Origin: Subtercola lobariae | GTDB lineage: Bacteria; Actinomycetota; Actinomycetes; Actinomycetales; Microbacteriaceae | Direction: 5' to 3' | NCBI RefSeq assembly: GCF_014640255.1 | Contig: NZ_BMGP01000001.1 | Span: 785,851-849,850, forward strand | Length of the DNA: 64,000 nucleotides | In this document: piece after piece, positions 1 through 64,000 of the stretch | Layout of the letters: each line of letters begins with the position of its first letter | Numbering within the stretch: position 1 is the first letter of the stretch | The notes under the pieces: model-generated | What the model saw: only the letters and a program-made list of their open reading frames with translations | What the model was told of the DNA's origin: nothing | The model's database searches: none | Made by a program: the position numbers and the translations under genes

Positions 1-90
1 ACGGCTACTCAGACCCGGCGACGTGTTTCGTTCGGCGGTATCGACCTGCCATACTGGAGCGACCATTCAAGAATGATCGAGGAGCGCCCG

Positions 91-1089
91 GTGACGACTT
101 CCAACGGCAACCCTGTCGGCCGGCGGCGCATCGGCATTCTGCTCTTCGACCGCGTGAAGACGCTCGATTTCGTGGGGCCGGCCGAAGTGTTCGTCGAAGC
201 GAACCAACGTGTCGACGGGTACGAACTCGTGCTGCTCTCGGCCGATGGCGCCGATGTGACGACGTCGATGGGTGTGCGCATCGGGGTACACGCCGCTGCG
301 GCAGACGCAGGCGAATTCGACACGGTCATCGTGCCGGGCAGCGAATTCGTGCCGGGCGTTTTCGATGACCCTGCCATACTTGGTGCCGTGTTGTCGCTCT
401 CAACGAGAACGCGGCGCATGGCGTCGATCTGCAGCGGTGCTCTGGCGCTCGCCGCAACTGGCCTGCTCGACGGTAAATCGGCCACCACGCACTGGAAATT
501 TGCAGACTACCTTGCCAGCCATTTCGAGCAGATCACCGTACAGCCTGACTCCATTTTCGTGCGCGACGGATGCACGTACACCTCCGCCGGCGTGGCCGCC
601 GGCATCGATCTGGCGCTCGCTTTGGTCGAAGAAGACCACGGTGCCGACGTAGCTCGCGCCGTTTCGCAGCTGCTTCTCGTCTACATGCAGCGCTCGGGTG
701 GGCAATCGCAATTCTCGGCCTCGCTTCGGGCCACGCCGCCGCGCACCCCGGTGGCTCGCGCGGTTGCAAGCTATGTGAACGCTGACCCGAGCCGCCCGTG
801 CTCGCTCGCCGATCTCGCTGCGTACGCGAACGTGAGTACGAGGCATCTCACCCGGGTGATGCAGGCCGAACTCGGCATGTCGCCACTCGAATACGTGACT
901 TCGATGCGACTCGACCTTGCAACCGGGTACCTGGAGTCAGGCCGCTCTGTCGCTCAGGCCGCCGCAGATGCGGGCTACAGCTCGCCGGTGGCATTTCGAC
1001 GCGCCTTCGTCGCACGTCTGGGCGTCACGCCCATCGACTATCAGCGGCGCTTTCAAACCACCAGGCGCGAAGAGTCTCAAGCGGTGTGA
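91..1089 (+). CDS. GlxA-family transcriptional regulator (DJ-1/PfpI domain + AraC HTH)
   Basis: Two-domain regulator of about 332 aa. The N-terminal half (residues 12-190) is a DJ-1/PfpI glutamine-amidotransferase-like fold, with the nucleophile-elbow cysteine in ASICSGA (about C114). The C-terminal half (about 225-325) is an AraC/XylS double helix-turn-helix, with the typical YSSPVAFRRAF segment in the second HTH. An ATG at 73 is in frame, but GTG 91 is preceded at 6 nt by GAGGAG, so I prefer GTG 91. Such proteins are cytoplasmic activators or repressors; the effector is unknown here. It converges on the TetR gene, leaving 34 nt between the ends. Family assignment is secure, target genes are not. 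Confidence 0.9.
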   Translation: MTTSNGNPVGRRRIGILLFDRVKTLDFVGPAEVFVEANQRVDGYELVLLSADGADVTTSMGVRIGVHAAAADAGEFDTVIVPGSEFVPGVFDDPAILGAVLSLSTRTRRMASICSGALALAATGLLDGKSATTHWKFADYLASHFEQITVQPDSIFVRDGCTYTSAGVAAGIDLALALVEEDHGADVARAVSQLLLVYMQRSGGQSQFSASLRATPPRTPVARAVASYVNADPSRPCSLADLAAYANVSTRHLTRVMQAELGMSPLEYVTSMRLDLATGYLESGRSVAQAAADAGYSSPVAFRRAFVARLGVTPIDYQRRFQTTRREESQAV

Positions 1090-1123
1090 AGTCTCGGATG
1101 GCCGGGTCGCAAGCGGTCGAGGA

Positions 1124-1723
1124 TCAGGCGGCTTGAAGCGCCGAGAGCCGGCCCGAGAGGGTAGCGATGCCGCGCAGCCGCTCGACAGGCGTGCCGATTC
1201 GGCTCAGATTGATGAGCCCCTGCGAAACCAGAACGATGTGCGCGCCGAGTGGCTCGATCTCCGCGCTGCTGATGCTTAGCTCGCCGTCTTCGATACCCTG
1301 CGCCACGCGAACGGTCACCACGTCTTCCATTCGTGACACTGCGCGTGAACTGATGGCCAGTACCTCAGGAAATCGGGTACCGAGTTCGGCCACGGAGTTC
1401 AACATGAGACAGCCACGTCGGTCTTCGAATGACGTGCAATCGGCAACCACCTTGTCGAGGTAGTTGGCAACGGCTGACTCGAAATCGCCATGATGCGCAG
1501 TGACTATACCGTCGACGAACGTCACCCTGCCCTCGCAGTAGCGACTGAACACAGCGAGAAAAAGGCCGAGCTTGCTCCCGTACGCGGCATAGATGCTGCC
1601 GTTCCCGACTCCGGAGAGTAGCGAGATGTCTTCGATAGAGGTCTGGTCGTATCCGTTCACCCAGAACGTCTCTTGGGCGCAGTCGAGCAGGGTGTGCTCA
1701 TCGAAGCGCCGTGTGCCAGCCAT
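1124..1723 (-). CDS. TetR/AcrR family transcriptional regulator
   Basis: A 199-aa protein with an N-terminal TetR DNA-binding domain: residues 8-55 include TSIEDISLLSGVGNGSIYAA, the recognition-helix region. The C-terminal two thirds is the variable ligand-binding and dimer domain. Residues around 100-110 (DRRGCLMLNSVAELG) resemble the YxAF/LmrA-like group that controls stress or drug responses. It lies only 9 nt downstream of the XRE-type regulator on the same strand, so the two are probably one transcript. The ligand cannot be read from sequence. Confidence 0.88.
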   Translation of the reverse strand: MAGTRRFDEHTLLDCAQETFWVNGYDQTSIEDISLLSGVGNGSIYAAYGSKLGLFLAVFSRYCEGRVTFVDGIVTAHHGDFESAVANYLDKVVADCTSFEDRRGCLMLNSVAELGTRFPEVLAISSRAVSRMEDVVTVRVAQGIEDGELSISSAEIEPLGAHIVLVSQGLINLSRIGTPVERLRGIATLSGRLSALQAA

Positions 1724-1732
1724 AACTCAACG

Positions 1733-2653
1733 CTACAGGTAATGCGCCGGCATGCTGAATTGTGCGCTGGTCACTCGCGCGGCCAGCTGCGCGAGTGCAA
1801 AACTGCCCTCGGTGCCGGGTTCGCCGAAGATGATCGTGAGCGTATGGTCTGTGCTCGGCACGGCGAAGCTCTGGTATCGCAGCGAGACAAGGCCGGCCCC
1901 ATCGATGTGATGCACTGTCGGGCCGAACGTGAGCGGGTAGGCGTCGTGACGCGCCCAGAGGTGCCGAAACTCTGGCTCTGCCGCCCACAGCGTTGCCACC
2001 ACCTCAGCAAACCGTAGGTCTCTCGATCGCCCGTGATAGCGCAGTGCGGCCACCGCGCTCAGGGCCAGGCTAGGCCAGTCGAGAGCCGTTTGACGAACGC
2101 CCGGCGAGAACACGGTCAACACACAATTAGCTCCGGCTTTAAGAGTGCCGCCGCTCAAGGCGCCAGCGACCTCGTTGGCCATCACGATATCTTGGTTACG
2201 GTCGGTGATGTACGCTGGCGTCGCCGCCCACTGGTCGAGCAGGTCGAGCAGGCCCAGCAGTTGAGCGTCGTGCGTCGGGTCGGTGCCGACCGAGTGAACG
2301 GCGGTCGTGACGCTGACACGGGCATCCGGATGCGCGAGCCTCGCCGCATACGTCAGAGCGTGCTCATCGAGCAGAAGTGCGCGCCCTATGCCCCGCAGAA
2401 CCTGATCTGACGGCTGGCGATCGCGGCCCTGTTCCAGACGAAGGTAATAGTCGCAGCTGATGGCCGCGATGGCGGCGACCTCGTCGCGCCGGAGTCCTTT
2501 CACGCGACGGTTGGACTCTCTGGGCAGGCCTACAGCTTCGGGCTGAACGAGCGCGCGGCGGGCACGAAGGTAGTCTCCCAGCTCTGACTCTGAGGGTCGT
2601 TGGAATGCTGGCTCGGCCTTCGTTGGCGTGAGTTCTGATGGTCTGCGGGTCAT
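1733..2653 (-). CDS. XRE-family regulator with MmyB-like ligand-binding domain
   Basis: About 306 aa from the ATG at 2653, which has GGAGA 6 nt upstream; a further in-frame start at 2704 lacks such a site. Residues 24-90 form an XRE helix-turn-helix of the type LGDYLRARR...RVKGLRRDEVAAIAAIS, ending in YYLRLEQGRDRQPS. The rest (about 110-300) resembles the MmyB-like PAS-type domain that binds a lipid or other small ligand. This family is very common in actinobacteria, often next to the oxidoreductase it controls; here the only same-strand partner is the TetR gene downstream. Confidence 0.88.
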   Translation of the reverse strand: MTRRPSELTPTKAEPAFQRPSESELGDYLRARRALVQPEAVGLPRESNRRVKGLRRDEVAAIAAISCDYYLRLEQGRDRQPSDQVLRGIGRALLLDEHALTYAARLAHPDARVSVTTAVHSVGTDPTHDAQLLGLLDLLDQWAATPAYITDRNQDIVMANEVAGALSGGTLKAGANCVLTVFSPGVRQTALDWPSLALSAVAALRYHGRSRDLRFAEVVATLWAAEPEFRHLWARHDAYPLTFGPTVHHIDGAGLVSLRYQSFAVPSTDHTLTIIFGEPGTEGSFALAQLAARVTSAQFSMPAHYL

Positions 2654-2770
2654 CGGTCGTCTCCACTGTCGAATCGCCCCACGGTGCTGGAGCGCCTGCT
2701 CCATGATGACTCAGCCGAGGTAGTCAGGCGAGAGTGATTGTGGCCGTGTGTGCGCTGTTTCGAGACACGA

Positions 2771-3311
2771 TCAGGCGGCGAGAGGATGCTCGGCCGGCAC
2801 CCGAACCGTCAGCCCACCGGGCACGACCCACGCATTGAACGCCGTCGCCTCGCCGAAGGTGTCGCCGTCGATCTCTAGCGCTTCGGGCCGGGAGAGGCGC
2901 ACGATCAGGCGTTTGCCGGTGCGGTAGCGCAGTTCGGGGTCATTTCGATTGTGCGCAGGCAGGTCGCTGCCCCGTTACGTTGTTGCGAGCGGCGCGACCG
3001 CGGTTGATGACGGCGAGCAGGTTGCCCGTGCCGGAGGGCAGTAGCGCCATCGGTGTGCTCGAGCCCTGCAGCCCCTCGGCCACTGCCCGGATCGTGCCGT
3101 CGCCACCGGCGGCAAACACCATGTCGACGTTCTGCTCGAGCGCCTTTGTGGTCATGCCCTGACCGCCGTCTTCGACGGTGGTCTCGAGCCACACCGTCTC
3201 GCCCCAGCCGGCGCTCGTCGCCTCGGCCTCGACGTGGGCGCGCAGCACCTCGATGTTCACCTTGATGGGGTTGTAGACGACAGCGGCGACTTTCGGCGGG
3301 GTGGCTGGCAT
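2771..3311 (-). pseudogene. Diacylglycerol kinase family protein, internally deleted remnant
   Basis: From ATG 3311 an open frame encodes a normal start of a diacylglycerol/sphingosine kinase catalytic domain: [13 protein letters not shown], then FAAGGDGTIRAVAEGL (the GGDGT nucleotide loop) and LLPSGTGNLLA. Soon after this the frame degenerates and stops at 2940 (123 aa). In a different frame of the same strand, 2771-2942 encodes a typical C-terminal end: NDPELRYRTGKRLIVRL, then ALEIDGDTFGEA and a stop at 2771. An intact member has about 300 aa; roughly 130-150 central residues are missing, and the two pieces are out of frame. I read this as a deletion pseudogene; the 123-aa fragment would lack the C-terminal domain. 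Confidence 0.75.
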
Positions 3312-3360
3312 GCGCCCATCCTATGGGCGAGCGCGAGACCCAGGCCCGAGCTTTCTCTCT

Positions 3361-3388
3361 TTGCGCGCTCCAAGCGGTGTTGTATAGT
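3361..3388 (+). promoter_or_regulatory. Possible promoter of the HisD-like cluster
   Basis: TATAGT at 3383-3388 is a good -10 candidate in an otherwise GC-rich region, with a weak -35 candidate TTGCGC at 3361-3366 (16-nt spacer). It lies just upstream of the ribosome site AAAGGAGAA that serves the ATG at 3425. Only the local AT-richness and the -10 support it. Confidence 0.35.
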
Positions 3389-3424
3389 AAGTTTTGCATT
3401 CGTATTCAAAGGAGAATTCAGCCC

Positions 3425-4738
3425 ATGATCGCTCACATCAAATCGCCGAAACGTTCGCACAGCGAAACTGATTCTCAGGTTCGAGCAACCGTTGAGGGCA
3501 TTCTCGGCGAGGTCGAGCGGCGGGGTGATGCGGCGGTGCGTGACTACAGCGAGAAGTTCGACGGCTGGTCGCCCAACGAGTGGCGTCTGAGCGATGACGC
3601 CATCGCGAAAGCCGTCGGCGAGCTCTCGCACGGGCAGATCGACGACATTCGGTTCGCCCAGAAGCAGGTGCGCAACTTCGCCCAGATTCAGCGCGATTCG
3701 ATGCTCGACGTCGAAGTCGAGACGTATCCTGGCGTGATTCTGGGCCACAAACACATTCCCATCGACGCGGTGGGGTGCTACGTACCTGGCGGCAAGTACC
3801 CGCTCTTAGCGTCGGCGCACATGAGTGTCATCACGGCCAAGGTGGCCGGGGTTCGCCGTGTCGTGGCGACCGCGCCGCCGTACGAGGGTGCGCCGCATCC
3901 GGCCATTGTCGCGGCCATGCACTTCGCCGGCGCCGACGAGATTCTCGTTCTGGGCGGCACTCAGGCCGTCGCAGCCATGGCCATCGGCACCGAGAGCATC
4001 GCGCCCGTCGACATGCTCGTCGGACCTGGAAATGCTTACGTAGCCGAAGCCAAGCGCCAGCTCTTCGGCCGCGTCGGAATCGACCTGTTCGCAGGCCCTA
4101 CCGAGACCTTGGTGATCGCCGACGACTCGGTCGACGCAGAGCTCTGCGCGGTCGACCTGCTCGGCCAAGCCGAGCACGGCCCCACCAGCCCTTCGATTCT
4201 GCTGACGAACAGTCGCGAACTGGCCGAGGCCACCATTCTCGAGGTCGAACGGCAGCTCGCGATTCTGCCGACTGGCCCTGTCGCCTCGGTGAGCTGGGCC
4301 GACTACGGCCAGGTTATTCTGTGCGACACCATCGACGAGATGATTCAGACCGCGAACGAGCTCGCCTTCGAGCACGTTCAGGTGATGACGCAAGACCCCG
4401 AGCTGTTCTTGGCGCGGCTGACGAACTTCGGTGCGATGTTTCTCGGCCCGCGCACCAATGTGGCCTTCGGAGATAAGGTCATCGGAACGAACCACACGCT
4501 GCCCACGAACAAAGCGGCCCGCTACACCGGCGGCCTCTGGGTCGGAAAATTCTTGAAGACCTGCACCTTCCAACGCATTCTCACCGACGAAGCCAGCGCT
4601 GAGATCGGCGCCTACGGGTCAAGGCTGGCCCACCTCGAGCACTTCGTGGGTCACGGCGAACAGGCGAACATCCGTGTGCGGCGTTATGGCAGCCAGCCCG
4701 ACCTGCCCTGGTACGAGCCCGTCGCGGCAGGGGCCTGA
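3425..4738 (+). CDS. Histidinol-dehydrogenase-like NAD-dependent alcohol dehydrogenase
   Basis: About 437 aa from ATG 3425, which follows AAAGGAGAA; an in-frame start at 3323 would add 34 residues unlike the family. The HisD fold is complete. Zn ligands and catalytic residues match: Q248 and H251 (GQAEHGPTS), E316-H317 (AFEHV), D350 ([13 protein letters not shown]), E405 and H410. The segment after the NHTLPT motif reads [15 protein letters not shown]. As I recall, this resembles the HpsN group (sulfopropanediol 3-dehydrogenase) more than biosynthetic HisD. No other his gene is near. The gene is coupled by a 1-nt overlap to an SDR and followed by a hydrolase and an MFS transporter, so it likely oxidises a primary alcohol to an acid in a catabolic route; the substrate is unknown. 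Confidence 0.88.
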
Positions 4739-5499
4739 TGCTGCCCGTCACACCCTCTTTTCGACTGGATGCTCGGCGAGCCTTCATCGCCGGCGCGAGT
4801 CGAGGCATCGGGCGCGCCGCGGCCGTCGCTCTCGCTGAAGCCGGCGCGGAGGTCGTGGTGAGCGCGCGCTCTGAATCCGAGCTAGAAGAGCTCTGCGCCG
4901 AACTGACCGCGGCCGGGCGTGCAGCTCGGTGGGCTGTGCTCGATGTCAGCGATTCTGCGGCGGTCGATCGAGTCTTCGACGAATACGGGCCGTTCGACGT
5001 GGTGGTGAACAGCGTGGGCATCAATCGGCCGGTGGAGCTCGTCGATCTGGCCGACGCCGATCTGCACGACATGCTGAACCTCAACGTGACGGCCGCGTTC
5101 TATCTGGCACGGGCAGCGGCCAGGTCGATGATCGCTGCCGGCGCCGGTGGCTCGATCATCACCATCTCGTCGCAGATGGGTCATGTGGGCAGCCCGCGCC
5201 GCACGGTCTACTCGGCCACGAAACACGCGCTCGAGGGTTTGACGAAGTCGTTGGCCTGGGAGGTGGGTTCGGCGGGCATCCGGGTGAATACCGTGTGCCC
5301 GACCTTCATCGAGACCGATTTGACGAAGCCGATGCTCGATCAGCCCGGGTTTCGTGACTGGGTGAACAGCCGCAATGCCCTCGGGCGGGTCGGAACCGTC
5401 GAAGAGGTGATGGGTGCGGTCGTGTTCTTGGCGAGCGACGCCTCATCGCTCGTGACCGGTTCGTCGCTGCTGCTCGACGCGGGCTGGACAGCGCAGTGA
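4738..5499 (+). CDS. SDR-family oxidoreductase
   Basis: A classical 253-aa short-chain dehydrogenase. The Rossmann glycine motif GASRGIGRA is at residues 19-27, a variant of the NNAG motif reads NSVG at 91-94, the catalytic serine is in ISS at 143-145, and YSATK gives Y158 and K162. The start codon overlaps the stop of the HisD-like gene (TGATG), implying translational coupling. Pairing of an SDR with a HisD-like enzyme recalls two-dehydrogenase routes for diols, one enzyme for the secondary and one for the primary alcohol; this is inference. Substrate not readable. Confidence 0.9.
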   Translation: MLPVTPSFRLDARRAFIAGASRGIGRAAAVALAEAGAEVVVSARSESELEELCAELTAAGRAARWAVLDVSDSAAVDRVFDEYGPFDVVVNSVGINRPVELVDLADADLHDMLNLNVTAAFYLARAAARSMIAAGAGGSIITISSQMGHVGSPRRTVYSATKHALEGLTKSLAWEVGSAGIRVNTVCPTFIETDLTKPMLDQPGFRDWVNSRNALGRVGTVEEVMGAVVFLASDASSLVTGSSLLLDAGWTAQ

Positions 5500-5549
5500 C
5501 TGGACAGCGCAGTGAACAGAATCAATTCAGAACAGAGACAGGAAGCACA

Positions 5550-8316
<2,767 letters not shown>

Positions 8317-8359
8317 GCCGGCGGATGTTCGTGCCGCGGTAACTGCGCGTCATTTTACG

Positions 8360-8391
8360 TATCTTCTCGAATTTTCGATAATCTGAAGATA
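8360..8391 (+). promoter_or_regulatory. Inverted repeat at the FadR-type gene, possible autoregulatory operator
   Basis: TATCTTC at 8360-8366 and GAAGATA at 8385-8391 are perfect 7-nt inverted arms, 18 nt apart. The second arm abuts and overlaps the ATG at 8391. The interval is AT-rich, as expected of a promoter. Binding by the gene's own product is inference. Confidence 0.4.
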
Positions 8392-9080
8392 TGCCCTCCC
8401 CAACCGCACCCTCGACACGCGCAGCTGTCGTGCACGACTCGATTCGCGCCGACATCATCAGCGGCGCTCTCGAGCCGGGAACACCCCTTCGTCTCGCCGC
8501 ACTCGCCGCTTCGTACGACGTGAGCATGTCGGTGGTGCGAGAGGCGCTCACTCGCCTGGCCGAGCATAATCTCACCGTGCTGGCGCCGAATCAGGGCTTT
8601 CGGGTGATGTCGATCTCTCGCGCAGACCTCGTCGAGCTCACCATGCTGCGCACCATGCTCGAGACCAAGGCGCTGGCACTCTCGATCGAACTCGGCGACG
8701 TGCCGTGGGAGGCGCAGGTGGTTTCGGCGCATCACGTTCTCGAGCGGGCGGCGTACCAGCGAGAGAACGAGCCGGGCAGCACCGAGCAGTGGACAGAGGC
8801 GCACGCAGCATTTCACGACGCCCTGGTGGGCGCGTGTGACAGCCCGCGGCTGATGACCATGACCCGTTCGCTGCGCGACAGCTCTGAGTTGTACCGTCAG
8901 CGTTCGGGTTTTGCTGAGGCGAGCGTCGGGCGCGACGTTGCAGGCGAACATCGCGAACTGATGGCGCTGACACTGGCGGGTAAGTCTGCCGAGGCGCAGG
9001 CGGCGTTGGTGCGGCACATCGAACGAACGACCGAACTGGTGCTGTCGACGCCGTTCGCCGATGGTGGTCTCGAGGGGTAG
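8391..9080 (+). CDS. GntR-family (FadR/FCD) transcriptional regulator
   Basis: A 229-aa regulator. Residues 10-75 form a winged helix of the GntR type, with IISGALEPGTPLRLAALAA and VREALTRLAE. The C-terminal domain (about 85-215) is an all-helical FCD domain; metal-binding acidic and histidine residues of that family occur in AAFHDALV and GEHRELMAL. FCD regulators usually sense carboxylic acids and control catabolic operons. Its place at the end of the HisD/SDR/hydrolase/MFS block, with a candidate operator over its own start, fits control of that block. Confidence 0.9.
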   Translation: MPSPTAPSTRAAVVHDSIRADIISGALEPGTPLRLAALAASYDVSMSVVREALTRLAEHNLTVLAPNQGFRVMSISRADLVELTMLRTMLETKALALSIELGDVPWEAQVVSAHHVLERAAYQRENEPGSTEQWTEAHAAFHDALVGACDSPRLMTMTRSLRDSSELYRQRSGFAEASVGRDVAGEHRELMALTLAGKSAEAQAALVRHIERTTELVLSTPFADGGLEG

Positions 9081-9192
9081 CTGCTGGTGGGTGAGCGAGA
9101 GGTAGTGTCGGGCGCCGGGTAGCTCTCGGTCGGGTGAGAATCGGTGATTGTGCCGGCTCGACGAATGCGCAGCAGAAACCTAGGCTTGAAGC

Positions 9193-9792
9193 ATGGTCGG
9201 CAAGAAACCACGAAGCGATTCGCGCCTCAACGTTGCTCGCTACCAGGTCGACGGCTCGGTGCCCTCTGAAGAGCAGACCGAGAACGAGGCAGACGTCGCA
9301 GGCCAGACGCGCATGGAGGCGCGGGCGCAGTTCGTCGAAATCTCCATTCAGCAGGCGATGCGCCGCGGTGACTTCGACAACCTGCCGGGCGCAGGCAAGC
9401 CGCTCACCAACCTGCACCAGACCTACGACCCCGACTGGTGGATCAGGCAGAAGATCGAACGCGAGAACATCACAGGACTTGGCCCACCGGCTCTCACTCT
9501 GCGTACCGAGAATGCGGCTCTGGATGCCCGGCTCGACGCCGCGGCGTCAGAACACGCCGTGCGTGAACTTCTCGCTGACTTCAACGCCCGCATCATCGAG
9601 GCGCGCCGGCAGTTGAAGGGTGGCCCGCCGGTCATCACGCCCACCCGTGACGTCGATGCCGAGGTCGAGCGGTGGCGCGGCCGCCGCGCCGCGCGCTTCG
9701 AGGCAGCGGAGGGCGCTCGTGAGCGCCGCGCCGAAGAGCTCGCGGCGATGACCTGGCGGCAACGCCGGCGCGCTCGCCGCGAAGACGCGTGA
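9193..9792 (+). CDS. DUF1992 (DnaJ C28-like conserved domain) protein
   Basis: A 199-aa soluble protein. The DUF1992 core is at about residues 38-110, with QQAMRRGDFDNLPGAGKPL followed by DPDWWIRQKIERENI. A basic, arginine-rich tail follows (EVERWRGRRAARFEA to RRARREDA) and may be helical. The family is conserved from bacteria to the mitochondrial DNAJC28 protein, without a settled function. It is unrelated to its neighbours and probably forms its own unit. Confidence 0.88.
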   Translation: MVGKKPRSDSRLNVARYQVDGSVPSEEQTENEADVAGQTRMEARAQFVEISIQQAMRRGDFDNLPGAGKPLTNLHQTYDPDWWIRQKIERENITGLGPPALTLRTENAALDARLDAAASEHAVRELLADFNARIIEARRQLKGGPPVITPTRDVDAEVERWRGRRAARFEAAEGARERRAEELAAMTWRQRRRARREDA

Positions 9793-9860
9793 GGGCGTAG
9801 CGGTGCGCGCGTGATGCTGAGAGAATTGACACGCAGGCCGAGTCGAAGGGTGGTGCTGTG

Positions 9861-10127
9861 ATGCGAGCAACTAAGCAGCATGCCATGACGCTCGACGAAG
9901 CACTGCGCATCGAGGCCAATGCGCGCGACGGAATCCTCGACGAAGATCTTCCCGGCACCCGCGGAGTCATCGATCAGGCGCACCGAGTGCACCAGACGGC
10001 GTACATGTGGGGTTCGGTTCGGGGCGAGTCGGCGCCGCCGCGCATCCGCTGGGGAATAGCGATGGGTGTGGCAATGGTGCTCGTGACCCTCGGCGGTTTC
10101 ACGCTGACCTTTCTTGCTCCGCACTAG
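9861..10127 (+). CDS. Small hypothetical membrane protein
   Basis: An 88-aa protein. The N-terminal 60 residues are soluble and charged; residues about 65-86 form one transmembrane helix (GIAMGVAMVLVTLGGFTLTF). ATG 9861 follows GAAGGG at about 10 nt; a GTG directly before it is also possible. The next gene starts 9 nt downstream and is also a membrane protein, so they may be co-transcribed. I do not recognise a family. Confidence 0.65.
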   Translation: MRATKQHAMTLDEALRIEANARDGILDEDLPGTRGVIDQAHRVHQTAYMWGSVRGESAPPRIRWGIAMGVAMVLVTLGGFTLTFLAPH

Positions 10128-10136
10128 GCGCTGCGC

Positions 10137-11162
10137 GTGACAACAGAGGGCCCGGCGACTCGCGATTCGCCGCAGCCGCAGCCGAGCGAGGTCGCCCCAC
10201 CGCGTGCTACCGGCGGAGCGGCGACGCGGGTCGATGCGGTGTACTTCTGGGTGGTGCGCGTCGTCGCTAAGGTGGGCGTCATCGTCACGGTGTGGGCCGC
10301 GATCGCCACCGGGGCGATGCTCGTGCACGGGCATCCGGCTTACCTCGTGTTGCTGGTGCTGACGTTCGCGGTGAGTGTGTTCTTCGCGGTGAGGTCGTGG
10401 CTGAAGCGCGGGGTTGAGCACCGGCGGCACGAGGTGCTCAAGGGCATCCTCATCGTCTTATCGGTGCTGGTGCTCGGCGTCGTGGCCTGGCTGGTGCCCT
10501 CGTCGGCCACCGAGCCGGCGCTTTCGGCGATGAACTCCGACCAGGCTGTGACGGTCAGCGAGACGCCCACCGAGATCGTGCTGACCCCCACCGGCACCAT
10601 CAGCGACACCGGCGTCTTCTTTCAGCCCGGTGCCAAGGTCGACGCGCGCGCCTACGCCGCGGTGCTTCGCCCGCTGGCCGAGGCGGGGCACATCGTGGTG
10701 ATACCGAAGCAGCCGTTCGGCATCGCGTTTCTCTCCACTGGCTCATTCGCCGCCGCTCGCTCGGAACATGCTCCGGTGACCCAGTGGGTGGTCGCCGGTC
10801 ATTCGCTCGGCGGCACGGTGGCCGCACTGGATGCCGCAACCTACGCCGGCCAGACCCCCGAGCCGGTCGTGGGTCTCATGCTCTACGCCTCCTACCCGGC
10901 TGGCGACGAGAGCGGGCTCAACGCCGACGTGCTCTCGATCTCGGCCTCGAACGACGGCCTCGCCACGCCCGCGAAGATCGACGCCTCGAAGCCCTCGCTG
11001 CCGCCCGACACTCAGTACGCGGTGATCGACGGATCGGTGCACGCCTTCTTCGGCGACTACGGCCCGCAGTCGGGCGACGGCACCCCCACCATCAGCCATG
11101 ACGATGCTCGCGCGCAGATCTCAGCCGCCAGCGTCGCCTTCGTGAACAGCTTCGACGGCTGA
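10137..11162 (+). CDS. Membrane-anchored alpha/beta hydrolase (Abhydrolase_5-like)
   Basis: 341 aa with a GTG start. Three hydrophobic segments lie at about 38-60, 65-85 and 102-123, followed by a hydrolase domain with the elbow AGHSLGG (about residues 219-225), a late aspartate in SASNDGLATP and a histidine in DGSVHAFFGDYG. The arrangement, with a short catalytic domain after an N-terminal anchor, matches the actinobacterial alpha/beta hydrolase group PF12695. The catalytic domain is probably outside the membrane. Substrate unknown. Confidence 0.82.
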   Translation: MTTEGPATRDSPQPQPSEVAPPRATGGAATRVDAVYFWVVRVVAKVGVIVTVWAAIATGAMLVHGHPAYLVLLVLTFAVSVFFAVRSWLKRGVEHRRHEVLKGILIVLSVLVLGVVAWLVPSSATEPALSAMNSDQAVTVSETPTEIVLTPTGTISDTGVFFQPGAKVDARAYAAVLRPLAEAGHIVVIPKQPFGIAFLSTGSFAAARSEHAPVTQWVVAGHSLGGTVAALDAATYAGQTPEPVVGLMLYASYPAGDESGLNADVLSISASNDGLATPAKIDASKPSLPPDTQYAVIDGSVHAFFGDYGPQSGDGTPTISHDDARAQISAASVAFVNSFDG

Positions 11163-11174
11163 CTCGTCAGCCGT
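11155..11174. terminator. Perfect hairpin over the hydrolase stop codon
   Basis: ACGGCTGAC at 11155-11163 and GTCAGCCGT at 11166-11174 form a perfect 9-bp stem with a 2-nt loop, which contains the stop codon of the membrane hydrolase. There is no T-tract, so intrinsic termination is uncertain. Confidence 0.4.
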
Positions 11175-11191
11175 GAACCAGCCGAACGCGA

Positions 11192-11298
11192 GGCGTCAGT
11201 CGCAGATCCGTCAGTCGCAAACCCGCCGGTCGTGAACCCCCTCGGTCGTGAACCCGTCAGCCGCTGCTCCGTCAGCCGCTGCTCCGTCAGGCGTGCAC
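11192..11298. repeat. Degenerate 15-bp tandem repeats
   Basis: About seven diverged copies of a 15-16 bp unit of the form CGTCAGYCGYNRAYC lie head to tail; the two clearest are CGTCAGCCGCTGCTC at about 11266 and 11281, with earlier copies carrying GTCAGTCGCA or GGTCGTGAACC. They fill the space between two converging genes and run a few bases into the end of the HAD gene. Confidence 0.7.
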
Positions 11299-12027
11299 GA
11301 GGTGCAGCAGCTCGCGTAGGTCGGTGATGGTGTGGTCGGGCTTGGTGTGGTGGTACGACTTCGTGCCCTGCTCTGACGCGAAGAGCACGGTTTTCATGCC
11401 GAGTTGCTGTGCGCCGAAGATGTCGCGGTGCATGTCGTTGCCCACGTACAGGGTCTGTTCGGGCGTGATTCCCGCCGCGCCGAAAGCGTCGAGCGCCGTC
11501 TGAAACAGCCGCGCATCGGGTTTGCGGTAGCCGTAGTCGCCCGAGATCACGATGGGGTCGAAGAACGACGCGATACCCACTTTGTGTAGCTCACCTCGCG
11601 CGTAACTCGACTGTGCGTCTGACACGATGGCCAGCGGAAACCGTTCCTGCAGCCGCTGCAGCACCTTACGCGTGTGCGGGTAGAGCTTGAGCTGGCGCCG
11701 CGTCACCCCGCGGTAGCACTCCGAGAGCAACTCGGGCAGCGCGGCGAGCTTCTCGGGCGGCAGCGCCCGGGTGAAGTCGGTGCCTGTTCGCTCGACGAGG
11801 GTTCGCCAGACGCCGGGTGCGTCGAACTCCGGATGCTCTTCTGCGCTAGCCCGCCGCTGTTCCTTGAGAATGCCGAAGTACAGCTCACGCACCTCGTGCC
11901 GCCGTAGATCGATGCCCTGGTACGTCAGCAGATGCCCCACCGCCCGAAACGCCTCGTCGGAGTGATCTTCGGTGCGAATGTCGATGAGGGTTCCGTTGAC
12001 GTCGAAAGCTATGGCCCGAACATCCAC
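11287..12027 (-). CDS. HAD-family hydrolase, class-I cap
   Basis: 246 aa with a GTG start that follows AAGGGG. Motif I is AFDVNGTLID (D9), motif II is in AIVSDAQSSY, motif III lysine in YGYRKPDARLF and motif IV in YVGNDMHRDIFGA. Motif I has DxN rather than DxD, so the second aspartate, needed as acid/base in phosphatases, is asparagine. That pattern is seen in dehalogenase-like members and makes simple phosphatase activity doubtful. The helical cap lies at about 20-110. No operon partner is evident. Confidence 0.85.
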   Translation of the reverse strand: MDVRAIAFDVNGTLIDIRTEDHSDEAFRAVGHLLTYQGIDLRRHEVRELYFGILKEQRRASAEEHPEFDAPGVWRTLVERTGTDFTRALPPEKLAALPELLSECYRGVTRRQLKLYPHTRKVLQRLQERFPLAIVSDAQSSYARGELHKVGIASFFDPIVISGDYGYRKPDARLFQTALDAFGAAGITPEQTLYVGNDMHRDIFGAQQLGMKTVLFASEQGTKSYHHTKPDHTITDLRELLHLVHA

Positions 12028-12077
12028 TGGTCACCCCTTCGTTCGGCCGAATGGCATGGGCGCACTCGCTCTCACGC

Positions 12078-13103
12078 TCACCGACACCACGCTAGCCCGC
12101 CCGCAGCAGACACTTCGCCTGCGAGAGGAGCCGCTGCCGATAACCCCGCCCCGATGTAGTCGTTGCGCGCGATGCGCAGCAGGTTCAGCCCCATGTAGAA
12201 CGGCACACGCGAGGTGATGGAGCCGAACGTGACCTCGTGGTCGGGAAAGTGGCTGGCATATTCCCAGAGAAAGTGCCCGATGAACGGCTCTGCCCGGTAA
12301 CGATCGCCGGTCGCCGACATGAAAGCGTGCTGCAGTTCGCCTGCCACACGGCCCACATCGAACATCCGGTCGCCCCGCACGGTGCGCTCGAGGTCGATGG
12401 CCGCGACGTCGAGCCCGGTGCCGAACAAGAAGTTCGCCGGGGTTGCGTCGCCGTGCAGCCAGACCTGGCGGTCGGCCCACATGCGCGGGCGGCCGAGCCA
12501 GAGGTCGCAGAGCCAGAGCAGCTCGTCGGCATCCCACTGCCCAAGCAGGCCGCGTCGGCGCAACCCGCCGATGAGGCTCGCGAAGTAGCGGCCGTCACTT
12601 GCGAAGTCGACGGCCTCGCCGGTTGCGGTGCGGTTGTGCAGCGTCGCGAGAAAGAACGCGAGCGCCTTCAGCCGCCAGTAGAGGTGCTCGTTGTCGCCGT
12701 ACTGCGTGCACTGGCTGATGGCGCGGCTGAACTCTTCGCCGTCGTAATATTCGACCGCCAGAACGCCGTTCGTCTCGCCGTCGACGCCGAGCGGCCGAAT
12801 CACGTGGTGCGGCGAGCCGACCAGGTCGTAACCGCGCAGACGGTGCAGGCTCTCGAACTCGTTCGAGGCGGTGCGGGTGGCGCGGTCGCGATCCCAGCCG
12901 TATTTCGGGCCATAGAACTTGCAGATGACTCGCGCGCGGCTGAACTTCTCCTCGTAGCCGTAGACGACGTTGCTGCCGGTCAGCTTGAACGCCCGAAAGG
13001 CCGGAGCGGGCTCCCGCACTCCGAGTTGGTCGCGCAGAATCGCGCTGAGAAAGCCGTGCAGGCGGTCTTCGCCGTTGACGTACCCTACGTACGTGCCGAT
13101 CAC
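12078..13103 (-). CDS. Phosphotransferase (APH/choline-kinase-like fold)
   Basis: About 341 aa from a GTG at 13103, which has GGAGG 6 nt upstream; a GTG at 13145 is in frame but lacks such a site. The kinase core shows WLHGDATPANFLFG (217-219 HGD) and AAIDLERTVRGDRMFD (D237), the catalytic and Mg-binding loops of aminoglycoside phosphotransferase-like enzymes. The N-terminal lobe has lysine-containing VICKFYGPKYGW. Despite the fold name, nothing shows antibiotic resistance: this family also includes sugar and choline kinases. Confidence 0.82.
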   Translation of the reverse strand: MIGTYVGYVNGEDRLHGFLSAILRDQLGVREPAPAFRAFKLTGSNVVYGYEEKFSRARVICKFYGPKYGWDRDRATRTASNEFESLHRLRGYDLVGSPHHVIRPLGVDGETNGVLAVEYYDGEEFSRAISQCTQYGDNEHLYWRLKALAFFLATLHNRTATGEAVDFASDGRYFASLIGGLRRRGLLGQWDADELLWLCDLWLGRPRMWADRQVWLHGDATPANFLFGTGLDVAAIDLERTVRGDRMFDVGRVAGELQHAFMSATGDRYRAEPFIGHFLWEYASHFPDHEVTFGSITSRVPFYMGLNLLRIARNDYIGAGLSAAAPLAGEVSAAGGLAWCR

Positions 13104-13230
13104 GTGCCGCCTCCGCAGCCTGGCCGATGGTGCCGGTGAATTCACTCTCTGTTCAGAGACTATGCGCCGCGCGTTTCCGCAGCGTTTCTGGGCAGGTGCT
13201 AGCTGATTACGAGAGTGGATGCTCGGCCGG

Positions 13231-13986
13231 TCACCGTTTGCGCTGCTTCACCTTCACCATCGACGCCGCGCGAACCCACAGCTCGCTGAACGACCGGGCG
13301 GCCTCGGTATTGGGCGCATACGCAGACACAGCGGCACGCTCGGTGCCCATGCGCTCGATCACCACGGAGTTCGGAACCACGATGTTCGACACCTCGGCGT
13401 GCTGCCGGTGCAGGTCGCGAACGGCATCGCGGTGAACGGACTTTCGCCGGTCGACCATGGAGAGAAACGCGAGCACGGGCGCCGGGCGGTCGGCCTCGGC
13501 CACGATCATCCGCACCTGGTCGAGCGAGCGCAGCGCCAACGGCTGCGGCACGAGCGGCACCACCACGAGGTCGGCGGCGTGCAGTGCGTTCTGGGCCACG
13601 AGTGATTCGCCGGGCGGGCAGTCGAGAACGACCACATCGTAGTCGCGGGCAACTGGCGCGAGAATGCGAGTGATGCGTTCGGCAGACTTCTTGGCGGCGT
13701 CGAAGACGAGATCGAGTTCACGGTAACCCGAGTCGGCGGCGATCACGTCGAGACGCCGATTCGGAGTAGAGCGAATGACGCTTCGCGTGCTGGTCTTGCC
13801 GGCCACGAGCGCCTCGATGCCGCCCTTGACCTTCGGTTTCGCATCGAGCAAGTACGTCGAGGCGCCCTGCGCGTCGAGATCCCAGAGCAGAACGCGAAAG
13901 TCACGCGACGCCTCCCAGGCCAGATTCACGGCCGCCGTCGTCTTGCCGACGCCACCCTTGGTGCTGTACACCGCAACGACCTTCAT
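13231..13986 (-). CDS. ParA-family ATPase
   Basis: 251 aa. The deviant Walker A YSTKGGVGKTT is at about residues 8-18, Walker A' in LLWDLDAQGAS and Walker B in YDVVVLDCPPGE. A GTG sits directly before the ATG, giving a choice of start one codon apart. There is no ParB-like gene beside it, so it is an orphan that may position some other cargo. The upstream gap to the phosphotransferase gene is 244 nt from its own start, and the permease on the other strand is divergent. Confidence 0.9.
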   Translation of the reverse strand: MKVVAVYSTKGGVGKTTAAVNLAWEASRDFRVLLWDLDAQGASTYLLDAKPKVKGGIEALVAGKTSTRSVIRSTPNRRLDVIAADSGYRELDLVFDAAKKSAERITRILAPVARDYDVVVLDCPPGESLVAQNALHAADLVVVPLVPQPLALRSLDQVRMIVAEADRPAPVLAFLSMVDRRKSVHRDAVRDLHRQHAEVSNIVVPNSVVIERMGTERAAVSAYAPNTEAARSFSELWVRAASMVKVKQRKR

Positions 13987-14182
13987 CACCGAAGCCTAGG
14001 GGTGAACACGGCATTGCGAGGGGAGCGGCGCGCCCCGAACGGGGAAGCATAGACCGCTGCCGGCACTGCGTAAACTTCGAGTTTTCTCAGAAACGAAGAT
14101 CTAGCGCAGCGATGCAGAGAGACGTATGCTCGATCAAATTTCTGCAGGGCTCCGAGTAACACCTCACACAAAGGTGGGCATC

Positions 14183-15871
14183 ATGACGACCTCGACCGCA
14201 TCGAACTCTTCGCCCGCCGCCGCGGGCCCGTCTGGTGGCGCCGGCGACTCGCCCGCCTTGAAGCGAACCGTGGGGTTCTGGGGCCTCACCTTCGTCTCGC
14301 TCGGCTCCATCATCGGCTCGGGCTGGTTGCTCGGGGCACTCACCGCGGCGAAGTTCGCTGGAGGGTCGGCGCTCATCTCCTGGGTGATCGCTGCCATCAT
14401 GCTCATGGTGCTGGCGCTCATCCACGCTGACCTCGGTGGCGCCTACCCCGTTGCAGGCGGTACGGCGCGCTACCCGCACTACGCCTTCGGCGGCTTCGCG
14501 GGCTTCACCGCAGGCTGGGTTACCTACCTGCAGGCGGTGTTCATCGCGCCGCTCGAGGTGGAGGCTTCGCTCAGCTATGTGAACTCGGTGGGCAACATCA
14601 AGAACGACTTTCCGCTGATCAACGTCGACGGCACCCTCACCACTCAGGGCATCGTGGTGGGCATTCTGGCGATGCTGCTGTTCACGTTCATCAACCTCGG
14701 CGGTGCGCGATGGTTGTCAGACAGCAACACGGGAATCGTCATCTGGAAGACGTTCGTGCCGCTGTTGACCATCGGTGTGCTGATCATCCTCAGTTTTCAT
14801 GCCCAGAACTTCACGGCGAACGGCGGGTTCGCGCCGTTCGGCTTCCACGGCATCTTCGCCGCCCTGCCCGCAGGTGTGGTGTTCGCGCTGCAAGGGTTCG
14901 AGCAGGCCTCGCAGATGGCCGGCGAGGCAAAGAACCCCAAGAAAGACGTAGCGAAGGCGATCATCCTCGCCATGTCGATCGGTGCCCTGCTTTACCTGCT
15001 GCTCGAGGTGGCGTTCATCGGCTCGCTCGACCCGGCGACGCTCATTCAAAACGGCTGGGCGAACCCCATCGGTGCTGGCGATTACGGGCCGTATTACACC
15101 TTGGCGCTCGCCGCAGGGGCCGGCTGGCTCGCCGCGATTCTGATCATCGACGCGGTGATCTCGCCCGGTGGCACAGGGCTCATCTATGTGGGCACGACGG
15201 CGCGCATCTCGTACGCGCTCGGCCTGCCCAACGGTCTGACGCGCATTTCGGCACGAGGTGTGCCCATCTGGTCGCTGGTGCTGGCGAGTCTGCTCGGTAT
15301 CGGTGCTCTGCTGGTGCCGGGGTCAGGATGGCTGCAGTTGGTGGGCTACATCACCGGTGCGACCGCCATCATGTATTCGTTCGCCCCGATTTCGCTCGCG
15401 GCCCTGCGTAAGGCTGACGCGAAGCGCGAGCATCCGTACAAGGTGCCCGCGCCCATGTTCATGCTGCCGCTGGGCTTCGTGTTCGCGAACCTCATCATCT
15501 ACTGGGGCGGATTCGACGCGACCTGGCGTCTGGCTGTCGCCGTGCTCTTCGGGCAGATTCTGTTCGTGATCGCCGCCCTCGTGAAGGCGAAGAACGTGAA
15601 CCTCGCGAAAGCGCGCTGGCAGTCAGCGCTCTGGATCTGGCCGTGGCTGCTCGGCATGTGCATCATCGGCTACCTCGGTGATTTCGGAACCACAGAGCTA
15701 AACCTGCTGCCGGCCGACTGGGACACGCTCATCGTCGCAGCCTTCTCCCTCGTGATCTTCTACTTCGCTGTCAGCCGTCGCATGTCGAGCGCTGACGTCG
15801 AAGCGCAGGTCGAAGAAGACATCGAGCACGAAGAAGAGGCCGACGGGCAGCCGGCGGTGCTGGGGGCGTAG
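14183..15871 (+). CDS. APC-superfamily amino-acid permease
   Basis: About 562 aa from ATG 14183, preceded by AAAGGTGG; the frame is open from 14126. The first helix reads FVSLGSIIGSGWLLGA, the unwound glycine-rich segment of APC carriers, and about 12 transmembrane segments follow. The C-terminal tail is acidic (QVEEDIEHEEEA). Sequence features such as the long spacing of helices 11-12 resemble the bacterial APC permeases for amino acids or polyamines; substrate is open. It is divergent from the ParA gene. Confidence 0.9.
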   Translation: MTTSTASNSSPAAAGPSGGAGDSPALKRTVGFWGLTFVSLGSIIGSGWLLGALTAAKFAGGSALISWVIAAIMLMVLALIHADLGGAYPVAGGTARYPHYAFGGFAGFTAGWVTYLQAVFIAPLEVEASLSYVNSVGNIKNDFPLINVDGTLTTQGIVVGILAMLLFTFINLGGARWLSDSNTGIVIWKTFVPLLTIGVLIILSFHAQNFTANGGFAPFGFHGIFAALPAGVVFALQGFEQASQMAGEAKNPKKDVAKAIILAMSIGALLYLLLEVAFIGSLDPATLIQNGWANPIGAGDYGPYYTLALAAGAGWLAAILIIDAVISPGGTGLIYVGTTARISYALGLPNGLTRISARGVPIWSLVLASLLGIGALLVPGSGWLQLVGYITGATAIMYSFAPISLAALRKADAKREHPYKVPAPMFMLPLGFVFANLIIYWGGFDATWRLAVAVLFGQILFVIAALVKAKNVNLAKARWQSALWIWPWLLGMCIIGYLGDFGTTELNLLPADWDTLIVAAFSLVIFYFAVSRRMSSADVEAQVEEDIEHEEEADGQPAVLGA

Positions 15872-15992
15872 GGGTCTCGCGGCGGGGCGCGGCGGCGCGG
15901 CCCGGCCCAGCTGGCGTGCGGTGGCCGAGGCTGGCGCGGCCGGTCTGGCGGGCGCGGCGGCTGCGCTCAGCTCTCCGGTGCAGAATTGGCAC

Positions 15993-16949
15993 ATGGAGAA
16001 GATGTGGTTTGCGACCGATTTCGGCGGCCTCGATGTGTTCGAAGAGCGCGAGGTCGAAGTGGATGCGCCCCAGCCGGGCGAAGTCACCATCGAGGTGCGG
16101 GCGGCGGGCATGAACCCGGCCGACTACAAGCACGTGGCGCGGCAGGGTGACCGATCTATTCTGCCGATCAGGGTCGGGTACGAGGTGTCGGGAGTCATCC
16201 GGGCCCTCGGCGAAAGCACCGAGATCGCGTCGGGCGGGGGAGCGGTCGGCGACGAAGTGATTGCGTTCCGTGTCTCGGGTGGATACTCGAGCGCCATCAC
16301 GGTGCCTGGCAAAGATGTGTTCGCGAAGCCGGCATCCATTGGCTTCGATGAAGCGGCGAACCTGCTGCTCGCCGGTGCGACGGCCGCCGAGATGCTGGCC
16401 GTGACCGGTGTGGCCGCGGGCGACACGATTCTGTTGAACGGTGCCTCAGGCGCGGTGGGCGTCAGCGTGCTGCAGCAGGCGCGGCTCATCGGCGCCACCG
16501 TGATCGGCACGGCGAGCGAGGCGAACTTCGACGTGGTGCGCCGCTTCGGCGGCACCCCGGTGGCCTATGGCCCCGGCCTCGAGCAGCGCGTGCGTGCCGC
16601 AGCGGCCGCGGATGCACGGCCGAGCGGCATCGTGGCTGGGCTCGACGCCGTCGGTACCGACGAAGCGAGCGAGGTGTCGCTGGCGCTGGTGCCCGACCGG
16701 CAGCGCATCGTGACCATCGCCGCGGCGCCCCTGGCGAAGCAGCACGGATTCATCGCCATCGGCGGAGCCATGCCCGAAAGCGCAGCCTTTCGCGATGCAG
16801 CGCGCGCCCGTCTGATCGCTCTCGCCGCGGATGGATCGCTCGTGGTGCCCATGGCGCGCACCTACCCCCTCGCCGACGCGAAGGAGGCGCTGCGCTACCT
16901 CAGCTCGCAGCACCCCGGAGGCAAGGTCGCGCTCATCCCCGAGCACTGA
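15993..16949 (+). CDS. NADP-dependent quinone-oxidoreductase-like enzyme (MDR superfamily)
   Basis: About 318 aa from ATG 15993; the open frame begins at 15921 in low-complexity GC-rich sequence that I take as leader. The GroES-like N-domain (about 25-130) includes AAGMNPADYKH, and the Rossmann domain has the loop NGASGAVGVSVLQQA. No structural zinc cysteines are present, as in quinone reductase/zeta-crystallin types. Likely a soluble NADPH-dependent reductase of quinones or enones. It converges on the Na+/H+ antiporter gene. Confidence 0.88.
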   Translation: MEKMWFATDFGGLDVFEEREVEVDAPQPGEVTIEVRAAGMNPADYKHVARQGDRSILPIRVGYEVSGVIRALGESTEIASGGGAVGDEVIAFRVSGGYSSAITVPGKDVFAKPASIGFDEAANLLLAGATAAEMLAVTGVAAGDTILLNGASGAVGVSVLQQARLIGATVIGTASEANFDVVRRFGGTPVAYGPGLEQRVRAAAAADARPSGIVAGLDAVGTDEASEVSLALVPDRQRIVTIAAAPLAKQHGFIAIGGAMPESAAFRDAARARLIALAADGSLVVPMARTYPLADAKEALRYLSSQHPGGKVALIPEH

Positions 16950-16995
16950 CACCGCCACCCGCGTCGCGCAGCGGGCAGCGCGGGCGGGCGCAGCG

Positions 16996-18585
16996 TCAGG
17001 TGCCGTCTTCGGGCGGCGGCGCCAGTCGCAGCTCCTCGAGGTCGAGGCGTGCTTGCACGCGGCGCTGCACGACGTCGTCGATGAGGCCCTCGCGGCGCAG
17101 GCGGTCGATCGCCTCGCGCTTCTTGGGTACGAGGGCTGACTGCAGGTCGTTTTTGAGGTCGACCTCGTTGGGTTCGCGGGCGGCGAGTTCGGGGTGGCCG
17201 TCTTCGCGGTGGATGCGCGACAGCTTGTGCTCGAGCAGGCTGCGCACGGCGTCGACCGTGGCAGGGGGTGAGTCGAGCGTTGCCGCCACGGCGGGCAGAG
17301 CATCCAACTCGGCCCGCAGGCCCGTCTGCTCGGCGAGCAGCTCTTCGTCGAACTCAGTAGGGTCGGGGTCGAGCTTCGCCCACCGCACGATGGCGGGCAT
17401 GGTGAGGCCCTGCACCACAAGAGTGAAGAGGATGTCGATGAACGTCGTCGCGATGATCAGGTCGCGGTAGGGCAGCGGAGCACCCGAACTCGTGGTGGTG
17501 GGCAGCGCCAGCGCGGCCGCGAGGGAGACCGCCCCGCGAAACCCGGCCCAGGCATTGGGTATGCGCTGCCGAAACCGGATTCGCCGGGTGCGCTGCACCG
17601 GTCTTCGGTCGAAGAACCGAATGACGTACGGAATCGTGTTCGACCACACCAGCCGCGTGGCGAAGATCGCGACGGCGATGATCAGGCCGAAGCCCACGGT
17701 TGCCGCCCATCCACTGCCCAGACCCTCGGTCACCGTGTGCAGCTCGAATCCGATCAGAATGAACAACGCACCGTTCAGAATGAACGTGCTGAGCTGCCAG
17801 AACCCGAACGACTGCTCACGCATGCTCGCCGTGACCAGGCGCGGGGCGGTCTGGCTGAGCAGCAGCCCGCAACTGACCACCGCGACCACCCCCGACACGT
17901 GAAAGTATTCGGCCGGCAGATAGGCGACGAACGGCGTGACGACGCTCAGCGTGTTCACCAGCAGCTTGTCGTGTACGAGTTTGCGTATCTGCACGACCAC
18001 CAAGCCGACGGCTATTCCGATGGCGATTCCGACCGCGTACGATGCGACGAACTGCAGGGCGGCGAAGCCGAGCGTGATGGGTGTTCCGCTGACGGCGGCA
18101 CCGAGTGCGATGGCGTACACGACCAGAGCGGTTCCGTCGTTGATGAGGCTCTCAGCGCGCAGAATCGTGGCATTGCGCCGCGGCAAGTGGCCGGCGACCG
18201 AGGCGACTGCGGTGGCGTCGGTGGGCGCCAAGATGGCTCCGAGAACGAAAGCGATGGGCCAGGGCATACCGAACCCGTGTGCGATGGCGGCCACGACCCC
18301 GGCCGTCACAAGTACGAGCACAATGGCGCTGAGCACGATCACCCTGAGGTTGCGGCGAATCTCGCGCAACGAGGTGTTCAGCGACTCCCAGTAGAGCAGC
18401 GCGGGCAAGAACAGCAGAATCACGAGGTCGGGCGGCAGGGCGATTCCGCTCAGAAACGGAATGAACCCCAGCGCCGCCCCGAGCACGAGCAGCACGAGCG
18501 GCGGCGGTAGACGCAGCTTTCTGGCGAGAGCCCCACCACCGATGATGGTCAGACCGATGATCACCAGAATCTCGAGCCCCAGCAT
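16996..18585 (-). CDS. CPA1-type Na+/H+ antiporter
   Basis: 529 aa. A membrane domain of about 12 helices covers residues 1-410 and carries the ion-binding signature: APTDAT at 120-125 (D123) and AESLINDGTA with N149-D150. A charged cytoplasmic tail of about 110 residues, predicted helical, follows. The ATG at 18585 has GGGAGGGG upstream. The enzyme exchanges cytoplasmic Na+ for H+ to control pH and salt. Confidence 0.93.
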   Translation of the reverse strand: MLGLEILVIIGLTIIGGGALARKLRLPPPLVLLVLGAALGFIPFLSGIALPPDLVILLFLPALLYWESLNTSLREIRRNLRVIVLSAIVLVLVTAGVVAAIAHGFGMPWPIAFVLGAILAPTDATAVASVAGHLPRRNATILRAESLINDGTALVVYAIALGAAVSGTPITLGFAALQFVASYAVGIAIGIAVGLVVVQIRKLVHDKLLVNTLSVVTPFVAYLPAEYFHVSGVVAVVSCGLLLSQTAPRLVTASMREQSFGFWQLSTFILNGALFILIGFELHTVTEGLGSGWAATVGFGLIIAVAIFATRLVWSNTIPYVIRFFDRRPVQRTRRIRFRQRIPNAWAGFRGAVSLAAALALPTTTSSGAPLPYRDLIIATTFIDILFTLVVQGLTMPAIVRWAKLDPDPTEFDEELLAEQTGLRAELDALPAVAATLDSPPATVDAVRSLLEHKLSRIHREDGHPELAAREPNEVDLKNDLQSALVPKKREAIDRLRREGLIDDVVQRRVQARLDLEELRLAPPPEDGT

Positions 18586-18657
18586 GGTCGCCCCTCCCGT
18601 GTGCAGTGCGTGCGTGCGAATCGATCGGCTGCCGGATGACCGGCAATACTTGAAGCT

Positions 18658-19053
18658 ATGACACTCTCACCAGAACTGCTCACCCTGCTCCGCAAACCGA
18701 GCCTGTGCTTCATCGCCACGACCATGCCCGACGGTTCGCCTCAGCTCACCGAGACCTGGGTCGACACCGACGGAGAGAACGTGGTGATCAATACCGTGGC
18801 CGGTTTTCAGAAGGTGCGCAACATCGAGCGTGATCCGCGGGTCGCCGTGGCCATCGCCGACCCCGGCGAGCCCACCCGCTACGTGCAGGTGCGCGGAACG
18901 GTCATCGCGACGCGCACCGAGGGTGCAGCTGAGCACATCAACGAGCTCTCGCACAAGTACACGGGCAGCGACTACCCCTGGTACGGCGGCCGCGACCAGA
19001 CCCGCGTGATGCTCATCATCGAGCCGAACTCGGTGACCGCGCCGCGCAGCTGA
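18658..19053 (+). CDS. PPOX-class F420/FMN-dependent oxidoreductase
   Basis: 131 aa with the split-barrel flavin fold of the pyridoxamine-5'-phosphate-oxidase-like superfamily: FIATTMPDGSPQLTETWVDTDG in the first strands, FQKVRNIERDPRVAVAIADP in the middle and VRGTVI near the end. Proteins of this length and pattern in actinobacteria usually use F420 or FMN to reduce small molecules. It is divergent from the antiporter; the small stem TGCCGG/CCGGCA at 18630-18645 lies in the gap. Confidence 0.87.
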   Translation: MTLSPELLTLLRKPSLCFIATTMPDGSPQLTETWVDTDGENVVINTVAGFQKVRNIERDPRVAVAIADPGEPTRYVQVRGTVIATRTEGAAEHINELSHKYTGSDYPWYGGRDQTRVMLIIEPNSVTAPRS

Positions 19054-19178
19054 CCGCTGCGGCCGAATGGATGCCCGGCCCACCGCCCTACGTCGAAACC
19101 CCCGCTCGCGCAAGCACTGTGCCCGGCGCCGGCCGCCGCCTAGCGTGAGAGAACGCACCAGCCAGCCGAGGAGGACCC

Positions 19179-19757
19179 GTGTCGACGAACAAGCGCACCA
19201 TGAAATGCTCGCCCGACGACGTTTTTGCGGTCGTGGCCGAGGGCTGGTACTTTCCCACTTGGGTGGTGGGGGCATCCCGCATGCGCGATGTCGACGCCGC
19301 CTGGCCGCACGTCGGATCGCACCTGCACCACTCGTTCGGAGTCTGGCCCGCACTCATCAACGACGCAACCACCTCGCTGCAGTGGAACCCACCGCACCGA
19401 GTCGTCATGCAGCCCAAGGGCTGGCCGCTCGGCGAGGCCCGTGTGACCATCGAGGTCGAGCCCCACAAAAAGGGCTGCCTGGTGAAGATCGACGAGCATC
19501 CGGTGCGGGGGCCTGGCGCGCTCGTGCCTCGTGCGGCGATGGATGTTCTGCTGCACATCCGCAACACCGAAACGCTGCGCCGGCTCGCCTACCTCGCCGA
19601 GGCCGGAGCGGGCACGCTGACCCCCGACATGGCCCCCACCGACGCCGACCGCACCCTGCCGAAGCGCGCCTCGCGCGGCACCTTCCGTCGCCTGCTCCTC
19701 TACGCCGGAGTCGCCGCCACCGCGGTCGCCCTCGCGCGTCGCGTGGCGCGCGCCTAA
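19179..19757 (+). CDS. SRPBCC-family protein
   Basis: 192 aa from GTG 19179, which follows GAGGAGGA. Residues 5-150 fit the START/Bet v 1-like SRPBCC fold (VFAVVAEGWYFPTWVVGASRMR at the start of the cavity). The tail has one hydrophobic stretch at about 170-187 flanked by arginines, perhaps a membrane contact. Such proteins bind hydrophobic ligands; this one has no clear partner gene. Confidence 0.83.
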   Translation: MSTNKRTMKCSPDDVFAVVAEGWYFPTWVVGASRMRDVDAAWPHVGSHLHHSFGVWPALINDATTSLQWNPPHRVVMQPKGWPLGEARVTIEVEPHKKGCLVKIDEHPVRGPGALVPRAAMDVLLHIRNTETLRRLAYLAEAGAGTLTPDMAPTDADRTLPKRASRGTFRRLLLYAGVAATAVALARRVARA

Positions 19758-20091
19758 CCCCCTCCCGCCCAAAACCCGCGCGCCGCCGCGCCACGCGCGC
19801 CGCCGCACCACGCGCCACGCGCGCCGCCCGCCCCGCGCCCTGGTTCCATTCCACCGCACCTCACCCCGCCGCGCCCACCCCGAGCGCGACCTTTCCGGGC
19901 GACCGCGACCGCCGAGGCGGTCGCTCTCGACCGCAACCCTCGGCGCTCGCCGAAACGGTCGCTCTCGTCCGGAAGCGGGGCCGTCAGTTCAGCGCGACCT
20001 TTCCGGTCGCTCTCGCCCGAAACGCGGAGCGCTCGTGCGATGCGGTCGCTCTCATCGAGGTGGCCGGTTCCGGGGTGCGGCGCGGGTGGTG
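19758..20091. repeat. 334-bp gene-free interval with dispersed direct repeats
   Basis: No credible gene lies here. The first 100 nt is extremely GC-rich. The rest holds four copies of GGTCGCTCTC at about 19919, 19957, 20005 and 20044, spaced 38, 48 and 39 nt apart, and two copies of GCGCGACCTTTCCGG at 19884-19898 and 19992-20006. The copies are imperfectly periodic and sit between two converging genes. Confidence 0.7.
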
Positions 20092-21912
20092 TCAAGCCCC
20101 GCCGCCGAGGCCCAGCTTGCCCTTCACACGCTCGACGCCCTCGGAGACGAGCGCCTCGGCAGAGTCGCGAACCACGCCGAGAGCGAGCGGGTCGCCCTTC
20201 AGCAGCGCCTTGGCCGTGTTCTTGGCGAACTCGAACGTGATGTGCGGCGGCAGCGGGGGCACGTTCCGGCTGCAGTAGGCATCGATCAGCGTGACACCCT
20301 GAGTTGAGAACGCAGCATCCACCGCGGCCTCGACCTCGCTGTCGTCTCGCACCCGAATGCCCGTGAACCCGAGCAGCTCGGCCCACCCCGCATAATCGAC
20401 CGACTCGACGTCTTGCGCCGTGCGCCACACCGGGTTGCCGTCTTCGGTGCGCATCTCCCACGACACCTGGCCGAGGTCGTTGTTGTGAATCACCACGATG
20501 ATCAGTTGCGGGTTGCTCCACGAACTGAGGTACTTCTTGATGGTGATGAGCTCGTTCATGCCGAGCATCTGGAAGGCTCCGTCGCCGATGGTGCAGACCA
20601 CCGTGCGTTCGGGGTAGGCGAACTTCGCGGCGATGGCGTAGGGCATCGACGCCATCATGGTTGCGAGTCGCCCCGAGAGGTCGCCGAGCATCCCGTCGCG
20701 CAGCCTGATGTGGTGGCCGTACCAATCGGCCGTCGTTCCGGCGTCTGCGGTGACGATGGCGCGCGCGGGCAGCCGCTTGTTGACCTCGTGAATAACGCGG
20801 CGCGGGTTCACCCCGTCGTCGTACGTCAGCTCGGCCTGCGCTGCCATTTCGTTCTCCCACTCCACCATTTCGGTGGCGACCTTCTGCTGCCACGAGAGGT
20901 CGGGCTTCGCCTCGAGGTGCGGGATGATCGCCGCAAGTGTCGCCCGAACATCCCCCCACAGGTTCAGCTCTGTCGGGTATCTCAGCCCCAACTGCTCGGG
21001 CTTGAGGTCGATCTGCACGGCCCTGGCCTGCCCGGTCTTCGGTAAAAACTGGCCGTACGGATAGTTCGTGCCCAACAGCACGAGCGTGTCGCAGTCTGTG
21101 ATTTGGTGCAGGCTCGGCAGCGAACCCAGCAGCCCCAGTTGCTGGGTGTGAAACGGCACATCAGACGGCACCACCTGCTTGCCGCGCAACGCGGTGATGA
21201 TGCCCGCGCCGGCCAGTCGGGCAGCCTCGAGCACCTCGTCGGTGGCTCCGGTCGCACCGTGCCCCACCAGAAAAGTGACTTTCTTGCCCTCGTTGATGAG
21301 CCGCGCCGCCGCGAGAATCTCGGCCTCAGGCGGCACGACCGCGGTCGACGGAGCGATCGCGCTCGAACGAGACACCCAGTTCTCGGGCGCAGGCTCGACC
21401 ATCTTCATGCCCTGCACATCGTGCGGAATAACGATCACAGCCGGCCCCAGCCGCACCAGCGCGGTGCGAAACGCGGTGTCGACCACGGCCTGCGCCTGCT
21501 CGGGCGACACGATGGTCTGCACATACACCGCCACATCGGCGAAGACGCGTTCGAGGTTCGACTCCTGCATGGTGAAGGTGCCGAGCGCGTTCAGCCCCTG
21601 CTGGCCGACGATGGCGACCACGGGCTGGTTATCCATCTGGGCGTCGTAGAGCCCGTTCAGCAGGTGAAAGGCGCCGGGGCTCGAGGTGGCGATGCAGACG
21701 CCGACCTCGCCGGTGAACTTGGCGTGCGCGGTAGCCATCAGGCCGCAGATCTCTTCGTGAGTCGGCCGGATGTACTGCACACCGGTGCCGTCTCGCTCCG
21801 CCTTGCCGAGAGCACCATCGAACTCACCGGCACCATCGCCCGGGTAGCCAAAAACGCGCGTGACACCCCATTCTTTGATGCGCTGAATGACGAAATCGCT
21901 GACGGTTGCCAT
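20092..21912 (-). CDS. ThDP-dependent pyruvate oxidase/dehydrogenase-like enzyme
   Basis: About 606 aa from ATG 21912 after GAGAGG; the frame is open to 22038. Three domains of the acetolactate-synthase/pyruvate-oxidase family are visible: the PYR domain (1-170) with catalytic glutamate in RPTHEEICGL (E53/E54), the central FAD-type domain (190-330) and the PP domain with GDGAF (443-445) and IHNND (N477-N478) for ThDP-Mg binding. PoxB-like enzymes decarboxylate pyruvate oxidatively; this branch of family members is often annotated only as thiamine pyrophosphate-requiring enzyme. The exact product is not settled. Confidence 0.88.
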   Translation of the reverse strand: MATVSDFVIQRIKEWGVTRVFGYPGDGAGEFDGALGKAERDGTGVQYIRPTHEEICGLMATAHAKFTGEVGVCIATSSPGAFHLLNGLYDAQMDNQPVVAIVGQQGLNALGTFTMQESNLERVFADVAVYVQTIVSPEQAQAVVDTAFRTALVRLGPAVIVIPHDVQGMKMVEPAPENWVSRSSAIAPSTAVVPPEAEILAAARLINEGKKVTFLVGHGATGATDEVLEAARLAGAGIITALRGKQVVPSDVPFHTQQLGLLGSLPSLHQITDCDTLVLLGTNYPYGQFLPKTGQARAVQIDLKPEQLGLRYPTELNLWGDVRATLAAIIPHLEAKPDLSWQQKVATEMVEWENEMAAQAELTYDDGVNPRRVIHEVNKRLPARAIVTADAGTTADWYGHHIRLRDGMLGDLSGRLATMMASMPYAIAAKFAYPERTVVCTIGDGAFQMLGMNELITIKKYLSSWSNPQLIIVVIHNNDLGQVSWEMRTEDGNPVWRTAQDVESVDYAGWAELLGFTGIRVRDDSEVEAAVDAAFSTQGVTLIDAYCSRNVPPLPPHITFEFAKNTAKALLKGDPLALGVVRDSAEALVSEGVERVKGKLGLGGGA

Positions 21913-22041
21913 GAAAAGCCTCTCGAACGGTGGCTGTCGGTGCATCACCGGCACCCTCGAAACGTAACCCGGGTGCGCGCGGGCCGGTAGGGGATTGACA
22001 GTCGTTTCGGCTCTCGCGAGCGGGTAGATTCGCAACATGTC

Positions 22042-22073
22042 TGAAGAACCGCATGTTTGAAGAACCGCATGTT
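22042..22073. repeat. 16-bp tandem duplication at the esterase start
   Basis: The unit TGAAGAACCGCATGTT occurs twice in succession (22042-22057 and 22058-22073) and each copy holds an ATG. The second copy supplies the likely start of the esterase (22069); the first ATG (22053) and one at 22037 open very short frames that stop within the repeat. Confidence 0.7.
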
Positions 22074-23835
22074 TGAAGAGGTGCCGGTTACGGGCGGTGT
22101 GGTGCGCGGGGCGCGCGAAGGCTCCACCGTCGTCTGGCGGGGTATTCCGTACGCAGCTCCGCCCGTGGGCGAGTTTCGGTTTCGAAGGCCCCAGCCGGTC
22201 GTACCCTGGGCCGGGGTTCGGGATGCCCTTGACTTCGGCAAAGTCGCGACGCAGGCCTATAAGGGGCAGTTCAAGGGCGTCGGCCCGGGTGTTCCGTCAG
22301 GTGAAGACTGCCTCACGATCAACGTCATAGCGCCTGCGGCCGACCCGGATGCAGATGCAGAACCGCGCGCCCAGACCGCTCCCACTGCCACTGACACCGC
22401 CCCTGCCGGGCGCGCCACCCCGGCCGCCGAGCTGCGGCCCGTCATGGTGTTCATTCACGGCGGCGGCTATGCCGCCGGCTCGTCGCGCGACTTCTCGGGC
22501 CAGGGCGACGGCTTCGTGCGCACCGGCCAAGTGGTCTACGTGAGTTTCAACTACCGCCTCGGCGCCCTCGGCTACCTCGACCTCAGCCGGTATTCGTCAG
22601 AAGCGCGGCCCATCGATAGCAACCTGGGGCTGCGCGATCAGGTCGCCGCTCTCGAGTGGGTGCAGCAGAACATCCGCTCGTTCGGCGGCGACCCTTCGAA
22701 CGTGACCCTGTTCGGCGAATCGGCCGGCGGCAACGCGGTCACCACGCTGATGGCGACTCCGGCAGCAGCGGGACTGTTCGCCCGCGCCATTGCGCAGAGT
22801 TCGCCGCCGAGCTCGGTGTACCCGAAGGCGCTCGCCCAGACCTGGGGTGAAGAGTTCGTTTCGATCGTGCGCGCACAGTTTCACCCCGAGCTGCCCGCGA
22901 CAGGGCCCATCGGGCCGATTCAGGCGGCACACCTGCTCGACGCCACGAGCGCGGCCGACCTCGTCACGGCGTCGCTTGCCCTGCAATTGCACGTGCCCAA
23001 CGAGTTTCCGGGTACGTTCTGCCTCGCACCGGTGGTCGACGGTGACTTTCTGCCCGAGCATCCACTCGCCGCATTTCGAGAGGGCCGAGCGCACCGAGTG
23101 CCGCTCATCATTGGCTCGAACAACCGCGAGGGAACGCTGTTTCGAGGCAAGATCGACATTCTGCCGCGCTCGCCGCGGCGCATTCGGGCGATGTTTCAGC
23201 GGGCCCCGCGGGCCGCTCGCACACTGATGCAGCACGCCTATCCGGGCCTGCCGTCACGTCGTTCGGCGGCCGATTTCGGCGGCGACTACGCCTTCTGGTA
23301 TCCGTCGACCAAGGTGGCCGATTCGCACTCGCGGTACGCGCCGGTCTTCGCGTACCGGTTCGATGTGGCTCCGCGCCTGTTGCGCATGGTGGGTCTCGAC
23401 GCGACCCACGGCGTAGAGATGTACGCGCTCTTCGACCAGGCTGATGTTTCGCTCGGCCGGGTGATGACCGCGCTGGGTGGCCGTGAGCCGTTCAGTGCGG
23501 CGGGCGAGCGGATGCGCGAGAACTGGTTGCGCTTCGCCAATCAGCGCGAGCTGGCCGGCACGTGGCCGGCGTACACCGAGCAGCATCGGCTGACCAACAT
23601 CATCGGCGAAACTGACCACATCGAATCAGACCCGAGGCGGCAGCGCCGTCTCGCGTGGGATGCGTTCTTGCCGTTCGACGAACCCGAACCGCTGCCCGCG
23701 TCGGTGGACTACTACCGCGCCGAGCCCGTGCCGGCCTCGGTCGCCGCGCCGCCTTCCGATGCAGCCGCGGCTGCATCGGAAGCTTCAGCTTCAGCGGCAG
23801 CCGGAGCCCCGGCCTCGGCGTCGGCAGTACCGTAG
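22069..23835 (+). CDS. Type-B carboxylesterase/lipase
   Basis: About 588 aa from ATG 22069. The N-terminal signature GIPYAAPPVGEFRF, the oxyanion HGGGYAAGSS, and the nucleophile elbow TLFGESAGGNA are all present, with late glutamate and histidine expected around SNNREGT and TQLHGVE-like DATHGVEMYALF. No signal peptide is seen. The last 35 residues are alanine/serine/proline-rich and overlap, on the other strand, the end of the ArsR gene. Substrates are likely carboxylic esters. Confidence 0.9.
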   Translation: MFEEVPVTGGVVRGAREGSTVVWRGIPYAAPPVGEFRFRRPQPVVPWAGVRDALDFGKVATQAYKGQFKGVGPGVPSGEDCLTINVIAPAADPDADAEPRAQTAPTATDTAPAGRATPAAELRPVMVFIHGGGYAAGSSRDFSGQGDGFVRTGQVVYVSFNYRLGALGYLDLSRYSSEARPIDSNLGLRDQVAALEWVQQNIRSFGGDPSNVTLFGESAGGNAVTTLMATPAAAGLFARAIAQSSPPSSVYPKALAQTWGEEFVSIVRAQFHPELPATGPIGPIQAAHLLDATSAADLVTASLALQLHVPNEFPGTFCLAPVVDGDFLPEHPLAAFREGRAHRVPLIIGSNNREGTLFRGKIDILPRSPRRIRAMFQRAPRAARTLMQHAYPGLPSRRSAADFGGDYAFWYPSTKVADSHSRYAPVFAYRFDVAPRLLRMVGLDATHGVEMYALFDQADVSLGRVMTALGGREPFSAAGERMRENWLRFANQRELAGTWPAYTEQHRLTNIIGETDHIESDPRRQRRLAWDAFLPFDEPEPLPASVDYYRAEPVPASVAAPPSDAAAAASEASASAAAGAPASASAVP

Positions 23836-24173
23836 TCGGCGCCCTTCTGCAGGTCGTTGCGTGCCTCGGCGCTCGTGACGCCGGCGATCAGCCCGGGAAA
23901 CCGGTCTTCGAGCTCCTCTTCGCGCAGAGCGATCCACATATTGCGTCCGTTGACCTTGATGGTCGTCAAGCCCGCTTCGCGCAGGGTTTTGAAATGGTGC
24001 GACAGGGTCGACTTGGTGATGTCGAGGCCGAATTCATCGACGTTGCACGCGTGGTAACCACCGTCAGCGAGAACCTGCACCATCTTCACCCGGCCCGGGT
24101 CAGAGAGCGCGTGCAGAATATCGGTGAGCCTGATGTCGGCGGCCGCGGGTTGCGGGTACGGGTTGTCGGTCAT
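23712..24173 (-). CDS. ArsR-family winged-helix regulator
   Basis: 153 aa. Residues 12-95 form an ArsR winged helix with HALSDPGRVKMVQVLADGG and TKSTLSHHFKTLREAGL as the recognition helix. No metal-binding CxC motif is seen at the usual place, so it probably senses a different signal. The last 45 residues are low-complexity Ala/Gly/Ser and overlap the 3' end of the esterase by 124 nt. It is divergent from an MFS gene 51 nt away, with a palindrome between, so it likely represses that exporter and itself. Confidence 0.9.
   Translation of the reverse strand: MTDNPYPQPAAADIRLTDILHALSDPGRVKMVQVLADGGYHACNVDEFGLDITKSTLSHHFKTLREAGLTTIKVNGRNMWIALREEELEDRFPGLIAGVTSAEARNDLQKGADYGTADAEAGAPAAAEAEASDAAAAASEGGAATEAGTGSAR
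23754..23781. repeat. Perfect 28-bp palindrome inside two overlapping genes
   Basis: The arm TTCCGATGCAGCCG (23754-23767) is followed without spacer by its exact reverse complement to 23781. It lies in the coding overlap of the esterase and the ArsR gene and makes both strands encode the same peptide, SDAAAAASE. It could fold into a 12-13 bp hairpin in either mRNA; no T-run follows. Confidence 0.85.
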
Positions 24174-24188
24174 CCGGAGCTTTCATTG

Positions 24189-24204
24189 TTTGATACTTAT
24201 CGAA
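24189..24204. promoter_or_regulatory. Candidate ArsR operator
   Basis: TTTGATACTTATCGAA is an imperfect palindrome (12 of 16 positions symmetric) in the 51-nt gap between the divergent ArsR and MFS genes. The related sequence ATCGAAC(T/A)ATC follows at about 24199 and again at 24234 just inside the MFS gene. Position and symmetry suggest the operator for both promoters. Confidence 0.55.
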
Positions 24205-24224
24205 CTATCGACTACGCTAATAGT

Positions 24225-25430
24225 ATGACGTTCATCGAACAATCATACACACCTCGCTTTTACCCCCGTCTCGCCCTGCTCGCGGTAGGGCTGTTCATCG
24301 TGGGTACGAACGCCTTCGTCATCGCAGGCTTGCTGCCCGACATCGCGGCCACGCTCGGGGTGAAGCCGAGTGACGTCAGCTACTCCATCACCTTCTACGC
24401 CATCGTCGTGGCGGTGGCAGCGCCGGTCATCGCCATCGCTCTGCCGAAGCTCTCGCGAACAACCCTGATGTCGAGCGGGCTGGTGCTGATTGCTCTCGGC
24501 ACCGTTCTGGCCGCGGCATCCACTAACCTGACGCTGTTCACGGTGGGCCGCATCGTGGCCGCGCTCGGCGGGGCGGCCCTGGTACCGGCGGCGACGGCTG
24601 CGGCCGCAACGCTCGCCCCTGCGGTGAAGCGTGGGCAGGCCATTGCGTTCGTCTCGCTGGGGTTCACCGCGGCGACGGCTCTCGGCTCGCCGCTCGGCAC
24701 TGCGCTCGGCGCGGTCGGTGGCTGGCAGTTGCCGCTCTACATCGTCGCCGCACTTGCCGCCGTGCTTGCCGTACTGGTGGCACTGTTCGTGCGCGATATT
24801 CCGCTCGGCAAGACGGTGACACTGACAGAGCGGTTCGCTCCGCTACGCGATCACCGCGTGGTGCTGGTGCTGGCCGCGACGCTGTTCATGACAGCCGGGT
24901 TCAACGTGGTGTACATCTTCAGCTCTGAGATCACGGCGGGAGCCACCGGAGGCAACGGGAGCCTGCTCGCCCTGCTGCTGCTGATCTACGGCCTCGCAGG
25001 CACAGTGGGCAACGTGGGCGCCGGCTACCTCACCGACAGGCTCGGCAGCCGTCGTACGGCCACCGTGTTTCTCGTGGTGCACATCGCTGCGCTCGTCGCG
25101 CTGCCCATCATCGATCTCAACTACCTCGCCACAGCCATCGTCTTCGCGGTGTGGGGCCTGGCGGCGTTCTCTTCGGTGCCGCCCGTGCAGCATCGGCTCA
25201 TCTCGATCGACCCTGCCACCTCGGGGCTCGCGCTGTCGTGGTACACCACGGCCATGTACGTGGGCATCGCGCTCGCACCGCCGCTCGGCGCAGCTGCGCT
25301 CGCGGTCGGCGGAGCGCAACTTGTTCCCGAGGTGGGCGCGGCAGCGGTGGCCATTGCCCTGATCATGTTTCAGCTCGGCTACGTGTCTCGACGTCGCCGT
25401 GCGGCGTCTGCCGCGCTCGTCGTGAGCTGA
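24225..25430 (+). CDS. MFS transporter, DHA1 (AraJ-like) family
   Basis: About 401 aa from ATG 24225; the frame is open upstream to 23655 but that stretch belongs to the ArsR region. Twelve transmembrane segments start at FYPRLALLAVGLFIVGTNAF. The motif-C-like GLLPDIAATLGV and the loop after helix 8, YLTDRLGSRRT (motif A repeat), fit 12-TM sugar-efflux/AraJ-type exporters. It is divergent from the ArsR gene and is probably induced when that repressor is released; the exported compound is unknown. Confidence 0.9.
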   Translation: MTFIEQSYTPRFYPRLALLAVGLFIVGTNAFVIAGLLPDIAATLGVKPSDVSYSITFYAIVVAVAAPVIAIALPKLSRTTLMSSGLVLIALGTVLAAASTNLTLFTVGRIVAALGGAALVPAATAAAATLAPAVKRGQAIAFVSLGFTAATALGSPLGTALGAVGGWQLPLYIVAALAAVLAVLVALFVRDIPLGKTVTLTERFAPLRDHRVVLVLAATLFMTAGFNVVYIFSSEITAGATGGNGSLLALLLLIYGLAGTVGNVGAGYLTDRLGSRRTATVFLVVHIAALVALPIIDLNYLATAIVFAVWGLAAFSSVPPVQHRLISIDPATSGLALSWYTTAMYVGIALAPPLGAAALAVGGAQLVPEVGAAAVAIALIMFQLGYVSRRRRAASAALVVS

Positions 25431-25444
25431 GCCGGATCGAACGT

Positions 25445-26656
25445 TCACCGTGCCGGCGGCTCTGGGCTGACCGCCGGCCGACTCGAGTCGCCAGTGGGCG
25501 CCGGCCCTGGTTCGTGCATTCGCGCCGGCGTCGGCGCTGACGCGGGCTCGCGATAGTCGCCCGTCAGCCAGCGCGCGAAGCCCGCGTCGGGATCGCTGCC
25601 GATGACGAGTGTTCGAACGAGCAGCGTCAACGGAATAGCCAGCAGTGCCCCAAGCGGCCCGATCACCGCAACCCAGAAGATCACGCTCGCAAAAGTGAGA
25701 GTGAGCGAGAGATTCACGGCGTCGCTGACGAATTTCGGCTGCACGAGTTCTTGAAGCGTCACGTTGATGACGCAGTAGGCGACAACGACCACCAGCGCAA
25801 TGACCCAGCCGCCCGAGATGAGCGCGAACACCGCCGCCGGAATCAACCCGAGCACAAACCCGATGTTCGGAATGAAGTTCGTGACGAACGCCAGCACCGC
25901 CCAGATGAACGCGCCCGGCACCCCGAGCGCCCACAGCAGCAGACCGTCGAGCACAGCCACCACGAGACCGAAGTTCGCGTTCACCACGTAATACCGTTGA
26001 ACTCCCGCGGTGTATTCGCGAAACGAAGCAATCGTCTGGGACTTGGCGCGGGCGAATCGGGCGGGCACCTGACCGAGCCTCGCCGCATCCGCCCCCATGA
26101 AAATGATGTACGCCAGAATGAAGAAGAACGCGGTTGCGGTCGACGCCAGATAGCCGGCCACTGACTTCACTGCCGTGATGAGGGTGGCGGGGTCGAGCGC
26201 GCTGCCCGCCGAACTCAGGCTCGACACATCGATGCCGAAGCCGTGAAGTGCGGTGGTCGCCTGGCTGACGATGGTGCTGACTTGCCCTGAGCTCTGTGTC
26301 AGCAGGCTGATGAATTGGGTCGCAGCAATGGCGATGAGTACGGCCATCACCGCGAGAATCAGATACGCCGCCACTATCACCGCGGTCGTCGCGAGCCACC
26401 GGGGTACGCCACGCTTCTCCAACGGGTGGCGAAGTGGATGCACGATGATCACGATCACGGCCGCCAACACGAAGGGGCCGACGACCGAGCGCCCGAGGTA
26501 GAACCCCACGATCACGATCACCGCGGCGGCCAGCGTCAACAGCACCCGTGTGGCAGGTGCGAGCCCGGCCCCGCCTCGAGTGCCGCCGGATTCGGCTCCG
26601 GCGCCAGCGCCTCGGCCGTCGCTCGCTGGGCCTTCAGCAGGTGTCGGTGTCGTCAT
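25445..26656 (-). CDS. AI-2E-family (PerM) transporter
   Basis: 403 aa with the eight-helix PerM/AI-2E layout: two N-terminal helices (about 33-75), a long amphipathic central segment and a C-terminal bundle containing FVTNFIPNIGFVLGLIPAAVFAL, typical of the family. Both ends are Pro/Ala/Glu-rich and disordered. Family members have been linked to autoinducer-2 or Na+/H+ export, but most are untested. It converges on the MFS gene. Confidence 0.88.
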   Translation of the reverse strand: MTTPTPAEGPASDGRGAGAGAESGGTRGGAGLAPATRVLLTLAAAVIVIVGFYLGRSVVGPFVLAAVIVIIVHPLRHPLEKRGVPRWLATTAVIVAAYLILAVMAVLIAIAATQFISLLTQSSGQVSTIVSQATTALHGFGIDVSSLSSAGSALDPATLITAVKSVAGYLASTATAFFFILAYIIFMGADAARLGQVPARFARAKSQTIASFREYTAGVQRYYVVNANFGLVVAVLDGLLLWALGVPGAFIWAVLAFVTNFIPNIGFVLGLIPAAVFALISGGWVIALVVVVAYCVINVTLQELVQPKFVSDAVNLSLTLTFASVIFWVAVIGPLGALLAIPLTLLVRTLVIGSDPDAGFARWLTGDYREPASAPTPARMHEPGPAPTGDSSRPAVSPEPPAR

Positions 26657-26699
26657 GACTTCAGCATGTCAGGTCGCGCTCGCGCCGGCCACGCCGCGG

Positions 26700-27749
26700 T
26701 CAAGCCGAGAGGCGTGCCTGCTCGGGTGTCACGCGCAATTGCTCGGTTTCGAGAAAGCGGCCAGCCGCGGCGTTCGCATGGGAGACGGCCGCCAAGAGAT
26801 CGCGTGCGGTGAGCGATGCGGGTGCGGCGGATGCCCGCGGAGCGGATTCGCGAGAGGTCGACGCGCGGGTGGCGGATGCCCGGGCCGTCGATGCGCGCGT
26901 GGCTGATGGGCGAGTGGCCGACGCGAACGAGGCGAGCGCCAAATGGGCGCTGAACACATCGCCCGCGCCGATGGTCACCACCGAGTCGGCCGTTTCGACG
27001 GGGGTCGCCGCCACCGGGTGGGCCACTCCGCCCACGAAGAGAGTTGCCCCGCGCTCGTTCTGCGTCACAACGATTCGGGTTTGGGCGAACTCGGCAGACC
27101 ATTCGGATGCTCGGGCCAGAGCATCCACGCAGTCTTCGTCTGAGAACACAACGAGGTCGAAGAACGGCAGCACGTGCGCGTAGTCGGCGAACTCGACCTG
27201 GCTGATGCGGTGATCGGCGCCCACGCGTCGAAAGTAGCCCTGTGGAACGAGCACCCGCAACGCTCCGGCAGATGTAGCCGCAAAGATCTGCTCGATGTAG
27301 TCGCCCGAAAATGTGTCGAGCAGGGGCGCCACGATCACGATGTCAGAGTCGGCGAGCTGGTCTGTCGTCGCCTCGGTGAGCGGTACGGCATCCGCCCCTT
27401 CAGTATGACGGCACTCCTGCAGGCGGTGACCGTCGACGAAGAGGTTGCGGTAGAGCAACGTCGGCGCGGCCGCGGGCGTGCCGAGCAGCGGTGTTTCGGG
27501 CGCGATCTCGACAAAGTCGTCCCCGTAGGGCGCGACAACAGCAGCCACGACGTAGGAGAGCTGTTCGAATTCGCTGACCATGTACACAGCAGGCGAACCG
27601 GGCACGCGGGTGACGGAGCTGTCGTCGCCGATGTTCTCGTCGATGCACACGTGGCCGACGATGGTAACTCGAACGGCCTGCTTGTGCCCGATTTTCGCAG
27701 GGGCGGGCGCGGGGCGCGCACTCGCGAAGGCTCTTCTCGTCACAATCAA
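26700..27749 (-). CDS. PfkB-family carbohydrate kinase-like protein
   Basis: Up to 349 aa from a TTG at 27749; GTG 27743 is an alternative. The ribokinase fold starts at RVTIVGHVCIDEN, and the ATP/catalytic motif VTIGAGDVFSAHLALASF is near residue 265. Between that motif and the last helices (LLAAVSHANAAAGRF) lies an insert of about 38 residues of repeated SATRAS/STSRES type, encoded by degenerate repeats at about 26821-26940. The N-terminal substrate motif is unusual (DDSSVTRVPGSPAV), so the sugar or nucleoside substrate is unclear. Confidence 0.8.
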   Translation of the reverse strand: MIVTRRAFASARPAPAPAKIGHKQAVRVTIVGHVCIDENIGDDSSVTRVPGSPAVYMVSEFEQLSYVVAAVVAPYGDDFVEIAPETPLLGTPAAAPTLLYRNLFVDGHRLQECRHTEGADAVPLTEATTDQLADSDIVIVAPLLDTFSGDYIEQIFAATSAGALRVLVPQGYFRRVGADHRISQVEFADYAHVLPFFDLVVFSDEDCVDALARASEWSAEFAQTRIVVTQNERGATLFVGGVAHPVAATPVETADSVVTIGAGDVFSAHLALASFASATRPSATRASTARASATRASTSRESAPRASAAPASLTARDLLAAVSHANAAAGRFLETEQLRVTPEQARLSA

Positions 27750-27924
27750 TCGTAACCAGCGAGGCTGTGCGTCTATGCCCGTGAACCTGTGTTTGCACTG
27801 TGTCTGTGCGCGTCGCGTGGCTGGGGCCGCCGCTTAGCGCTGCGCGTCGTGTGGCTAGGCCCGTGATGTGGCGGTGCCAGCCCGGTTCAGAGGCCGCCTG
27901 GTACTGCCTCGACCCGAACCGCAT

Positions 27925-29226
27925 CTACATCGTCAGCCCCGTGTAATGCGACTCCGGCCGAAGCCGCAACGGCGGTTCGCTGTACTCGGCCACCACGTGT
28001 GCCAACCAGCCCGCCGTGCGAGCGATCGCGAAGATGATGTGCCCCGCATCGGGCACCAGATCGGCGGCGGCCACGAACGTCGCGAGAGCCAAATCGAGGT
28101 TCGCCGGTCGCGCCACGCGCGCATTGACGATGGCAACGAGTCGCTCGGTCGTTCGAACGGCGTCGGAGTAGCGAGGTTCGCCGTGCATCCGGAGCATGAG
28201 GCAGACGAACCGCGGGTCACGGCTGCGGTAGACACTGTGGCCGAATCCCGGAATGCCGCGACCCGCCGACACGTGCCGGGCGACGGCGCGTTCGATGCCA
28301 CCGGGCCCCATCGCTTCGCGCAGCATCTCGGCCGCGGTGACGCTCATCGAGCCGTGCAGGCTGCTGTCGAACGCTCCGAGGGCGGCCGACACGGCGGCGT
28401 ACGGATGCGCCCGCGCCGACGCCGCAACACGCGCCGCGAGCGTGGCCACTGCCAGGTCGTGGTCGATGCACAGAATGAGCGCTGCGTCGAGCATCGCGAG
28501 GTCGCCCCCCATCGCGGGCCGTGCGCTCAGCTTGGGCCACAGCCGTTCGGCGAGCGAGGCGTGCGGATGCCCGGCGGCACCTGTGACCGGGGGCGCGCCC
28601 CCGGCGGGCGGCAGAGCATCTACCATCGCGCCGATCAGGCGACGGCCGGCCGAGAACACCACCTCGGGGTCGAGATCGTCGCGCAGCGGGTCGAGTGATC
28701 CGGCCAGCGTCACCGTCAGCGCCAGTCGGTCGATCATCCGCTGCGGCGAACCGAGCAGATCGCCGGCCGCACGCGCACGCCGCACGACATCATCGGGGGC
28801 GGTGAACGCAGCGGTCTGGGTGGAGGCCAAGAAGAACTCCATCACGCGCTCGGCTGGCCCATGCGCGACGAGGTCGGTGGCGCGCCTGCCGCGGTAGAAG
28901 AGCTCGTCGTTTTCGATCAACGTCAGCTCTGAGTCGAGCACCATCAACGGCCGCCCCGAGCGTGCGCTCGCCGCTCGCGCGAGTCGTTGGTGCGGCGCCT
29001 CGCGCTCACCGGCGGGCTGAGCGGGCCGAGTGGGCTGAGCGCGCTGAGCAGGCCGACGCATCGACTCCGCCAGCTCTTCGACGTCGAGTGCATCGAAAGT
29101 CGAACCGCCCGTCTCCGAACGGATGCTCGCAATCAGCCCGCGCGAAACGTAGGCGTACAGCGTCGCCGGCTTCACACCGAGCCGCCCAGCCGCCTGCGCC
29201 GTTGTCAGGCGCGGAAGGTCGCTCAT
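27925..29226 (-). CDS. Citrate-synthase-family protein with N-terminal HTH
   Basis: About 433 aa from ATG 29226 after GGAGAGG; two earlier in-frame starts exist. Residues 5-55 form a MerR/excisionase-like HTH (LTTAQAAGRLGVKPATLYAYV). The rest is a two-domain citrate synthase: SLHGSMSV around the first histidine, GFGHSVYRSRDPR with the second, and NLDLALATF with the aspartate. It is divergent from a second citrate synthase 143 nt away. I recall that Streptomyces has such an adjacent pair; whether the HTH protein is an enzyme, a regulator, or both is open. Confidence 0.87.
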   Translation of the reverse strand: MSDLPRLTTAQAAGRLGVKPATLYAYVSRGLIASIRSETGGSTFDALDVEELAESMRRPAQRAQPTRPAQPAGEREAPHQRLARAASARSGRPLMVLDSELTLIENDELFYRGRRATDLVAHGPAERVMEFFLASTQTAAFTAPDDVVRRARAAGDLLGSPQRMIDRLALTVTLAGSLDPLRDDLDPEVVFSAGRRLIGAMVDALPPAGGAPPVTGAAGHPHASLAERLWPKLSARPAMGGDLAMLDAALILCIDHDLAVATLAARVAASARAHPYAAVSAALGAFDSSLHGSMSVTAAEMLREAMGPGGIERAVARHVSAGRGIPGFGHSVYRSRDPRFVCLMLRMHGEPRYSDAVRTTERLVAIVNARVARPANLDLALATFVAAADLVPDAGHIIFAIARTAGWLAHVVAEYSEPPLRLRPESHYTGLTM

Positions 29227-29372
29227 CGGCGCATCCTCTCCCCGCGTGTCGGGCGTGTCGGGCATCGTCGCCTGCCCGCGAACCACCACCGCCATATTGA
29301 TTCGATCAACAATGATTTCGCACTCATCAACTCTCGTGGTGATCTGAACCTACTCGCAGCAGAGGAGAAATG

Positions 29373-30545
29373 ATGCAACCCACCGACCGAATGAACGACA
29401 CGCCCATCGACGTACCACGAGGACTCACCAACGTGATCGTCGCCGAAACCCAGCTCAGCGACGTTCGCGGGCTCGAAGGCTTCTACAACTACCGCCAATA
29501 CTCGGCCGTCGATCTCGCTCGTACCCGCTCCCTCGAAGACGTCTGGCAGCTCCTGCTCGACGGAGCACTGCCGACCCCGCTCGAACGGGCTGCCTTCGCC
29601 AACGAGATCGCGTCGTACGCGGCTCTCGATCCCGCGCTCGACCCGGTGCTGGCGATCGCGGCGGCAGCCAGCCCCAAGGCCGACCCGCTCGCCGGCCTGC
29701 GGCTCGTACTCACCGCCGAAGGAGCCAGAGTCGGTTCGCTCGCACTCTACGATCAGGCTCCGGATGCCCGCCGGGCCGCCCTCGTAGCGCTCGCTTCGAA
29801 GGTGCCCACCGTCGTCGCAGCACTCGCCCGGTTGAGTGCCGGTGAGCATCCCGTCGCTCCCGCACCGCACCTCGGATTCGTGGCGAACTACCTCTACATG
29901 CTGCACGGCGTCGAGGCGCCACCCGAGCATGTGGCAGCGCTTTCGGCGTACCTGGTCGCGGCTATCGATCACGGCTTCAACGCCTCGACGTTCACCGCCA
30001 GGGTCATCGCGTCGACGGGCGCTGACGCGGCATCGTGTCTCGTCGGCGCGCTCGGTTCGCTCTCGGGCCCGCTGCACGGCGGGGCACCGAGTCGGGCGCT
30101 CGATACCCTCGACGCCATCGGAACGCCCGAGAACATTGACGCGTACATCACGGCGCAAGTGCTCGCCGGTTCGCGCATTATGGGTTTCGGGCATCCGGTG
30201 TACCGCACCGAAGACCCACGCTCGGCGCTGCTGAAGCAGGTCGCGCTCGGCTTCGGCGGGCCGCGGGTCGGGTTCGCAGTGCAGGTCGAAGAGCGCATTC
30301 CGGTGCTGCTGGAGCAACTCAAGCCGGGGCGCGAGCTGCACACGAACCTGGAATGGTATGCCGCAATCGTCATGGAACTCTGCGGAATCGGGCGGCACCT
30401 TTTCACGCCGACGTTCGCGGTGGCGAGGGTGCTCGGGTACACGGCCAACATCATGGAGCAGGCGGCTGACGGCAAGATCATCCGTCCCTCCGCGAGGTAC
30501 GTGGGCCCGCCGGCGCCGCAGCCGGTGCCGGCAGTGATGCGATGA
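29373..30545 (+). CDS. Citrate/2-methylcitrate synthase family enzyme
   Basis: About 390 aa from ATG 29373 after GAGGAG (a second ATG lies directly before it). Domain motifs: GFYNYRQYSA near the N-terminus, GPLHGGAPSRAL with the first catalytic histidine, MGFGHPVYRTEDPRS with the second, and NLEWYAAIVMELCGI, in which the usual catalytic aspartate is glutamate. C-terminal FTPTFAVARVLGYTANIMEQ is the conserved dimer/CoA segment. It condenses acetyl- or propionyl-CoA with oxaloacetate if active. Divergent from the HTH-bearing paralogue, which may control it. Confidence 0.88.
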   Translation: MQPTDRMNDTPIDVPRGLTNVIVAETQLSDVRGLEGFYNYRQYSAVDLARTRSLEDVWQLLLDGALPTPLERAAFANEIASYAALDPALDPVLAIAAAASPKADPLAGLRLVLTAEGARVGSLALYDQAPDARRAALVALASKVPTVVAALARLSAGEHPVAPAPHLGFVANYLYMLHGVEAPPEHVAALSAYLVAAIDHGFNASTFTARVIASTGADAASCLVGALGSLSGPLHGGAPSRALDTLDAIGTPENIDAYITAQVLAGSRIMGFGHPVYRTEDPRSALLKQVALGFGGPRVGFAVQVEERIPVLLEQLKPGRELHTNLEWYAAIVMELCGIGRHLFTPTFAVARVLGYTANIMEQAADGKIIRPSARYVGPPAPQPVPAVMR

Positions 30546-30616
30546 CGGGTGTGGTGCTTGCGTGATCTTCGCGCAAGCTCTTGCTCAGTGTCGGTGGATG
30601 CCTGTAAACCCGATGT

Positions 30617-32365
30617 ATGACCGAATCTCATGAATCGAACCAGCCGCTCGAGCTCGTACCGTTGCCCGGCAGTGAGCGTCAGCCGGCCCCTGGGGTGCGC
30701 CCGGCCGCGCATCCACTCGCTCGAGAGACCGCCGTGGAAGCGACTCTCGTCTTGCGCCGGGCCGGGGCTGCCGACCCGGCCGCGTTGGCGGGCGGCGACG
30801 CCGCGCCTCTGCCGCCGGCCGAGTTCGCAGCGCGATTCGGCGCTAGCGCGGCCGACGTCGAGCTGGTGACGAGCACGTTGGCGGGGCTCGGGCTCACCAT
30901 CATCGAGACCGACCCGGCTTCACGCCGGGTGAGGGTGTCAGGGCCCGTCAGCACCATCGACCGTGTCTTTGGCACGGCGCTCGAGGCGGCGAGCAGTGAA
31001 GGCGCTGACGGTTCGCGTGTGACGCACCGTCATCGAGCTGGCAGTCTCAGCATTCCGGCCGTGCTCGCCGGCGTGGTCACGGCCGTGCTCGGTCTTGACG
31101 ACCGGCCGCAGGCGCGCGCGCAGTTTCGCGTCGCCGAAGCGCACGCCACCTCGGTGAGTTACACGCCGGTGCAACTCGGCGAGATCTACGACTTTCCGGC
31201 CGGCACTGACGGCGCGGGCCAGACCGTGGCCATCATCGAGCTGGGTGGCGGGTTCGCGGAGAGTGATCTCGATGCATACTTCGGCGGGTTATCCATTCAG
31301 ACGCCCGACGTTCGCGCCGTCGGGGTCGACGGGGCCGTGAACGAACCGGGCAAAGACGCGCAGGGAGCAGACGGTGAAGTGCTGCTCGACATCGAGGTCG
31401 TCGGGGGGCTCTCGCCACGGGCATCCATACTCGTCTATTTCGCACCGAACACAGACGCTGGGTTTCTGGATGCCGTGGCCACCGCCGCGCATGCCACACC
31501 CACCCCCGCCGCCATCAGCATCAGCTGGGGTCAGAGCGAAGACGAATGGACAGCCCAGGCCCGCACCGCGCTCGATGACGCGCTGCTCGATGCGGCGGCT
31601 CTCGGCATCACGGTGACTGCAGCCGCGGGAGACAACGGGAGTTCAGACAGTGCTGCGGGCGGGGCCAACCACGCCGATTTTCCGGCGTCGAGCCCGCACG
31701 CGCTGGCCTGCGGGGGCACTCGGCTCGAAGCTTCAGGTACGAAGGTGACCAGCGAGACGGTGTGGAACAACGGCGTAGGCAACGGTGCGACCGGCGGGGG
31801 AGTGAGCGATGTGTTCGCGCTACCGGCTTGGCAGAGGAGCGCAGGGGTTCCGGCCTCGCCGACGCGAGGAGGCGGTCGAGGAGTGCCCGATGTGGCGGCG
31901 AACGCCGACCCGCAGACCGGCTACGAGGTGCTCGTCGACGGCAAGCGCGCGGTGTACGGCGGTACGAGTGCGGTCGCTCCGCTGTGGGCCGCGCTCGTGG
32001 CTCGGTTGGTGCAGTCGCTCGGCTCGCCCCTCGGGTTGTTGCAGCCGAAGCTCTACGAGCTGTCGTCGGGCCTTCGAGATGTCACCGTCGGCAACAACGG
32101 AGCATTCGCCGCGGGCCCGGGGTGGGATGCGTGTACCGGTCTCGGCGTGCCGAGCGGTACCGCGTTGCTCGCGGCGCTGAAGGCTTCGCACCCGGCGGCG
32201 TCTTCACTCTCGGCGGAGGCTTCGCTACCGTCGGAGGCTTCGCGCCCGTCGGCCACTTCGCGCGCTTCGGGCAATTCGCTGGCGTCGCCCGGCCGGCCAG
32301 TCGTCCAGTCGGCTGACCTCGCCGATGAGCTGCGTAGCATCCGCGCCATCGGTGAAGACCGCTGA
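30617..32365 (+). CDS. S53 sedolisin/kumamolisin-type peptidase
   Basis: 582 aa. An N-terminal pro-kumamolisin domain (about 35-160) precedes the subtilase-like domain (from about 180). The S53 set is complete: E254 and D258 (GEVLLDIE), oxyanion D339 (AAAGDNG), and S451 in YGGTSAVAP. No signal peptide is visible at the N-terminus. The C-terminal 60 residues are Ser/Ala repeats (SLPSEASRPSATSRAS). It is an acid-active endopeptidase by family; the location is unclear. Confidence 0.9.
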   Translation: MTESHESNQPLELVPLPGSERQPAPGVRPAAHPLARETAVEATLVLRRAGAADPAALAGGDAAPLPPAEFAARFGASAADVELVTSTLAGLGLTIIETDPASRRVRVSGPVSTIDRVFGTALEAASSEGADGSRVTHRHRAGSLSIPAVLAGVVTAVLGLDDRPQARAQFRVAEAHATSVSYTPVQLGEIYDFPAGTDGAGQTVAIIELGGGFAESDLDAYFGGLSIQTPDVRAVGVDGAVNEPGKDAQGADGEVLLDIEVVGGLSPRASILVYFAPNTDAGFLDAVATAAHATPTPAAISISWGQSEDEWTAQARTALDDALLDAAALGITVTAAAGDNGSSDSAAGGANHADFPASSPHALACGGTRLEASGTKVTSETVWNNGVGNGATGGGVSDVFALPAWQRSAGVPASPTRGGGRGVPDVAANADPQTGYEVLVDGKRAVYGGTSAVAPLWAALVARLVQSLGSPLGLLQPKLYELSSGLRDVTVGNNGAFAAGPGWDACTGLGVPSGTALLAALKASHPAASSLSAEASLPSEASRPSATSRASGNSLASPGRPVVQSADLADELRSIRAIGEDR

Positions 32366-32378
32366 CTCAGGAGCTTCG

Positions 32379-34103
32379 TTAGAGGCCGCGCGCGACCGCA
32401 GAAGCCGCCGCGAGCCAGGCGCGTCTCGTGGTGGGCTGCAAGCCGTCGTACTGAATGCGGCCCGCCTTCAGCGCAGGGTCGAAAGGAACAATCACGACGT
32501 CACGCACGTACGGGCGAAAGTCGTCTGCCATGCGCTGCGAGATGCTCGACTCCTTCGGCTGCCACTCCGACACCACGACAACCGCGTTGCGCGCGAGTTC
32601 GGCGGCCTTCTCGCTGCGACTCTGCACGGCCTGCAGCGTCAGCAACGCGGCCTGGGCGCGGTCTTCCATCGTGGTTGTCGGTACGACGAGCTGATCGGTG
32701 TGGTCGATCATTCGCAACCAGTTCTCGGCGCGGTCACTGTTGCCGGAGTCCATGAAGATGAGCCGGTAGTACTTCGCCGCGATGCTGTGCACCACGTCGA
32801 CCTCGTCGGCCGTCATTTCGTGAATGCCCGTCGCATCTTCGTCAGATCGCAGCACATCGAACTTGTCGGCCTGCTGATGGTGCACGAAACCCGACATCTG
32901 GCCGAATTCGGCTCGCGTATCGAGTAACTCGTCAGCGCTTGCCAGCACGTCGAGCACGGTCGATTCGTGGGCGCCCTGCTCGGTGCGCCAGCCCAGCGTG
33001 CCCATGGTCTCGTTGTTGTCCCAGGCCAGAACGCCGCCACCCCCGTAACGTCCGAAAACCGCAGCGAGGTTGACGACTGTGGGCGTCTTGTTCGCTCCGC
33101 CCTTTCGGTTGATCACGCTGATGGTGCGGTGCGCGTCGAAATGCCGTGAAACCTCGGCGATATCGGCTCGTTCGCTGCGCTCATCGGGGCCCGGTGCGAG
33201 ATGCAACCCGAAGTGGTTCATGAACCCGGCGAAACCTCGACGAGCGGGCTCGGCCACAGTCGGAAGCGCCAAAAAGGAGGGGGCGTCGAGCAAATCACGA
33301 CGTTCTTGCTCTGACATGTGTTCTTTCGGTGCGGTCGGTGCGTTAGACGATGGTTCAGTGGATGCCCGTACCGGCGTAGCTGGTGCGTTCGCTTCGGGGG
33401 TGGCCGGGGCTGGTTCGGGTGTGGCGCCCTCAGGTTCGGGCTGCGGTTCGGGTTCGGGCTCGATGAGGGTGGAGTTCTGTTGAGTCGAGATTTCAGCCTC
33501 AGGCGCAGCCGCGAAGTCTGAAGCGGGTCGGCCGGCGGATACCGGCGAGGGAAGCGCGGCGCTGTCACCGTCGTCGTAGTCGTAGTCATCGGCGTCATCG
33601 TCGAACTCTTCGTCGTGCGCGCCGCTGCCTTCGATCGGATCTTCGGCCACATCATCGGCGTCGACTTCTTGGCCCGCGGCGGTGGTGGGAGTATCCACAC
33701 GGCCCGCGGCAACGTCGGCGGGAGCATCCACTGCGTCGGCGGCAACGTCGGCAGGAGCATCCGCTTCGCTCACAGATGCGTCGGCCGGGGCATCCTCTTC
33801 GGCCGGCGGCCACGGCTGTGGCAGGTCTTCGAACGGAACGAAGCTCTCTTCTTCGATCGACCCGTCGGGAGCGGCGAGCAGAATGCTGAGGCCCGTTCGC
33901 GCCCGCACGGTCACCCGCACCGTCTGCCCGACCTTCGACGCCTCGTTCTGAATGAGGCCGATGAGTGCTTGCAGAGCCTCGCCCTCGGAGGTGCCGTGTA
34001 ACGGCTGAGCTACCCCGTCGACACGCAGTAGACCCGTGTGATCGGCCCGCAGAAGAGCGGTGATGACGGGTTGATCAAGCGCCTGGCTTCTATCAATTGC
34101 CAC
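32379..34103 (-). CDS. MinD/ParA-like ATPase with an acidic linker
   Basis: 574 aa from a GTG. Residues 1-95 form an unnamed conserved domain, 96-330 is an acidic, Pro/Ala-rich linker containing an imperfect AADAVDAPADVAA repeat, and 330-574 is a MinD-like ATPase. The Walker A region reads INRKGGANKTPTVVNLAAVF: KGGANKT in place of the usual KGGVGKT. Other elements (LAWDNNETMGTLGW, YRLIFMDSGNSD) are conserved in place. I recall similar ATPases near cell-envelope genes in actinobacteria; function not known. Confidence 0.8.
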   Translation of the reverse strand: MAIDRSQALDQPVITALLRADHTGLLRVDGVAQPLHGTSEGEALQALIGLIQNEASKVGQTVRVTVRARTGLSILLAAPDGSIEEESFVPFEDLPQPWPPAEEDAPADASVSEADAPADVAADAVDAPADVAAGRVDTPTTAAGQEVDADDVAEDPIEGSGAHDEEFDDDADDYDYDDGDSAALPSPVSAGRPASDFAAAPEAEISTQQNSTLIEPEPEPQPEPEGATPEPAPATPEANAPATPVRASTEPSSNAPTAPKEHMSEQERRDLLDAPSFLALPTVAEPARRGFAGFMNHFGLHLAPGPDERSERADIAEVSRHFDAHRTISVINRKGGANKTPTVVNLAAVFGRYGGGGVLAWDNNETMGTLGWRTEQGAHESTVLDVLASADELLDTRAEFGQMSGFVHHQQADKFDVLRSDEDATGIHEMTADEVDVVHSIAAKYYRLIFMDSGNSDRAENWLRMIDHTDQLVVPTTTMEDRAQAALLTLQAVQSRSEKAAELARNAVVVVSEWQPKESSISQRMADDFRPYVRDVVIVPFDPALKAGRIQYDGLQPTTRRAWLAAASAVARGL

Positions 34104-34259
34104 TCGTTGCCCCCACCTCTCTTGTGCGGCCGAACCTCAAACTGGGAGATTCCTTATCAATGAGCGTAACGGATGCACTGTGCTCGCCGCCCGCCGGCTC
34201 CTCGACGGCCCCGTTTCGGTCGCACAGGGCTGTGGATGCTGCGCCCCGCACTCGCCCGA

Positions 34260-34820
34260 TCACGGTGTGCTCTCAGCCGCCGCACGCTGCCTGAACGCCA
34301 CCATGTTCATGCGATTTCCGCACCGAACACTGCAGAACCGCTTCGACCCGTTGTGCGACAGATCGATGAGAATTCCGGCGCAGTCATCGGCCGCGCATGC
34401 CCGCAGTCGCCCCATTTCGTCGCTTCGAAGCACATCGACCAGAGCCAGCGCGACCTCGACTCGAATTCGTTCGGCGAGCGGCGCAGAGGGCTCGGTGGCA
34501 TGCAAGTGCCAATCGAAATCGTCGTGCCGCACGAGCTGTGGCAGGGCGCGCGCACGTTCGAGCATCGCATTGACCTCAACCACGGCGTCGTCGCGACCCC
34601 GGAGCCAGAGCGTTCGCAATCGCTCACGGGTGTCGCGCACGTCGGCCAATTCGGCCTCGTCGCGGTCGAATCGCCCCGAGTAGCGGTGGGCGTCGAGAAG
34701 CACGGTGAGTTCGCCCGGAGTCGAGATCTCGTCGGCGCCACTTTTCGTCGCACCAGCCACCGTGTTGGCTAACGCGACTGTGAATTCGAGCGTGGCCTCG
34801 GTGTCAGGGGCAAAATGCAA
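34260..34820 (-). CDS. CGNR zinc-finger (ABATE-domain) putative regulator
   Basis: 186 aa with a TTG start that follows AAGGAG. Residues 5-120 correspond to the stress-induced ABATE domain, and the C-terminus is the CGNR zinc finger: CAADDCAGILIDLS, then KRFCSVRCGNRMNMVAFR. Cysteines in that order bind zinc and the CGNR motif is read directly. These are presumed transcription factors; the target is unknown. It is divergent from the EamA gene. Confidence 0.9.
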   Translation of the reverse strand: MHFAPDTEATLEFTVALANTVAGATKSGADEISTPGELTVLLDAHRYSGRFDRDEAELADVRDTRERLRTLWLRGRDDAVVEVNAMLERARALPQLVRHDDFDWHLHATEPSAPLAERIRVEVALALVDVLRSDEMGRLRACAADDCAGILIDLSHNGSKRFCSVRCGNRMNMVAFRQRAAAESTP

Positions 34821-34920
34821 ATTGACTCCTTACTCGTGAGAAGACTAGCGTCAGAATCAGCGGCCGTGCAAGGGGAGTTCTCTCGGGTGTGGTTCGCCGA
34901 ACATCCACTCGCCGCACACC

Positions 34921-34952
34921 CACCGATCACCAACCGATCACCAACCGATCAC
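34921..34952. repeat. 11-bp tandem repeat before EamA
   Basis: Three head-to-tail copies of (CA)ACCGATCAC (34921-34930, 34931-34941, 34942-34952) lie 14 nt upstream of the EamA start. This is the position of promoter or operator elements; the unit is not itself symmetric. Confidence 0.7.
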
Positions 34953-34965
34953 CTTCGGAACCGAC

Positions 34966-36006
34966 ATGAAACGCTCTTCGACAACCGCCGGCTTGGCCAT
35001 CGCCGTGCTCGCCGCCGCCACCTTCGGCACCTCGGGCGCACTCATCAAGCCGCTGCTCGAGTCGGGTTGGAGCCCGGGCGCAGCCGTTACCGTTCGAGTG
35101 CTCATCGGGGGAGTGGTTTTGCTTCCATTCGCCATCGTTTCGCTGCGCGGCCGGTGGTCTGCCCTCTGGCGCTCACGGTGGCGCGTGCTCGCGATGGCCA
35201 GCGTGGGCGTGGCGGGAACGCAGCTCGTGTACTTCGCTGCAATTTCTCGCATTCCGGTATCGACCGGCATTCTGATCGAGTACATGGCTCCGCTGTTGTT
35301 GGTGGCGTTCGTCTGGGCACGCACGCGCCGGATGCCGAAGGTCGTTGTGCTGGTCGGCTCAGTCGTCGCACTGGTGGGTCTTGTTCTCGTGGTGTCGCCC
35401 GGGGGTGGGGGCAGTTTCGACGCTCTCGGTTTCGCGTTCGCGCTCGCTGCGATGGTCGGATGCGCCATTTACTACGTGATCGCCGCCCGGCCGAGCGACG
35501 GGCTGCCGACCGTGGCGCTCGCCGGGTTCGGGTTGCTGATCGGCGGGCTGATGCTGGTGATCGTGGGCGCCGTGGGTCTGGTGCAGTTCACGTTCACGTT
35601 CGGTACCGTGTCGATGTTCGGTTCTGCGGTGGTGTGGTGGGTTCCGTTGGTGCTCGTGGGGGTCGTGGGTACTGCGGTGGCGTACGCGGCGAGTATCACG
35701 GCCAGCGAGATGCTCGGGTCTCGGCTCGCGTCGTTCGCGGGGCTGCTCGAAGTGGTCGCGGCGACGTTCTACGCGTGGTTGCTGCTCGGCGAGAAGCTCA
35801 GTGTGCTGCAGTTGGTGGGTGGGGCGCTGATTCTGGTGGGCATCGGGTTCGTGCGGTCGGAGCGGGTGGAGCCTGAGCAGCAGATAGTGGGTGCTGCCGC
35901 GGGGGCTGGTTCTGGGGCTGATTCGGGGTCGGGCTCTGGTGTCTCGTCGTCTTCGTCTTCGCCGCGCTCTTCTTCTTCTTCTTCTTCCTCCTCCTCCACA
36001 ATTTGA
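34966..36006 (+). CDS. EamA/DMT-superfamily transporter
   Basis: 346 aa with ten predicted transmembrane helices in two EamA repeats (about 10-135 and 150-285). The first helix region TFGTSGALIKPLLESGW is typical. The last 40 residues are Gly/Ser-rich and end in a run of serines encoded by (TCT)n and (TCC)n microsatellites (35935-35998). Members export amino acids or other metabolites. No operon partner. Confidence 0.9.
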   Translation: MKRSSTTAGLAIAVLAAATFGTSGALIKPLLESGWSPGAAVTVRVLIGGVVLLPFAIVSLRGRWSALWRSRWRVLAMASVGVAGTQLVYFAAISRIPVSTGILIEYMAPLLLVAFVWARTRRMPKVVVLVGSVVALVGLVLVVSPGGGGSFDALGFAFALAAMVGCAIYYVIAARPSDGLPTVALAGFGLLIGGLMLVIVGAVGLVQFTFTFGTVSMFGSAVVWWVPLVLVGVVGTAVAYAASITASEMLGSRLASFAGLLEVVAATFYAWLLLGEKLSVLQLVGGALILVGIGFVRSERVEPEQQIVGAAAGAGSGADSGSGSGVSSSSSSPRSSSSSSSSSSTI

Positions 36007-36086
36007 CGGAGTTTTTGTTCTCCACAGATTGGCTCACTAGCCACATTTCATGAGCTTTAGTCAGTCTTTCGTGAGAAAATAGAGGC

Positions 36087-37823
36087 ATGACTTCTTCTGC
36101 ACCCCACGAGACAATCGAACGGCTCTTCGCCGACCTCGATTCGCTCGTCGTGCGTGCGGCAGAGCTTCGCGGGCGAATCGATCCGGCAGCGGCGAGTGAT
36201 GACGATTTGCTTCGGCTGACCTCCGATGTTGCACGTGTTGGGCGGGTCATCGACTCGGTTCAGATTGCGCTCGTTGCCGAACTCGCCGATCGTTCTCGGC
36301 CCGAGATCGGCCCCGACCGTCTCAGCGCGAAGAGGGGCTGCCGAAACGCGGTGGAGTTGCTGCAACGCCTCACTCAGGTCTCGTCGGCGACCGCAGCTCG
36401 ATGGGTGCGACTCGGTGCGGCTCTGCGGGACGAATGTTCTGTGTCGGGGCAGGTGCTGCCTCCACGGTTTCCGTCGCTCGCTGCTGCCTTCGAAACAGGC
36501 GAAGTCAGTGTAGATGCAGCTTCGGCGATCATCTCCGGGCTTTCGGTGTCAACGCTTCGAGCCGACTCGCAGGCTGTCGAAGCGGCCGAGCACGAACTCG
36601 TCGAGGCCGCTCTCGGGGTCAGCCCGGAGTGCCCGGTTCCGGCCTCCGCCGACGACCTCAAACTTCAGGCGTCGGTGTGGCGTTCACTCATCGACCCAGA
36701 CGGCGTGGAGCCAGACGAAGAGCGAGCGATGCGTCATCGTTTTCTCACGCTCGGCAAGGCTCGTTCGTCGGGGGTTCCTCTCTCGGGCATGCTGATGCCT
36801 GAGGCGGCGGCGCGCCTGAAGCGCCTCTTCGACGCGCACCTCTCGCCGGTCTCCCGCGTGGTCGCCTTCCCGGGTGAAGCTGGTGCACGCGACGGCGAAT
36901 CGGCTCCGCACGAACCAGCTCTGCCCGATTCGGCTCTGGCCGAACCGGTGATTGATTCGCGTTCCCGCGGAATGCAGCAGCACGACGTCTTATTGTCGAT
37001 TCTCGACCACGCGGCCCGTTCCTCCGATGCGCCGACCATCGGCGGAGCTTCGCCTACCGTGCTGGTGAGCATCTCCGAGCGCGACTTGGGCGAGGTGCAC
37101 GATTCGGCTGACTCGGCTGACTCGGCCGATTCGGCTGACTCGGCCGGACGCGCCCACGCCACTGACGCCACTGACGCCACTGACGATGCGTACTTCAGCG
37201 GCGACGCGAACTCCACTGATGATGCGCATGTCAGCGGCGACGCGCACTCGACTGATGACGCGCATGTCAGCGGCGACGCGCACGCCACCGATGACGCGCA
37301 CTCCAGCGACGGTGCGCATTCCGCAGTCGGCGGGCGTTGCGGGGATCGGGGTGCCGTGGGCACATCGGCTGGTGTCGGTTGGATCGACGGGCTCGAGGTA
37401 CCGGTCTCGCTCCGCACGGTGCGTCAGATGGCGTGCACCGGCGGAACGCAGAGTATCGTTCTCGCCGAGAACGGGCGCGTGATTCGTCTCGGCACCGAGC
37501 AGCGCTGCTTCGACGGCTGGCAGCGTCGGGCGATCACCCTCCGCGACGGCGGGTGCATCATTCCGGGCTGCCGCATTCCTGCCTCGTGGTGCGAAATTCA
37601 CCACGTCACCGAACATTCCCAGGGCGGTCCGACCCACACTGACAACGGTGTGCTCCTCTGCTGGTTCCATCACCGCACCATCGAACACTCCGGTTGGCAG
37701 ATTCGAATGTACGGCGGTGTGCCCCAGATAAAAGCGCCCCCGTGGATTCACACCCTCCACAGATCGTGGACGCCCGTCTCCTCGTCGCGAACACGACTCA
37801 CTGACGCACGCCGGCGAGTCTGA
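36087..37823 (+). CDS. DUF222 + HNH endonuclease-domain protein (13E12 type)
   Basis: 578 aa. DUF222 covers about 5-330. HNH is near 485-535: CIIPGCRIPASWCEIHHVTEH, then TDNGVLLCWFHHRTIEHSGW, with metal-binding H-N-H residues in place. Between them (about 338-415) is a repeat-rich hydrophilic insert: DSA units of 9 nt, then TDDAHVSGDAH units of about 30-36 nt. Such genes are common in actinobacteria as multicopy, possibly selfish or DNA-processing families. No inverted repeats of a mobile element were found around it. Confidence 0.88.
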   Translation: MTSSAPHETIERLFADLDSLVVRAAELRGRIDPAAASDDDLLRLTSDVARVGRVIDSVQIALVAELADRSRPEIGPDRLSAKRGCRNAVELLQRLTQVSSATAARWVRLGAALRDECSVSGQVLPPRFPSLAAAFETGEVSVDAASAIISGLSVSTLRADSQAVEAAEHELVEAALGVSPECPVPASADDLKLQASVWRSLIDPDGVEPDEERAMRHRFLTLGKARSSGVPLSGMLMPEAAARLKRLFDAHLSPVSRVVAFPGEAGARDGESAPHEPALPDSALAEPVIDSRSRGMQQHDVLLSILDHAARSSDAPTIGGASPTVLVSISERDLGEVHDSADSADSADSADSAGRAHATDATDATDDAYFSGDANSTDDAHVSGDAHSTDDAHVSGDAHATDDAHSSDGAHSAVGGRCGDRGAVGTSAGVGWIDGLEVPVSLRTVRQMACTGGTQSIVLAENGRVIRLGTEQRCFDGWQRRAITLRDGGCIIPGCRIPASWCEIHHVTEHSQGGPTHTDNGVLLCWFHHRTIEHSGWQIRMYGGVPQIKAPPWIHTLHRSWTPVSSSRTRLTDARRRV

Positions 37824-37898
37824 GGCAAGTCGCTGGGTGGCGCCGCGCCCCTCCGCGCCCCGCCGCGAAATGCCTCATGTGCGCGATGCGGATCTACG

Positions 37899-39575
37899 TC
37901 AGAGCGGCAGCTCGAGTCTGAAGCAGGCGCCACCCTCGGGTGCCTCATGTACGGTGAGACGGCCGCTGAGCCGCGCGGCCAACCGCGAGGCGATCGACAG
38001 CCCCAGGCCACTTCCGACCGGCCTCGAATCGCTGTATTTGTCGTGGAGAACCCCGCGCTCGAAGGCAACAGATCGGTCACCCAACGACAGTCCAGGCCCG
38101 CTGTCTCGCACTTCCACCAAGACAAGCTCTGACTGCCGGCCGGGCGTCGCAGCGTTTCCCCGAGTCGCCTCCTCCCCGGGCTCGCGAGCCGCCCTCCTCA
38201 GAGCCAACACGACAATGCCCTCCGCTCCGGCCACCCCATCCGAGTCACCTCCTCCGTCTGCAGGCGCAGCACTCGTTGCCCGCACCGCGTTGTCGAGCAA
38301 CCCGTCGATGATCTGACGCACTCGCTGCGGGTCGGTGGTTGTGATGACGGGCTCCGCTACCGCAGAGAGCTGCAGGCGAAGGCCCGCCTGCGCGCACCGA
38401 GCCTGCCACGCCAGCTCTACCGTTTGAACGAGTTCGGTGAGGTCGGTGGGGCGGGCATCCACTCTGAAATCGTCGGCTTCGAGGCGCGCGAGTTCGAGCA
38501 GATCGGTCACGAAACGGTTCAATCGTTCGGTTTCGGCGACCAAGGTGCTTCCGACTCGCGCAATGTCGTCAGGTGCGACGACGCCATCAGCCAACGCTTC
38601 GCCGTAGCCGCGCAGGGCCGTCAACGGGCTGCGGATGTCGTGCGAGATCGAGAGCAGAAACTCGCGCTGCCGAGATTCGCTCGTTCGTAGTGCCGCGTCG
38701 AGGCTTTCGAGCGCCGCGGTGACATCGTCGACTTCAGTAACGGCAGATCGCGGCAGATGCGAAATCGCGCGCGCGGCCCACCCGGCACCCGGCGACGCTT
38801 CCGCCGCCCCGCCCGTCCCGCCCGCCCCGGCCGCCCCGCCCCGCCACACCGGCCACACCGGCCCTACCGACTCGACGGGCCCCACCCACTCGACGGGCCC
38901 TACAAACCCGCCCGGCCCTACCGACTCGCCCCGCCCCACCGACTCGCCTAACCCCACCGACCCCGGCCCCACCGAATCTCGGCCACCCGGCGCGTCCCGA
39001 TGCGCAAGCCGCCGAGCCTTCGCGGCAGCCGCGACAAGAGGCCGCGAAAGCCATCGGGCGAGAGCTGTTCCGATCAGAATGGCCAGCACGAGCCCCACGA
39101 CAAGGGCGATGCCGAGCCGCACAAGAACCTGGCCAGTTCCGGCATAGACCGTGTCGAGCGGGCGAGCGAGCACAACTGCTCCGCCCGCCTTGGTGGGCCG
39201 TGCTTCGACGAGCACCCGCTCGCCAGAAACCGTCACCGTGTCGGAGACCGGTTGCCCGGCGAGTGCTCGACGCGCGAACGCGTCGCTGATGTACTTCGCT
39301 CCGTCGCCCGTGGTCGCTCCGTCTGCGGTGACCACGACGACTTCGGTTCCGCTGGGCCCGATCAGCCGCTGTTGCCGTTGTACGAGTGCGAGCGATGCGG
39401 CGGGCGTGGCCGCGAAACTCTCTGCCGATTGGGCGAGCTCGGCCCGCGCTTGGTCGACAGCCGACGCCCGTATCAGCGGAAACGCCACGGCCGCCGTCAC
39501 CAGCACCGCCAGCGCGGCAACGGCAGTCGTCACAATCGTGATTCGCCCCGAAAGTGAGGCCAGCCACCGCTTCAC
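37899..39575 (-). CDS. Sensor histidine kinase (two-component)
   Basis: About 558 aa from a GTG at 39575, overlapping the response-regulator stop by 4 nt. One transmembrane helix lies at about 12-36, a periplasmic sensor follows, and a second helix is at about 151-172. HAMP then follows, but residues 201-243 are tandem VGP(G/V)xS units from degenerate GGCCCCACC-type DNA repeats (38847-38975), inside the HAMP region. The kinase core has SISHDIRSPLTALRG (H312) and a C-terminal ATPase with SGPGLSL and GSGLGLSI loops. Partner of the regulator upstream. Confidence 0.88.
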   Translation of the reverse strand: MKRWLASLSGRITIVTTAVAALAVLVTAAVAFPLIRASAVDQARAELAQSAESFAATPAASLALVQRQQRLIGPSGTEVVVVTADGATTGDGAKYISDAFARRALAGQPVSDTVTVSGERVLVEARPTKAGGAVVLARPLDTVYAGTGQVLVRLGIALVVGLVLAILIGTALARWLSRPLVAAAAKARRLAHRDAPGGRDSVGPGSVGLGESVGRGESVGPGGFVGPVEWVGPVESVGPVWPVWRGGAAGAGGTGGAAEASPGAGWAARAISHLPRSAVTEVDDVTAALESLDAALRTSESRQREFLLSISHDIRSPLTALRGYGEALADGVVAPDDIARVGSTLVAETERLNRFVTDLLELARLEADDFRVDARPTDLTELVQTVELAWQARCAQAGLRLQLSAVAEPVITTTDPQRVRQIIDGLLDNAVRATSAAPADGGGDSDGVAGAEGIVVLALRRAAREPGEEATRGNAATPGRQSELVLVEVRDSGPGLSLGDRSVAFERGVLHDKYSDSRPVGSGLGLSIASRLAARLSGRLTVHEAPEGGACFRLELPL

Positions 39576-40258
39576 GTCCGCCCCGCCGCCGAATACCCGA
39601 CCCCGCGCGACGTACGAATCGGGCTCGCCTCGCCGAGTTTCGCCCGCAGCTGCGCCACATGCACATCGACCGTGCGCGCCCCGCTGTAATTCGCCTGCCC
39701 CCACACGGCAGACAGCAGCTGCTCACGACTGAAAACCCGCCCAGGCGCCCGGCAGAGGTAAGCGAGCAGGTCGAATTCGGTCGCGGTGAGGTCGATGCGC
39801 GTTCCGGATGCCCGAACGCTCCGTTCATCCGCATCGATCTCAAGGGCGCCGAGCACAAGCTTCTGACCAACGAGAACCCCGGCTGTGCGACGGAGTATTC
39901 CGCGCAGCCGCGCCACGAGTTCGCGCGGCGAGAACGGCTTGGTGAGGTAGTCGTCTGCCCCGAGCTCGAGCCCGAGAATTCGGTCGACCTCGTCATCGCG
40001 GGCCGTCACGAAAATGATGGGCGTCCAGTTGCCCGCTTCGCGCAACCTCCGGCAGATCGTGATGCCGTCAAGGCCCGGCAGCCCCACGTCGAGCACGATG
40101 GCCACGGGGTTCAGTCGCCTGATCTCGGCCAGTGCTCGCTCCCCGTCGCTCTCGGAGTGCACCCCGAAACCGGCCTGCGACAGGTAGAGCCGTTCGAGGT
40201 CGGCTATGGCGGGGTCGTCTTCGACGATCACCACCAGGCCTTTCTCGGTTGACTGCAT
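39572..40258 (-). CDS. OmpR/PhoB-family response regulator
   Basis: 228 aa from ATG 40258; the open frame extends to 40519 without family similarity. The receiver domain has D14-D15 in VEDDP, the phospho-acceptor D57 in VLDVGLPG and lysine in YLTKPF. The C-terminal winged helix (about 130-225) includes LTATEFDLLAYLCRAPG and VDVHVAQLRAKL. It is first in an operon with the histidine kinase. It is divergent from a predicted membrane protein gene that may be a target. Confidence 0.93.
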   Translation of the reverse strand: MQSTEKGLVVIVEDDPAIADLERLYLSQAGFGVHSESDGERALAEIRRLNPVAIVLDVGLPGLDGITICRRLREAGNWTPIIFVTARDDEVDRILGLELGADDYLTKPFSPRELVARLRGILRRTAGVLVGQKLVLGALEIDADERSVRASGTRIDLTATEFDLLAYLCRAPGRVFSREQLLSAVWGQANYSGARTVDVHVAQLRAKLGEASPIRTSRGVGYSAAGRT

Positions 40259-40440
40259 GCTGCAATCTAACCGCCGTTGCCCTTTGCATGGGCTGTGCGC
40301 GGCTTCGTGGGGGTGCGGATGCCCGCAATCTTTACACTCCTCGAACACGCGCCGAACCTGCTGCTGTTCTGGCGGGCGCAGGGTTGTCTCTATCGAACCC
40401 ATGTCGTGGTTCGCCTTACCTCGCCCGAAAAGGATCAACC

Positions 40441-41031
40441 GTGACCAACCACCCCGCAGAACCCACCCCCTCAAACGTTCCCGCATCACCATTCGCACCT
40501 CCCGCACCTCCCGCACCACTCACGCAGGCCGCACCTGCCGCGCGAAAGCATCGCCGCGGCTTCATTGCGGCAGGCAGCGCCGTGGGCGTCGCGGCCCTGA
40601 TCGCGGTGGGCGCCGTCGGTGCGAGTGCCGCCTTCGCCGGCGGCCCGACGCCGACGCCAACTCCGAGCGCCAGCGCCAATGCCAGTGGCTCGGCGCATTC
40701 TCACGCCGGGCTGCGTTCAGGCCCTCTGCGCCGCGAAATCGAGAACGACATTCGCACCGGCAGCGACGCGCCAACACGAGCGCAGAAGATTGCCACCACG
40801 CTCGTGAATTCGCCCAAGCTGTTCGCAAAGTTTCCGGCGAACCTGCAAACCGACCTCACCAGCCTCAAGAATGCCACCGGCGCCGCCATAGCAACGGATG
40901 CCGCCACCCTCAAGAACACGGCACTCAGCGGCGGGTACGGCGCCGAGGTGCAGAAGGTCGCAGAACGCATTCAGACCCGAGTGCAGTCTGGTGCTGGCAC
41001 CCACACGGCGACGCCCACGCCGGCTTCATAG
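40441..41031 (+). CDS. Hypothetical single-pass membrane protein
   Basis: About 196 aa from GTG 40441, preceded by AAAAGGATC. A Pro-rich cytoplasmic N-terminus (1-40) leads to one transmembrane helix (about 42-65) and then a Thr/Pro linker and an exported C-terminal domain with DIRTGSDAPTRAQKIATTLV. No family is recognised. Being divergent from the two-component operon, with a 182-nt gap, it is a likely target or accessory. Confidence 0.65.
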   Translation: MTNHPAEPTPSNVPASPFAPPAPPAPLTQAAPAARKHRRGFIAAGSAVGVAALIAVGAVGASAAFAGGPTPTPTPSASANASGSAHSHAGLRSGPLRREIENDIRTGSDAPTRAQKIATTLVNSPKLFAKFPANLQTDLTSLKNATGAAIATDAATLKNTALSGGYGAEVQKVAERIQTRVQSGAGTHTATPTPAS

Positions 41032-41097
41032 AGCACCCGAAATTCGTAGAGCACCTGAAGTAGTAGAGCACCTGAAGTAGTAGAGCGCGCGAAGGAG
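41029..41097. repeat. 17-18 bp tandem repeats before DUF1996
   Basis: Four units beginning TAGAGC follow each other: an 18-bp diverged copy at 41029, two identical 17-bp copies TAGAGCACCTGAAGTAG at 41047-41063 and 41064-41080, and a diverged copy ending in the ribosome site GAAGGAG (41081-41097). Each carries TAG stops in more than one frame. The first overlaps the stop of the upstream gene. Confidence 0.8.
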
Positions 41098-41106
41098 ATC
41101 AGCGGA

Positions 41107-42132
41107 ATGGAGAAAGTCGTGTTCAGCAGAAAGTTCGTGCTGGTGGGCGCCATCGTCGCCGTGGCACTTGTGGCGGTGGGGAGTGGCGCGGGGGTTGCGT
41201 TGGCAGTGGGAGTGCTCGGGCATCCTGCCGCCAGCGCGGCCGCACCGAGCGCCACAAGCGGCCCAGGCGCAAGCAGCGTCAACACGGCAGGCTTTCCCAC
41301 CGGCAAGACCGGCATCTTCACCGATACCTGCGGAACGTCGCTGCGAGCGCCGAACGACCCGATCATGATGCCAGGTATGACGGGAATGTCGATGCAGCAC
41401 GACTTCTTCGGAAACTCGTCACCGACCGCGAGTTCGGTACCGGCCCAGCTCGTGGGCGGGAGCACGACATGCTCGACTTCTGCCGATTCTTCGGCGTACT
41501 GGACTCCTGTCGTTTACCAGAACGGGGTGGCGTTGACGCCGTCGAAGGCACTGATCTACTGGCGAGCCCCGGCTGCCACAGCGAAATCGGTGCAGACTAT
41601 TCCGGTCGGGCTCACGATGATCGCGGGCAACGAGAATGCCACGGTACCGCAAGACGATTCGATCGTGAACTGGACCTGCTCGACTCCGTCTGACGCGACC
41701 GCGAAGACCACGGTCGAGAAGCCCTCTGACGCGCCTCATGATTGCCCGGCGGGCCAGAGCATACGGCTGGTCATCTCGTTTCCGAATTGCTGGGATGGCA
41801 CGACTCTCGACGGCCACACTCAGCAGAACGTCGTGTATGCCGGTGCGAAAATGCAGTCGGCCAGCGCAACATGCCCCAGTTCGCATCCCGTTCAGATTCC
41901 GCAGGTCGTGGTGCACGTCAATTACCCCACCTCGAGCGCGACGGGGCTCACGCTTTCGACGGGCCCGACCAGCCAGGGCCCGATGGTTACCGGCCATGCC
42001 GACTTCATGAGCGGGTGGAACCAGAAGGTACTCACCGCCGACGTGGCAGCCTGTGTCGACGCCGCGACTCAATGCGGCCCCGTTTCGGGCGCCGCAGCCA
42101 CACCTCGAGGGGGAGTGGTTCGCTCGAACTGA
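41107..42132 (+). CDS. DUF1996-domain exported protein
   Basis: 341 aa from ATG 41107 after GAAGGAG. A signal sequence or anchor occupies about 7-40 (VLVGAIVAVALVAVGSGAG). The DUF1996 domain follows: HDFFGNSS, then WTPVVYQNG, then VISFPNCWDGTTLDGH, and CPSSHPVQIPQVVVHVNY near the end, with conserved cysteines that could form disulphides. The family is shared by actinobacteria and fungi and often acts in the cell wall, but no enzymatic role is agreed. It may share a transcript with the upstream membrane protein. Confidence 0.88.
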   Translation: MEKVVFSRKFVLVGAIVAVALVAVGSGAGVALAVGVLGHPAASAAAPSATSGPGASSVNTAGFPTGKTGIFTDTCGTSLRAPNDPIMMPGMTGMSMQHDFFGNSSPTASSVPAQLVGGSTTCSTSADSSAYWTPVVYQNGVALTPSKALIYWRAPAATAKSVQTIPVGLTMIAGNENATVPQDDSIVNWTCSTPSDATAKTTVEKPSDAPHDCPAGQSIRLVISFPNCWDGTTLDGHTQQNVVYAGAKMQSASATCPSSHPVQIPQVVVHVNYPTSSATGLTLSTGPTSQGPMVTGHADFMSGWNQKVLTADVAACVDAATQCGPVSGAAATPRGGVVRSN

Positions 42133-42163
42133 GTGACGCGTGGGCAGAGCCTAGGCTGTAAGC

Positions 42164-43138
42164 ATGGCGCAATCTGGAGCAGACAGAGCAGACAGAGCAG
42201 ACAGAGCAGACAGAGCAGACGGAGCACACGGGGAACACGGAGCAGACGGAACAGACGGAGCAGCAGCGTTCGAGGGAGTCGCCATCATCACGGGCGCGAA
42301 CTCGGGGCTCGGCTTCGAAACGGCCCGGCGGCTGGCGGCGATGTCGACGAGCAACACGGTCGTTCTCGCCTGCCGTGACCTGGCGAAAGCGACCGTTGCG
42401 CAACGAGCCATTACGGCAACAACGGGTAACACCAACGTGCGCGCGATGCGCCTCGACGTGGCATCCATCTCGTCGGTGCGTGAGTTCGCCGCCGAGTGGC
42501 ACAGCGCCGCCGAAGCGCCGATCGACGCCCTGGTGTGTAACGCAGGTATCTCTCGAGGCCCGGCAGAAACCGTCGACGAACTTGACGGAGTGTTCGAAAC
42601 GAACCACCTGGGTCATTTTCTGCTCAGCCAGCTGCTTCTCGACTCGATCGCCGAGAACGGCCGAGTGATCTCTGTCTCGAGCGACATGCACAGCCCGCCG
42701 GGGCCGCGCCTGAAGTGGCCCGGCGCTGAGGTGCTGGCGCATCCGGGGCAGAAGGCAGCTGTGTCGAGGCTTCGGTATTCGTACTCGAAGCTCTGCAATC
42801 TCTACTTCAGCTACGAGTTCTCGAGGCGACTGCGTGCGGAGCAGTCGGGCATTTCGGTCGCGGCCTTCAACCCGGGGCTGATGACGGAGACGAATTTCGC
42901 CCGCATTCCGCGACCGGTGGGTGCCGTGATGAAACGCATTTTCGCGTCGCGCCTCGGCAGCCTCGAGACCTCGAGCGTAGCGCTGGCCGGGCTCGCCGCC
43001 GGCGAAAGCCCGGTGCCCATCGACGACCACTACTTCGACCGCACCGACCAGGTTTTCACGCGCTCGTCAGACCTGTCGTACAACGAAAAGAACGCCCGCG
43101 AGCTGTGGCGAGTGAGCAGCGAACTGACTCAGCTGTGA
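42164..43138 (+). CDS. SDR-family oxidoreductase with repeat-encoded N-terminus
   Basis: 324 aa. The first 36 residues are ADR/ADG repeats encoded by about nine copies of a 9-bp unit AGCAGACAG (42176-42262). The SDR core begins at GVAIITGANSGLGFETARRL, with CNAGISRG and the YSYSKLCNL active-site lysine segment. The core resembles WW-domain-oxidoreductase/protochlorophyllide-reductase-like SDRs, with the conserved NHLGHFLL. If translation begins within the repeats, a shorter start is possible, but none has a good ribosome site. Confidence 0.86.
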   Translation: MAQSGADRADRADRADRADGAHGEHGADGTDGAAAFEGVAIITGANSGLGFETARRLAAMSTSNTVVLACRDLAKATVAQRAITATTGNTNVRAMRLDVASISSVREFAAEWHSAAEAPIDALVCNAGISRGPAETVDELDGVFETNHLGHFLLSQLLLDSIAENGRVISVSSDMHSPPGPRLKWPGAEVLAHPGQKAAVSRLRYSYSKLCNLYFSYEFSRRLRAEQSGISVAAFNPGLMTETNFARIPRPVGAVMKRIFASRLGSLETSSVALAGLAAGESPVPIDDHYFDRTDQVFTRSSDLSYNEKNARELWRVSSELTQL

Positions 43139-43206
43139 GCATGACGCGGGCACGGCGTGATGCCTGACGGCTTCGGATGCGGCCGAGCCGTACGGTCGCC
43201 GCACGA

Positions 43207-44109
43207 TCAGCCGGAAATGTCTTTGCGGCTGAACCACCACGCACCAACAGCGCCGAACACAACAGCCCACACCAATCCCGACAAGACGGAGTTCGCCACC
43301 GGAGCAAGATCGACCGGCGACATGAAGAACTGGTCGAACGCCGCTGAGTAATGCGTCGGCAACACAACACGAATGTCGCCAAGCGTCGGAATCGAATCGA
43401 GCAGGCGCGACAAGATCGAGACCAGAACGACTCCACCGGCCGCTGCCAGCGGGCTGTTGGCCACGACTGTGAGCAGGGTGCCGAGTCCGGCCGCCCAGAG
43501 CAGCCCCGACGCCCCCGTCGCGGTAGCTAGGGCGATTCGCCCGAGCGAATCGGCGAACGAGAGTTGCGGGCCGTTCGGTATTTGTATGCCGCCGGTTCCG
43601 TACGAGATGACGCCGACAACCACCGCCACGACGGCCAGAGCAATGAGCCCGGCAAGCAGCAGGGTCGACGCAACCGCCACCTTCACCCACAGCAGCCGAA
43701 GACGTGGCACAGGAATGGTCAGCAGATATTTCAATGTAGAGCGAGATGCCTCACCCGCGATCATGTCTCCGAACAGCAGTGCGGCGATGATGGTCAGCAG
43801 AAACCCGGCGCTCAGTTCGATGACGAATGCGGCGAACGTTGTGCCACTGACCTGAGCGAGCGCGATCAAACTGGTCGTGCTGCTGCTGGATGCGCCCGTG
43901 CCGCCGCCACTGCTGCTGCTTGCGGGCGGCCCGCCAACGAGCAGTGCGATTCTCACAATGATAGGCAGCACCACGAGAATGATGAGCACGATGCGCACCC
44001 GCCACTGACTCAGTTGGCGCGCCAGCTCGACGCGAAACGGCATCGTGGTGTGCCGGCGCTCTGCGGTCACACGTGTCGCTGGGGCAGTGGATGCTCGTAC
44101 TGTGCTCAT
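43207..44109 (-). CDS. ABC-2 type exporter permease
   Basis: 300 aa with six predicted transmembrane segments. The first is at about 40-60; a Ser/Gly-rich loop (GPPASSSSGGGTGASSSS) follows. The conserved EASRSTLKYLLTIPVPRLRL segment is the cytoplasmic coupling region of ABC-2 permeases. The start overlaps the stop of the ATPase fusion gene by 4 nt (ATGA), so it is made with that partner. Substrate unknown. Confidence 0.9.
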   Translation of the reverse strand: MSTVRASTAPATRVTAERRHTTMPFRVELARQLSQWRVRIVLIILVVLPIIVRIALLVGGPPASSSSGGGTGASSSSTTSLIALAQVSGTTFAAFVIELSAGFLLTIIAALLFGDMIAGEASRSTLKYLLTIPVPRLRLLWVKVAVASTLLLAGLIALAVVAVVVGVISYGTGGIQIPNGPQLSFADSLGRIALATATGASGLLWAAGLGTLLTVVANSPLAAAGGVVLVSILSRLLDSIPTLGDIRVVLPTHYSAAFDQFFMSPVDLAPVANSVLSGLVWAVVFGAVGAWWFSRKDISG

Positions 44110-47100
44110 GCCGATGGCTCCCTTGCGCCGATCAACGAAAGAAACGCTTCTTCCAAGTGCCGCCCGCGCTGCAGGCTCGTAACACCCACTCCTGCTTCGA
44201 CCAGCGTTGCGACTACCGAATCGACCGGGTGCGCGCCGGGCAGAACTCGTATGCCGCTGGGTTCATGAGCTTCGGCGCGGTCGACGCCCAAGTTCCGCAC
44301 GGCGGCGAGTGCTGCGTCGACGTCGGTGACGCCGATCACGAGCTCGCTCGAGTCACCGGCGATGTCGCCGACGGGGCCGGTGGCCACGACCTTGCCGTGC
44401 GACATCACGACCACGTGGGTGCAAGTGAGCTCGACTTCGCCGAGCAGGTGCGACGACACGATGACGGTTCTGCCGCCCTCTGCGTACCTTCGCAACACAC
44501 CCCGCAAAGCCGTGATTTGGGGCGGGTCGAGCCCATTGGTGGGTTCGTCGAGAACGAGCAGATCGGGCATCCCGAGCATGGCCTGAGCGATGGCCAAGCG
44601 TTGACGCATGCCCTGGCTGTAGCCGCGAACGGGCTTTGCGAGGGCGCCGCCGAGGTCGGCTACGGCCAGCGCCTCGTCGAATTGCGCTTCGCTCGCTGGG
44701 CGACCGGTAGCTGCCCAGTACAGTTCGAGGTTGCGGCGCCCCGAGAGGTGCGGCAGAAAGCCGGGGCCTTCGATGAAGCAGCCGAGCCGCGAGAGCACGG
44801 GCGAACCGGGGCTGATGGTCGCTCCGAACGAGCTCGCCGAGCCAGAGTCGGGGCGGATGAGGCCGGCCACCATACGCAATGTGGTGGTCTTACCTGCGCC
44901 GTTTTCGCCGAGGAGGCCGAGCACCTGCCCGCGTTCGACCGTGAATGAGACGTCGTCGACGGCGAGAAAGCCCGAGCGGAAGCGCTTGGTGAGCCCGTTG
45001 ATCTGCAGCGGGGGCCCTTCGGGTTCGCGTTCAGATTCAAACGCCGCCGCCGCTGACGGCGCTGCCGCGGCTTCGCCGGGCACGGGGCTCGCCCCGGGGC
45101 GCGTGCTCGTGCTCGCTTTTGCCGTGGCCGGGCTGCGGCGACTCCGAATGAGCGCGACCACAATGAGGCCGAGCGCCACCAGAAGCGTAACGCCGATGCC
45201 GATCAGCGAACCGAGTGTCGGAAGCCCGGCGCTCTTATCGGTCGACTGTGCGGCAACGGTGGGTAGAGTGATCGGCCCATCGATCGCCACGCTGTAGGCG
45301 GCCGGAGTGGCCGCTCCCGAGAATTGTGAATCGCTGGTGCGAATGGTGAGCGTTAGGCGGTCACCGGGTGTGAAGCTCCACGCCGTCGCAGGCAGGGTCA
45401 CGGTGACATCTGCGCCGCTGGCGGGCAGAGCGACATGAATCGGGGCCACGCCGCCCGGCAACGCTCGGGTCGCGGTTCCGGTAGTCACCGAGAGCTGGGC
45501 GTACAGCACGGCGTCGCTCGATGCTGTTGTGGTGGGTGGCGCGCCGGTAGCGGCGGCGTTTGTCGATGCAGCGTTTGTCGATCCAGGGTTTGTCGATCCA
45601 GCGTTTGTCGACGCGGCGCTTTCGAGTGCAGCGTTTTCGGGCGCGGGCGTCACATGAACGCGCACGGTCGCCGCGCCGGCGAGAATCACCGGGTCGGTGA
45701 GCGGGGCCGAAACGAAGGCGGCTTGTTCGGCCGGTGGGTTCGAGGCTGAGAGCAACCCAGAGATCGCCCCGCCCGCAACACTGCCCGTGTTCAGACCCGG
45801 AACGCCGGTGACAGACTCCGGCTGGCCACCCGGCGGGTTGACGATGCTCGTTTCGGCGCCGGCGAGAGCGATCTGCTGCCCGGTTGAGGCACCGTTCAGG
45901 CCGGGGTAGCTCGCGGCGGTGATGGTCTGACCGAAACCGGTAGCGCTCGGCGGCACGGCATAGGTGAACGTCGACGGCACCGGCAGGTTCGCCTTCAGAT
46001 GGTCGGCGAGCCACGAGGTGATGATCGTGTCGGTACCCCCGATTCCGCCGCCGTCATGGCCGCCGTTGAACCACTGCAGCGAGACGGGAGCGCCGGCCTT
46101 GACCAGCTGCTGTTCGTTCGCATCGGCCTGGTCGAGCCCGAAGAGATTGTCTTGCAGCCCCTGCAGTAGAAGCGTCGGAGCTTTCATTCCCGAGAGCACG
46201 GTCGACGGCGAAGACTGGGCCAAGAGGGCCAGATCGGCAGCGCTCGGCTGCGCTCCGCTGATGAGATTCTGGTAGAGGGCGCAGAAGGCTGGCGTGAAGC
46301 GCCCGCACGGGTCGGTCGGTGTGATTCCCGCCCCGAAAAGCCGTGAGGCCCAGCCAGATTTGAAGTCGCGCAAGACATCAGTGGCGGTGCCAGAGCTGGT
46401 GCTGCTGTCTGCCACGACGCCCGCCGAGCTCGGAACGAGCGCCTGCGCGAGATTGTTCCAGGTGATCGCGGCGACAACAGTGTCGATTCGTGGATCTGTC
46501 GCGCCGAGCATCAGGGCGAGTGCGCCGCCGTATGAACCGCCGACAACCCCGACGACAGGGTCGCCGTTCACGTTCTGTACCGCGGGTTCACTTGCCAGCA
46601 CGTCGACGAGAGCCCGGGCATCCGGAACCTCGCCGCTCAGCGAGTCGAGCCCGATGGAGCCGCCCGACTGGCCGAAGCCGCGCGCGGTGTAGGCGAGCAC
46701 CACGTAGCCGGCATCTTGCAGTTCTTTCGCCTCGGGTACGAGGTCGGCCTTGGTCTGCCCGAATCCGTGGGCGAGCAGAACGGCGGGGGCAGGCGTGACG
46801 GCGGGGGTGTACAGGTCGACGTCGAGTTGGATGGTCGAGGCGCTGCCGGGCGACTCGGCTACCGGCACGAAGAATGAACGAACGTGCGGGCCGGTCGAGG
46901 CTGCTGCTGTGGATGCGGGCGCGGTGGCTGATGGGGATGTGGCAGCAGTCGCAGCCGCAACTGCTGATGCAGACGCAACTGCTGACGCAGACGCAGACGC
47001 ACTCGCAGTCGCAGCCGCAGGAGTGGCAGCAGTCGCAGTTGTTGCGCCCGTTGCCAACGCCAGCCCCGACGCGAGAATCGCCACGGCGAGCGTCGCCACC

Positions 47101-47213
47101 GCCGCCCGCACTCGACCGTGAGGTCGGCCCGCGCGCTTGGTGCCCGTTCGCCGCTGGCGGGCGTCGCTGCCTCGTGGTGTCGCCGGTGCGGTGCGTCTCA
47201 TGTGTGACCTCAT
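44106..47213 (-). CDS. Fusion: exported S15-type alpha/beta hydrolase + ABC-exporter ATPase
   Basis: 1035 aa. A signal or anchor helix at 36-57 and a long Ala/Ser repeat lead to an S15-like hydrolase (about 115-400) with S227 in VVGGSYGG, D355 in LQGLQDN and H386 in WFNGGHDGG. A jelly-roll type domain follows to about 655, a second transmembrane helix lies at about 667-690, and residues 735-1035 form an ABC ATPase: GENGAGKTT (769-777), YSQGM (865-869), LLVLDEP (885-891). So an outside enzyme is joined to a cytoplasmic motor. It is coupled to the permease. As I recall, similar fusions occur in other actinobacteria. ATG 47201 is an alternative start with GAGGT upstream. Confidence 0.9.
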   Translation of the reverse strand: MRSHMRRTAPATPRGSDARQRRTGTKRAGRPHGRVRAAVATLAVAILASGLALATGATTATAATPAAATASASASASAVASASAVAAATAATSPSATAPASTAAASTGPHVRSFFVPVAESPGSASTIQLDVDLYTPAVTPAPAVLLAHGFGQTKADLVPEAKELQDAGYVVLAYTARGFGQSGGSIGLDSLSGEVPDARALVDVLASEPAVQNVNGDPVVGVVGGSYGGALALMLGATDPRIDTVVAAITWNNLAQALVPSSAGVVADSSTSSGTATDVLRDFKSGWASRLFGAGITPTDPCGRFTPAFCALYQNLISGAQPSAADLALLAQSSPSTVLSGMKAPTLLLQGLQDNLFGLDQADANEQQLVKAGAPVSLQWFNGGHDGGGIGGTDTIITSWLADHLKANLPVPSTFTYAVPPSATGFGQTITAASYPGLNGASTGQQIALAGAETSIVNPPGGQPESVTGVPGLNTGSVAGGAISGLLSASNPPAEQAAFVSAPLTDPVILAGAATVRVHVTPAPENAALESAASTNAGSTNPGSTNAASTNAAATGAPPTTTASSDAVLYAQLSVTTGTATRALPGGVAPIHVALPASGADVTVTLPATAWSFTPGDRLTLTIRTSDSQFSGAATPAAYSVAIDGPITLPTVAAQSTDKSAGLPTLGSLIGIGVTLLVALGLIVVALIRSRRSPATAKASTSTRPGASPVPGEAAAAPSAAAAFESEREPEGPPLQINGLTKRFRSGFLAVDDVSFTVERGQVLGLLGENGAGKTTTLRMVAGLIRPDSGSASSFGATISPGSPVLSRLGCFIEGPGFLPHLSGRRNLELYWAATGRPASEAQFDEALAVADLGGALAKPVRGYSQGMRQRLAIAQAMLGMPDLLVLDEPTNGLDPPQITALRGVLRRYAEGGRTVIVSSHLLGEVELTCTHVVVMSHGKVVATGPVGDIAGDSSELVIGVTDVDAALAAVRNLGVDRAEAHEPSGIRVLPGAHPVDSVVATLVEAGVGVTSLQRGRHLEEAFLSLIGAREPSA

Positions 47214-47226
47214 GCCTGGCGGGGTG

Positions 47227-48141
47227 CTAGATGCTGTCTAGTGCAGCGACGGTTGCGGCGTCGAGGTGTACGTCACCCGCGGCCACGTTGGCTTCGAGGT
47301 GATCGATACTCGCGGTTCCCGGTATCAGCAGCGTATTCGCCGAATGCGCGAGCAGCCAAGCGAGCCCGATTTGTGACGCCGAGTAACCGAGCCGCTCGGC
47401 TGATTCGCGCACCAGCGGTTCATCGGTGACCTTGGGCATAGTCGGCACCGCGCTGCCGAGCGGAAAGAACGGCACCCAGGCAATGCCTTCGGCCGCACAC
47501 AGCTCGAGCAGGGCTTCGTCGGTGCGTGCGACGAGGCTGTAGGCGTTTTGAACGCAGGCGATACCCACCGGAAGCGCGTGACTCAGTCGATCGAGCGTGA
47601 TGCTGCTCAGCCCGATGGCCCCAATCTTGCCCTCGTCGCGCAGGGCGATCATGGCGGCGAGCTGGTCGTCGAAGTCGACGATCTGGTCGCCCTCGGCCTG
47701 CCGTCTCGAGTTGCTGTCGGCGCGGCGCAGGTTGACCACGTCGATGCGCTCCAGGCCGAGGCTCGCGAGGTTCGCTTCGACGTTCTGCCGCAGCTGTTCA
47801 GGGCGCTGGGAGAGTCTCAGGTGAGGCTGGCCCCCGGGGTTCGGCTCTGCGCCCACCTTGCTCACAATGACCACACCGTCGTCGGGTTTCACTGCCTCGC
47901 GCAGTATCTCGTTGCTGAACCCGTTGCCGTAGAACTGCGCGGTGTCGATGTGATTCACACCAAGTTCAACGGCTCGCCGAACCAGGTCGACGGCCGCCTG
48001 GCGATCGCCGCGCAGGCGATCGAGCTGCATTGCTCCGTAGCCGACGCGAGAGACGGTGTGGCTGGCCAGCGGTGCAGGCCCGCCTGCATACGGGCGTTGC
48101 GGCGCACTACCGCTGTGAGAAGGTGACGCGATTTCAGACAT
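47227..48141 (-). CDS. Aldo/keto reductase
   Basis: About 304 aa from ATG 48141, which has AAGGA 8 nt upstream. The AKR barrel shows HIDTAQFYGNG (Asp and Tyr of the tetrad), SKVGAE (Lys) and VVNLRRAD, where the usual histidine is arginine as in some actinobacterial members. C-terminal IPGTASIDHLEANVAA is the NADPH-binding signature. It is divergent from a TetR gene with paired operators in the gap. Confidence 0.9.
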   Translation of the reverse strand: MSEIASPSHSGSAPQRPYAGGPAPLASHTVSRVGYGAMQLDRLRGDRQAAVDLVRRAVELGVNHIDTAQFYGNGFSNEILREAVKPDDGVVIVSKVGAEPNPGGQPHLRLSQRPEQLRQNVEANLASLGLERIDVVNLRRADSNSRRQAEGDQIVDFDDQLAAMIALRDEGKIGAIGLSSITLDRLSHALPVGIACVQNAYSLVARTDEALLELCAAEGIAWVPFFPLGSAVPTMPKVTDEPLVRESAERLGYSASQIGLAWLLAHSANTLLIPGTASIDHLEANVAAGDVHLDAATVAALDSI

Positions 48142-48173
48142 GCCGGGCATCCTTATGCAATGATGGAATAACC

Positions 48174-48222
48174 GGAGATACCTCCAGTACGGTCAACCTA
48201 TCGCAAGAACGGAGGTGTCTCC
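48174..48222. promoter_or_regulatory. Paired TetR operators between AKR and TetR genes
   Basis: GGAGATACCTCC at 48174-48185 and GGAGGTGTCTCC at 48211-48222 share the form GGAG-N4-CTCC, and each is close to the reverse complement of the other. They lie in the gap between divergent genes. The downstream copy includes the ribosome site GGAGGTG of the TetR gene. Confidence 0.65.
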
Positions 48223-48224
48223 AC

Positions 48225-48851
48225 TTGAATGCAGCAAACGCTCAGACTCAGGATGTTCGGCCCGAGTTCACCGGCGAAGTGCAGCGCCCCCTGCGCGCCG
48301 ACGCGCAACGAAACCGCGACCGCATCATCGAGGTCGCCAGGGCCATGTTTGCCGAATCGGGCGACGCTGTCGCACTCGAATCGATCGCCAAAGACGCCGG
48401 TGTGGGCATCGGAACGCTCTATCGCAACTTCGCGAGCCGCGAGGCGCTGCTCGAGGCGGTGTACGCGGTCGAGCTCGAAAAAGTGACGACCAATGCCGCA
48501 GATCTGCTCAGCCGGCTCGATCCCGAATCAGCCCTTCGTGCCTGGATGGGCCGTTACGCCGATTTCATTGCCGCCAAACGCGGCATTCTGCCGGCTTTGA
48601 GCGCGGGGGCGGCTCCCGGGCGGCGCAGTACGACGCGTGCTCGGGTGACTGCTGCCATCGACACCATCGTGGTGGCGGGCGTGCAGTCGGGCGCATTTCG
48701 GGCCGATGTGATCGCAGTCGACATCACGGCGCTGACTCAGGGCGCGTTCATCGCCACCTCGCGTGACGACGGGCCGGAGCGAATCGCCCGCCTGCTGAAC
48801 CTCATCGTCGACGCGTTGCTCGTGAACCCCGGGCGCACCAGGGCCAGCTAG
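48225..48851 (+). CDS. TetR-family regulator of the aldo/keto reductase
   Basis: About 208 aa from a TTG at 48225, seven nt after GGAGGTG; the open frame runs far upstream but across the divergent promoter. The HTH is DAVALESIAKDAGVGIGTLYRNF. The C-terminal domain is variable. Paired inverted repeats in the shared promoter region suggest that it represses the aldo/keto reductase and itself. Confidence 0.87.
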   Translation: MNAANAQTQDVRPEFTGEVQRPLRADAQRNRDRIIEVARAMFAESGDAVALESIAKDAGVGIGTLYRNFASREALLEAVYAVELEKVTTNAADLLSRLDPESALRAWMGRYADFIAAKRGILPALSAGAAPGRRSTTRARVTAAIDTIVVAGVQSGAFRADVIAVDITALTQGAFIATSRDDGPERIARLLNLIVDALLVNPGRTRAS

Positions 48852-48874
48852 CCGCGCCGACGCAACCTAAGGTC

Positions 48875-48932
48875 GAGCACCGAGCACCGAGCACCGAGGG
48901 TCGAGCACCGAGCACCGAGCCCCGAGCACCGC
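48875..48932. repeat. 7-bp tandem repeat, intergenic
   Basis: About eight copies of CGAGCAC (with one GAGGGT and one GAGCCC interruption) lie between the converging TetR and SDR genes. The pattern is a heptamer, so it would not hold a reading frame. Confidence 0.75.
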
Positions 48933-48973
48933 GGCTGGCGTGGAGATGCCGGTGACGCCGAGAATGCTGCGTT

Positions 48974-50056
48974 TCACGGCGTTTCTTCTCCCGCCGGGTC
49001 GGGCGTTGCGCTGAGCAGGTCGAGAGACACCTGCCACAGCCGCCGGGCATTCTCAGGGTCGACCGCGTAGTCGGCGACGCCGAGACGGATGCCCGGCTGC
49101 TGCGGCGCGGCTTCGGCGCAATCGGCGAAGTACCGGCCGGTCACACCGTCGACGAGTGGTGATGCCGCCAGCAGCACCGAGGTTGCAGCGCCCTGCTCCA
49201 CCGTCTTGTAGACGATGTCGGGGTTGTCGGCCTGAAACCGAGCGGGCGGGGCCGTGGGCTGGCTGTCGAGGTGTCTCATCAGGCCGGTGCGGATGCGCCC
49301 CGGTGTGAGCGCATTGACCGTAATGGCGTCGTTCTTCCAGCGATTGGCGGCTTCGACGGTGAATAGTACGTTCGCCGTCTTCGATTGGCTGTAGGCGGCC
49401 CACGGGTCGTAGGGGTCGTGTTCGAAGTTGATGTCGTCGAAGAGAACCGGGCCGTTCAGGTGACCTACCGAACTGACCACCACCACGCGGGCGCCGTGCG
49501 CCGCCGCTAAGGCATCGTGAAGGCCCACGGTCAGAGCGAAGTGGCCCAGATGGTTGGTGGCGAACTGCAGCTCCCACCCTTCTCGGGTGCGCAACTCGGG
49601 GGTGGCCATCACGCCGGCGTTGTTCACGAGAATGTGGAGCGGGCCCGACCAGGCGGAGACGAATGCGGCGATGGAGGCCTGGGAGGCCAGGTCGAGCAGG
49701 CCCACGCGAACGCTGCCGCTGCTTGTGCTGCTGTCGCTGTTGCTGTTGCTGTTGCTGCTGCTTGTGCTGGTGCTGCTGCTTGTGCTGTCGGCGCCACTTT
49801 CGCGCCCGCGCCCGCTGCTGCTGGCCTCGCCGCCGGTGGCGCCCAGCTCATCCGCCGCCCTCCGCCCCTGCTCGAGGTCTCGAACGGCGAGGGTCACCTC
49901 AGCGCCAGCGCTCAGGAGGGCGCGGGCGGTCTCGAGACCGATGCCCGAGGCGCCGCCGGTCACGATGGCGCGTTTGCCGGTGAGATCGACACCCGCAATG
50001 ACCTCTGCGGCGGTCGATTGCGCGCCGAACGGAGTTGTGATGAGTGGGGTGGGCAT
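48974..50056 (-). CDS. SDR-family reductase with a serine/asparagine-rich insert
   Basis: About 360 aa from ATG 50056, the second of two ATGs after AAGG. The core has GGASGIGLETARAL, NNAGVMATPE, VSSVGH and AAYSQSKTANV. In the nucleotide-binding half, between the helix after LAVRDLEQGRRAADEL and the strand VRVGLLDLAS, lies about 40 residues of Ser/Asn/Thr (SSSTSTSSSNSNSNSDSS), encoded by trinucleotide repeats at about 49690-49800. Homologues lack it. Divergent from a TetR gene. The reading frame is maintained throughout. Confidence 0.87.
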   Translation of the reverse strand: MPTPLITTPFGAQSTAAEVIAGVDLTGKRAIVTGGASGIGLETARALLSAGAEVTLAVRDLEQGRRAADELGATGGEASSSGRGRESGADSTSSSTSTSSSNSNSNSDSSTSSGSVRVGLLDLASQASIAAFVSAWSGPLHILVNNAGVMATPELRTREGWELQFATNHLGHFALTVGLHDALAAAHGARVVVVSSVGHLNGPVLFDDINFEHDPYDPWAAYSQSKTANVLFTVEAANRWKNDAITVNALTPGRIRTGLMRHLDSQPTAPPARFQADNPDIVYKTVEQGAATSVLLAASPLVDGVTGRYFADCAEAAPQQPGIRLGVADYAVDPENARRLWQVSLDLLSATPDPAGEETP

Positions 50057-50093
50057 GGGCATCCTTCGCGCTCGAAGATTCTGGGGTACGCTC

Positions 50094-50140
50094 TAAGTGG
50101 AGCTGAATCCGCTTACTACTATAAGTGGAGGCGGCTCCAG
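50094..50140. promoter_or_regulatory. Paired operators between SDR and TetR genes
   Basis: TAAGTGGA at 50094 pairs with TCCGCTTA (to 50115) as an imperfect inverted repeat. A second TAAGTGGA at 50122 is followed by a shorter match, TGGAG-GCGG-CTCCA (to 50140). Both begin AAGTGGA-N6-TCC and are 28 nt apart in the 110-nt divergent gap. Confidence 0.6.
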
Positions 50141-50166
50141 ATAGCAACCCCGATCAGTGGAGCGTC

Positions 50167-50772
50167 ATGACTCTTGAGCAGCCAACAAGCGGTGACCTCG
50201 CGCGGGGTCTGCGTGCCGACGCCCAGTCGAATCGCGACCGCGTGCTCGAAGCTGCGGCGCGCCTCTTTCAGACCGAGGGGGCCGACACCTCTCTCAAAGC
50301 CATTGCGAAAGAGGCCGGAGTAGGAATCGGCACGCTCTATCGGCGGTTTCCGACCCGCGAGGCCCTCATTGAGGCGACGTACCGAACCGAATCGGCCAAG
50401 CTCGCGGCTGCGGCATCCACTCTCGTGACGACGCTGCCGCCGGTCGCGGCACTACGCACCTGGATGGAACTGTTCACCGACTACATGGCCACCAAACACG
50501 GCATGGCCGATGCGCTGCGGGCCGTTCTGACGTCGGGCGGCGACCTGCGCATGCAGACCCGCGACCTCATGCAGCAGGCGGTCGCAGAGTTGATGGCCGC
50601 CGGCGTGGCGACAGACGAACTGCGGTCAGATCTCGACCCCGACGACGTGCTTCTCGCCATGGGCGGTGTGAGCATGATCACCGGCACCGCCGAGCAGCGC
50701 ACTCAGGCGGCACGGATGCTCGACCTGCTGCTCGACGGGGTCAAACAGCCCTCGACCCCCGCTTCGCGCTAG
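50167..50772 (+). CDS. TetR-family regulator of the SDR gene
   Basis: 201 aa from ATG 50167 after GTGGAG. The HTH SLKAIAKEAGVGIGTLYRRF and the N-terminal stretch LRADAQSNRDRVLEAAARLF closely resemble those of the TetR gene at 48225; the two regulators look like paralogues, each divergent from a reductase. Operators in the gap suggest control of the SDR and of itself. Confidence 0.88.
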   Translation: MTLEQPTSGDLARGLRADAQSNRDRVLEAAARLFQTEGADTSLKAIAKEAGVGIGTLYRRFPTREALIEATYRTESAKLAAAASTLVTTLPPVAALRTWMELFTDYMATKHGMADALRAVLTSGGDLRMQTRDLMQQAVAELMAAGVATDELRSDLDPDDVLLAMGGVSMITGTAEQRTQAARMLDLLLDGVKQPSTPASR

Positions 50773-50815
50773 CAGCGCCCTAGCTTCCCGCGTCGCATGG
50801 CATCCCACCAGCGTT

Positions 50816-50877
50816 GTGAGCCCGTTACGTCGAATTGAGGCCGCTACAACAGGCTCAACTCGACGTATCGGACTCAC
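50816..50877. terminator. Long imperfect inverted repeat between converging genes
   Basis: The 24-nt arms 50816-50839 (GTGAGCCCGTTACGTCGAAT...) and 50854-50877 pair at 21 of 24 positions around a 14-nt loop. The structure spans the end of the TetR region and the last codons of the hydrolase. It would be a strong bidirectional hairpin, though without a T-run. Confidence 0.6.
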
Positions 50878-51821
50878 TCGGAGGCGGAGGCGGAGGCAGA
50901 GGCGGCGGCGGAGGCGGGGCCGTCGGCGGCAGCGACGGGCGCCGAGCTGGTCGGGCGAGTCACGTGCGCAAGAATCCGCTGCCATTGGCTCACAATCGCC
51001 AAAGCTCCGGCGTTCTTGACGTCGACCACCCGTGAACCGCGGATGCGGCGGCCGTACCAGTGGCCGTCGCCGACGGTCGCCGTGGGGTCTCGATCGCCGT
51101 AGATCAGCAGGGTCTCGGCCGTGATGGCGGGCAGGTCGAGGGTCCAGGAGCGGTCGCGAAACGCGATCAGGTCGCTCGAGAGCCCCGCGGCGCCCTGCCG
51201 TGCGGCGTCGTCGATCATGCGATCGAGTCGGCCGCGAAGACCGCGCTGCGCCAAGACCGAGTCCGTTTCGTCGATACCGAGCGACTGGAGCGTGAGCTCA
51301 CCGTGAGCCGCGATGACACGCGAAAGTTCAGAGCGAGGGGAGAATGATTCGATGCGCGAAAGCCCGAGCATCCGCCGCACCGGTTCGATGAGCCCGCGAC
51401 CGCCCGCCTTCGCAAGACCCACGATCGCGAGCCGATCGACGAGTTCGGGGTAACGGGCCGCGAGCGAGAGGGCGGTGGCCCCGCCCGCGCCCCAGCCGAT
51501 GACGCCCACCGAACCGAAATCGACCGCGTTCATGTTGCGCGAGACGCGCTCAGAGTGGTTCAAGAAGTACGCGAGGTCGTCGGCGTGCTGCTCGATGGTG
51601 GGGTCGTCGTCGCGGGCGAACGGGTCAGACGAGCCGTAGCCGGGCCGGTCGATCATGAGCAGTTGGATGCCCGAAGCGGCCGTGATCAGCGGATCGGGGT
51701 CGAAGCCACCCGCCCCCGGCGCAGGGTGGCACACCACCACCATGCGCCGAGAACCCGGATCGCCTGCCGCGGTCAGACCGAGGGCCCGCCCCGTGGGGAG
51801 AGTGAAATGCTGATTCGCCAT
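50874..51821 (-). CDS. Alpha/beta hydrolase
   Basis: 315 aa from ATG 51821, with AGGAG upstream. The oxyanion strand reads VVCHPAPGAGGFDPDP, the nucleophile elbow position GWGAGGATAL has alanine where serine is expected (G-W-G-A-G), and the acid and histidine regions are LIYGDRDPTA and NAGALAIV. The lack of the usual Ser and His suggests a non-catalytic or altered member. The tail is an alanine/serine run (AAASASASASE). Confidence 0.8.
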   Translation of the reverse strand: MANQHFTLPTGRALGLTAAGDPGSRRMVVVCHPAPGAGGFDPDPLITAASGIQLLMIDRPGYGSSDPFARDDDPTIEQHADDLAYFLNHSERVSRNMNAVDFGSVGVIGWGAGGATALSLAARYPELVDRLAIVGLAKAGGRGLIEPVRRMLGLSRIESFSPRSELSRVIAAHGELTLQSLGIDETDSVLAQRGLRGRLDRMIDDAARQGAAGLSSDLIAFRDRSWTLDLPAITAETLLIYGDRDPTATVGDGHWYGRRIRGSRVVDVKNAGALAIVSQWQRILAHVTRPTSSAPVAAADGPASAAASASASASE

Positions 51822-51837
51822 GAACGCTCCTGCCTAG

Positions 51838-51879
51838 GTCAACCGTAACCAGTCGAGCGGTTTCGCGGAGACGGTTGAC
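51838..51879. repeat. Inverted repeat between TM2 and hydrolase genes
   Basis: GTCAACCGT at 51838-51846 and ACGGTTGAC at 51871-51879 are perfect 9-nt inverted arms 24 nt apart. They lie downstream of the TM2 gene and just upstream of the hydrolase gene, so they could be a terminator or an operator. Confidence 0.45.
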
Positions 51880-51901
51880 GTGACCGGCTGAACCCTGATG
51901 C

Positions 51902-52339
51902 TCAGCGCAGACCGAGAATCCGTTCGGTGTTCACTCGGCGCACCTGTGCGGGCAGGGTGAAGAGGTCGATCCAGAGGCCGATGGTGAACCACGAGAAGGT
52001 GAAGATGTAGCTCACGCCGCGCAGGGTGTTGCCGAGGTAGACCTGGTGCATTCCCGTCCAGCCGAAGAAGAAGAAGAGCGCGTAGGCGGTGAGCAGCGAG
52101 GCGCTCTTCCGCGAGGGCGTGGGGGCTGCAACGGCTAGGGGTGCGCTCGGGGCGGCCGGCGGGTTGACGTACACGATGGTGGTGGCGCCGCCGGTGGAGG
52201 TGTCAGTCGTGCCGGGTGCGGCACTCGTGGCTGAGCCGCCTGCGCCCGGCGTGCCGGCTGCCTGGGAATCGGGCGCGGTCGCCCCGGCCCTCGGGGTGGT
52301 CACAACGACGGGGGGCTGAGTGGGCTCGATGTCGGTCAC
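51902..52339 (-). CDS. TM2-domain protein
   Basis: 145 aa with a GTG start. The N-terminal 75 residues are Ala/Thr/Pro-rich and disordered. The C-terminal TM2 domain has two transmembrane helices: LLTAYALFFFFGWTGMHQVYLG and the following FTFSWFTIGLWIDLFTLP, with the conserved G-x-H-x-FYLG-like motif (GMHQVYLG). Function of bacterial TM2 proteins is unknown. Confidence 0.88.
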   Translation of the reverse strand: MTDIEPTQPPVVVTTPRAGATAPDSQAAGTPGAGGSATSAAPGTTDTSTGGATTIVYVNPPAAPSAPLAVAAPTPSRKSASLLTAYALFFFFGWTGMHQVYLGNTLRGVSYIFTFSWFTIGLWIDLFTLPAQVRRVNTERILGLR

Positions 52340-52478
52340 GGGGCAATCGTAGCCCCGAAAATCGGCGTCAGGGTGGAGATTCGCGGCACTCAGCCGAACG
52401 AGATGAAATTCACGCCCCGACCCCAGCTCGCGCGGCCCCAGCCGATAGCCTGAGGGTAGCCATCAAAGGAGAGAAACC

Positions 52479-53246
52479 GTGCTGCTGTCAGGTAAAACCA
52501 TCATCGTCACTGGCGGAAACAGCGGCATCGGCGAGGGTATCGTGGTCGCCGCCGCAGCCGAGGGTGCGAACATCGTCATCGACTACATCAGCAACCCCGA
52601 AGAGACCACCGAGATCATCGCCAAGATCGAGGCTGCTGGCGGCAAGGCCGTGGGCGTGCAGGCCGATGTGAGTAAGGCGGCCGATCTGCACACGATGGTG
52701 GCGGCAGCCGTCGAGGCGTTCGGGCGACTCGACGTGATGGTGAACAACGCCGGGGTTGAGACTCGCACGGGCATCCTCGACACCACAGAAGAGCAGTACC
52801 AGCGCGTGCTCGACATCAACCTCAAGAGCGCCTTCTTCGGCACACAGTTCGCGGCGAAGCAGTTCATCGCGCAGGGCGACGGCGGGCTCATCATCAACAT
52901 CTCGTCGGTGCACGAAGACTGGCCGATGCCGGGCAACATCGCCTACTGCGTATCAAAGGGCGGCACGCGGATGCTCACCCGAACCGCGGGCGTCGAACTC
53001 GGTAAGTACGGCATTCGCAGCGTCAACGTGGCGCCCGGTGCCGTGGCAACGCCCATCAACGCCAGCACCATGGCCGACCCGGCCAAGCTCAAAGACCTCA
53101 ACGACGCCATTCCGCTGGGGCGGCTGGCAGAACCGAACGAAATAGCCGATCTCGTGGTGTTCTTGGCTTCGGGTAAGTCGGCCTACATGACGGCGACCAC
53201 CGTCTTCGTCGACGGTGGCATCATGCAGGGCAGCGTGGGTCTGTAG
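52479..53246 (+). CDS. SDR-family oxidoreductase (glucose 1-dehydrogenase-like)
   Basis: 255 aa from GTG 52479 after AAAGGAGA. The motifs are TGGNSGIG, NNAGVETR, INISSVHE and YCVSKGG, with a C-terminal TTVFVDGG typical of classical SDRs. The overall pattern, including EDWPMPGNIAY, resembles bacterial glucose 1-dehydrogenases, but substrate cannot be fixed from motifs. It stands alone, convergent with the epimerase gene. Confidence 0.9.
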   Translation: MLLSGKTIIVTGGNSGIGEGIVVAAAAEGANIVIDYISNPEETTEIIAKIEAAGGKAVGVQADVSKAADLHTMVAAAVEAFGRLDVMVNNAGVETRTGILDTTEEQYQRVLDINLKSAFFGTQFAAKQFIAQGDGGLIINISSVHEDWPMPGNIAYCVSKGGTRMLTRTAGVELGKYGIRSVNVAPGAVATPINASTMADPAKLKDLNDAIPLGRLAEPNEIADLVVFLASGKSAYMTATTVFVDGGIMQGSVGL

Positions 53247-53303
53247 CCTGCTGTGCCCGCGGGCTTGCTGCGCCCGCGTGCCAGGCGCGCTCATGCTGCG
53301 GGC

Positions 53304-54158
53304 TCAACCACTGGCGTCGTCGCTCGCCACGCGCCGGAGTGACTCGCCCAGACCGATGTCGGCGACGATGACCCGGCCCGCGTAGCGCGCTCCGGGTTCG
53401 ATCAGCAGGCCGGCCTTGCAGCCGCCGAACGTCACGGTGATGGCGGCCGCGAGCACCGTGCTGTCGGGAACAACCCCGTCGTCGGCGCCGACTCCGCTCG
53501 GCAGGTCGACCGCAACCACAAGGGGCTCGGTGAGCCCGGTCGTCGCCGTACCCGACTCGCCCGAAGCCGTGCCTGCCGTCGCGTGCGAAGACGTTTCGGC
53601 GGTGGTTGCGGTGGTGGTGGTGTTGGCGGTGGCGGTGATGGCGCCGAGGATGCCCGCCACAATGTCTCGGGCCAGCCCCCGCAATGCCGGGTTCGCGCTC
53701 GTTCCGGTGCCGAGTATTCCGTCGAGAATGATGTCGCTCTCGGCCGCAACCCGGGCGACCTGCTCCACGTACGACGCACCATCGGCGATCCCGGGCGAGC
53801 CCCCGGCGAGCTTGGTGGCGCCCTTGTCGATGACGGCGGAGCCCCCGGCGATCACGGCGGCACCCGCGGCGACCGCCGCCGCCAACCCCTCCTCGTGGAT
53901 GCGCTCAGACGTCGGCGCGATCGCCACTCGCGCGCCAAGACGAGCGAGCTGCGCGGCGGCGAACAGCGCATCACCCCCGTTGTTGCCCGAACCCGCGAGA
54001 ACCAGCACGCGAGCCGCGCCGGTAGCGACACCAGACCTCTCGAGCAGGGCCCGGGTCTCTTCGGCAAGCGCCGCAGCCGCGCGCGCCATCAGCGGAATAC
54101 CCGCCGCGAGCAGCGGTTCTTCAGCGGCACGAACCTGCGCTGCTGTGTACGTCTCCAT
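53304..54158 (-). CDS. nnrE: NAD(P)H-hydrate epimerase (YjeF N-terminal domain)
   Basis: About 284 aa from ATG 54158; the longer open frame to 54380 runs into the next gene. The YjeF_N fold includes VLVLAGSGNNGGDALFAAAQL, DIILDGILGTGTS and VVAVDLPSGVGADDG. Before the last motif lies a Thr/Ala/Ser-rich insert of about 35 residues from (GGT/GTG)n-like repeats at 53577-53650. The ADP/ATP-dependent dehydratase half (NnrD) is absent here. It repairs damaged NADHX/NADPHX. Confidence 0.88.
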   Translation of the reverse strand: METYTAAQVRAAEEPLLAAGIPLMARAAAALAEETRALLERSGVATGAARVLVLAGSGNNGGDALFAAAQLARLGARVAIAPTSERIHEEGLAAAVAAGAAVIAGGSAVIDKGATKLAGGSPGIADGASYVEQVARVAAESDIILDGILGTGTSANPALRGLARDIVAGILGAITATANTTTTATTAETSSHATAGTASGESGTATTGLTEPLVVAVDLPSGVGADDGVVPDSTVLAAAITVTFGGCKAGLLIEPGARYAGRVIVADIGLGESLRRVASDDASG

Positions 54159-54219
54159 GTCTCGCTCTCCCACTTCCTCTCCCGCTCCGGCGCCGCCGAG
54201 CCTTGGACCCCGCCGAGCC

Positions 54220-54741
54220 TTACTCCTCGCAGAGCTCTTTGAGCGCGATGAGCACGGGGTTCTCCTCGCGAGCCGCCCCGTCGTCGGCGAATCGGCCCTC
54301 GCCACTCTCGTATTCCTCGTCGTCGAGCTCATCTTCGAACTCGTCGCCGTCATCACCCGCGCCCTCGAAGAGGTCGTCACCGCCCTCGCTCGGCCGCGGG
54401 TCTTCCTGCACGATCGTGATGCGCGTCGAATCGCCCGAACGCGTCAGCGTGTACGTCATGACGAAGTAGTTCTCCGGCACGTCGGCCAAGTCGGCCCGGG
54501 GCGCGAAGAGCGTGTACTTCAGGCTCTGAGCAGGTGAGAACTCGAGCACCGTTCCCCACTGCTCGAACCGCTGCCCCTCCCACTCCGAAATGAAGCGAAT
54601 GGGCCCGCCAACGCTCCAATCGGTGATGAGGTGACTGCCGTACTGCCAGCGCAGAACCAGTTCGGGCCGCGTGACGGCAGCCCACACCCGTTCGGTGCTC
54701 GCTGCGATGTCGATGAATGAGGTCGAGGTGGAATAAGCCAT
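54220..54741 (-). CDS. SRPBCC/AHSA1-like protein
   Basis: 173 aa. Residues 5-125 form a START-like fold beginning STSFIDIAASTERVWAAVTRPELV and containing PIRFISEWEG. The C-terminal 45 residues are strongly acidic (FEGAGDDGDEFEDELDDEEYESG). AHSA1-like proteins bind small hydrophobic ligands. It may be in a transcript with the epimerase 61 nt downstream. Confidence 0.85.
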   Translation of the reverse strand: MAYSTSTSFIDIAASTERVWAAVTRPELVLRWQYGSHLITDWSVGGPIRFISEWEGQRFEQWGTVLEFSPAQSLKYTLFAPRADLADVPENYFVMTYTLTRSGDSTRITIVQEDPRPSEGGDDLFEGAGDDGDEFEDELDDEEYESGEGRFADDGAAREENPVLIALKELCEE

Positions 54742-54811
54742 GCGTACACGCTAACGAGATGCTCCGACATTCGTTTGGCGTGTCACCGAGCATCCGTCTA
54801 CAGTCGGTTTA

Positions 54812-54829
54812 TTCGAACATATCTTCGAA
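54812..54829. promoter_or_regulatory. LexA (SOS) box
   Basis: TTCGAACATATCTTCGAA is symmetric at 16 of 18 positions and contains TCGAAC-N4-CTTCGA, one base away from the mycobacterial-type LexA consensus TCGAAC-N4-GTTCGA. It lies 66 nt upstream of the small gene at 54895. Confidence 0.7.
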
Positions 54830-54894
54830 TGATCTAGGCGAGCGGCCGAGCGACACCATGCACTGGCGACCCGCACCGGCGAAGGGAACTCAAC

Positions 54895-55173
54895 ATGATT
54901 CAGATCGACGAAGTGGTCGCAGTCTGGCTGAAAGACGGCCGCCCCAACCGCCTGGTCTGGCGTGCCAGGCGGTTTCGCGTCACCGACTCACCGACACGGC
55001 TTGCGGATGCCCTTCCCGAGCTCTTTCTCGACGCGAGCGCCCTGACGCATCCGCCGCGCCCCACCCCGGGCTGGCGGTTTCAGGCGACCGCTAACGACGG
55101 CGAGGCACGCGTCTTCGACATTCGGTACGACGAGCACCGCGACGTCTGGCTGCTGTTGCACACCTACGACTGA
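54895..55173 (+). CDS. DUF6504-like small protein, probably LexA-regulated
   Basis: 92 aa from ATG 54895 after GAAGGG. The sequence VWLKDGRPNRLVWRARRFRVTD followed by WRFQATANDGEARVFDIRYDEHRDVWLLLHTYD resembles DUF6504, a short all-beta family. I recall DUF6504 genes near ImuB/DnaE2 mutasome genes in actinobacteria. Here no such genes are adjacent but a LexA box stands upstream. Its end overlaps the end of the CPBP gene by 10 nt. Confidence 0.75.
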   Translation: MIQIDEVVAVWLKDGRPNRLVWRARRFRVTDSPTRLADALPELFLDASALTHPPRPTPGWRFQATANDGEARVFDIRYDEHRDVWLLLHTYD

Positions 55174-56015
55174 CCGGCGAGCGCAGGGTCGCCCTTCAGA
55201 AGCGCGGGGCGGGCAAACGCGCGGTCTCTGCCTCCGCTGGCGATAAGCACGATCAGCAGAACGATCCCGGTGATGATCACAATGACGTTGCCGAAGCCCG
55301 CGACCGCAGCGAGTGGGCCACCCGACGGGTACGTCACTTGCAGAAAGATGCTCGGGTCTGTGCTGGCGTGCAGCAGAATCGCAACGATCAGCAGCCCGGT
55401 CACCCGATACGCCAGGTACATCAGCAGGCCGAAGAAGAAGGTGTATCCCACCTGAAGAAGAGTCGCCGGGGCGTTCTGGCCGCCGAGAAAGTTACCACCG
55501 TGTAGCACCGCGAAGAGCGCCGCCGACACCAGCGCGACTGCGATCTCAGGATGCCCGGCCTTCCGCATCAGATTCACCACGAAGCCGCGCGTCAGAACCT
55601 CCTCCGCGAAGCCGATGAGCAGCCCCGTCAGCATCCACGAGAGAACGACGGCTGCACCAGCACGCGCATAGTCGATGGCGGCGAATCGGAGAATGTTCGT
55701 GAGAAGCACCACGGCGATCGCCACCCACATCCAGCCGCGGCCGCGAATCGCCTGCCGGCCGAACAGCTCGCGAAGCCACCCGATCGACCACGCGAAGACC
55801 ACGAGTATGACGCCGCCGATCAGAATCGGCAGGCCCGTGCCGATGAAGATGCCCAAGGCGCTGCCTGCCGCGAGATCGAGCCCGCCGAACACCCAGAACA
55901 CCACCAGTGCGGCGAGCTGGTAGAGGCCGTAGTAGACAAGCACGACGATCAGTGCCTTCCACCACCCGCCCCGTTCCCAGAACCGCTTCCAGGAAGAGAG
56001 AGTGTTGTCGTGCAT
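55164..56015 (-). CDS. CPBP-family intramembrane metalloprotease
   Basis: About 283 aa from ATG 56015; the open frame extends to 56174 but the family begins here. About eight transmembrane helices are predicted. Catalytic motifs are EEVLTRGF (EExxxR), FAVLHGG (FxxxH) and LLHASTDPS (HxxxD), typical of CAAX/bacteriocin-processing (Abi) proteases. Substrate unknown. Its terminus overlaps the DUF6504-like gene. Confidence 0.9.
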   Translation of the reverse strand: MHDNTLSSWKRFWERGGWWKALIVVLVYYGLYQLAALVVFWVFGGLDLAAGSALGIFIGTGLPILIGGVILVVFAWSIGWLRELFGRQAIRGRGWMWVAIAVVLLTNILRFAAIDYARAGAAVVLSWMLTGLLIGFAEEVLTRGFVVNLMRKAGHPEIAVALVSAALFAVLHGGNFLGGQNAPATLLQVGYTFFFGLLMYLAYRVTGLLIVAILLHASTDPSIFLQVTYPSGGPLAAVAGFGNVIVIITGIVLLIVLIASGGRDRAFARPALLKGDPALAGQS

Positions 56016-56158
56016 CGGTCTCTGTCCGGGCGAAAAGAGTCGCTCACATGGCAACCCGCACGGAGATCGTATTCGAATCCTCACAGAAGTCGGCACACCC
56101 GTCGCGTGCCTGGCTTCCGCTGCCTGACACGGCCTCATCTGCGCCGCGATAATGGAGT

Positions 56159-56605
56159 ATGACCTCAGTCGCACTCGCCACCACCTCTACGTTGCTCGGC
56201 AGCTGGATGCTTCGCTCCTACGTCGAGACCGCAGACACGGGCGAGACGCGATTGCCGCTCGGCGAGCATCCACAGGGCTCGATTCTGTACACCGGTGACG
56301 GCCGCATGTCGGCGCAGATACTCAGGTCGACCGATGAGGCCGGCGCCTCAGACAAGGGCCCCGGCACCGACCGCGCCGACGCGTACTTTCTCGCCTACTC
56401 GGCCCGCTTCTGGGTCGACGAGGCCGCGCAGATCGTGACCCACGAGATCGAGATCTCAGCCATTCCGAGCTGGAACGACACCTCCCAGCGCCGCCGCATC
56501 GGCCTGCTTGCCGACGGCTCGCTCACCCTCACCACGGTCGAGCCGGTGGCAACGACCTCAGGCACTTCGCTCGCGACCCTCACCTGGGTGCGCTACCCGG
56601 CCTAA
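56159..56605 (+). CDS. Lipocalin-like (Lipocalin_5) protein
   Basis: 148 aa. The beta-barrel start LLGSWMLRSYVE, then GSILYTGDGRMSAQI and ARFWVDEAAQIVTHEIEISA fit the small lipocalin-like domain family found in bacteria and fungi. Cytoplasmic; ligand unknown. It is divergent from the CPBP gene and 82 nt before the zinc-ribbon gene on the same strand. Confidence 0.85.
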   Translation: MTSVALATTSTLLGSWMLRSYVETADTGETRLPLGEHPQGSILYTGDGRMSAQILRSTDEAGASDKGPGTDRADAYFLAYSARFWVDEAAQIVTHEIEISAIPSWNDTSQRRRIGLLADGSLTLTTVEPVATTSGTSLATLTWVRYPA

Positions 56606-56687
56606 CACCGACTCGGCCTCACGTCGGCTCGGCCTCACGTCGGTCGGCCGAATAAGAGGAGCCCCTCAGAGCACCACCGAACCCACT

Positions 56688-56954
56688 ATGCCGGCCGACG
56701 CACTGGCGACCGACACCACCACCATGCTCACCTGCCAGAGTTGCGGCATGCCCATCGAAACGGGCCCCTATTGCGACCACTGCACCGACGAAGCGGGAAA
56801 CCTGCAGAGCTTCGATGAGCGGTTTCGGCGCATGGCGCTGTGGCAGCAGAAGTCGCACCCGACCGATTCGCCCGAGCAGGTGGAGAAGGCCACGCTCGAG
56901 TACATGGCTCAGCTTCCGGCCTGGCGCGAGCATCCACGGGTCGTGGCACGCTGA
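56688..56954 (+). CDS. Small zinc-ribbon protein
   Basis: About 88 aa from ATG 56688; ATG 56724 is an alternative, and neither has a strong ribosome site. A CxxC-x8-CxxC zinc ribbon is read as CQSCGMPIETGPYCDHC (residues about 16-32). The C-terminal half (TDSPEQVEKATLEYMAQLPAW) is helical. Similar short proteins are annotated putative zinc ribbon; role unknown. It may share a transcript with the lipocalin gene. Confidence 0.75.
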   Translation: MPADALATDTTTMLTCQSCGMPIETGPYCDHCTDEAGNLQSFDERFRRMALWQQKSHPTDSPEQVEKATLEYMAQLPAWREHPRVVAR

Positions 56955-57007
56955 CCGCCCAGGCACCCAGGCACCCAGGCGCCCATGCGCCCAGGCGACT
57001 CCGCTCG

Positions 57008-57072
57008 ACGGAATAGTCCACACGTCGCTGCGCGTGCGCACAGCACGCCGACACGTGTGTGGACTATTCCGT
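57008..57072. repeat. Perfect 16-bp inverted repeat
   Basis: ACGGAATAGTCCACAC at 57008-57023 and its exact complement GTGTGGACTATTCCGT at 57057-57072 enclose 33 nt. It follows a gene by about 50 nt and lies before the DUF4097 promoter, so it is a good terminator or insulator candidate, though without a T-run. Confidence 0.6.
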
Positions 57073-57133
57073 TGCGCGCCGCCAGCCCGCTCGGGCCCCG
57101 GCGACCAGGCGTGCGCTGCAATTCGGCCGAGAA

Positions 57134-57205
57134 ACGCGATATAGCTTGACTTAGCCAGCACCCCCGACCTACGCTGGGCCTACGCAAGACGCGATATAGC
57201 TCGAC
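57134..57205 (+). promoter_or_regulatory. Promoter and paired PadR-type operators of the DUF4097-PadR operon
   Basis: ACGCGATATAGCTTGAC (57134-57150) and ACGCGATATAGCTCGAC (57189-57205) are direct repeats 55 nt apart, differing at one base. The first overlaps the -35 TTGACT (57146-57151), which is 18 nt from the -10 candidate TACGCT (57170-57175); the second lies downstream of it. This placement is typical of repressor sites; the PadR gene at the end of the operon is the obvious binder. Confidence 0.65.
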
Positions 57206-57254
57206 TGCCAGAACCGTGCAGCTCGCAGCACCGCGGCGGTGAGAGGAGTTCAGC

Positions 57255-58109
57255 ATGGCGCTGGAGAAATGGCTCGTGTCTGAGCCGAAAGTCATCGATC
57301 TCGACCTGGTTCGCTCGGTCAAGATCAGCCTGATCGGCGGCAAGATCGACATCATCGGGCACGACGAGCCCGGCGCCCGCGTCGAGGTGCACTCGGTCAG
57401 CGGCAAAGACCTGAAGGTGCAGATCGACGGCGACCACCTCGAAATCGATCACCCGCAGTTGCGGTGGGATAACTTCATCGACGTGTTCGCGTCGTTCCGC
57501 GGCACGGCGAAAACCGACGTGAGCCTGCTGGTTCCCCGCGAGGTTGCGCTCAAGTTCGGCGTAGTGAGTGCAAGCGCGCTCATCTCAGGCCTCACGAGCT
57601 CGGTGAAGATCAATTCAGTGAACGGCGACGTCGTTATCGACGGTGTCACCGGAGACCTCGAGATCAACACGGTCAACGGCGAGATCTCGGTGAGCGATCA
57701 CAGGGGAGACGTCAGCGCCAAAACCGTCTCGGGCGACATCACGGTCAGTGGCGAGGTGGCGAAGTTCTCGGCAGACGGGGTCGCAGCCAACGTCTTCGTC
57801 GACCTCGACGGAACCGTCGACACCATCGACAACAACACCGTCTCGGGTGGCTTCACCGTTCGTTTCGACGACACTCTCGGCGCCCGGTACAACGTCAACA
57901 CTGTTTCCGGCGTGCTGAGCCTCGACGGCAGCGTCTTTCGCGGCATCTACGGCAAGGGCAAGAACTTCACTACTGGTTCGCTGAACGGCCGGTTCGCCGA
58001 GGTGCACGCGAATTCCGTTGCGGGCGACATCACCGCCGTACGACGCTCGGCCGCCGCGCAGGCATACGAGAACCCGGCATACGAGACCCCGGCAGAGGCG
58101 ACAGCGTGA
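57255..58109 (+). CDS. DUF4097-family beta-strand repeat protein
   Basis: 284 aa from ATG 57255 (a second start lies near). After a short lead it consists of repeating beta-strand units such as SVKINSVNGDVVIDGVTGDLEINTVNGEISV, the hallmark of DUF4097/DUF4098 right-handed beta-helix or sheet proteins, sometimes called adhesin-like. No signal peptide or membrane helix is seen. It overlaps the PadR start by 4 nt (GTGA), so the two are translationally coupled. Confidence 0.85.
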   Translation: MALEKWLVSEPKVIDLDLVRSVKISLIGGKIDIIGHDEPGARVEVHSVSGKDLKVQIDGDHLEIDHPQLRWDNFIDVFASFRGTAKTDVSLLVPREVALKFGVVSASALISGLTSSVKINSVNGDVVIDGVTGDLEINTVNGEISVSDHRGDVSAKTVSGDITVSGEVAKFSADGVAANVFVDLDGTVDTIDNNTVSGGFTVRFDDTLGARYNVNTVSGVLSLDGSVFRGIYGKGKNFTTGSLNGRFAEVHANSVAGDITAVRRSAAAQAYENPAYETPAEATA

Positions 58110-58888
58110 CGGGCATCTTCGGCCACGGCGATCTGAGGTTGTACCTGCTTAGTCTGCTGGCCGAGCATCCACGCCACGGGTATGAGCTCATCCAGGCCCT
58201 GAGCGACCGTTTCGGCGGAACCTACAGCCCGAGCGCCGGCACCATCTACCCGCGCCTGGCGAAACTCGAAGACGAAGGTCTGGTCACCAAGAGCACCGAC
58301 GGACGCAAAACCGTCTACTCCATTACTGATGCGGGCCGGGCCGAGTTGGATGCCCGGCGCGACGACCTCGACTCCATCGAGAACAACGTGACCGACTCCG
58401 TGCGGCAGCTCGCCGACGGCCTCCGCGCGGGCGTGAATGACGCCATGCGCAGCCTGCGCGCGGATCTTGCCGCAGCGGCCCAGTCGTCACGGCCAGACCC
58501 GGGCCGCACGTACACCGACACCGGCAGCACCTCGGGCACTCGCGCTTCGGCAGGCGAACGGCCCACCGATCGGCAGCCCAATTACGGCAACGGCGCCGAA
58601 CAATCCACCGGCACCGAGCAATCCACCGGCACCGAGCAGTCCACCGGCACCGAGCAACCCACCGGCACCGAGCAACCCACCGGCACCGAGCAACCCGCCG
58701 ACCAGCGCACTCAGAACGCCGACGCCATCCGCGAAGTAGAACTCGCACTCAACGGCTTTCGCGCCTCGGTTCGGGTCGATCTGCGCAAACATGCTGCCCG
58801 GGCAGCCGTGCCGGCGGCCGCTGTCTCACGGTTCACCTCTGAGCTGAAGCGCATCCAGGCCGAACTGAAGACGAACCTCGGCGCCTGA
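58106..58888 (+). CDS. PadR-family regulator with a hexapeptide repeat linker
   Basis: 260 aa from GTG 58106, overlapping the DUF4097 stop. The winged helix (about 8-85) is a clear PadR type: LYLLSLLAEHPRHGYELIQALSDRF and GTIYPRLAKLEDEGLV. A linker from about 166 holds five exact or near-exact 18-bp units (58604-58693), each encoding STGTEQ or PTGTEQ. The C-terminal 70 residues are helical. It probably represses its own operon. Confidence 0.88.
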   Translation: MTGIFGHGDLRLYLLSLLAEHPRHGYELIQALSDRFGGTYSPSAGTIYPRLAKLEDEGLVTKSTDGRKTVYSITDAGRAELDARRDDLDSIENNVTDSVRQLADGLRAGVNDAMRSLRADLAAAAQSSRPDPGRTYTDTGSTSGTRASAGERPTDRQPNYGNGAEQSTGTEQSTGTEQSTGTEQPTGTEQPTGTEQPADQRTQNADAIREVELALNGFRASVRVDLRKHAARAAVPAAAVSRFTSELKRIQAELKTNLGA

Positions 58889-58926
58889 GCTTCTCGAGGT
58901 TGTCGAGGTTCCTGTAAGCTTTCTCA

Positions 58927-59063
58927 GTGAAGGGGAGTATCCCAGTTCACCGTTGTCGTCAATACGGTTTCCGTCGTCGGGAGCCCGGTTGCGGTGGCAC
59001 GATTCGAGTGTGTAACGAACTCGGCGTGCGGGAGAGACTTTCGCGACTTTGACGCGCGAAAGG
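58927..59063 (+). ncRNA. yybP-ykoY manganese riboswitch before terC
   Basis: The conserved blocks are present in order: AAGGGGAGTA (58930-58939), TTGTCGTCAATA (about 58953) and GAGAGACTTTCGC (59032-59044). Predicted P1 pairs GTGAAGG (58927-58933) with CTTTCGC (59038-59044). The same 3' strand can instead pair as CTTTCGCG (59038-59045) with CGCGAAAG (59055-59062), which hides the ribosome site GAAAGG before the ATG at 59072. Ligand-bound P1 would free it. This is the expected manganese-on design, read directly from the sequence. Confidence 0.85.
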
Positions 59064-59071
59064 CTCACTGA

Positions 59072-60088
59072 ATGACCGCTTTACCCCTCTGGTTCGAGAT
59101 CACGTCGCTAGTGGTGCTGACGCTGATTCTCGTCGGCGACTTGCTGCTGGTGCTGAAGCGCCCGCACATTCCGTCGACGAAAGAGTCGACGCTCTGGGTC
59201 GTTTTCTACGTGGTGCTGGCGCTCATCTTCGCCGGGCTCATGTGGGTCATCGGTGACAGCACGCACGCGGTGGAGTTTCTGGCCGGCTGGGTGACGGAGT
59301 ACAGCCTCAGCATCGACAACCTGTTCGTGTTCGTCATCATCATGGCGCGCTTCGCGGTGCCCCGAAAGCTTCAGCAAGAGGTGCTGATGGTGGGCATCAT
59401 CATCGCCCTGATTCTGCGCGCGATCTTCATCGTGCTGGGCGCGAGCCTGATCGAGAACTTCAGCTGGATCTTCTACATCTTCGGTGCCTTCTTGCTTTAC
59501 ACCGCCATCAAGCAGGCCTTCGGTAAACACGATGATGAAGAGGGTCAGAAAGACAACCTGATCACGCGAATCCTGCGCAAACGCGTGGCTCTCTCACCCG
59601 ACTTCGACGGCACCAAGATTCGCACCACCATCAGCGGCAAGAAGTTCTTCACGCCGATGCTCATTGTGTTCATCGCCATCGGCTCTACCGACTTGCTGTT
59701 CGCGCTCGACTCGATTCCGGCGATCTTCGGCATCACGCAGAGTCCGTTCATCGTGTTCGCGGCGAACATCTTCGCGCTGATGGGCTTGCGCCAGCTCTAC
59801 TTCTTGCTGGGCGGTCTACTCGACAAGCTCGTCTACTTGCACTACGGCATCGCGTTCATCCTCGCGTTCATCGGCGTGAAGCTCGTTTTCCATGCCCTGC
59901 ACGACAACCAATTGCCCTTCATCAACAACGGTGAGGGCATCGACTGGGTACCCGACATCAGCACCTTCGCCTCCCTCGCCGTCATCATTCTTTCGATGGC
60001 CGTAGCGACGGTCGCGAGCCTCATCAAGATGCGCATCGACAGCAACCAAGAGGCGCGCCCGGGAATCAATTCAGACCCGCGCGGTTAG
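59072..60088 (+). CDS. TerC-family membrane protein (Mn2+ exporter type)
   Basis: 338 aa with about nine transmembrane helices. The TerC core includes VEFLAGWVTEYSLSIDNLFVFVII, the acidic, metal-site-like motif of the family, and later IAIGSTDLLFALDSIPAIFGI. TerC/Alx proteins export or manage manganese. The ribosome site is under the riboswitch upstream, which supports that role here. The next gene, leuC, starts 60 nt downstream. Confidence 0.93.
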   Translation: MTALPLWFEITSLVVLTLILVGDLLLVLKRPHIPSTKESTLWVVFYVVLALIFAGLMWVIGDSTHAVEFLAGWVTEYSLSIDNLFVFVIIMARFAVPRKLQQEVLMVGIIIALILRAIFIVLGASLIENFSWIFYIFGAFLLYTAIKQAFGKHDDEEGQKDNLITRILRKRVALSPDFDGTKIRTTISGKKFFTPMLIVFIAIGSTDLLFALDSIPAIFGITQSPFIVFAANIFALMGLRQLYFLLGGLLDKLVYLHYGIAFILAFIGVKLVFHALHDNQLPFINNGEGIDWVPDISTFASLAVIILSMAVATVASLIKMRIDSNQEARPGINSDPRG

Positions 60089-60148
60089 AATGAGCGGATA
60101 GAAACGCACAGTGCGGCGTCTCACGCCCACTCTCGAGAAGGAAGACCA

Positions 60149-61603
60149 ATGTCAGAAGTCAGGGCTCGCACCCTCGCCGAGAAGGTGTGGGATGACCATG
60201 TTGTCGTCAAAGGCGAAGACGGAACCCCTGACCTCCTGTACATCGACCTGCACCTCGTTCACGAAGTCACCAGCCCGCAGGCGTTCGACGGTCTGCGTGC
60301 CGCGGGTCGCCCGGTTCGCCGGCCCGATCTGACCATCGCCACCGAAGACCACAACACACCGACGCTCGCCATCAACCGGCCCATCGCAGACGCCACGAGC
60401 CGCCTGCAGATCGACACGCTGCGCGCCAACGCCAAAGAGTTCGGCGTTCGGCTGCACTCGCTGGGTGACGTGGAGCAGGGCATCGTGCACGTGGTCGGGC
60501 CTCAGCTCGGGCTCACCATGCCCGGCGTCACCGTGGTCTGCGGCGATTCGCACACCTCGACCCACGGTGCATTCGGCGCCATGGCCTTCGGAATCGGCAC
60601 CAGCGAGGTCGAGCATGTGCTCGCCACGCAGACGCTGCCGCTGAAGCCGTTCAAAACGATGGCCATCACCGTCGAGGGCACGCTACGCCCGGGTGTGAGC
60701 GCGAAAGACATCATTCTCGCGGTGATCGCGAAGATCGGCACCGGCGGCGGGCAGGGTTATGTGCTCGAGTACCGCGGCTCGGCCATCCGCGCACTGTCGA
60801 TGGATGGCCGCATGACCGTCTGCAACATGTCGATCGAGGCGGGCGCCCGCGCCGGCATGGTTGCGCCTGACGAGACCACCTTCGAGTACCTGAAGGGCCG
60901 CCCGCACGCGCCCGAGGGCGCCGACTGGGACGACGCAATCGAGTACTGGAAGACGCTGGTCACCGACGACACCGCGGTGTTCGATGCCGAGGTGTTCTTG
61001 AACGCCGACGAGCTCGAGCCCTTTGTGACCTGGGGCACCAACCCGGGTCAGGGAGTCTCGCTGAGCGAGAACGTGCCCGACCCGTCGCTCATCGCCGACC
61101 CGAACGACCGCGCCAACGCCGAACGGGCGCTGGAGTACATGGCTCTCACCGCGAACACCCCGATGAAAGAAATCGCGGTCGACGCGGTGTTCATGGGTTC
61201 GTGTACGAACAGCCGCATCGAAGACCTGCGCGCCTTCGCCTCCATCATCAAGGGTCAGAAGAAGGCCGACAACGTTCGAGTGATGGTCGTTCCGGGTTCT
61301 GCCCGAGTGCGTATCGAGGCAGAAGCCGAGGGTATCGACAAGATCGTCGAAGAATTCGGTGCGGAGTGGCGTTTTGCGGGGTGCTCAATGTGCCTGGGCA
61401 TGAACCCCGACCAGTTGGCGCCCGGCGAACGCTGTGCATCCACCTCGAACCGCAACTTCGAGGGTCGGCAAGGCAAGGGCGGCCGCACCCACCTCGTGTC
61501 GCCGCAGGTCGCCGCGGCAACCGCGATTCGCGGCACGCTCTCGTCGCCGTGGGATCTGCAAGCCGAACTCGCCGATGCCGGCGCTACCTCGAAGGCGGTC
61601 TGA
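60149..61603 (+). CDS. leuC: 3-Isopropylmalate dehydratase, large subunit
   Basis: 484 aa from ATG 60149 after GAAGGAAG. Aconitase-family large subunit: DHNTPT near residue 66, [33 protein letters not shown], and [4Fe-4S] cysteines in [16 protein letters not shown] and [13 protein letters not shown], followed by [12 protein letters not shown]. With LeuD it isomerises 2- to 3-isopropylmalate in leucine biosynthesis. The leuD start lies 2 nt after its stop. Confidence 0.97.
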
Positions 61604-61605
61604 TC

Positions 61606-62202
61606 ATGCACGCTGTATCTGTCATCACGGGTGTCGCTATGCCACTGGCGCGCTCGAACGTCGACACCGACCAGATCATTCCGGCCGTGTTCTTGAAGCG
61701 CGTCACAAAGACGGGCTTCGAGGATGCCCTGTTCTACTCGTGGCGCCAAGACCCTGACTTCGTGCTGAACCAGCCCGAGTACACGGGTGCGAAGATTCTC
61801 GTCGCCGGCCCCGACTTCGGCACCGGCTCGAGCCGTGAGCACGCCGTCTGGGCGTTGCGCGACTACGGTTTCGACGCTGTGCTGAGCTCGCGCTTCGGCG
61901 ACATCTTCCGCGGCAATTCGGGTAAGCAGGGGCTGCTCGCGGCTCAGCTCTCTGAGGCCGACATCGAGAAGATCTGGGCCGCCATCGATGAGGCTCCCGG
62001 GCGTGAAATCAGTGTCGATCTGATCACGAAAACCGTGTCTGTAGGCGACCTCCGGCTGCCTTTCGCCATCGATGACTACACTCGGTGGAGGCTGCTCGAA
62101 GGTCTTGACGACATCGGGCTCACTCTGCGAAGTGAGGCAGAGATCACAGAATTCGAAAGCCGCCGCGCGTCATGGCGACCGAAGACCCTCCCAGTGAAGT
62201 AG
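61606..62202 (+). CDS. leuD: 3-Isopropylmalate dehydratase, small subunit
   Basis: 198 aa from ATG 61606, right after the leuC stop. The small-subunit signature is [15 protein letters not shown] near the N-terminus and [21 protein letters not shown] in the middle. It forms the active LeuCD heterodimer. The longer open frame upstream is an overlap with leuC and not part of it. murA starts 13 nt after its stop. Confidence 0.97.
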
Positions 62203-62215
62203 GCAGCACCCTTTT

Positions 62216-63604
62216 ATGAATACACTCCTCCAAGACGCATCTCTTATGCTCGACGCACAGAAGGCGGCGGCTCGCGTGGGTCTTCTCTCTGACACCATCA
62301 TCGTCAACGGCGGTCGCCCGTTGCGCGGCCGCATCGACGTTCGCGGGGCCAAGAACCTGGTCACCAAGGCCATGGTCGCCTCGCTGCTCGGCGACACGAA
62401 GAGCGTTCTGCGCGACGTTCCCGACATCAGCGATGTGCACGTCGTTTCGCGTCTGCTCGAGATTCACGGTGTCGAGATCACGGGCAGCCCCGAATCGGGC
62501 ACCCTGGTGCTCGACCCGACGAACGTGGCGATTGCCCAGAGTGCCGAGATTGACGCGCTCTCGGGCTCGAGCCGCATTCCGATTCTGTTCTGCGGCCCGC
62601 TGCTGCACCGCTTGGGTCACGCATTCATTCCCGACCTCGGCGGCTGCCGTATCGGCGACCGCCCCATCGACTTTCACCTCGACGCCCTGCGCGCCTTCGG
62701 TGCCGTGGTCGACAAGCTGCCGAGCGGCATCAACATCACTGCTCCCAACGGGTTGAAGGGCGCGAACATCGAGCTGCCCTACCCGAGCGTGGGTGCCACA
62801 GAGCAGGTTCTGCTCACCGGTGTTCGTGCCAAGGGCATCACTGAGCTGAAGAATGCGGCCATCGAGCCCGAGATCATGGATCTGATCGCGGTGCTGCAGA
62901 AGATGGGCGCCATCATCTCCATCGAGCCGAACCGCGTCATCCTCATCGAGGGCGTCGACAGCCTCAAGGGGTATGACCACCGCGCACTGTTCGACCGCAA
63001 CGAGGCCGCGAGCTGGGCATCCGCTGCCCTCGCCACGAAGGGTGACATCTTCTGCGTGGGCGCCAAGCAGCAAGAGATGATGACGTTCTTGAACGTCTTT
63101 CGCAAGATCGGCGGCGACTTCGACATCGAAGAAGACGGCATTCGCTTCTTCCACCCGGGCGGCGACCTCAAGCCGGTCGTCATCGAGACCGACGTGCACC
63201 CGGGCTTCATGACCGATTGGCAGCAGCCGCTCATCGTTGCTCTCACACAGGCCATCGGCACTTCTGTCGTGCACGAGACCGTCTACGAGAACCGCTTTGG
63301 CTTCACCGAGGCCCTGGTCGAGATGGGTGCCGACATCACGGTGCACAAAGACGGGCTCGAGGGCGAAGGCCGTCGGGTTCCACGTCGTGCACTCGAGCAG
63401 GCCGCGGTCATCACCGGGCCCACGAAGCTGCACGGAGCAGACATCGAGGTTCCCGACCTGCGCGGCGGCTTCAGCCACCTCATCGCAGCGCTCACGGCTC
63501 AAGGCCGGTCGCGCGTGAGCAATGTCGGGCTGATCAGCCGGGGCTACGGTGACTTCACCGGCAAGCTCGAGAAGCTGGGAGCAGACTTCTCCTTCGCGGC
63601 ATAA
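62216..63604 (+). CDS. murA: UDP-N-acetylglucosamine 1-carboxyvinyltransferase
   Basis: 462 aa. The enolpyruvyl-transferase fold shows RGAKN near residue 43 (K46-N47, UDP-GlcNAc binding) and the fosfomycin-site loop LGGCRIGDRP with C144, so the enzyme keeps the PEP-attacking cysteine. The last strands (GGFSHLIAALTAQGRSRV) are conserved. It catalyses the first committed step of peptidoglycan precursor synthesis. The N-terminus is about 20 residues longer than the E. coli enzyme. Gene order leuCD-murA-plsC is typical of Microbacteriaceae, as I recall. Confidence 0.96.
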   Translation: MNTLLQDASLMLDAQKAAARVGLLSDTIIVNGGRPLRGRIDVRGAKNLVTKAMVASLLGDTKSVLRDVPDISDVHVVSRLLEIHGVEITGSPESGTLVLDPTNVAIAQSAEIDALSGSSRIPILFCGPLLHRLGHAFIPDLGGCRIGDRPIDFHLDALRAFGAVVDKLPSGINITAPNGLKGANIELPYPSVGATEQVLLTGVRAKGITELKNAAIEPEIMDLIAVLQKMGAIISIEPNRVILIEGVDSLKGYDHRALFDRNEAASWASAALATKGDIFCVGAKQQEMMTFLNVFRKIGGDFDIEEDGIRFFHPGGDLKPVVIETDVHPGFMTDWQQPLIVALTQAIGTSVVHETVYENRFGFTEALVEMGADITVHKDGLEGEGRRVPRRALEQAAVITGPTKLHGADIEVPDLRGGFSHLIAALTAQGRSRVSNVGLISRGYGDFTGKLEKLGADFSFAA

Positions 63605-63613
63605 CGCCTGCCG

Positions 63614-64000
63614 ATGGCGAGCGAGAAGAATTTCACCTTTCGCGTACTCGCGGCACCGGCCATCGCATTTATGATGGCCATCTCGAAGCTCGACGTGCAG
63701 AACGGCGAGAAGCTGCCGAAGACGGGCTCGTTCGTGCTGACCCCCAACCACTTCAGCGACATCGACCCGGTGGTCATCGGATGGTCGGTGTGGCGGCTCG
63801 GGCGAGTGCCGAGGTTTCTCGCGAAGGCGTCACTGTTCAGCGTTCCGGTGCTCGGTTCGGCGCTGCGGGCCGTGCGGCAGGTTCCGGTAGAGCGCGCGAC
63901 GAAAACGTCGGGCGGCATGGCCATCTCTGCTGCACACGACCTCGCAGCATCGGGTGAGGGCGTCATCGTGTACCCCGAAGGAACGCTCACCCGCGAACCG
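63614..64000 (+). CDS. 1-Acylglycerol-3-phosphate acyltransferase, 5' part (cut by window end)
   Basis: The first 129 codons from ATG 63614, open to the window end. The translation contains the acyltransferase block I motif NHFSDIDP, block II-like PRFLAKASLF and block III YPEGT, with the lipid-acyltransferase spacing of PlsC. It starts 9 nt after murA and is probably in the same transcript. It would esterify lysophosphatidic acid; the full length is not visible. Confidence 0.93.
   Translation, partial: MASEKNFTFRVLAAPAIAFMMAISKLDVQNGEKLPKTGSFVLTPNHFSDIDPVVIGWSVWRLGRVPRFLAKASLFSVPVLGSALRAVRQVPVERATKTSGGMAISAAHDLAASGEGVIVYPEGTLTREP

Follow-up and report, generated by a model that had tools for sequence, protein, structure and literature searches.

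Why do short tandem repeats occur in frame in so many unrelated proteins encoded by one part of the Subtercola lobariae genome, and are they the sign of a slippage- or duplication-prone genome and a source of rapid protein variation, as a sequence-only reading had suggested? The stretch analysed here, referred to as the window, comprises 64 kb and corresponds to contig 1:785851-849850 of the 4.09-Mb genome. Using Tandem Repeats Finder (TRF) with a score threshold of >=50 and merging overlapping calls, we counted 27 arrays in the window, i.e. 42 per 100 kb. Depending on the gene caller, 17 or 18 of the 27 are genic (Table 1). TRF and the translations bore out in-frame tracts in many unrelated proteins: at each site named by the sequence-only reading a tract was present and in frame with its gene, with weak TRF scores (40-41) for the EamA transporter. 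The units found are 3 to 36 bp long, compared to the 3 to about 30 bp given earlier. The host proteins are enzymes, regulators, a sensor kinase and a transporter, without a shared theme. The observation of in-frame tandem arrays in genes is thereby confirmed, and the earlier interpretation of them holds in part.

A third-order Markov sequence control yielded 2.1 arrays per 100 kb (about 1.3 per 64 kb) versus the 27 in the window. Shuffling codons within genes left on average 0.82 genic arrays, with a maximum of 4 in 40 shuffles; the observed number is 17. The claim that the arrays exceed chance expectation therefore stands by a wide margin, and head-to-tail copies in such excess are what characterizes slippage-born coding minisatellites.

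Table 1. Selected tandem arrays of the window and their location relative to genes.
Array	Position	Strand	Location
30/15 bp	26826-26925	-	PfkB-like gene 26700-27749 (Pfam PfkB slightly below cut-off)
18 bp	32181-32279	+	near C-terminus of gene 30617-32365
33 bp	33687-33762	-	variable linker, gene 32379-34103 (AAA_31 slightly below cut-off)
12 bp, weak (score 41)	35902-35939	+	C-terminal tail, EamA transporter 34966-36006
TCT run, Ser tract (score 40)	35968-35987	+	C-terminal tail, EamA transporter 34966-36006
15 bp	36896-36948	+	DUF222 gene 36087-37823
9 bp	37104-37144	+	gene 36087-37823, between DUF222 and C-terminal parts
36/18 bp	37156-37322	+	gene 36087-37823, between DUF222 and C-terminal parts
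18/9 bp	38803-38975	-	sensor histidine kinase gene 37899-39704, upstream of HisKA
17 bp x 3.4	41029-41086	.	outside assigned genes; period not divisible by three
9 bp x 9.8	42176-42263	+	N-terminus of SDR gene 42164-43138, ahead of SDR domain
15 bp x 5.4	45556-45636	-	peptidase S15-ABC fusion gene 44106-47213
18/6 bp, A/S/T-rich	46945-47020	-	near N-terminus, peptidase S15-ABC fusion gene 44106-47213
18/12/6 bp (Ser/Thr/Asn)	49712-49788	-	SDR gene 48974-50062
6 bp (Ala/Ser tail)	50879-50944	-	C-terminus of gene 50874-51821
9 bp (Thr/Ala)	53597-53643	-	length-variable stretch, YjeF_N (NnrE) gene 53304-54380
21 bp, degenerate	53783-53872	-	second variable stretch, YjeF_N (NnrE) gene 53304-54380
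18 bp x 6.1, TGTEQ[S/P]	58591-58700	+	variable linker, PadR gene 58106-58888

Comparison with orthologues of sister species

Thirteen window arrays with a score of >=45 had at least one Subtercola orthologue and were compared, using one genome per species and regarding less than 60% identity in the array columns as different. That the tracts are insertions, as claimed earlier, agrees with the outcome: in all 46 comparisons the sister species either had no residues at the site (16) or a different sequence (30), and none was similar. A repeat unit conserved between orthologues, as expected of a structured repeat-protein domain, was hence found at none of the 13 arrays. Another four arrays, all weak with scores of 45-52, yielded 13 comparisons, of which 12 were similar and one different. 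Two of the four belong to the TerC/Alx membrane protein; we take all four to be chance repeats in conserved stretches. For eight window arrays there was no orthologue among the sequences compared. None was available for the array of the sensor kinase.

The insert of the PfkB-like protein (34 residues) is missing in both Subtercola orthologues compared, and the longer array of the DUF222 gene is mostly missing from two orthologues. The residues of the 33-bp array are missing in one of five species compared and different in the other four. The only orthologue compared for gene 30617-32365 (in genome G009) has an Ala-rich tract at the array site. In the PadR linker the arrays have units of 21 bp in G009, 24 bp in G005 and 18 bp in G010, the last being perfect and different from the 18-bp array of the window; G004 and G006 have no array there.

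The array of SDR 48974-50062 is missing in the G002 orthologue. It lies within a 41-residue stretch between residues 57 and 58 of PDB 3rd5_A, the points at which two local phmmer alignments end. Residues 78-114 are predicted to form a coil between a helix and a strand, with a pLDDT of about 32; the model (three sequences, mean pLDDT 53) was used just for this low-confidence coil.

In two cases the gene start is in question. The NnrE ORF as called is probably too long, because good similarity to three orthologues begins near METYTAAQVR, about 75 residues in. One of the 13 compared arrays (56598-56649) is probably located ahead of the real gene start, because similarity of this gene begins only at residue 66-73. 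The product of 44106-47213 comprises 1035 residues and is a peptidase S15-type hydrolase fused with an ABC ATPase domain.

Period, codon position and location in proteins

From the same genome 20 stretches of 20 kb were analysed. Using our own codon-usage gene caller, 86% of this DNA is coding, and it contains 61 coding and 36 noncoding arrays. The period was divisible by three in 60 of the 61 coding arrays versus 14 of the 36 noncoding ones, the latter value not differing from one third (p=0.48). Triplet periods in genes combined with unrestricted periods outside are typical of slippage-born coding minisatellites. Frame-switching periods, which mark phase-variable contingency loci, occurred in none of the 18 coding window arrays and in one of the 61 of the genome sample.

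In-frame arrays reached 0.70 times their extragenic density within genes (p=0.24), compared to 0.007 times for frame-breaking arrays (p=3e-18). In this genome, genes thus carry in-frame arrays at nearly the extragenic density but hardly any frame-breaking ones, which provides a measure of selective tolerance. The corresponding ratio for in-frame arrays was 0.79 in other family genomes (p=0.27), where 16 of 163 coding arrays had non-triplet periods, and 0.50 in the pooled genus (p=6e-5). The latter value makes mild selection against in-frame arrays likely in the genus. Mismatches between adjacent copies at codon positions 1, 2 and 3 (0.155, 0.188 and 0.173) revealed no synonymous bias in the S. 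lobariae genome; in the pooled genus (0.151, 0.164 and 0.209) there was a mild third-position excess. Together with the genic ratio of 0.50 this excess indicates that in-frame arrays are not wholly selection-free. Of the 61 coding arrays, 24 are situated in the first or last tenth of the protein; besides protein ends, arrays prefer variable stretches. The array residues are enriched in A, G, D, S, T and P and depleted of bulky hydrophobics and K.

Array density in the genome, the genus and the family

Besides the 400 kb of the S. lobariae genome we sampled 778 kb from 11 other Subtercola genomes and 1160 kb from 28 other genomes of the family; two genomes of other families (G028 and G029, 20 kb each) were excluded from the family and SbcCD statistics. 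The sampling was non-random, with stretches of fragmented genomes taken from contigs known by earlier matches. The density was 24.2 arrays per 100 kb in S. lobariae, 21.3 in the other Subtercola (pooled) and 19.1 in the other family genomes (pooled). Seven of the genus stretches lie on the PadR contig; without them the genus value is 20.0 instead of 21.3, and that of G002 25.0 instead of 49.8. Within the family the density ranges from 0 to 60 per 100 kb and rises with GC content (Spearman 0.66, p=0.0001, 28 genomes). Agreia has 7.2 arrays per 100 kb (six loci), Microbacterium with a GC content of 0.70 has 26 (17 loci). Six family genomes matched in GC content (0.62-0.675) have 9.2 per 100 kb when pooled, so that S. 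lobariae exceeds them 2.6-fold (p=0.003 on stretches). Subtercola is moderately array-rich for its GC content, yet within the range of the family. The earlier statement that the repeat density is well above the ordinary consequently applies in comparison with the six GC-matched relatives (24 vs 9.2), but neither within the genus nor within the family (21 and 19 when pooled) does the density stand out. The outcome named beforehand as speaking against the statement, equal density in relatives of the same GC content, was thus encountered in part.

The window in turn is 1.7-fold denser than its own genome (42 vs 24 per 100 kb, bootstrap p=0.0075). The syntenic region was also denser than the rest of the genome in G009 (71 vs 24 per 100 kb), G010 (42 vs 15), G005 (40 vs 27) and G006 (19 vs 7). 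It was not enriched in G004 (14 vs 16), and the one stretch of G003 (20 vs 18) was counted as not enriched. The densest syntenic stretch measured (L143, G009:C1:2205001-2225000) contains 24 arrays in 20 kb. Given the densities of 71, 42 and 40 in G009, G010 and G005, the array excess is a feature of this neighbourhood shared by several species. An effect of the replication terminus was considered and rejected: dnaA is located at 3.295 Mb (G009), 0.963 Mb (G004) and 0.010 Mb (G006), which, assuming circular single contigs with the terminus opposite dnaA, places the syntenic region near the middle of a replichore.

Origin of the arrays

Most probably the arrays are ordinary minisatellites of a GC-rich genome, born and lost by replication slippage or by tandem duplication at short homologies. 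Slippage, as the presumed generating event, would produce arrays everywhere in the genome, and selection would remove those breaking the frame from genes. The survivors would sit in tolerant loops and protein ends, where the proteins may well accommodate them at little or no benefit. Array density is a family-wide trait which rises with GC content, is somewhat high in Subtercola given its GC content and is higher still in this neighbourhood. The period, codon-position and noncoding data agree with largely neutral slippage. Some points stand against it, namely the 2.6-fold higher density compared to GC-matched genomes and the excess of the window over its own genome, furthermore the third-position excess and the genic ratio in the genus, and the four weak arrays shared with sister species. 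If arrays arise in this way, no adaptive story is required for the repeat-laden proteins of GC-rich actinobacteria.

Alternatively, the arrays might be adaptive variable regions, retained because they allow protein function to be tuned rapidly, similar to contingency loci or variable surface proteins. The high turnover between species within the same protein stretches would suit such a role. However, the hosts are mixed and lack a common theme, frame-switching periods are nearly absent in genes, in-frame arrays do not reach a higher density in genes than in noncoding DNA, and the S. lobariae genome has no synonymous-site excess, which makes adaptation a very unlikely explanation. It is even harder to maintain that the arrays merely reflect a GC-rich low-complexity composition or an artefact of assembly. 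Density does rise with GC content in the family, but the control means of about 1.3 (Markov) and 0.8 (codon shuffle) contrast with 27 and 17 arrays observed, the arrays keep reading frames, and similar ones occur in many separately assembled genomes.

Taken as slippage products, the window arrays fit known bacterial minisatellites and low-complexity regions. An excerpt of PMC2884548 describes small in-frame variable segments flanked by short repeats and names replication slippage as their likely origin. Like the minisatellites or VNTR loci in that excerpt, the window arrays consist of small tandem units in frame inside genes; VNTRs are defined by copy-number change between strains, whereas the genomes compared here comprise one per species. 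With prokaryotic low-complexity regions, as outlined in the abstract of PMC6821194, they share a richness in G, A, P and S and a paucity of bulky hydrophobics. The title and abstract of that paper stress conserved, functional regions, whereas the window arrays are not conserved among sister species. Phase-variable simple-sequence contingency loci, as presented in an excerpt of PMC3899988, are likewise repeat tracts within bacterial genes. They act as on-off switches, though, while the genic periods of the window are multiples of three.

SbcCD and other repair functions

Another explanation is a duplication-prone lineage, in which arrays would be born more often because a repair function has been lost. 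We consider this rather unlikely; the best candidate is the Mre11-Rad50-like nuclease SbcCD. According to an excerpt of PMC1193525, SbcC and SbcD co-occur as a complex whose role in recombination is unclear. SbcD was above the cut-off in 22 of the 40 genomes measured and missing in 18, including S. lobariae. SbcC matches with E<=1e-30 were found in the same 22 genomes, the SbcC cut-off being reached in none of the 40. The genomes scored as negative include MAGs, some of them incomplete (two Subtercola and five genomes of the second sample mentioned below).

Among the 40 genomes, those without SbcCD had more non-triplet arrays (median 7.5 vs 2.9 per 100 kb, p=0.001), more arrays with a score of >=80 (7.8 vs 3.8 per 100 kb, p=0.008) and a higher GC-adjusted total density (p=0.018). 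Neither raw total density (p=0.117) nor the number of near-perfect arrays (p=0.150) showed a significant association. Within Subtercola (6 vs 6 genomes) raw density did not differ by SbcCD (p=0.94). G006 lacks SbcCD, yet has 7 arrays per 100 kb. A test written down beforehand was applied to a second sample of 33 other genomes, 7 of them without SbcD, for which only PadR neighbourhoods were used; L024, L025, L036 and L044 (genomes already used) as well as L056 were left out. The one-sided p values after GC adjustment were 0.024 for total, 0.067 for non-triplet and 0.004 for score >=80 arrays, but 0.113, 0.106 and 0.011, respectively, without adjustment. On a two-protein tree of 50 taxa, from which G001 and G011 were excluded (no close PadR match), the SbcCD state needs at least 7 changes. 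PGLS with lambda fitted at 0 gave p=0.0004 for total density and 0.003 and 0.0001 for the other two measures; with lambda fixed at 1 the SbcCD effect vanished (p=0.59, 0.63 and 0.51).

Hairpins are the classic substrate of SbcCD. They were not commoner in genomes without SbcCD, and in Subtercola they were fewer (7.3 vs 10.3, p=0.005), so extra hairpins as a mark of SbcCD loss were not found. In G010 an sbcD/sbcC pair (L155-L156, C7:311573-315977) lies about 5.5 kb from the orthologue of the window gene 32379-34103; in the window itself no sbcCD remnants were detected by tblastn at E<=1e-3.

Loss of NucS was rejected as a cause, as S. lobariae has NucS and 57 of 60 genomes searched contain it; those lacking it are three small genomes (0.9-1.5 Mb) outside the density samples. 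XseA and RarA (MgsA_C) were both found in 23 of 23 genomes searched and are hence uninformative. The 5'-3' exonuclease domain PF02739 had at least one match above the cut-off in all 23 genomes. Twelve of the 23 encode a second, standalone 5'-3' exonuclease, which the sparser Subtercola genomes G004 and G006 lack. Carriers of the standalone protein tend to a higher density (median 25.5 vs 7.5, p=0.09, GC-adjusted 0.07). SbcCD is therefore not the sole candidate varying with density. In S. lobariae the standalone protein is encoded outside the window beside PolA (G000:C3:570051-570596); in G002, a MAG, PF02739 was seen just in the standalone protein and a fragment.

SbcCD is thus a lead which is not secure. 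It is doubtful, though conceivable, that repeated loss of SbcCD in Microbacteriaceae raises the genome-wide standing density of arrays and so sets the pace at which protein loops grow and change. If the link were true, one repair complex would be tied to the evolution of protein length across a family. A literature search of titles and abstract beginnings, with a limited library and limited terms, retrieved no array survey in Subtercola or Microbacteriaceae and no paper tying SbcCD to array density.

Further features of the window

Two 16-bp repeats lie at gene borders. At 22036-22079 a 16-bp unit with 2.8 copies bridges the gap between the divergent ORFs 20092-22038 (-) and 22057-23835 (+); the minus-strand ATG recurs at 16-bp steps and hence in different frames. 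An exact 16-bp duplication at 5484-5515 spans the overlap where ORF 4738-5499 ends and ORF 5496-6524 starts. Two citrate-synthase-like genes are arranged head to head at 27925-30545. In one of them (27925-29295, minus strand) the family match starts at about residue 125, and an Arg/Pro/Ala-rich array comprises residues 81-95.
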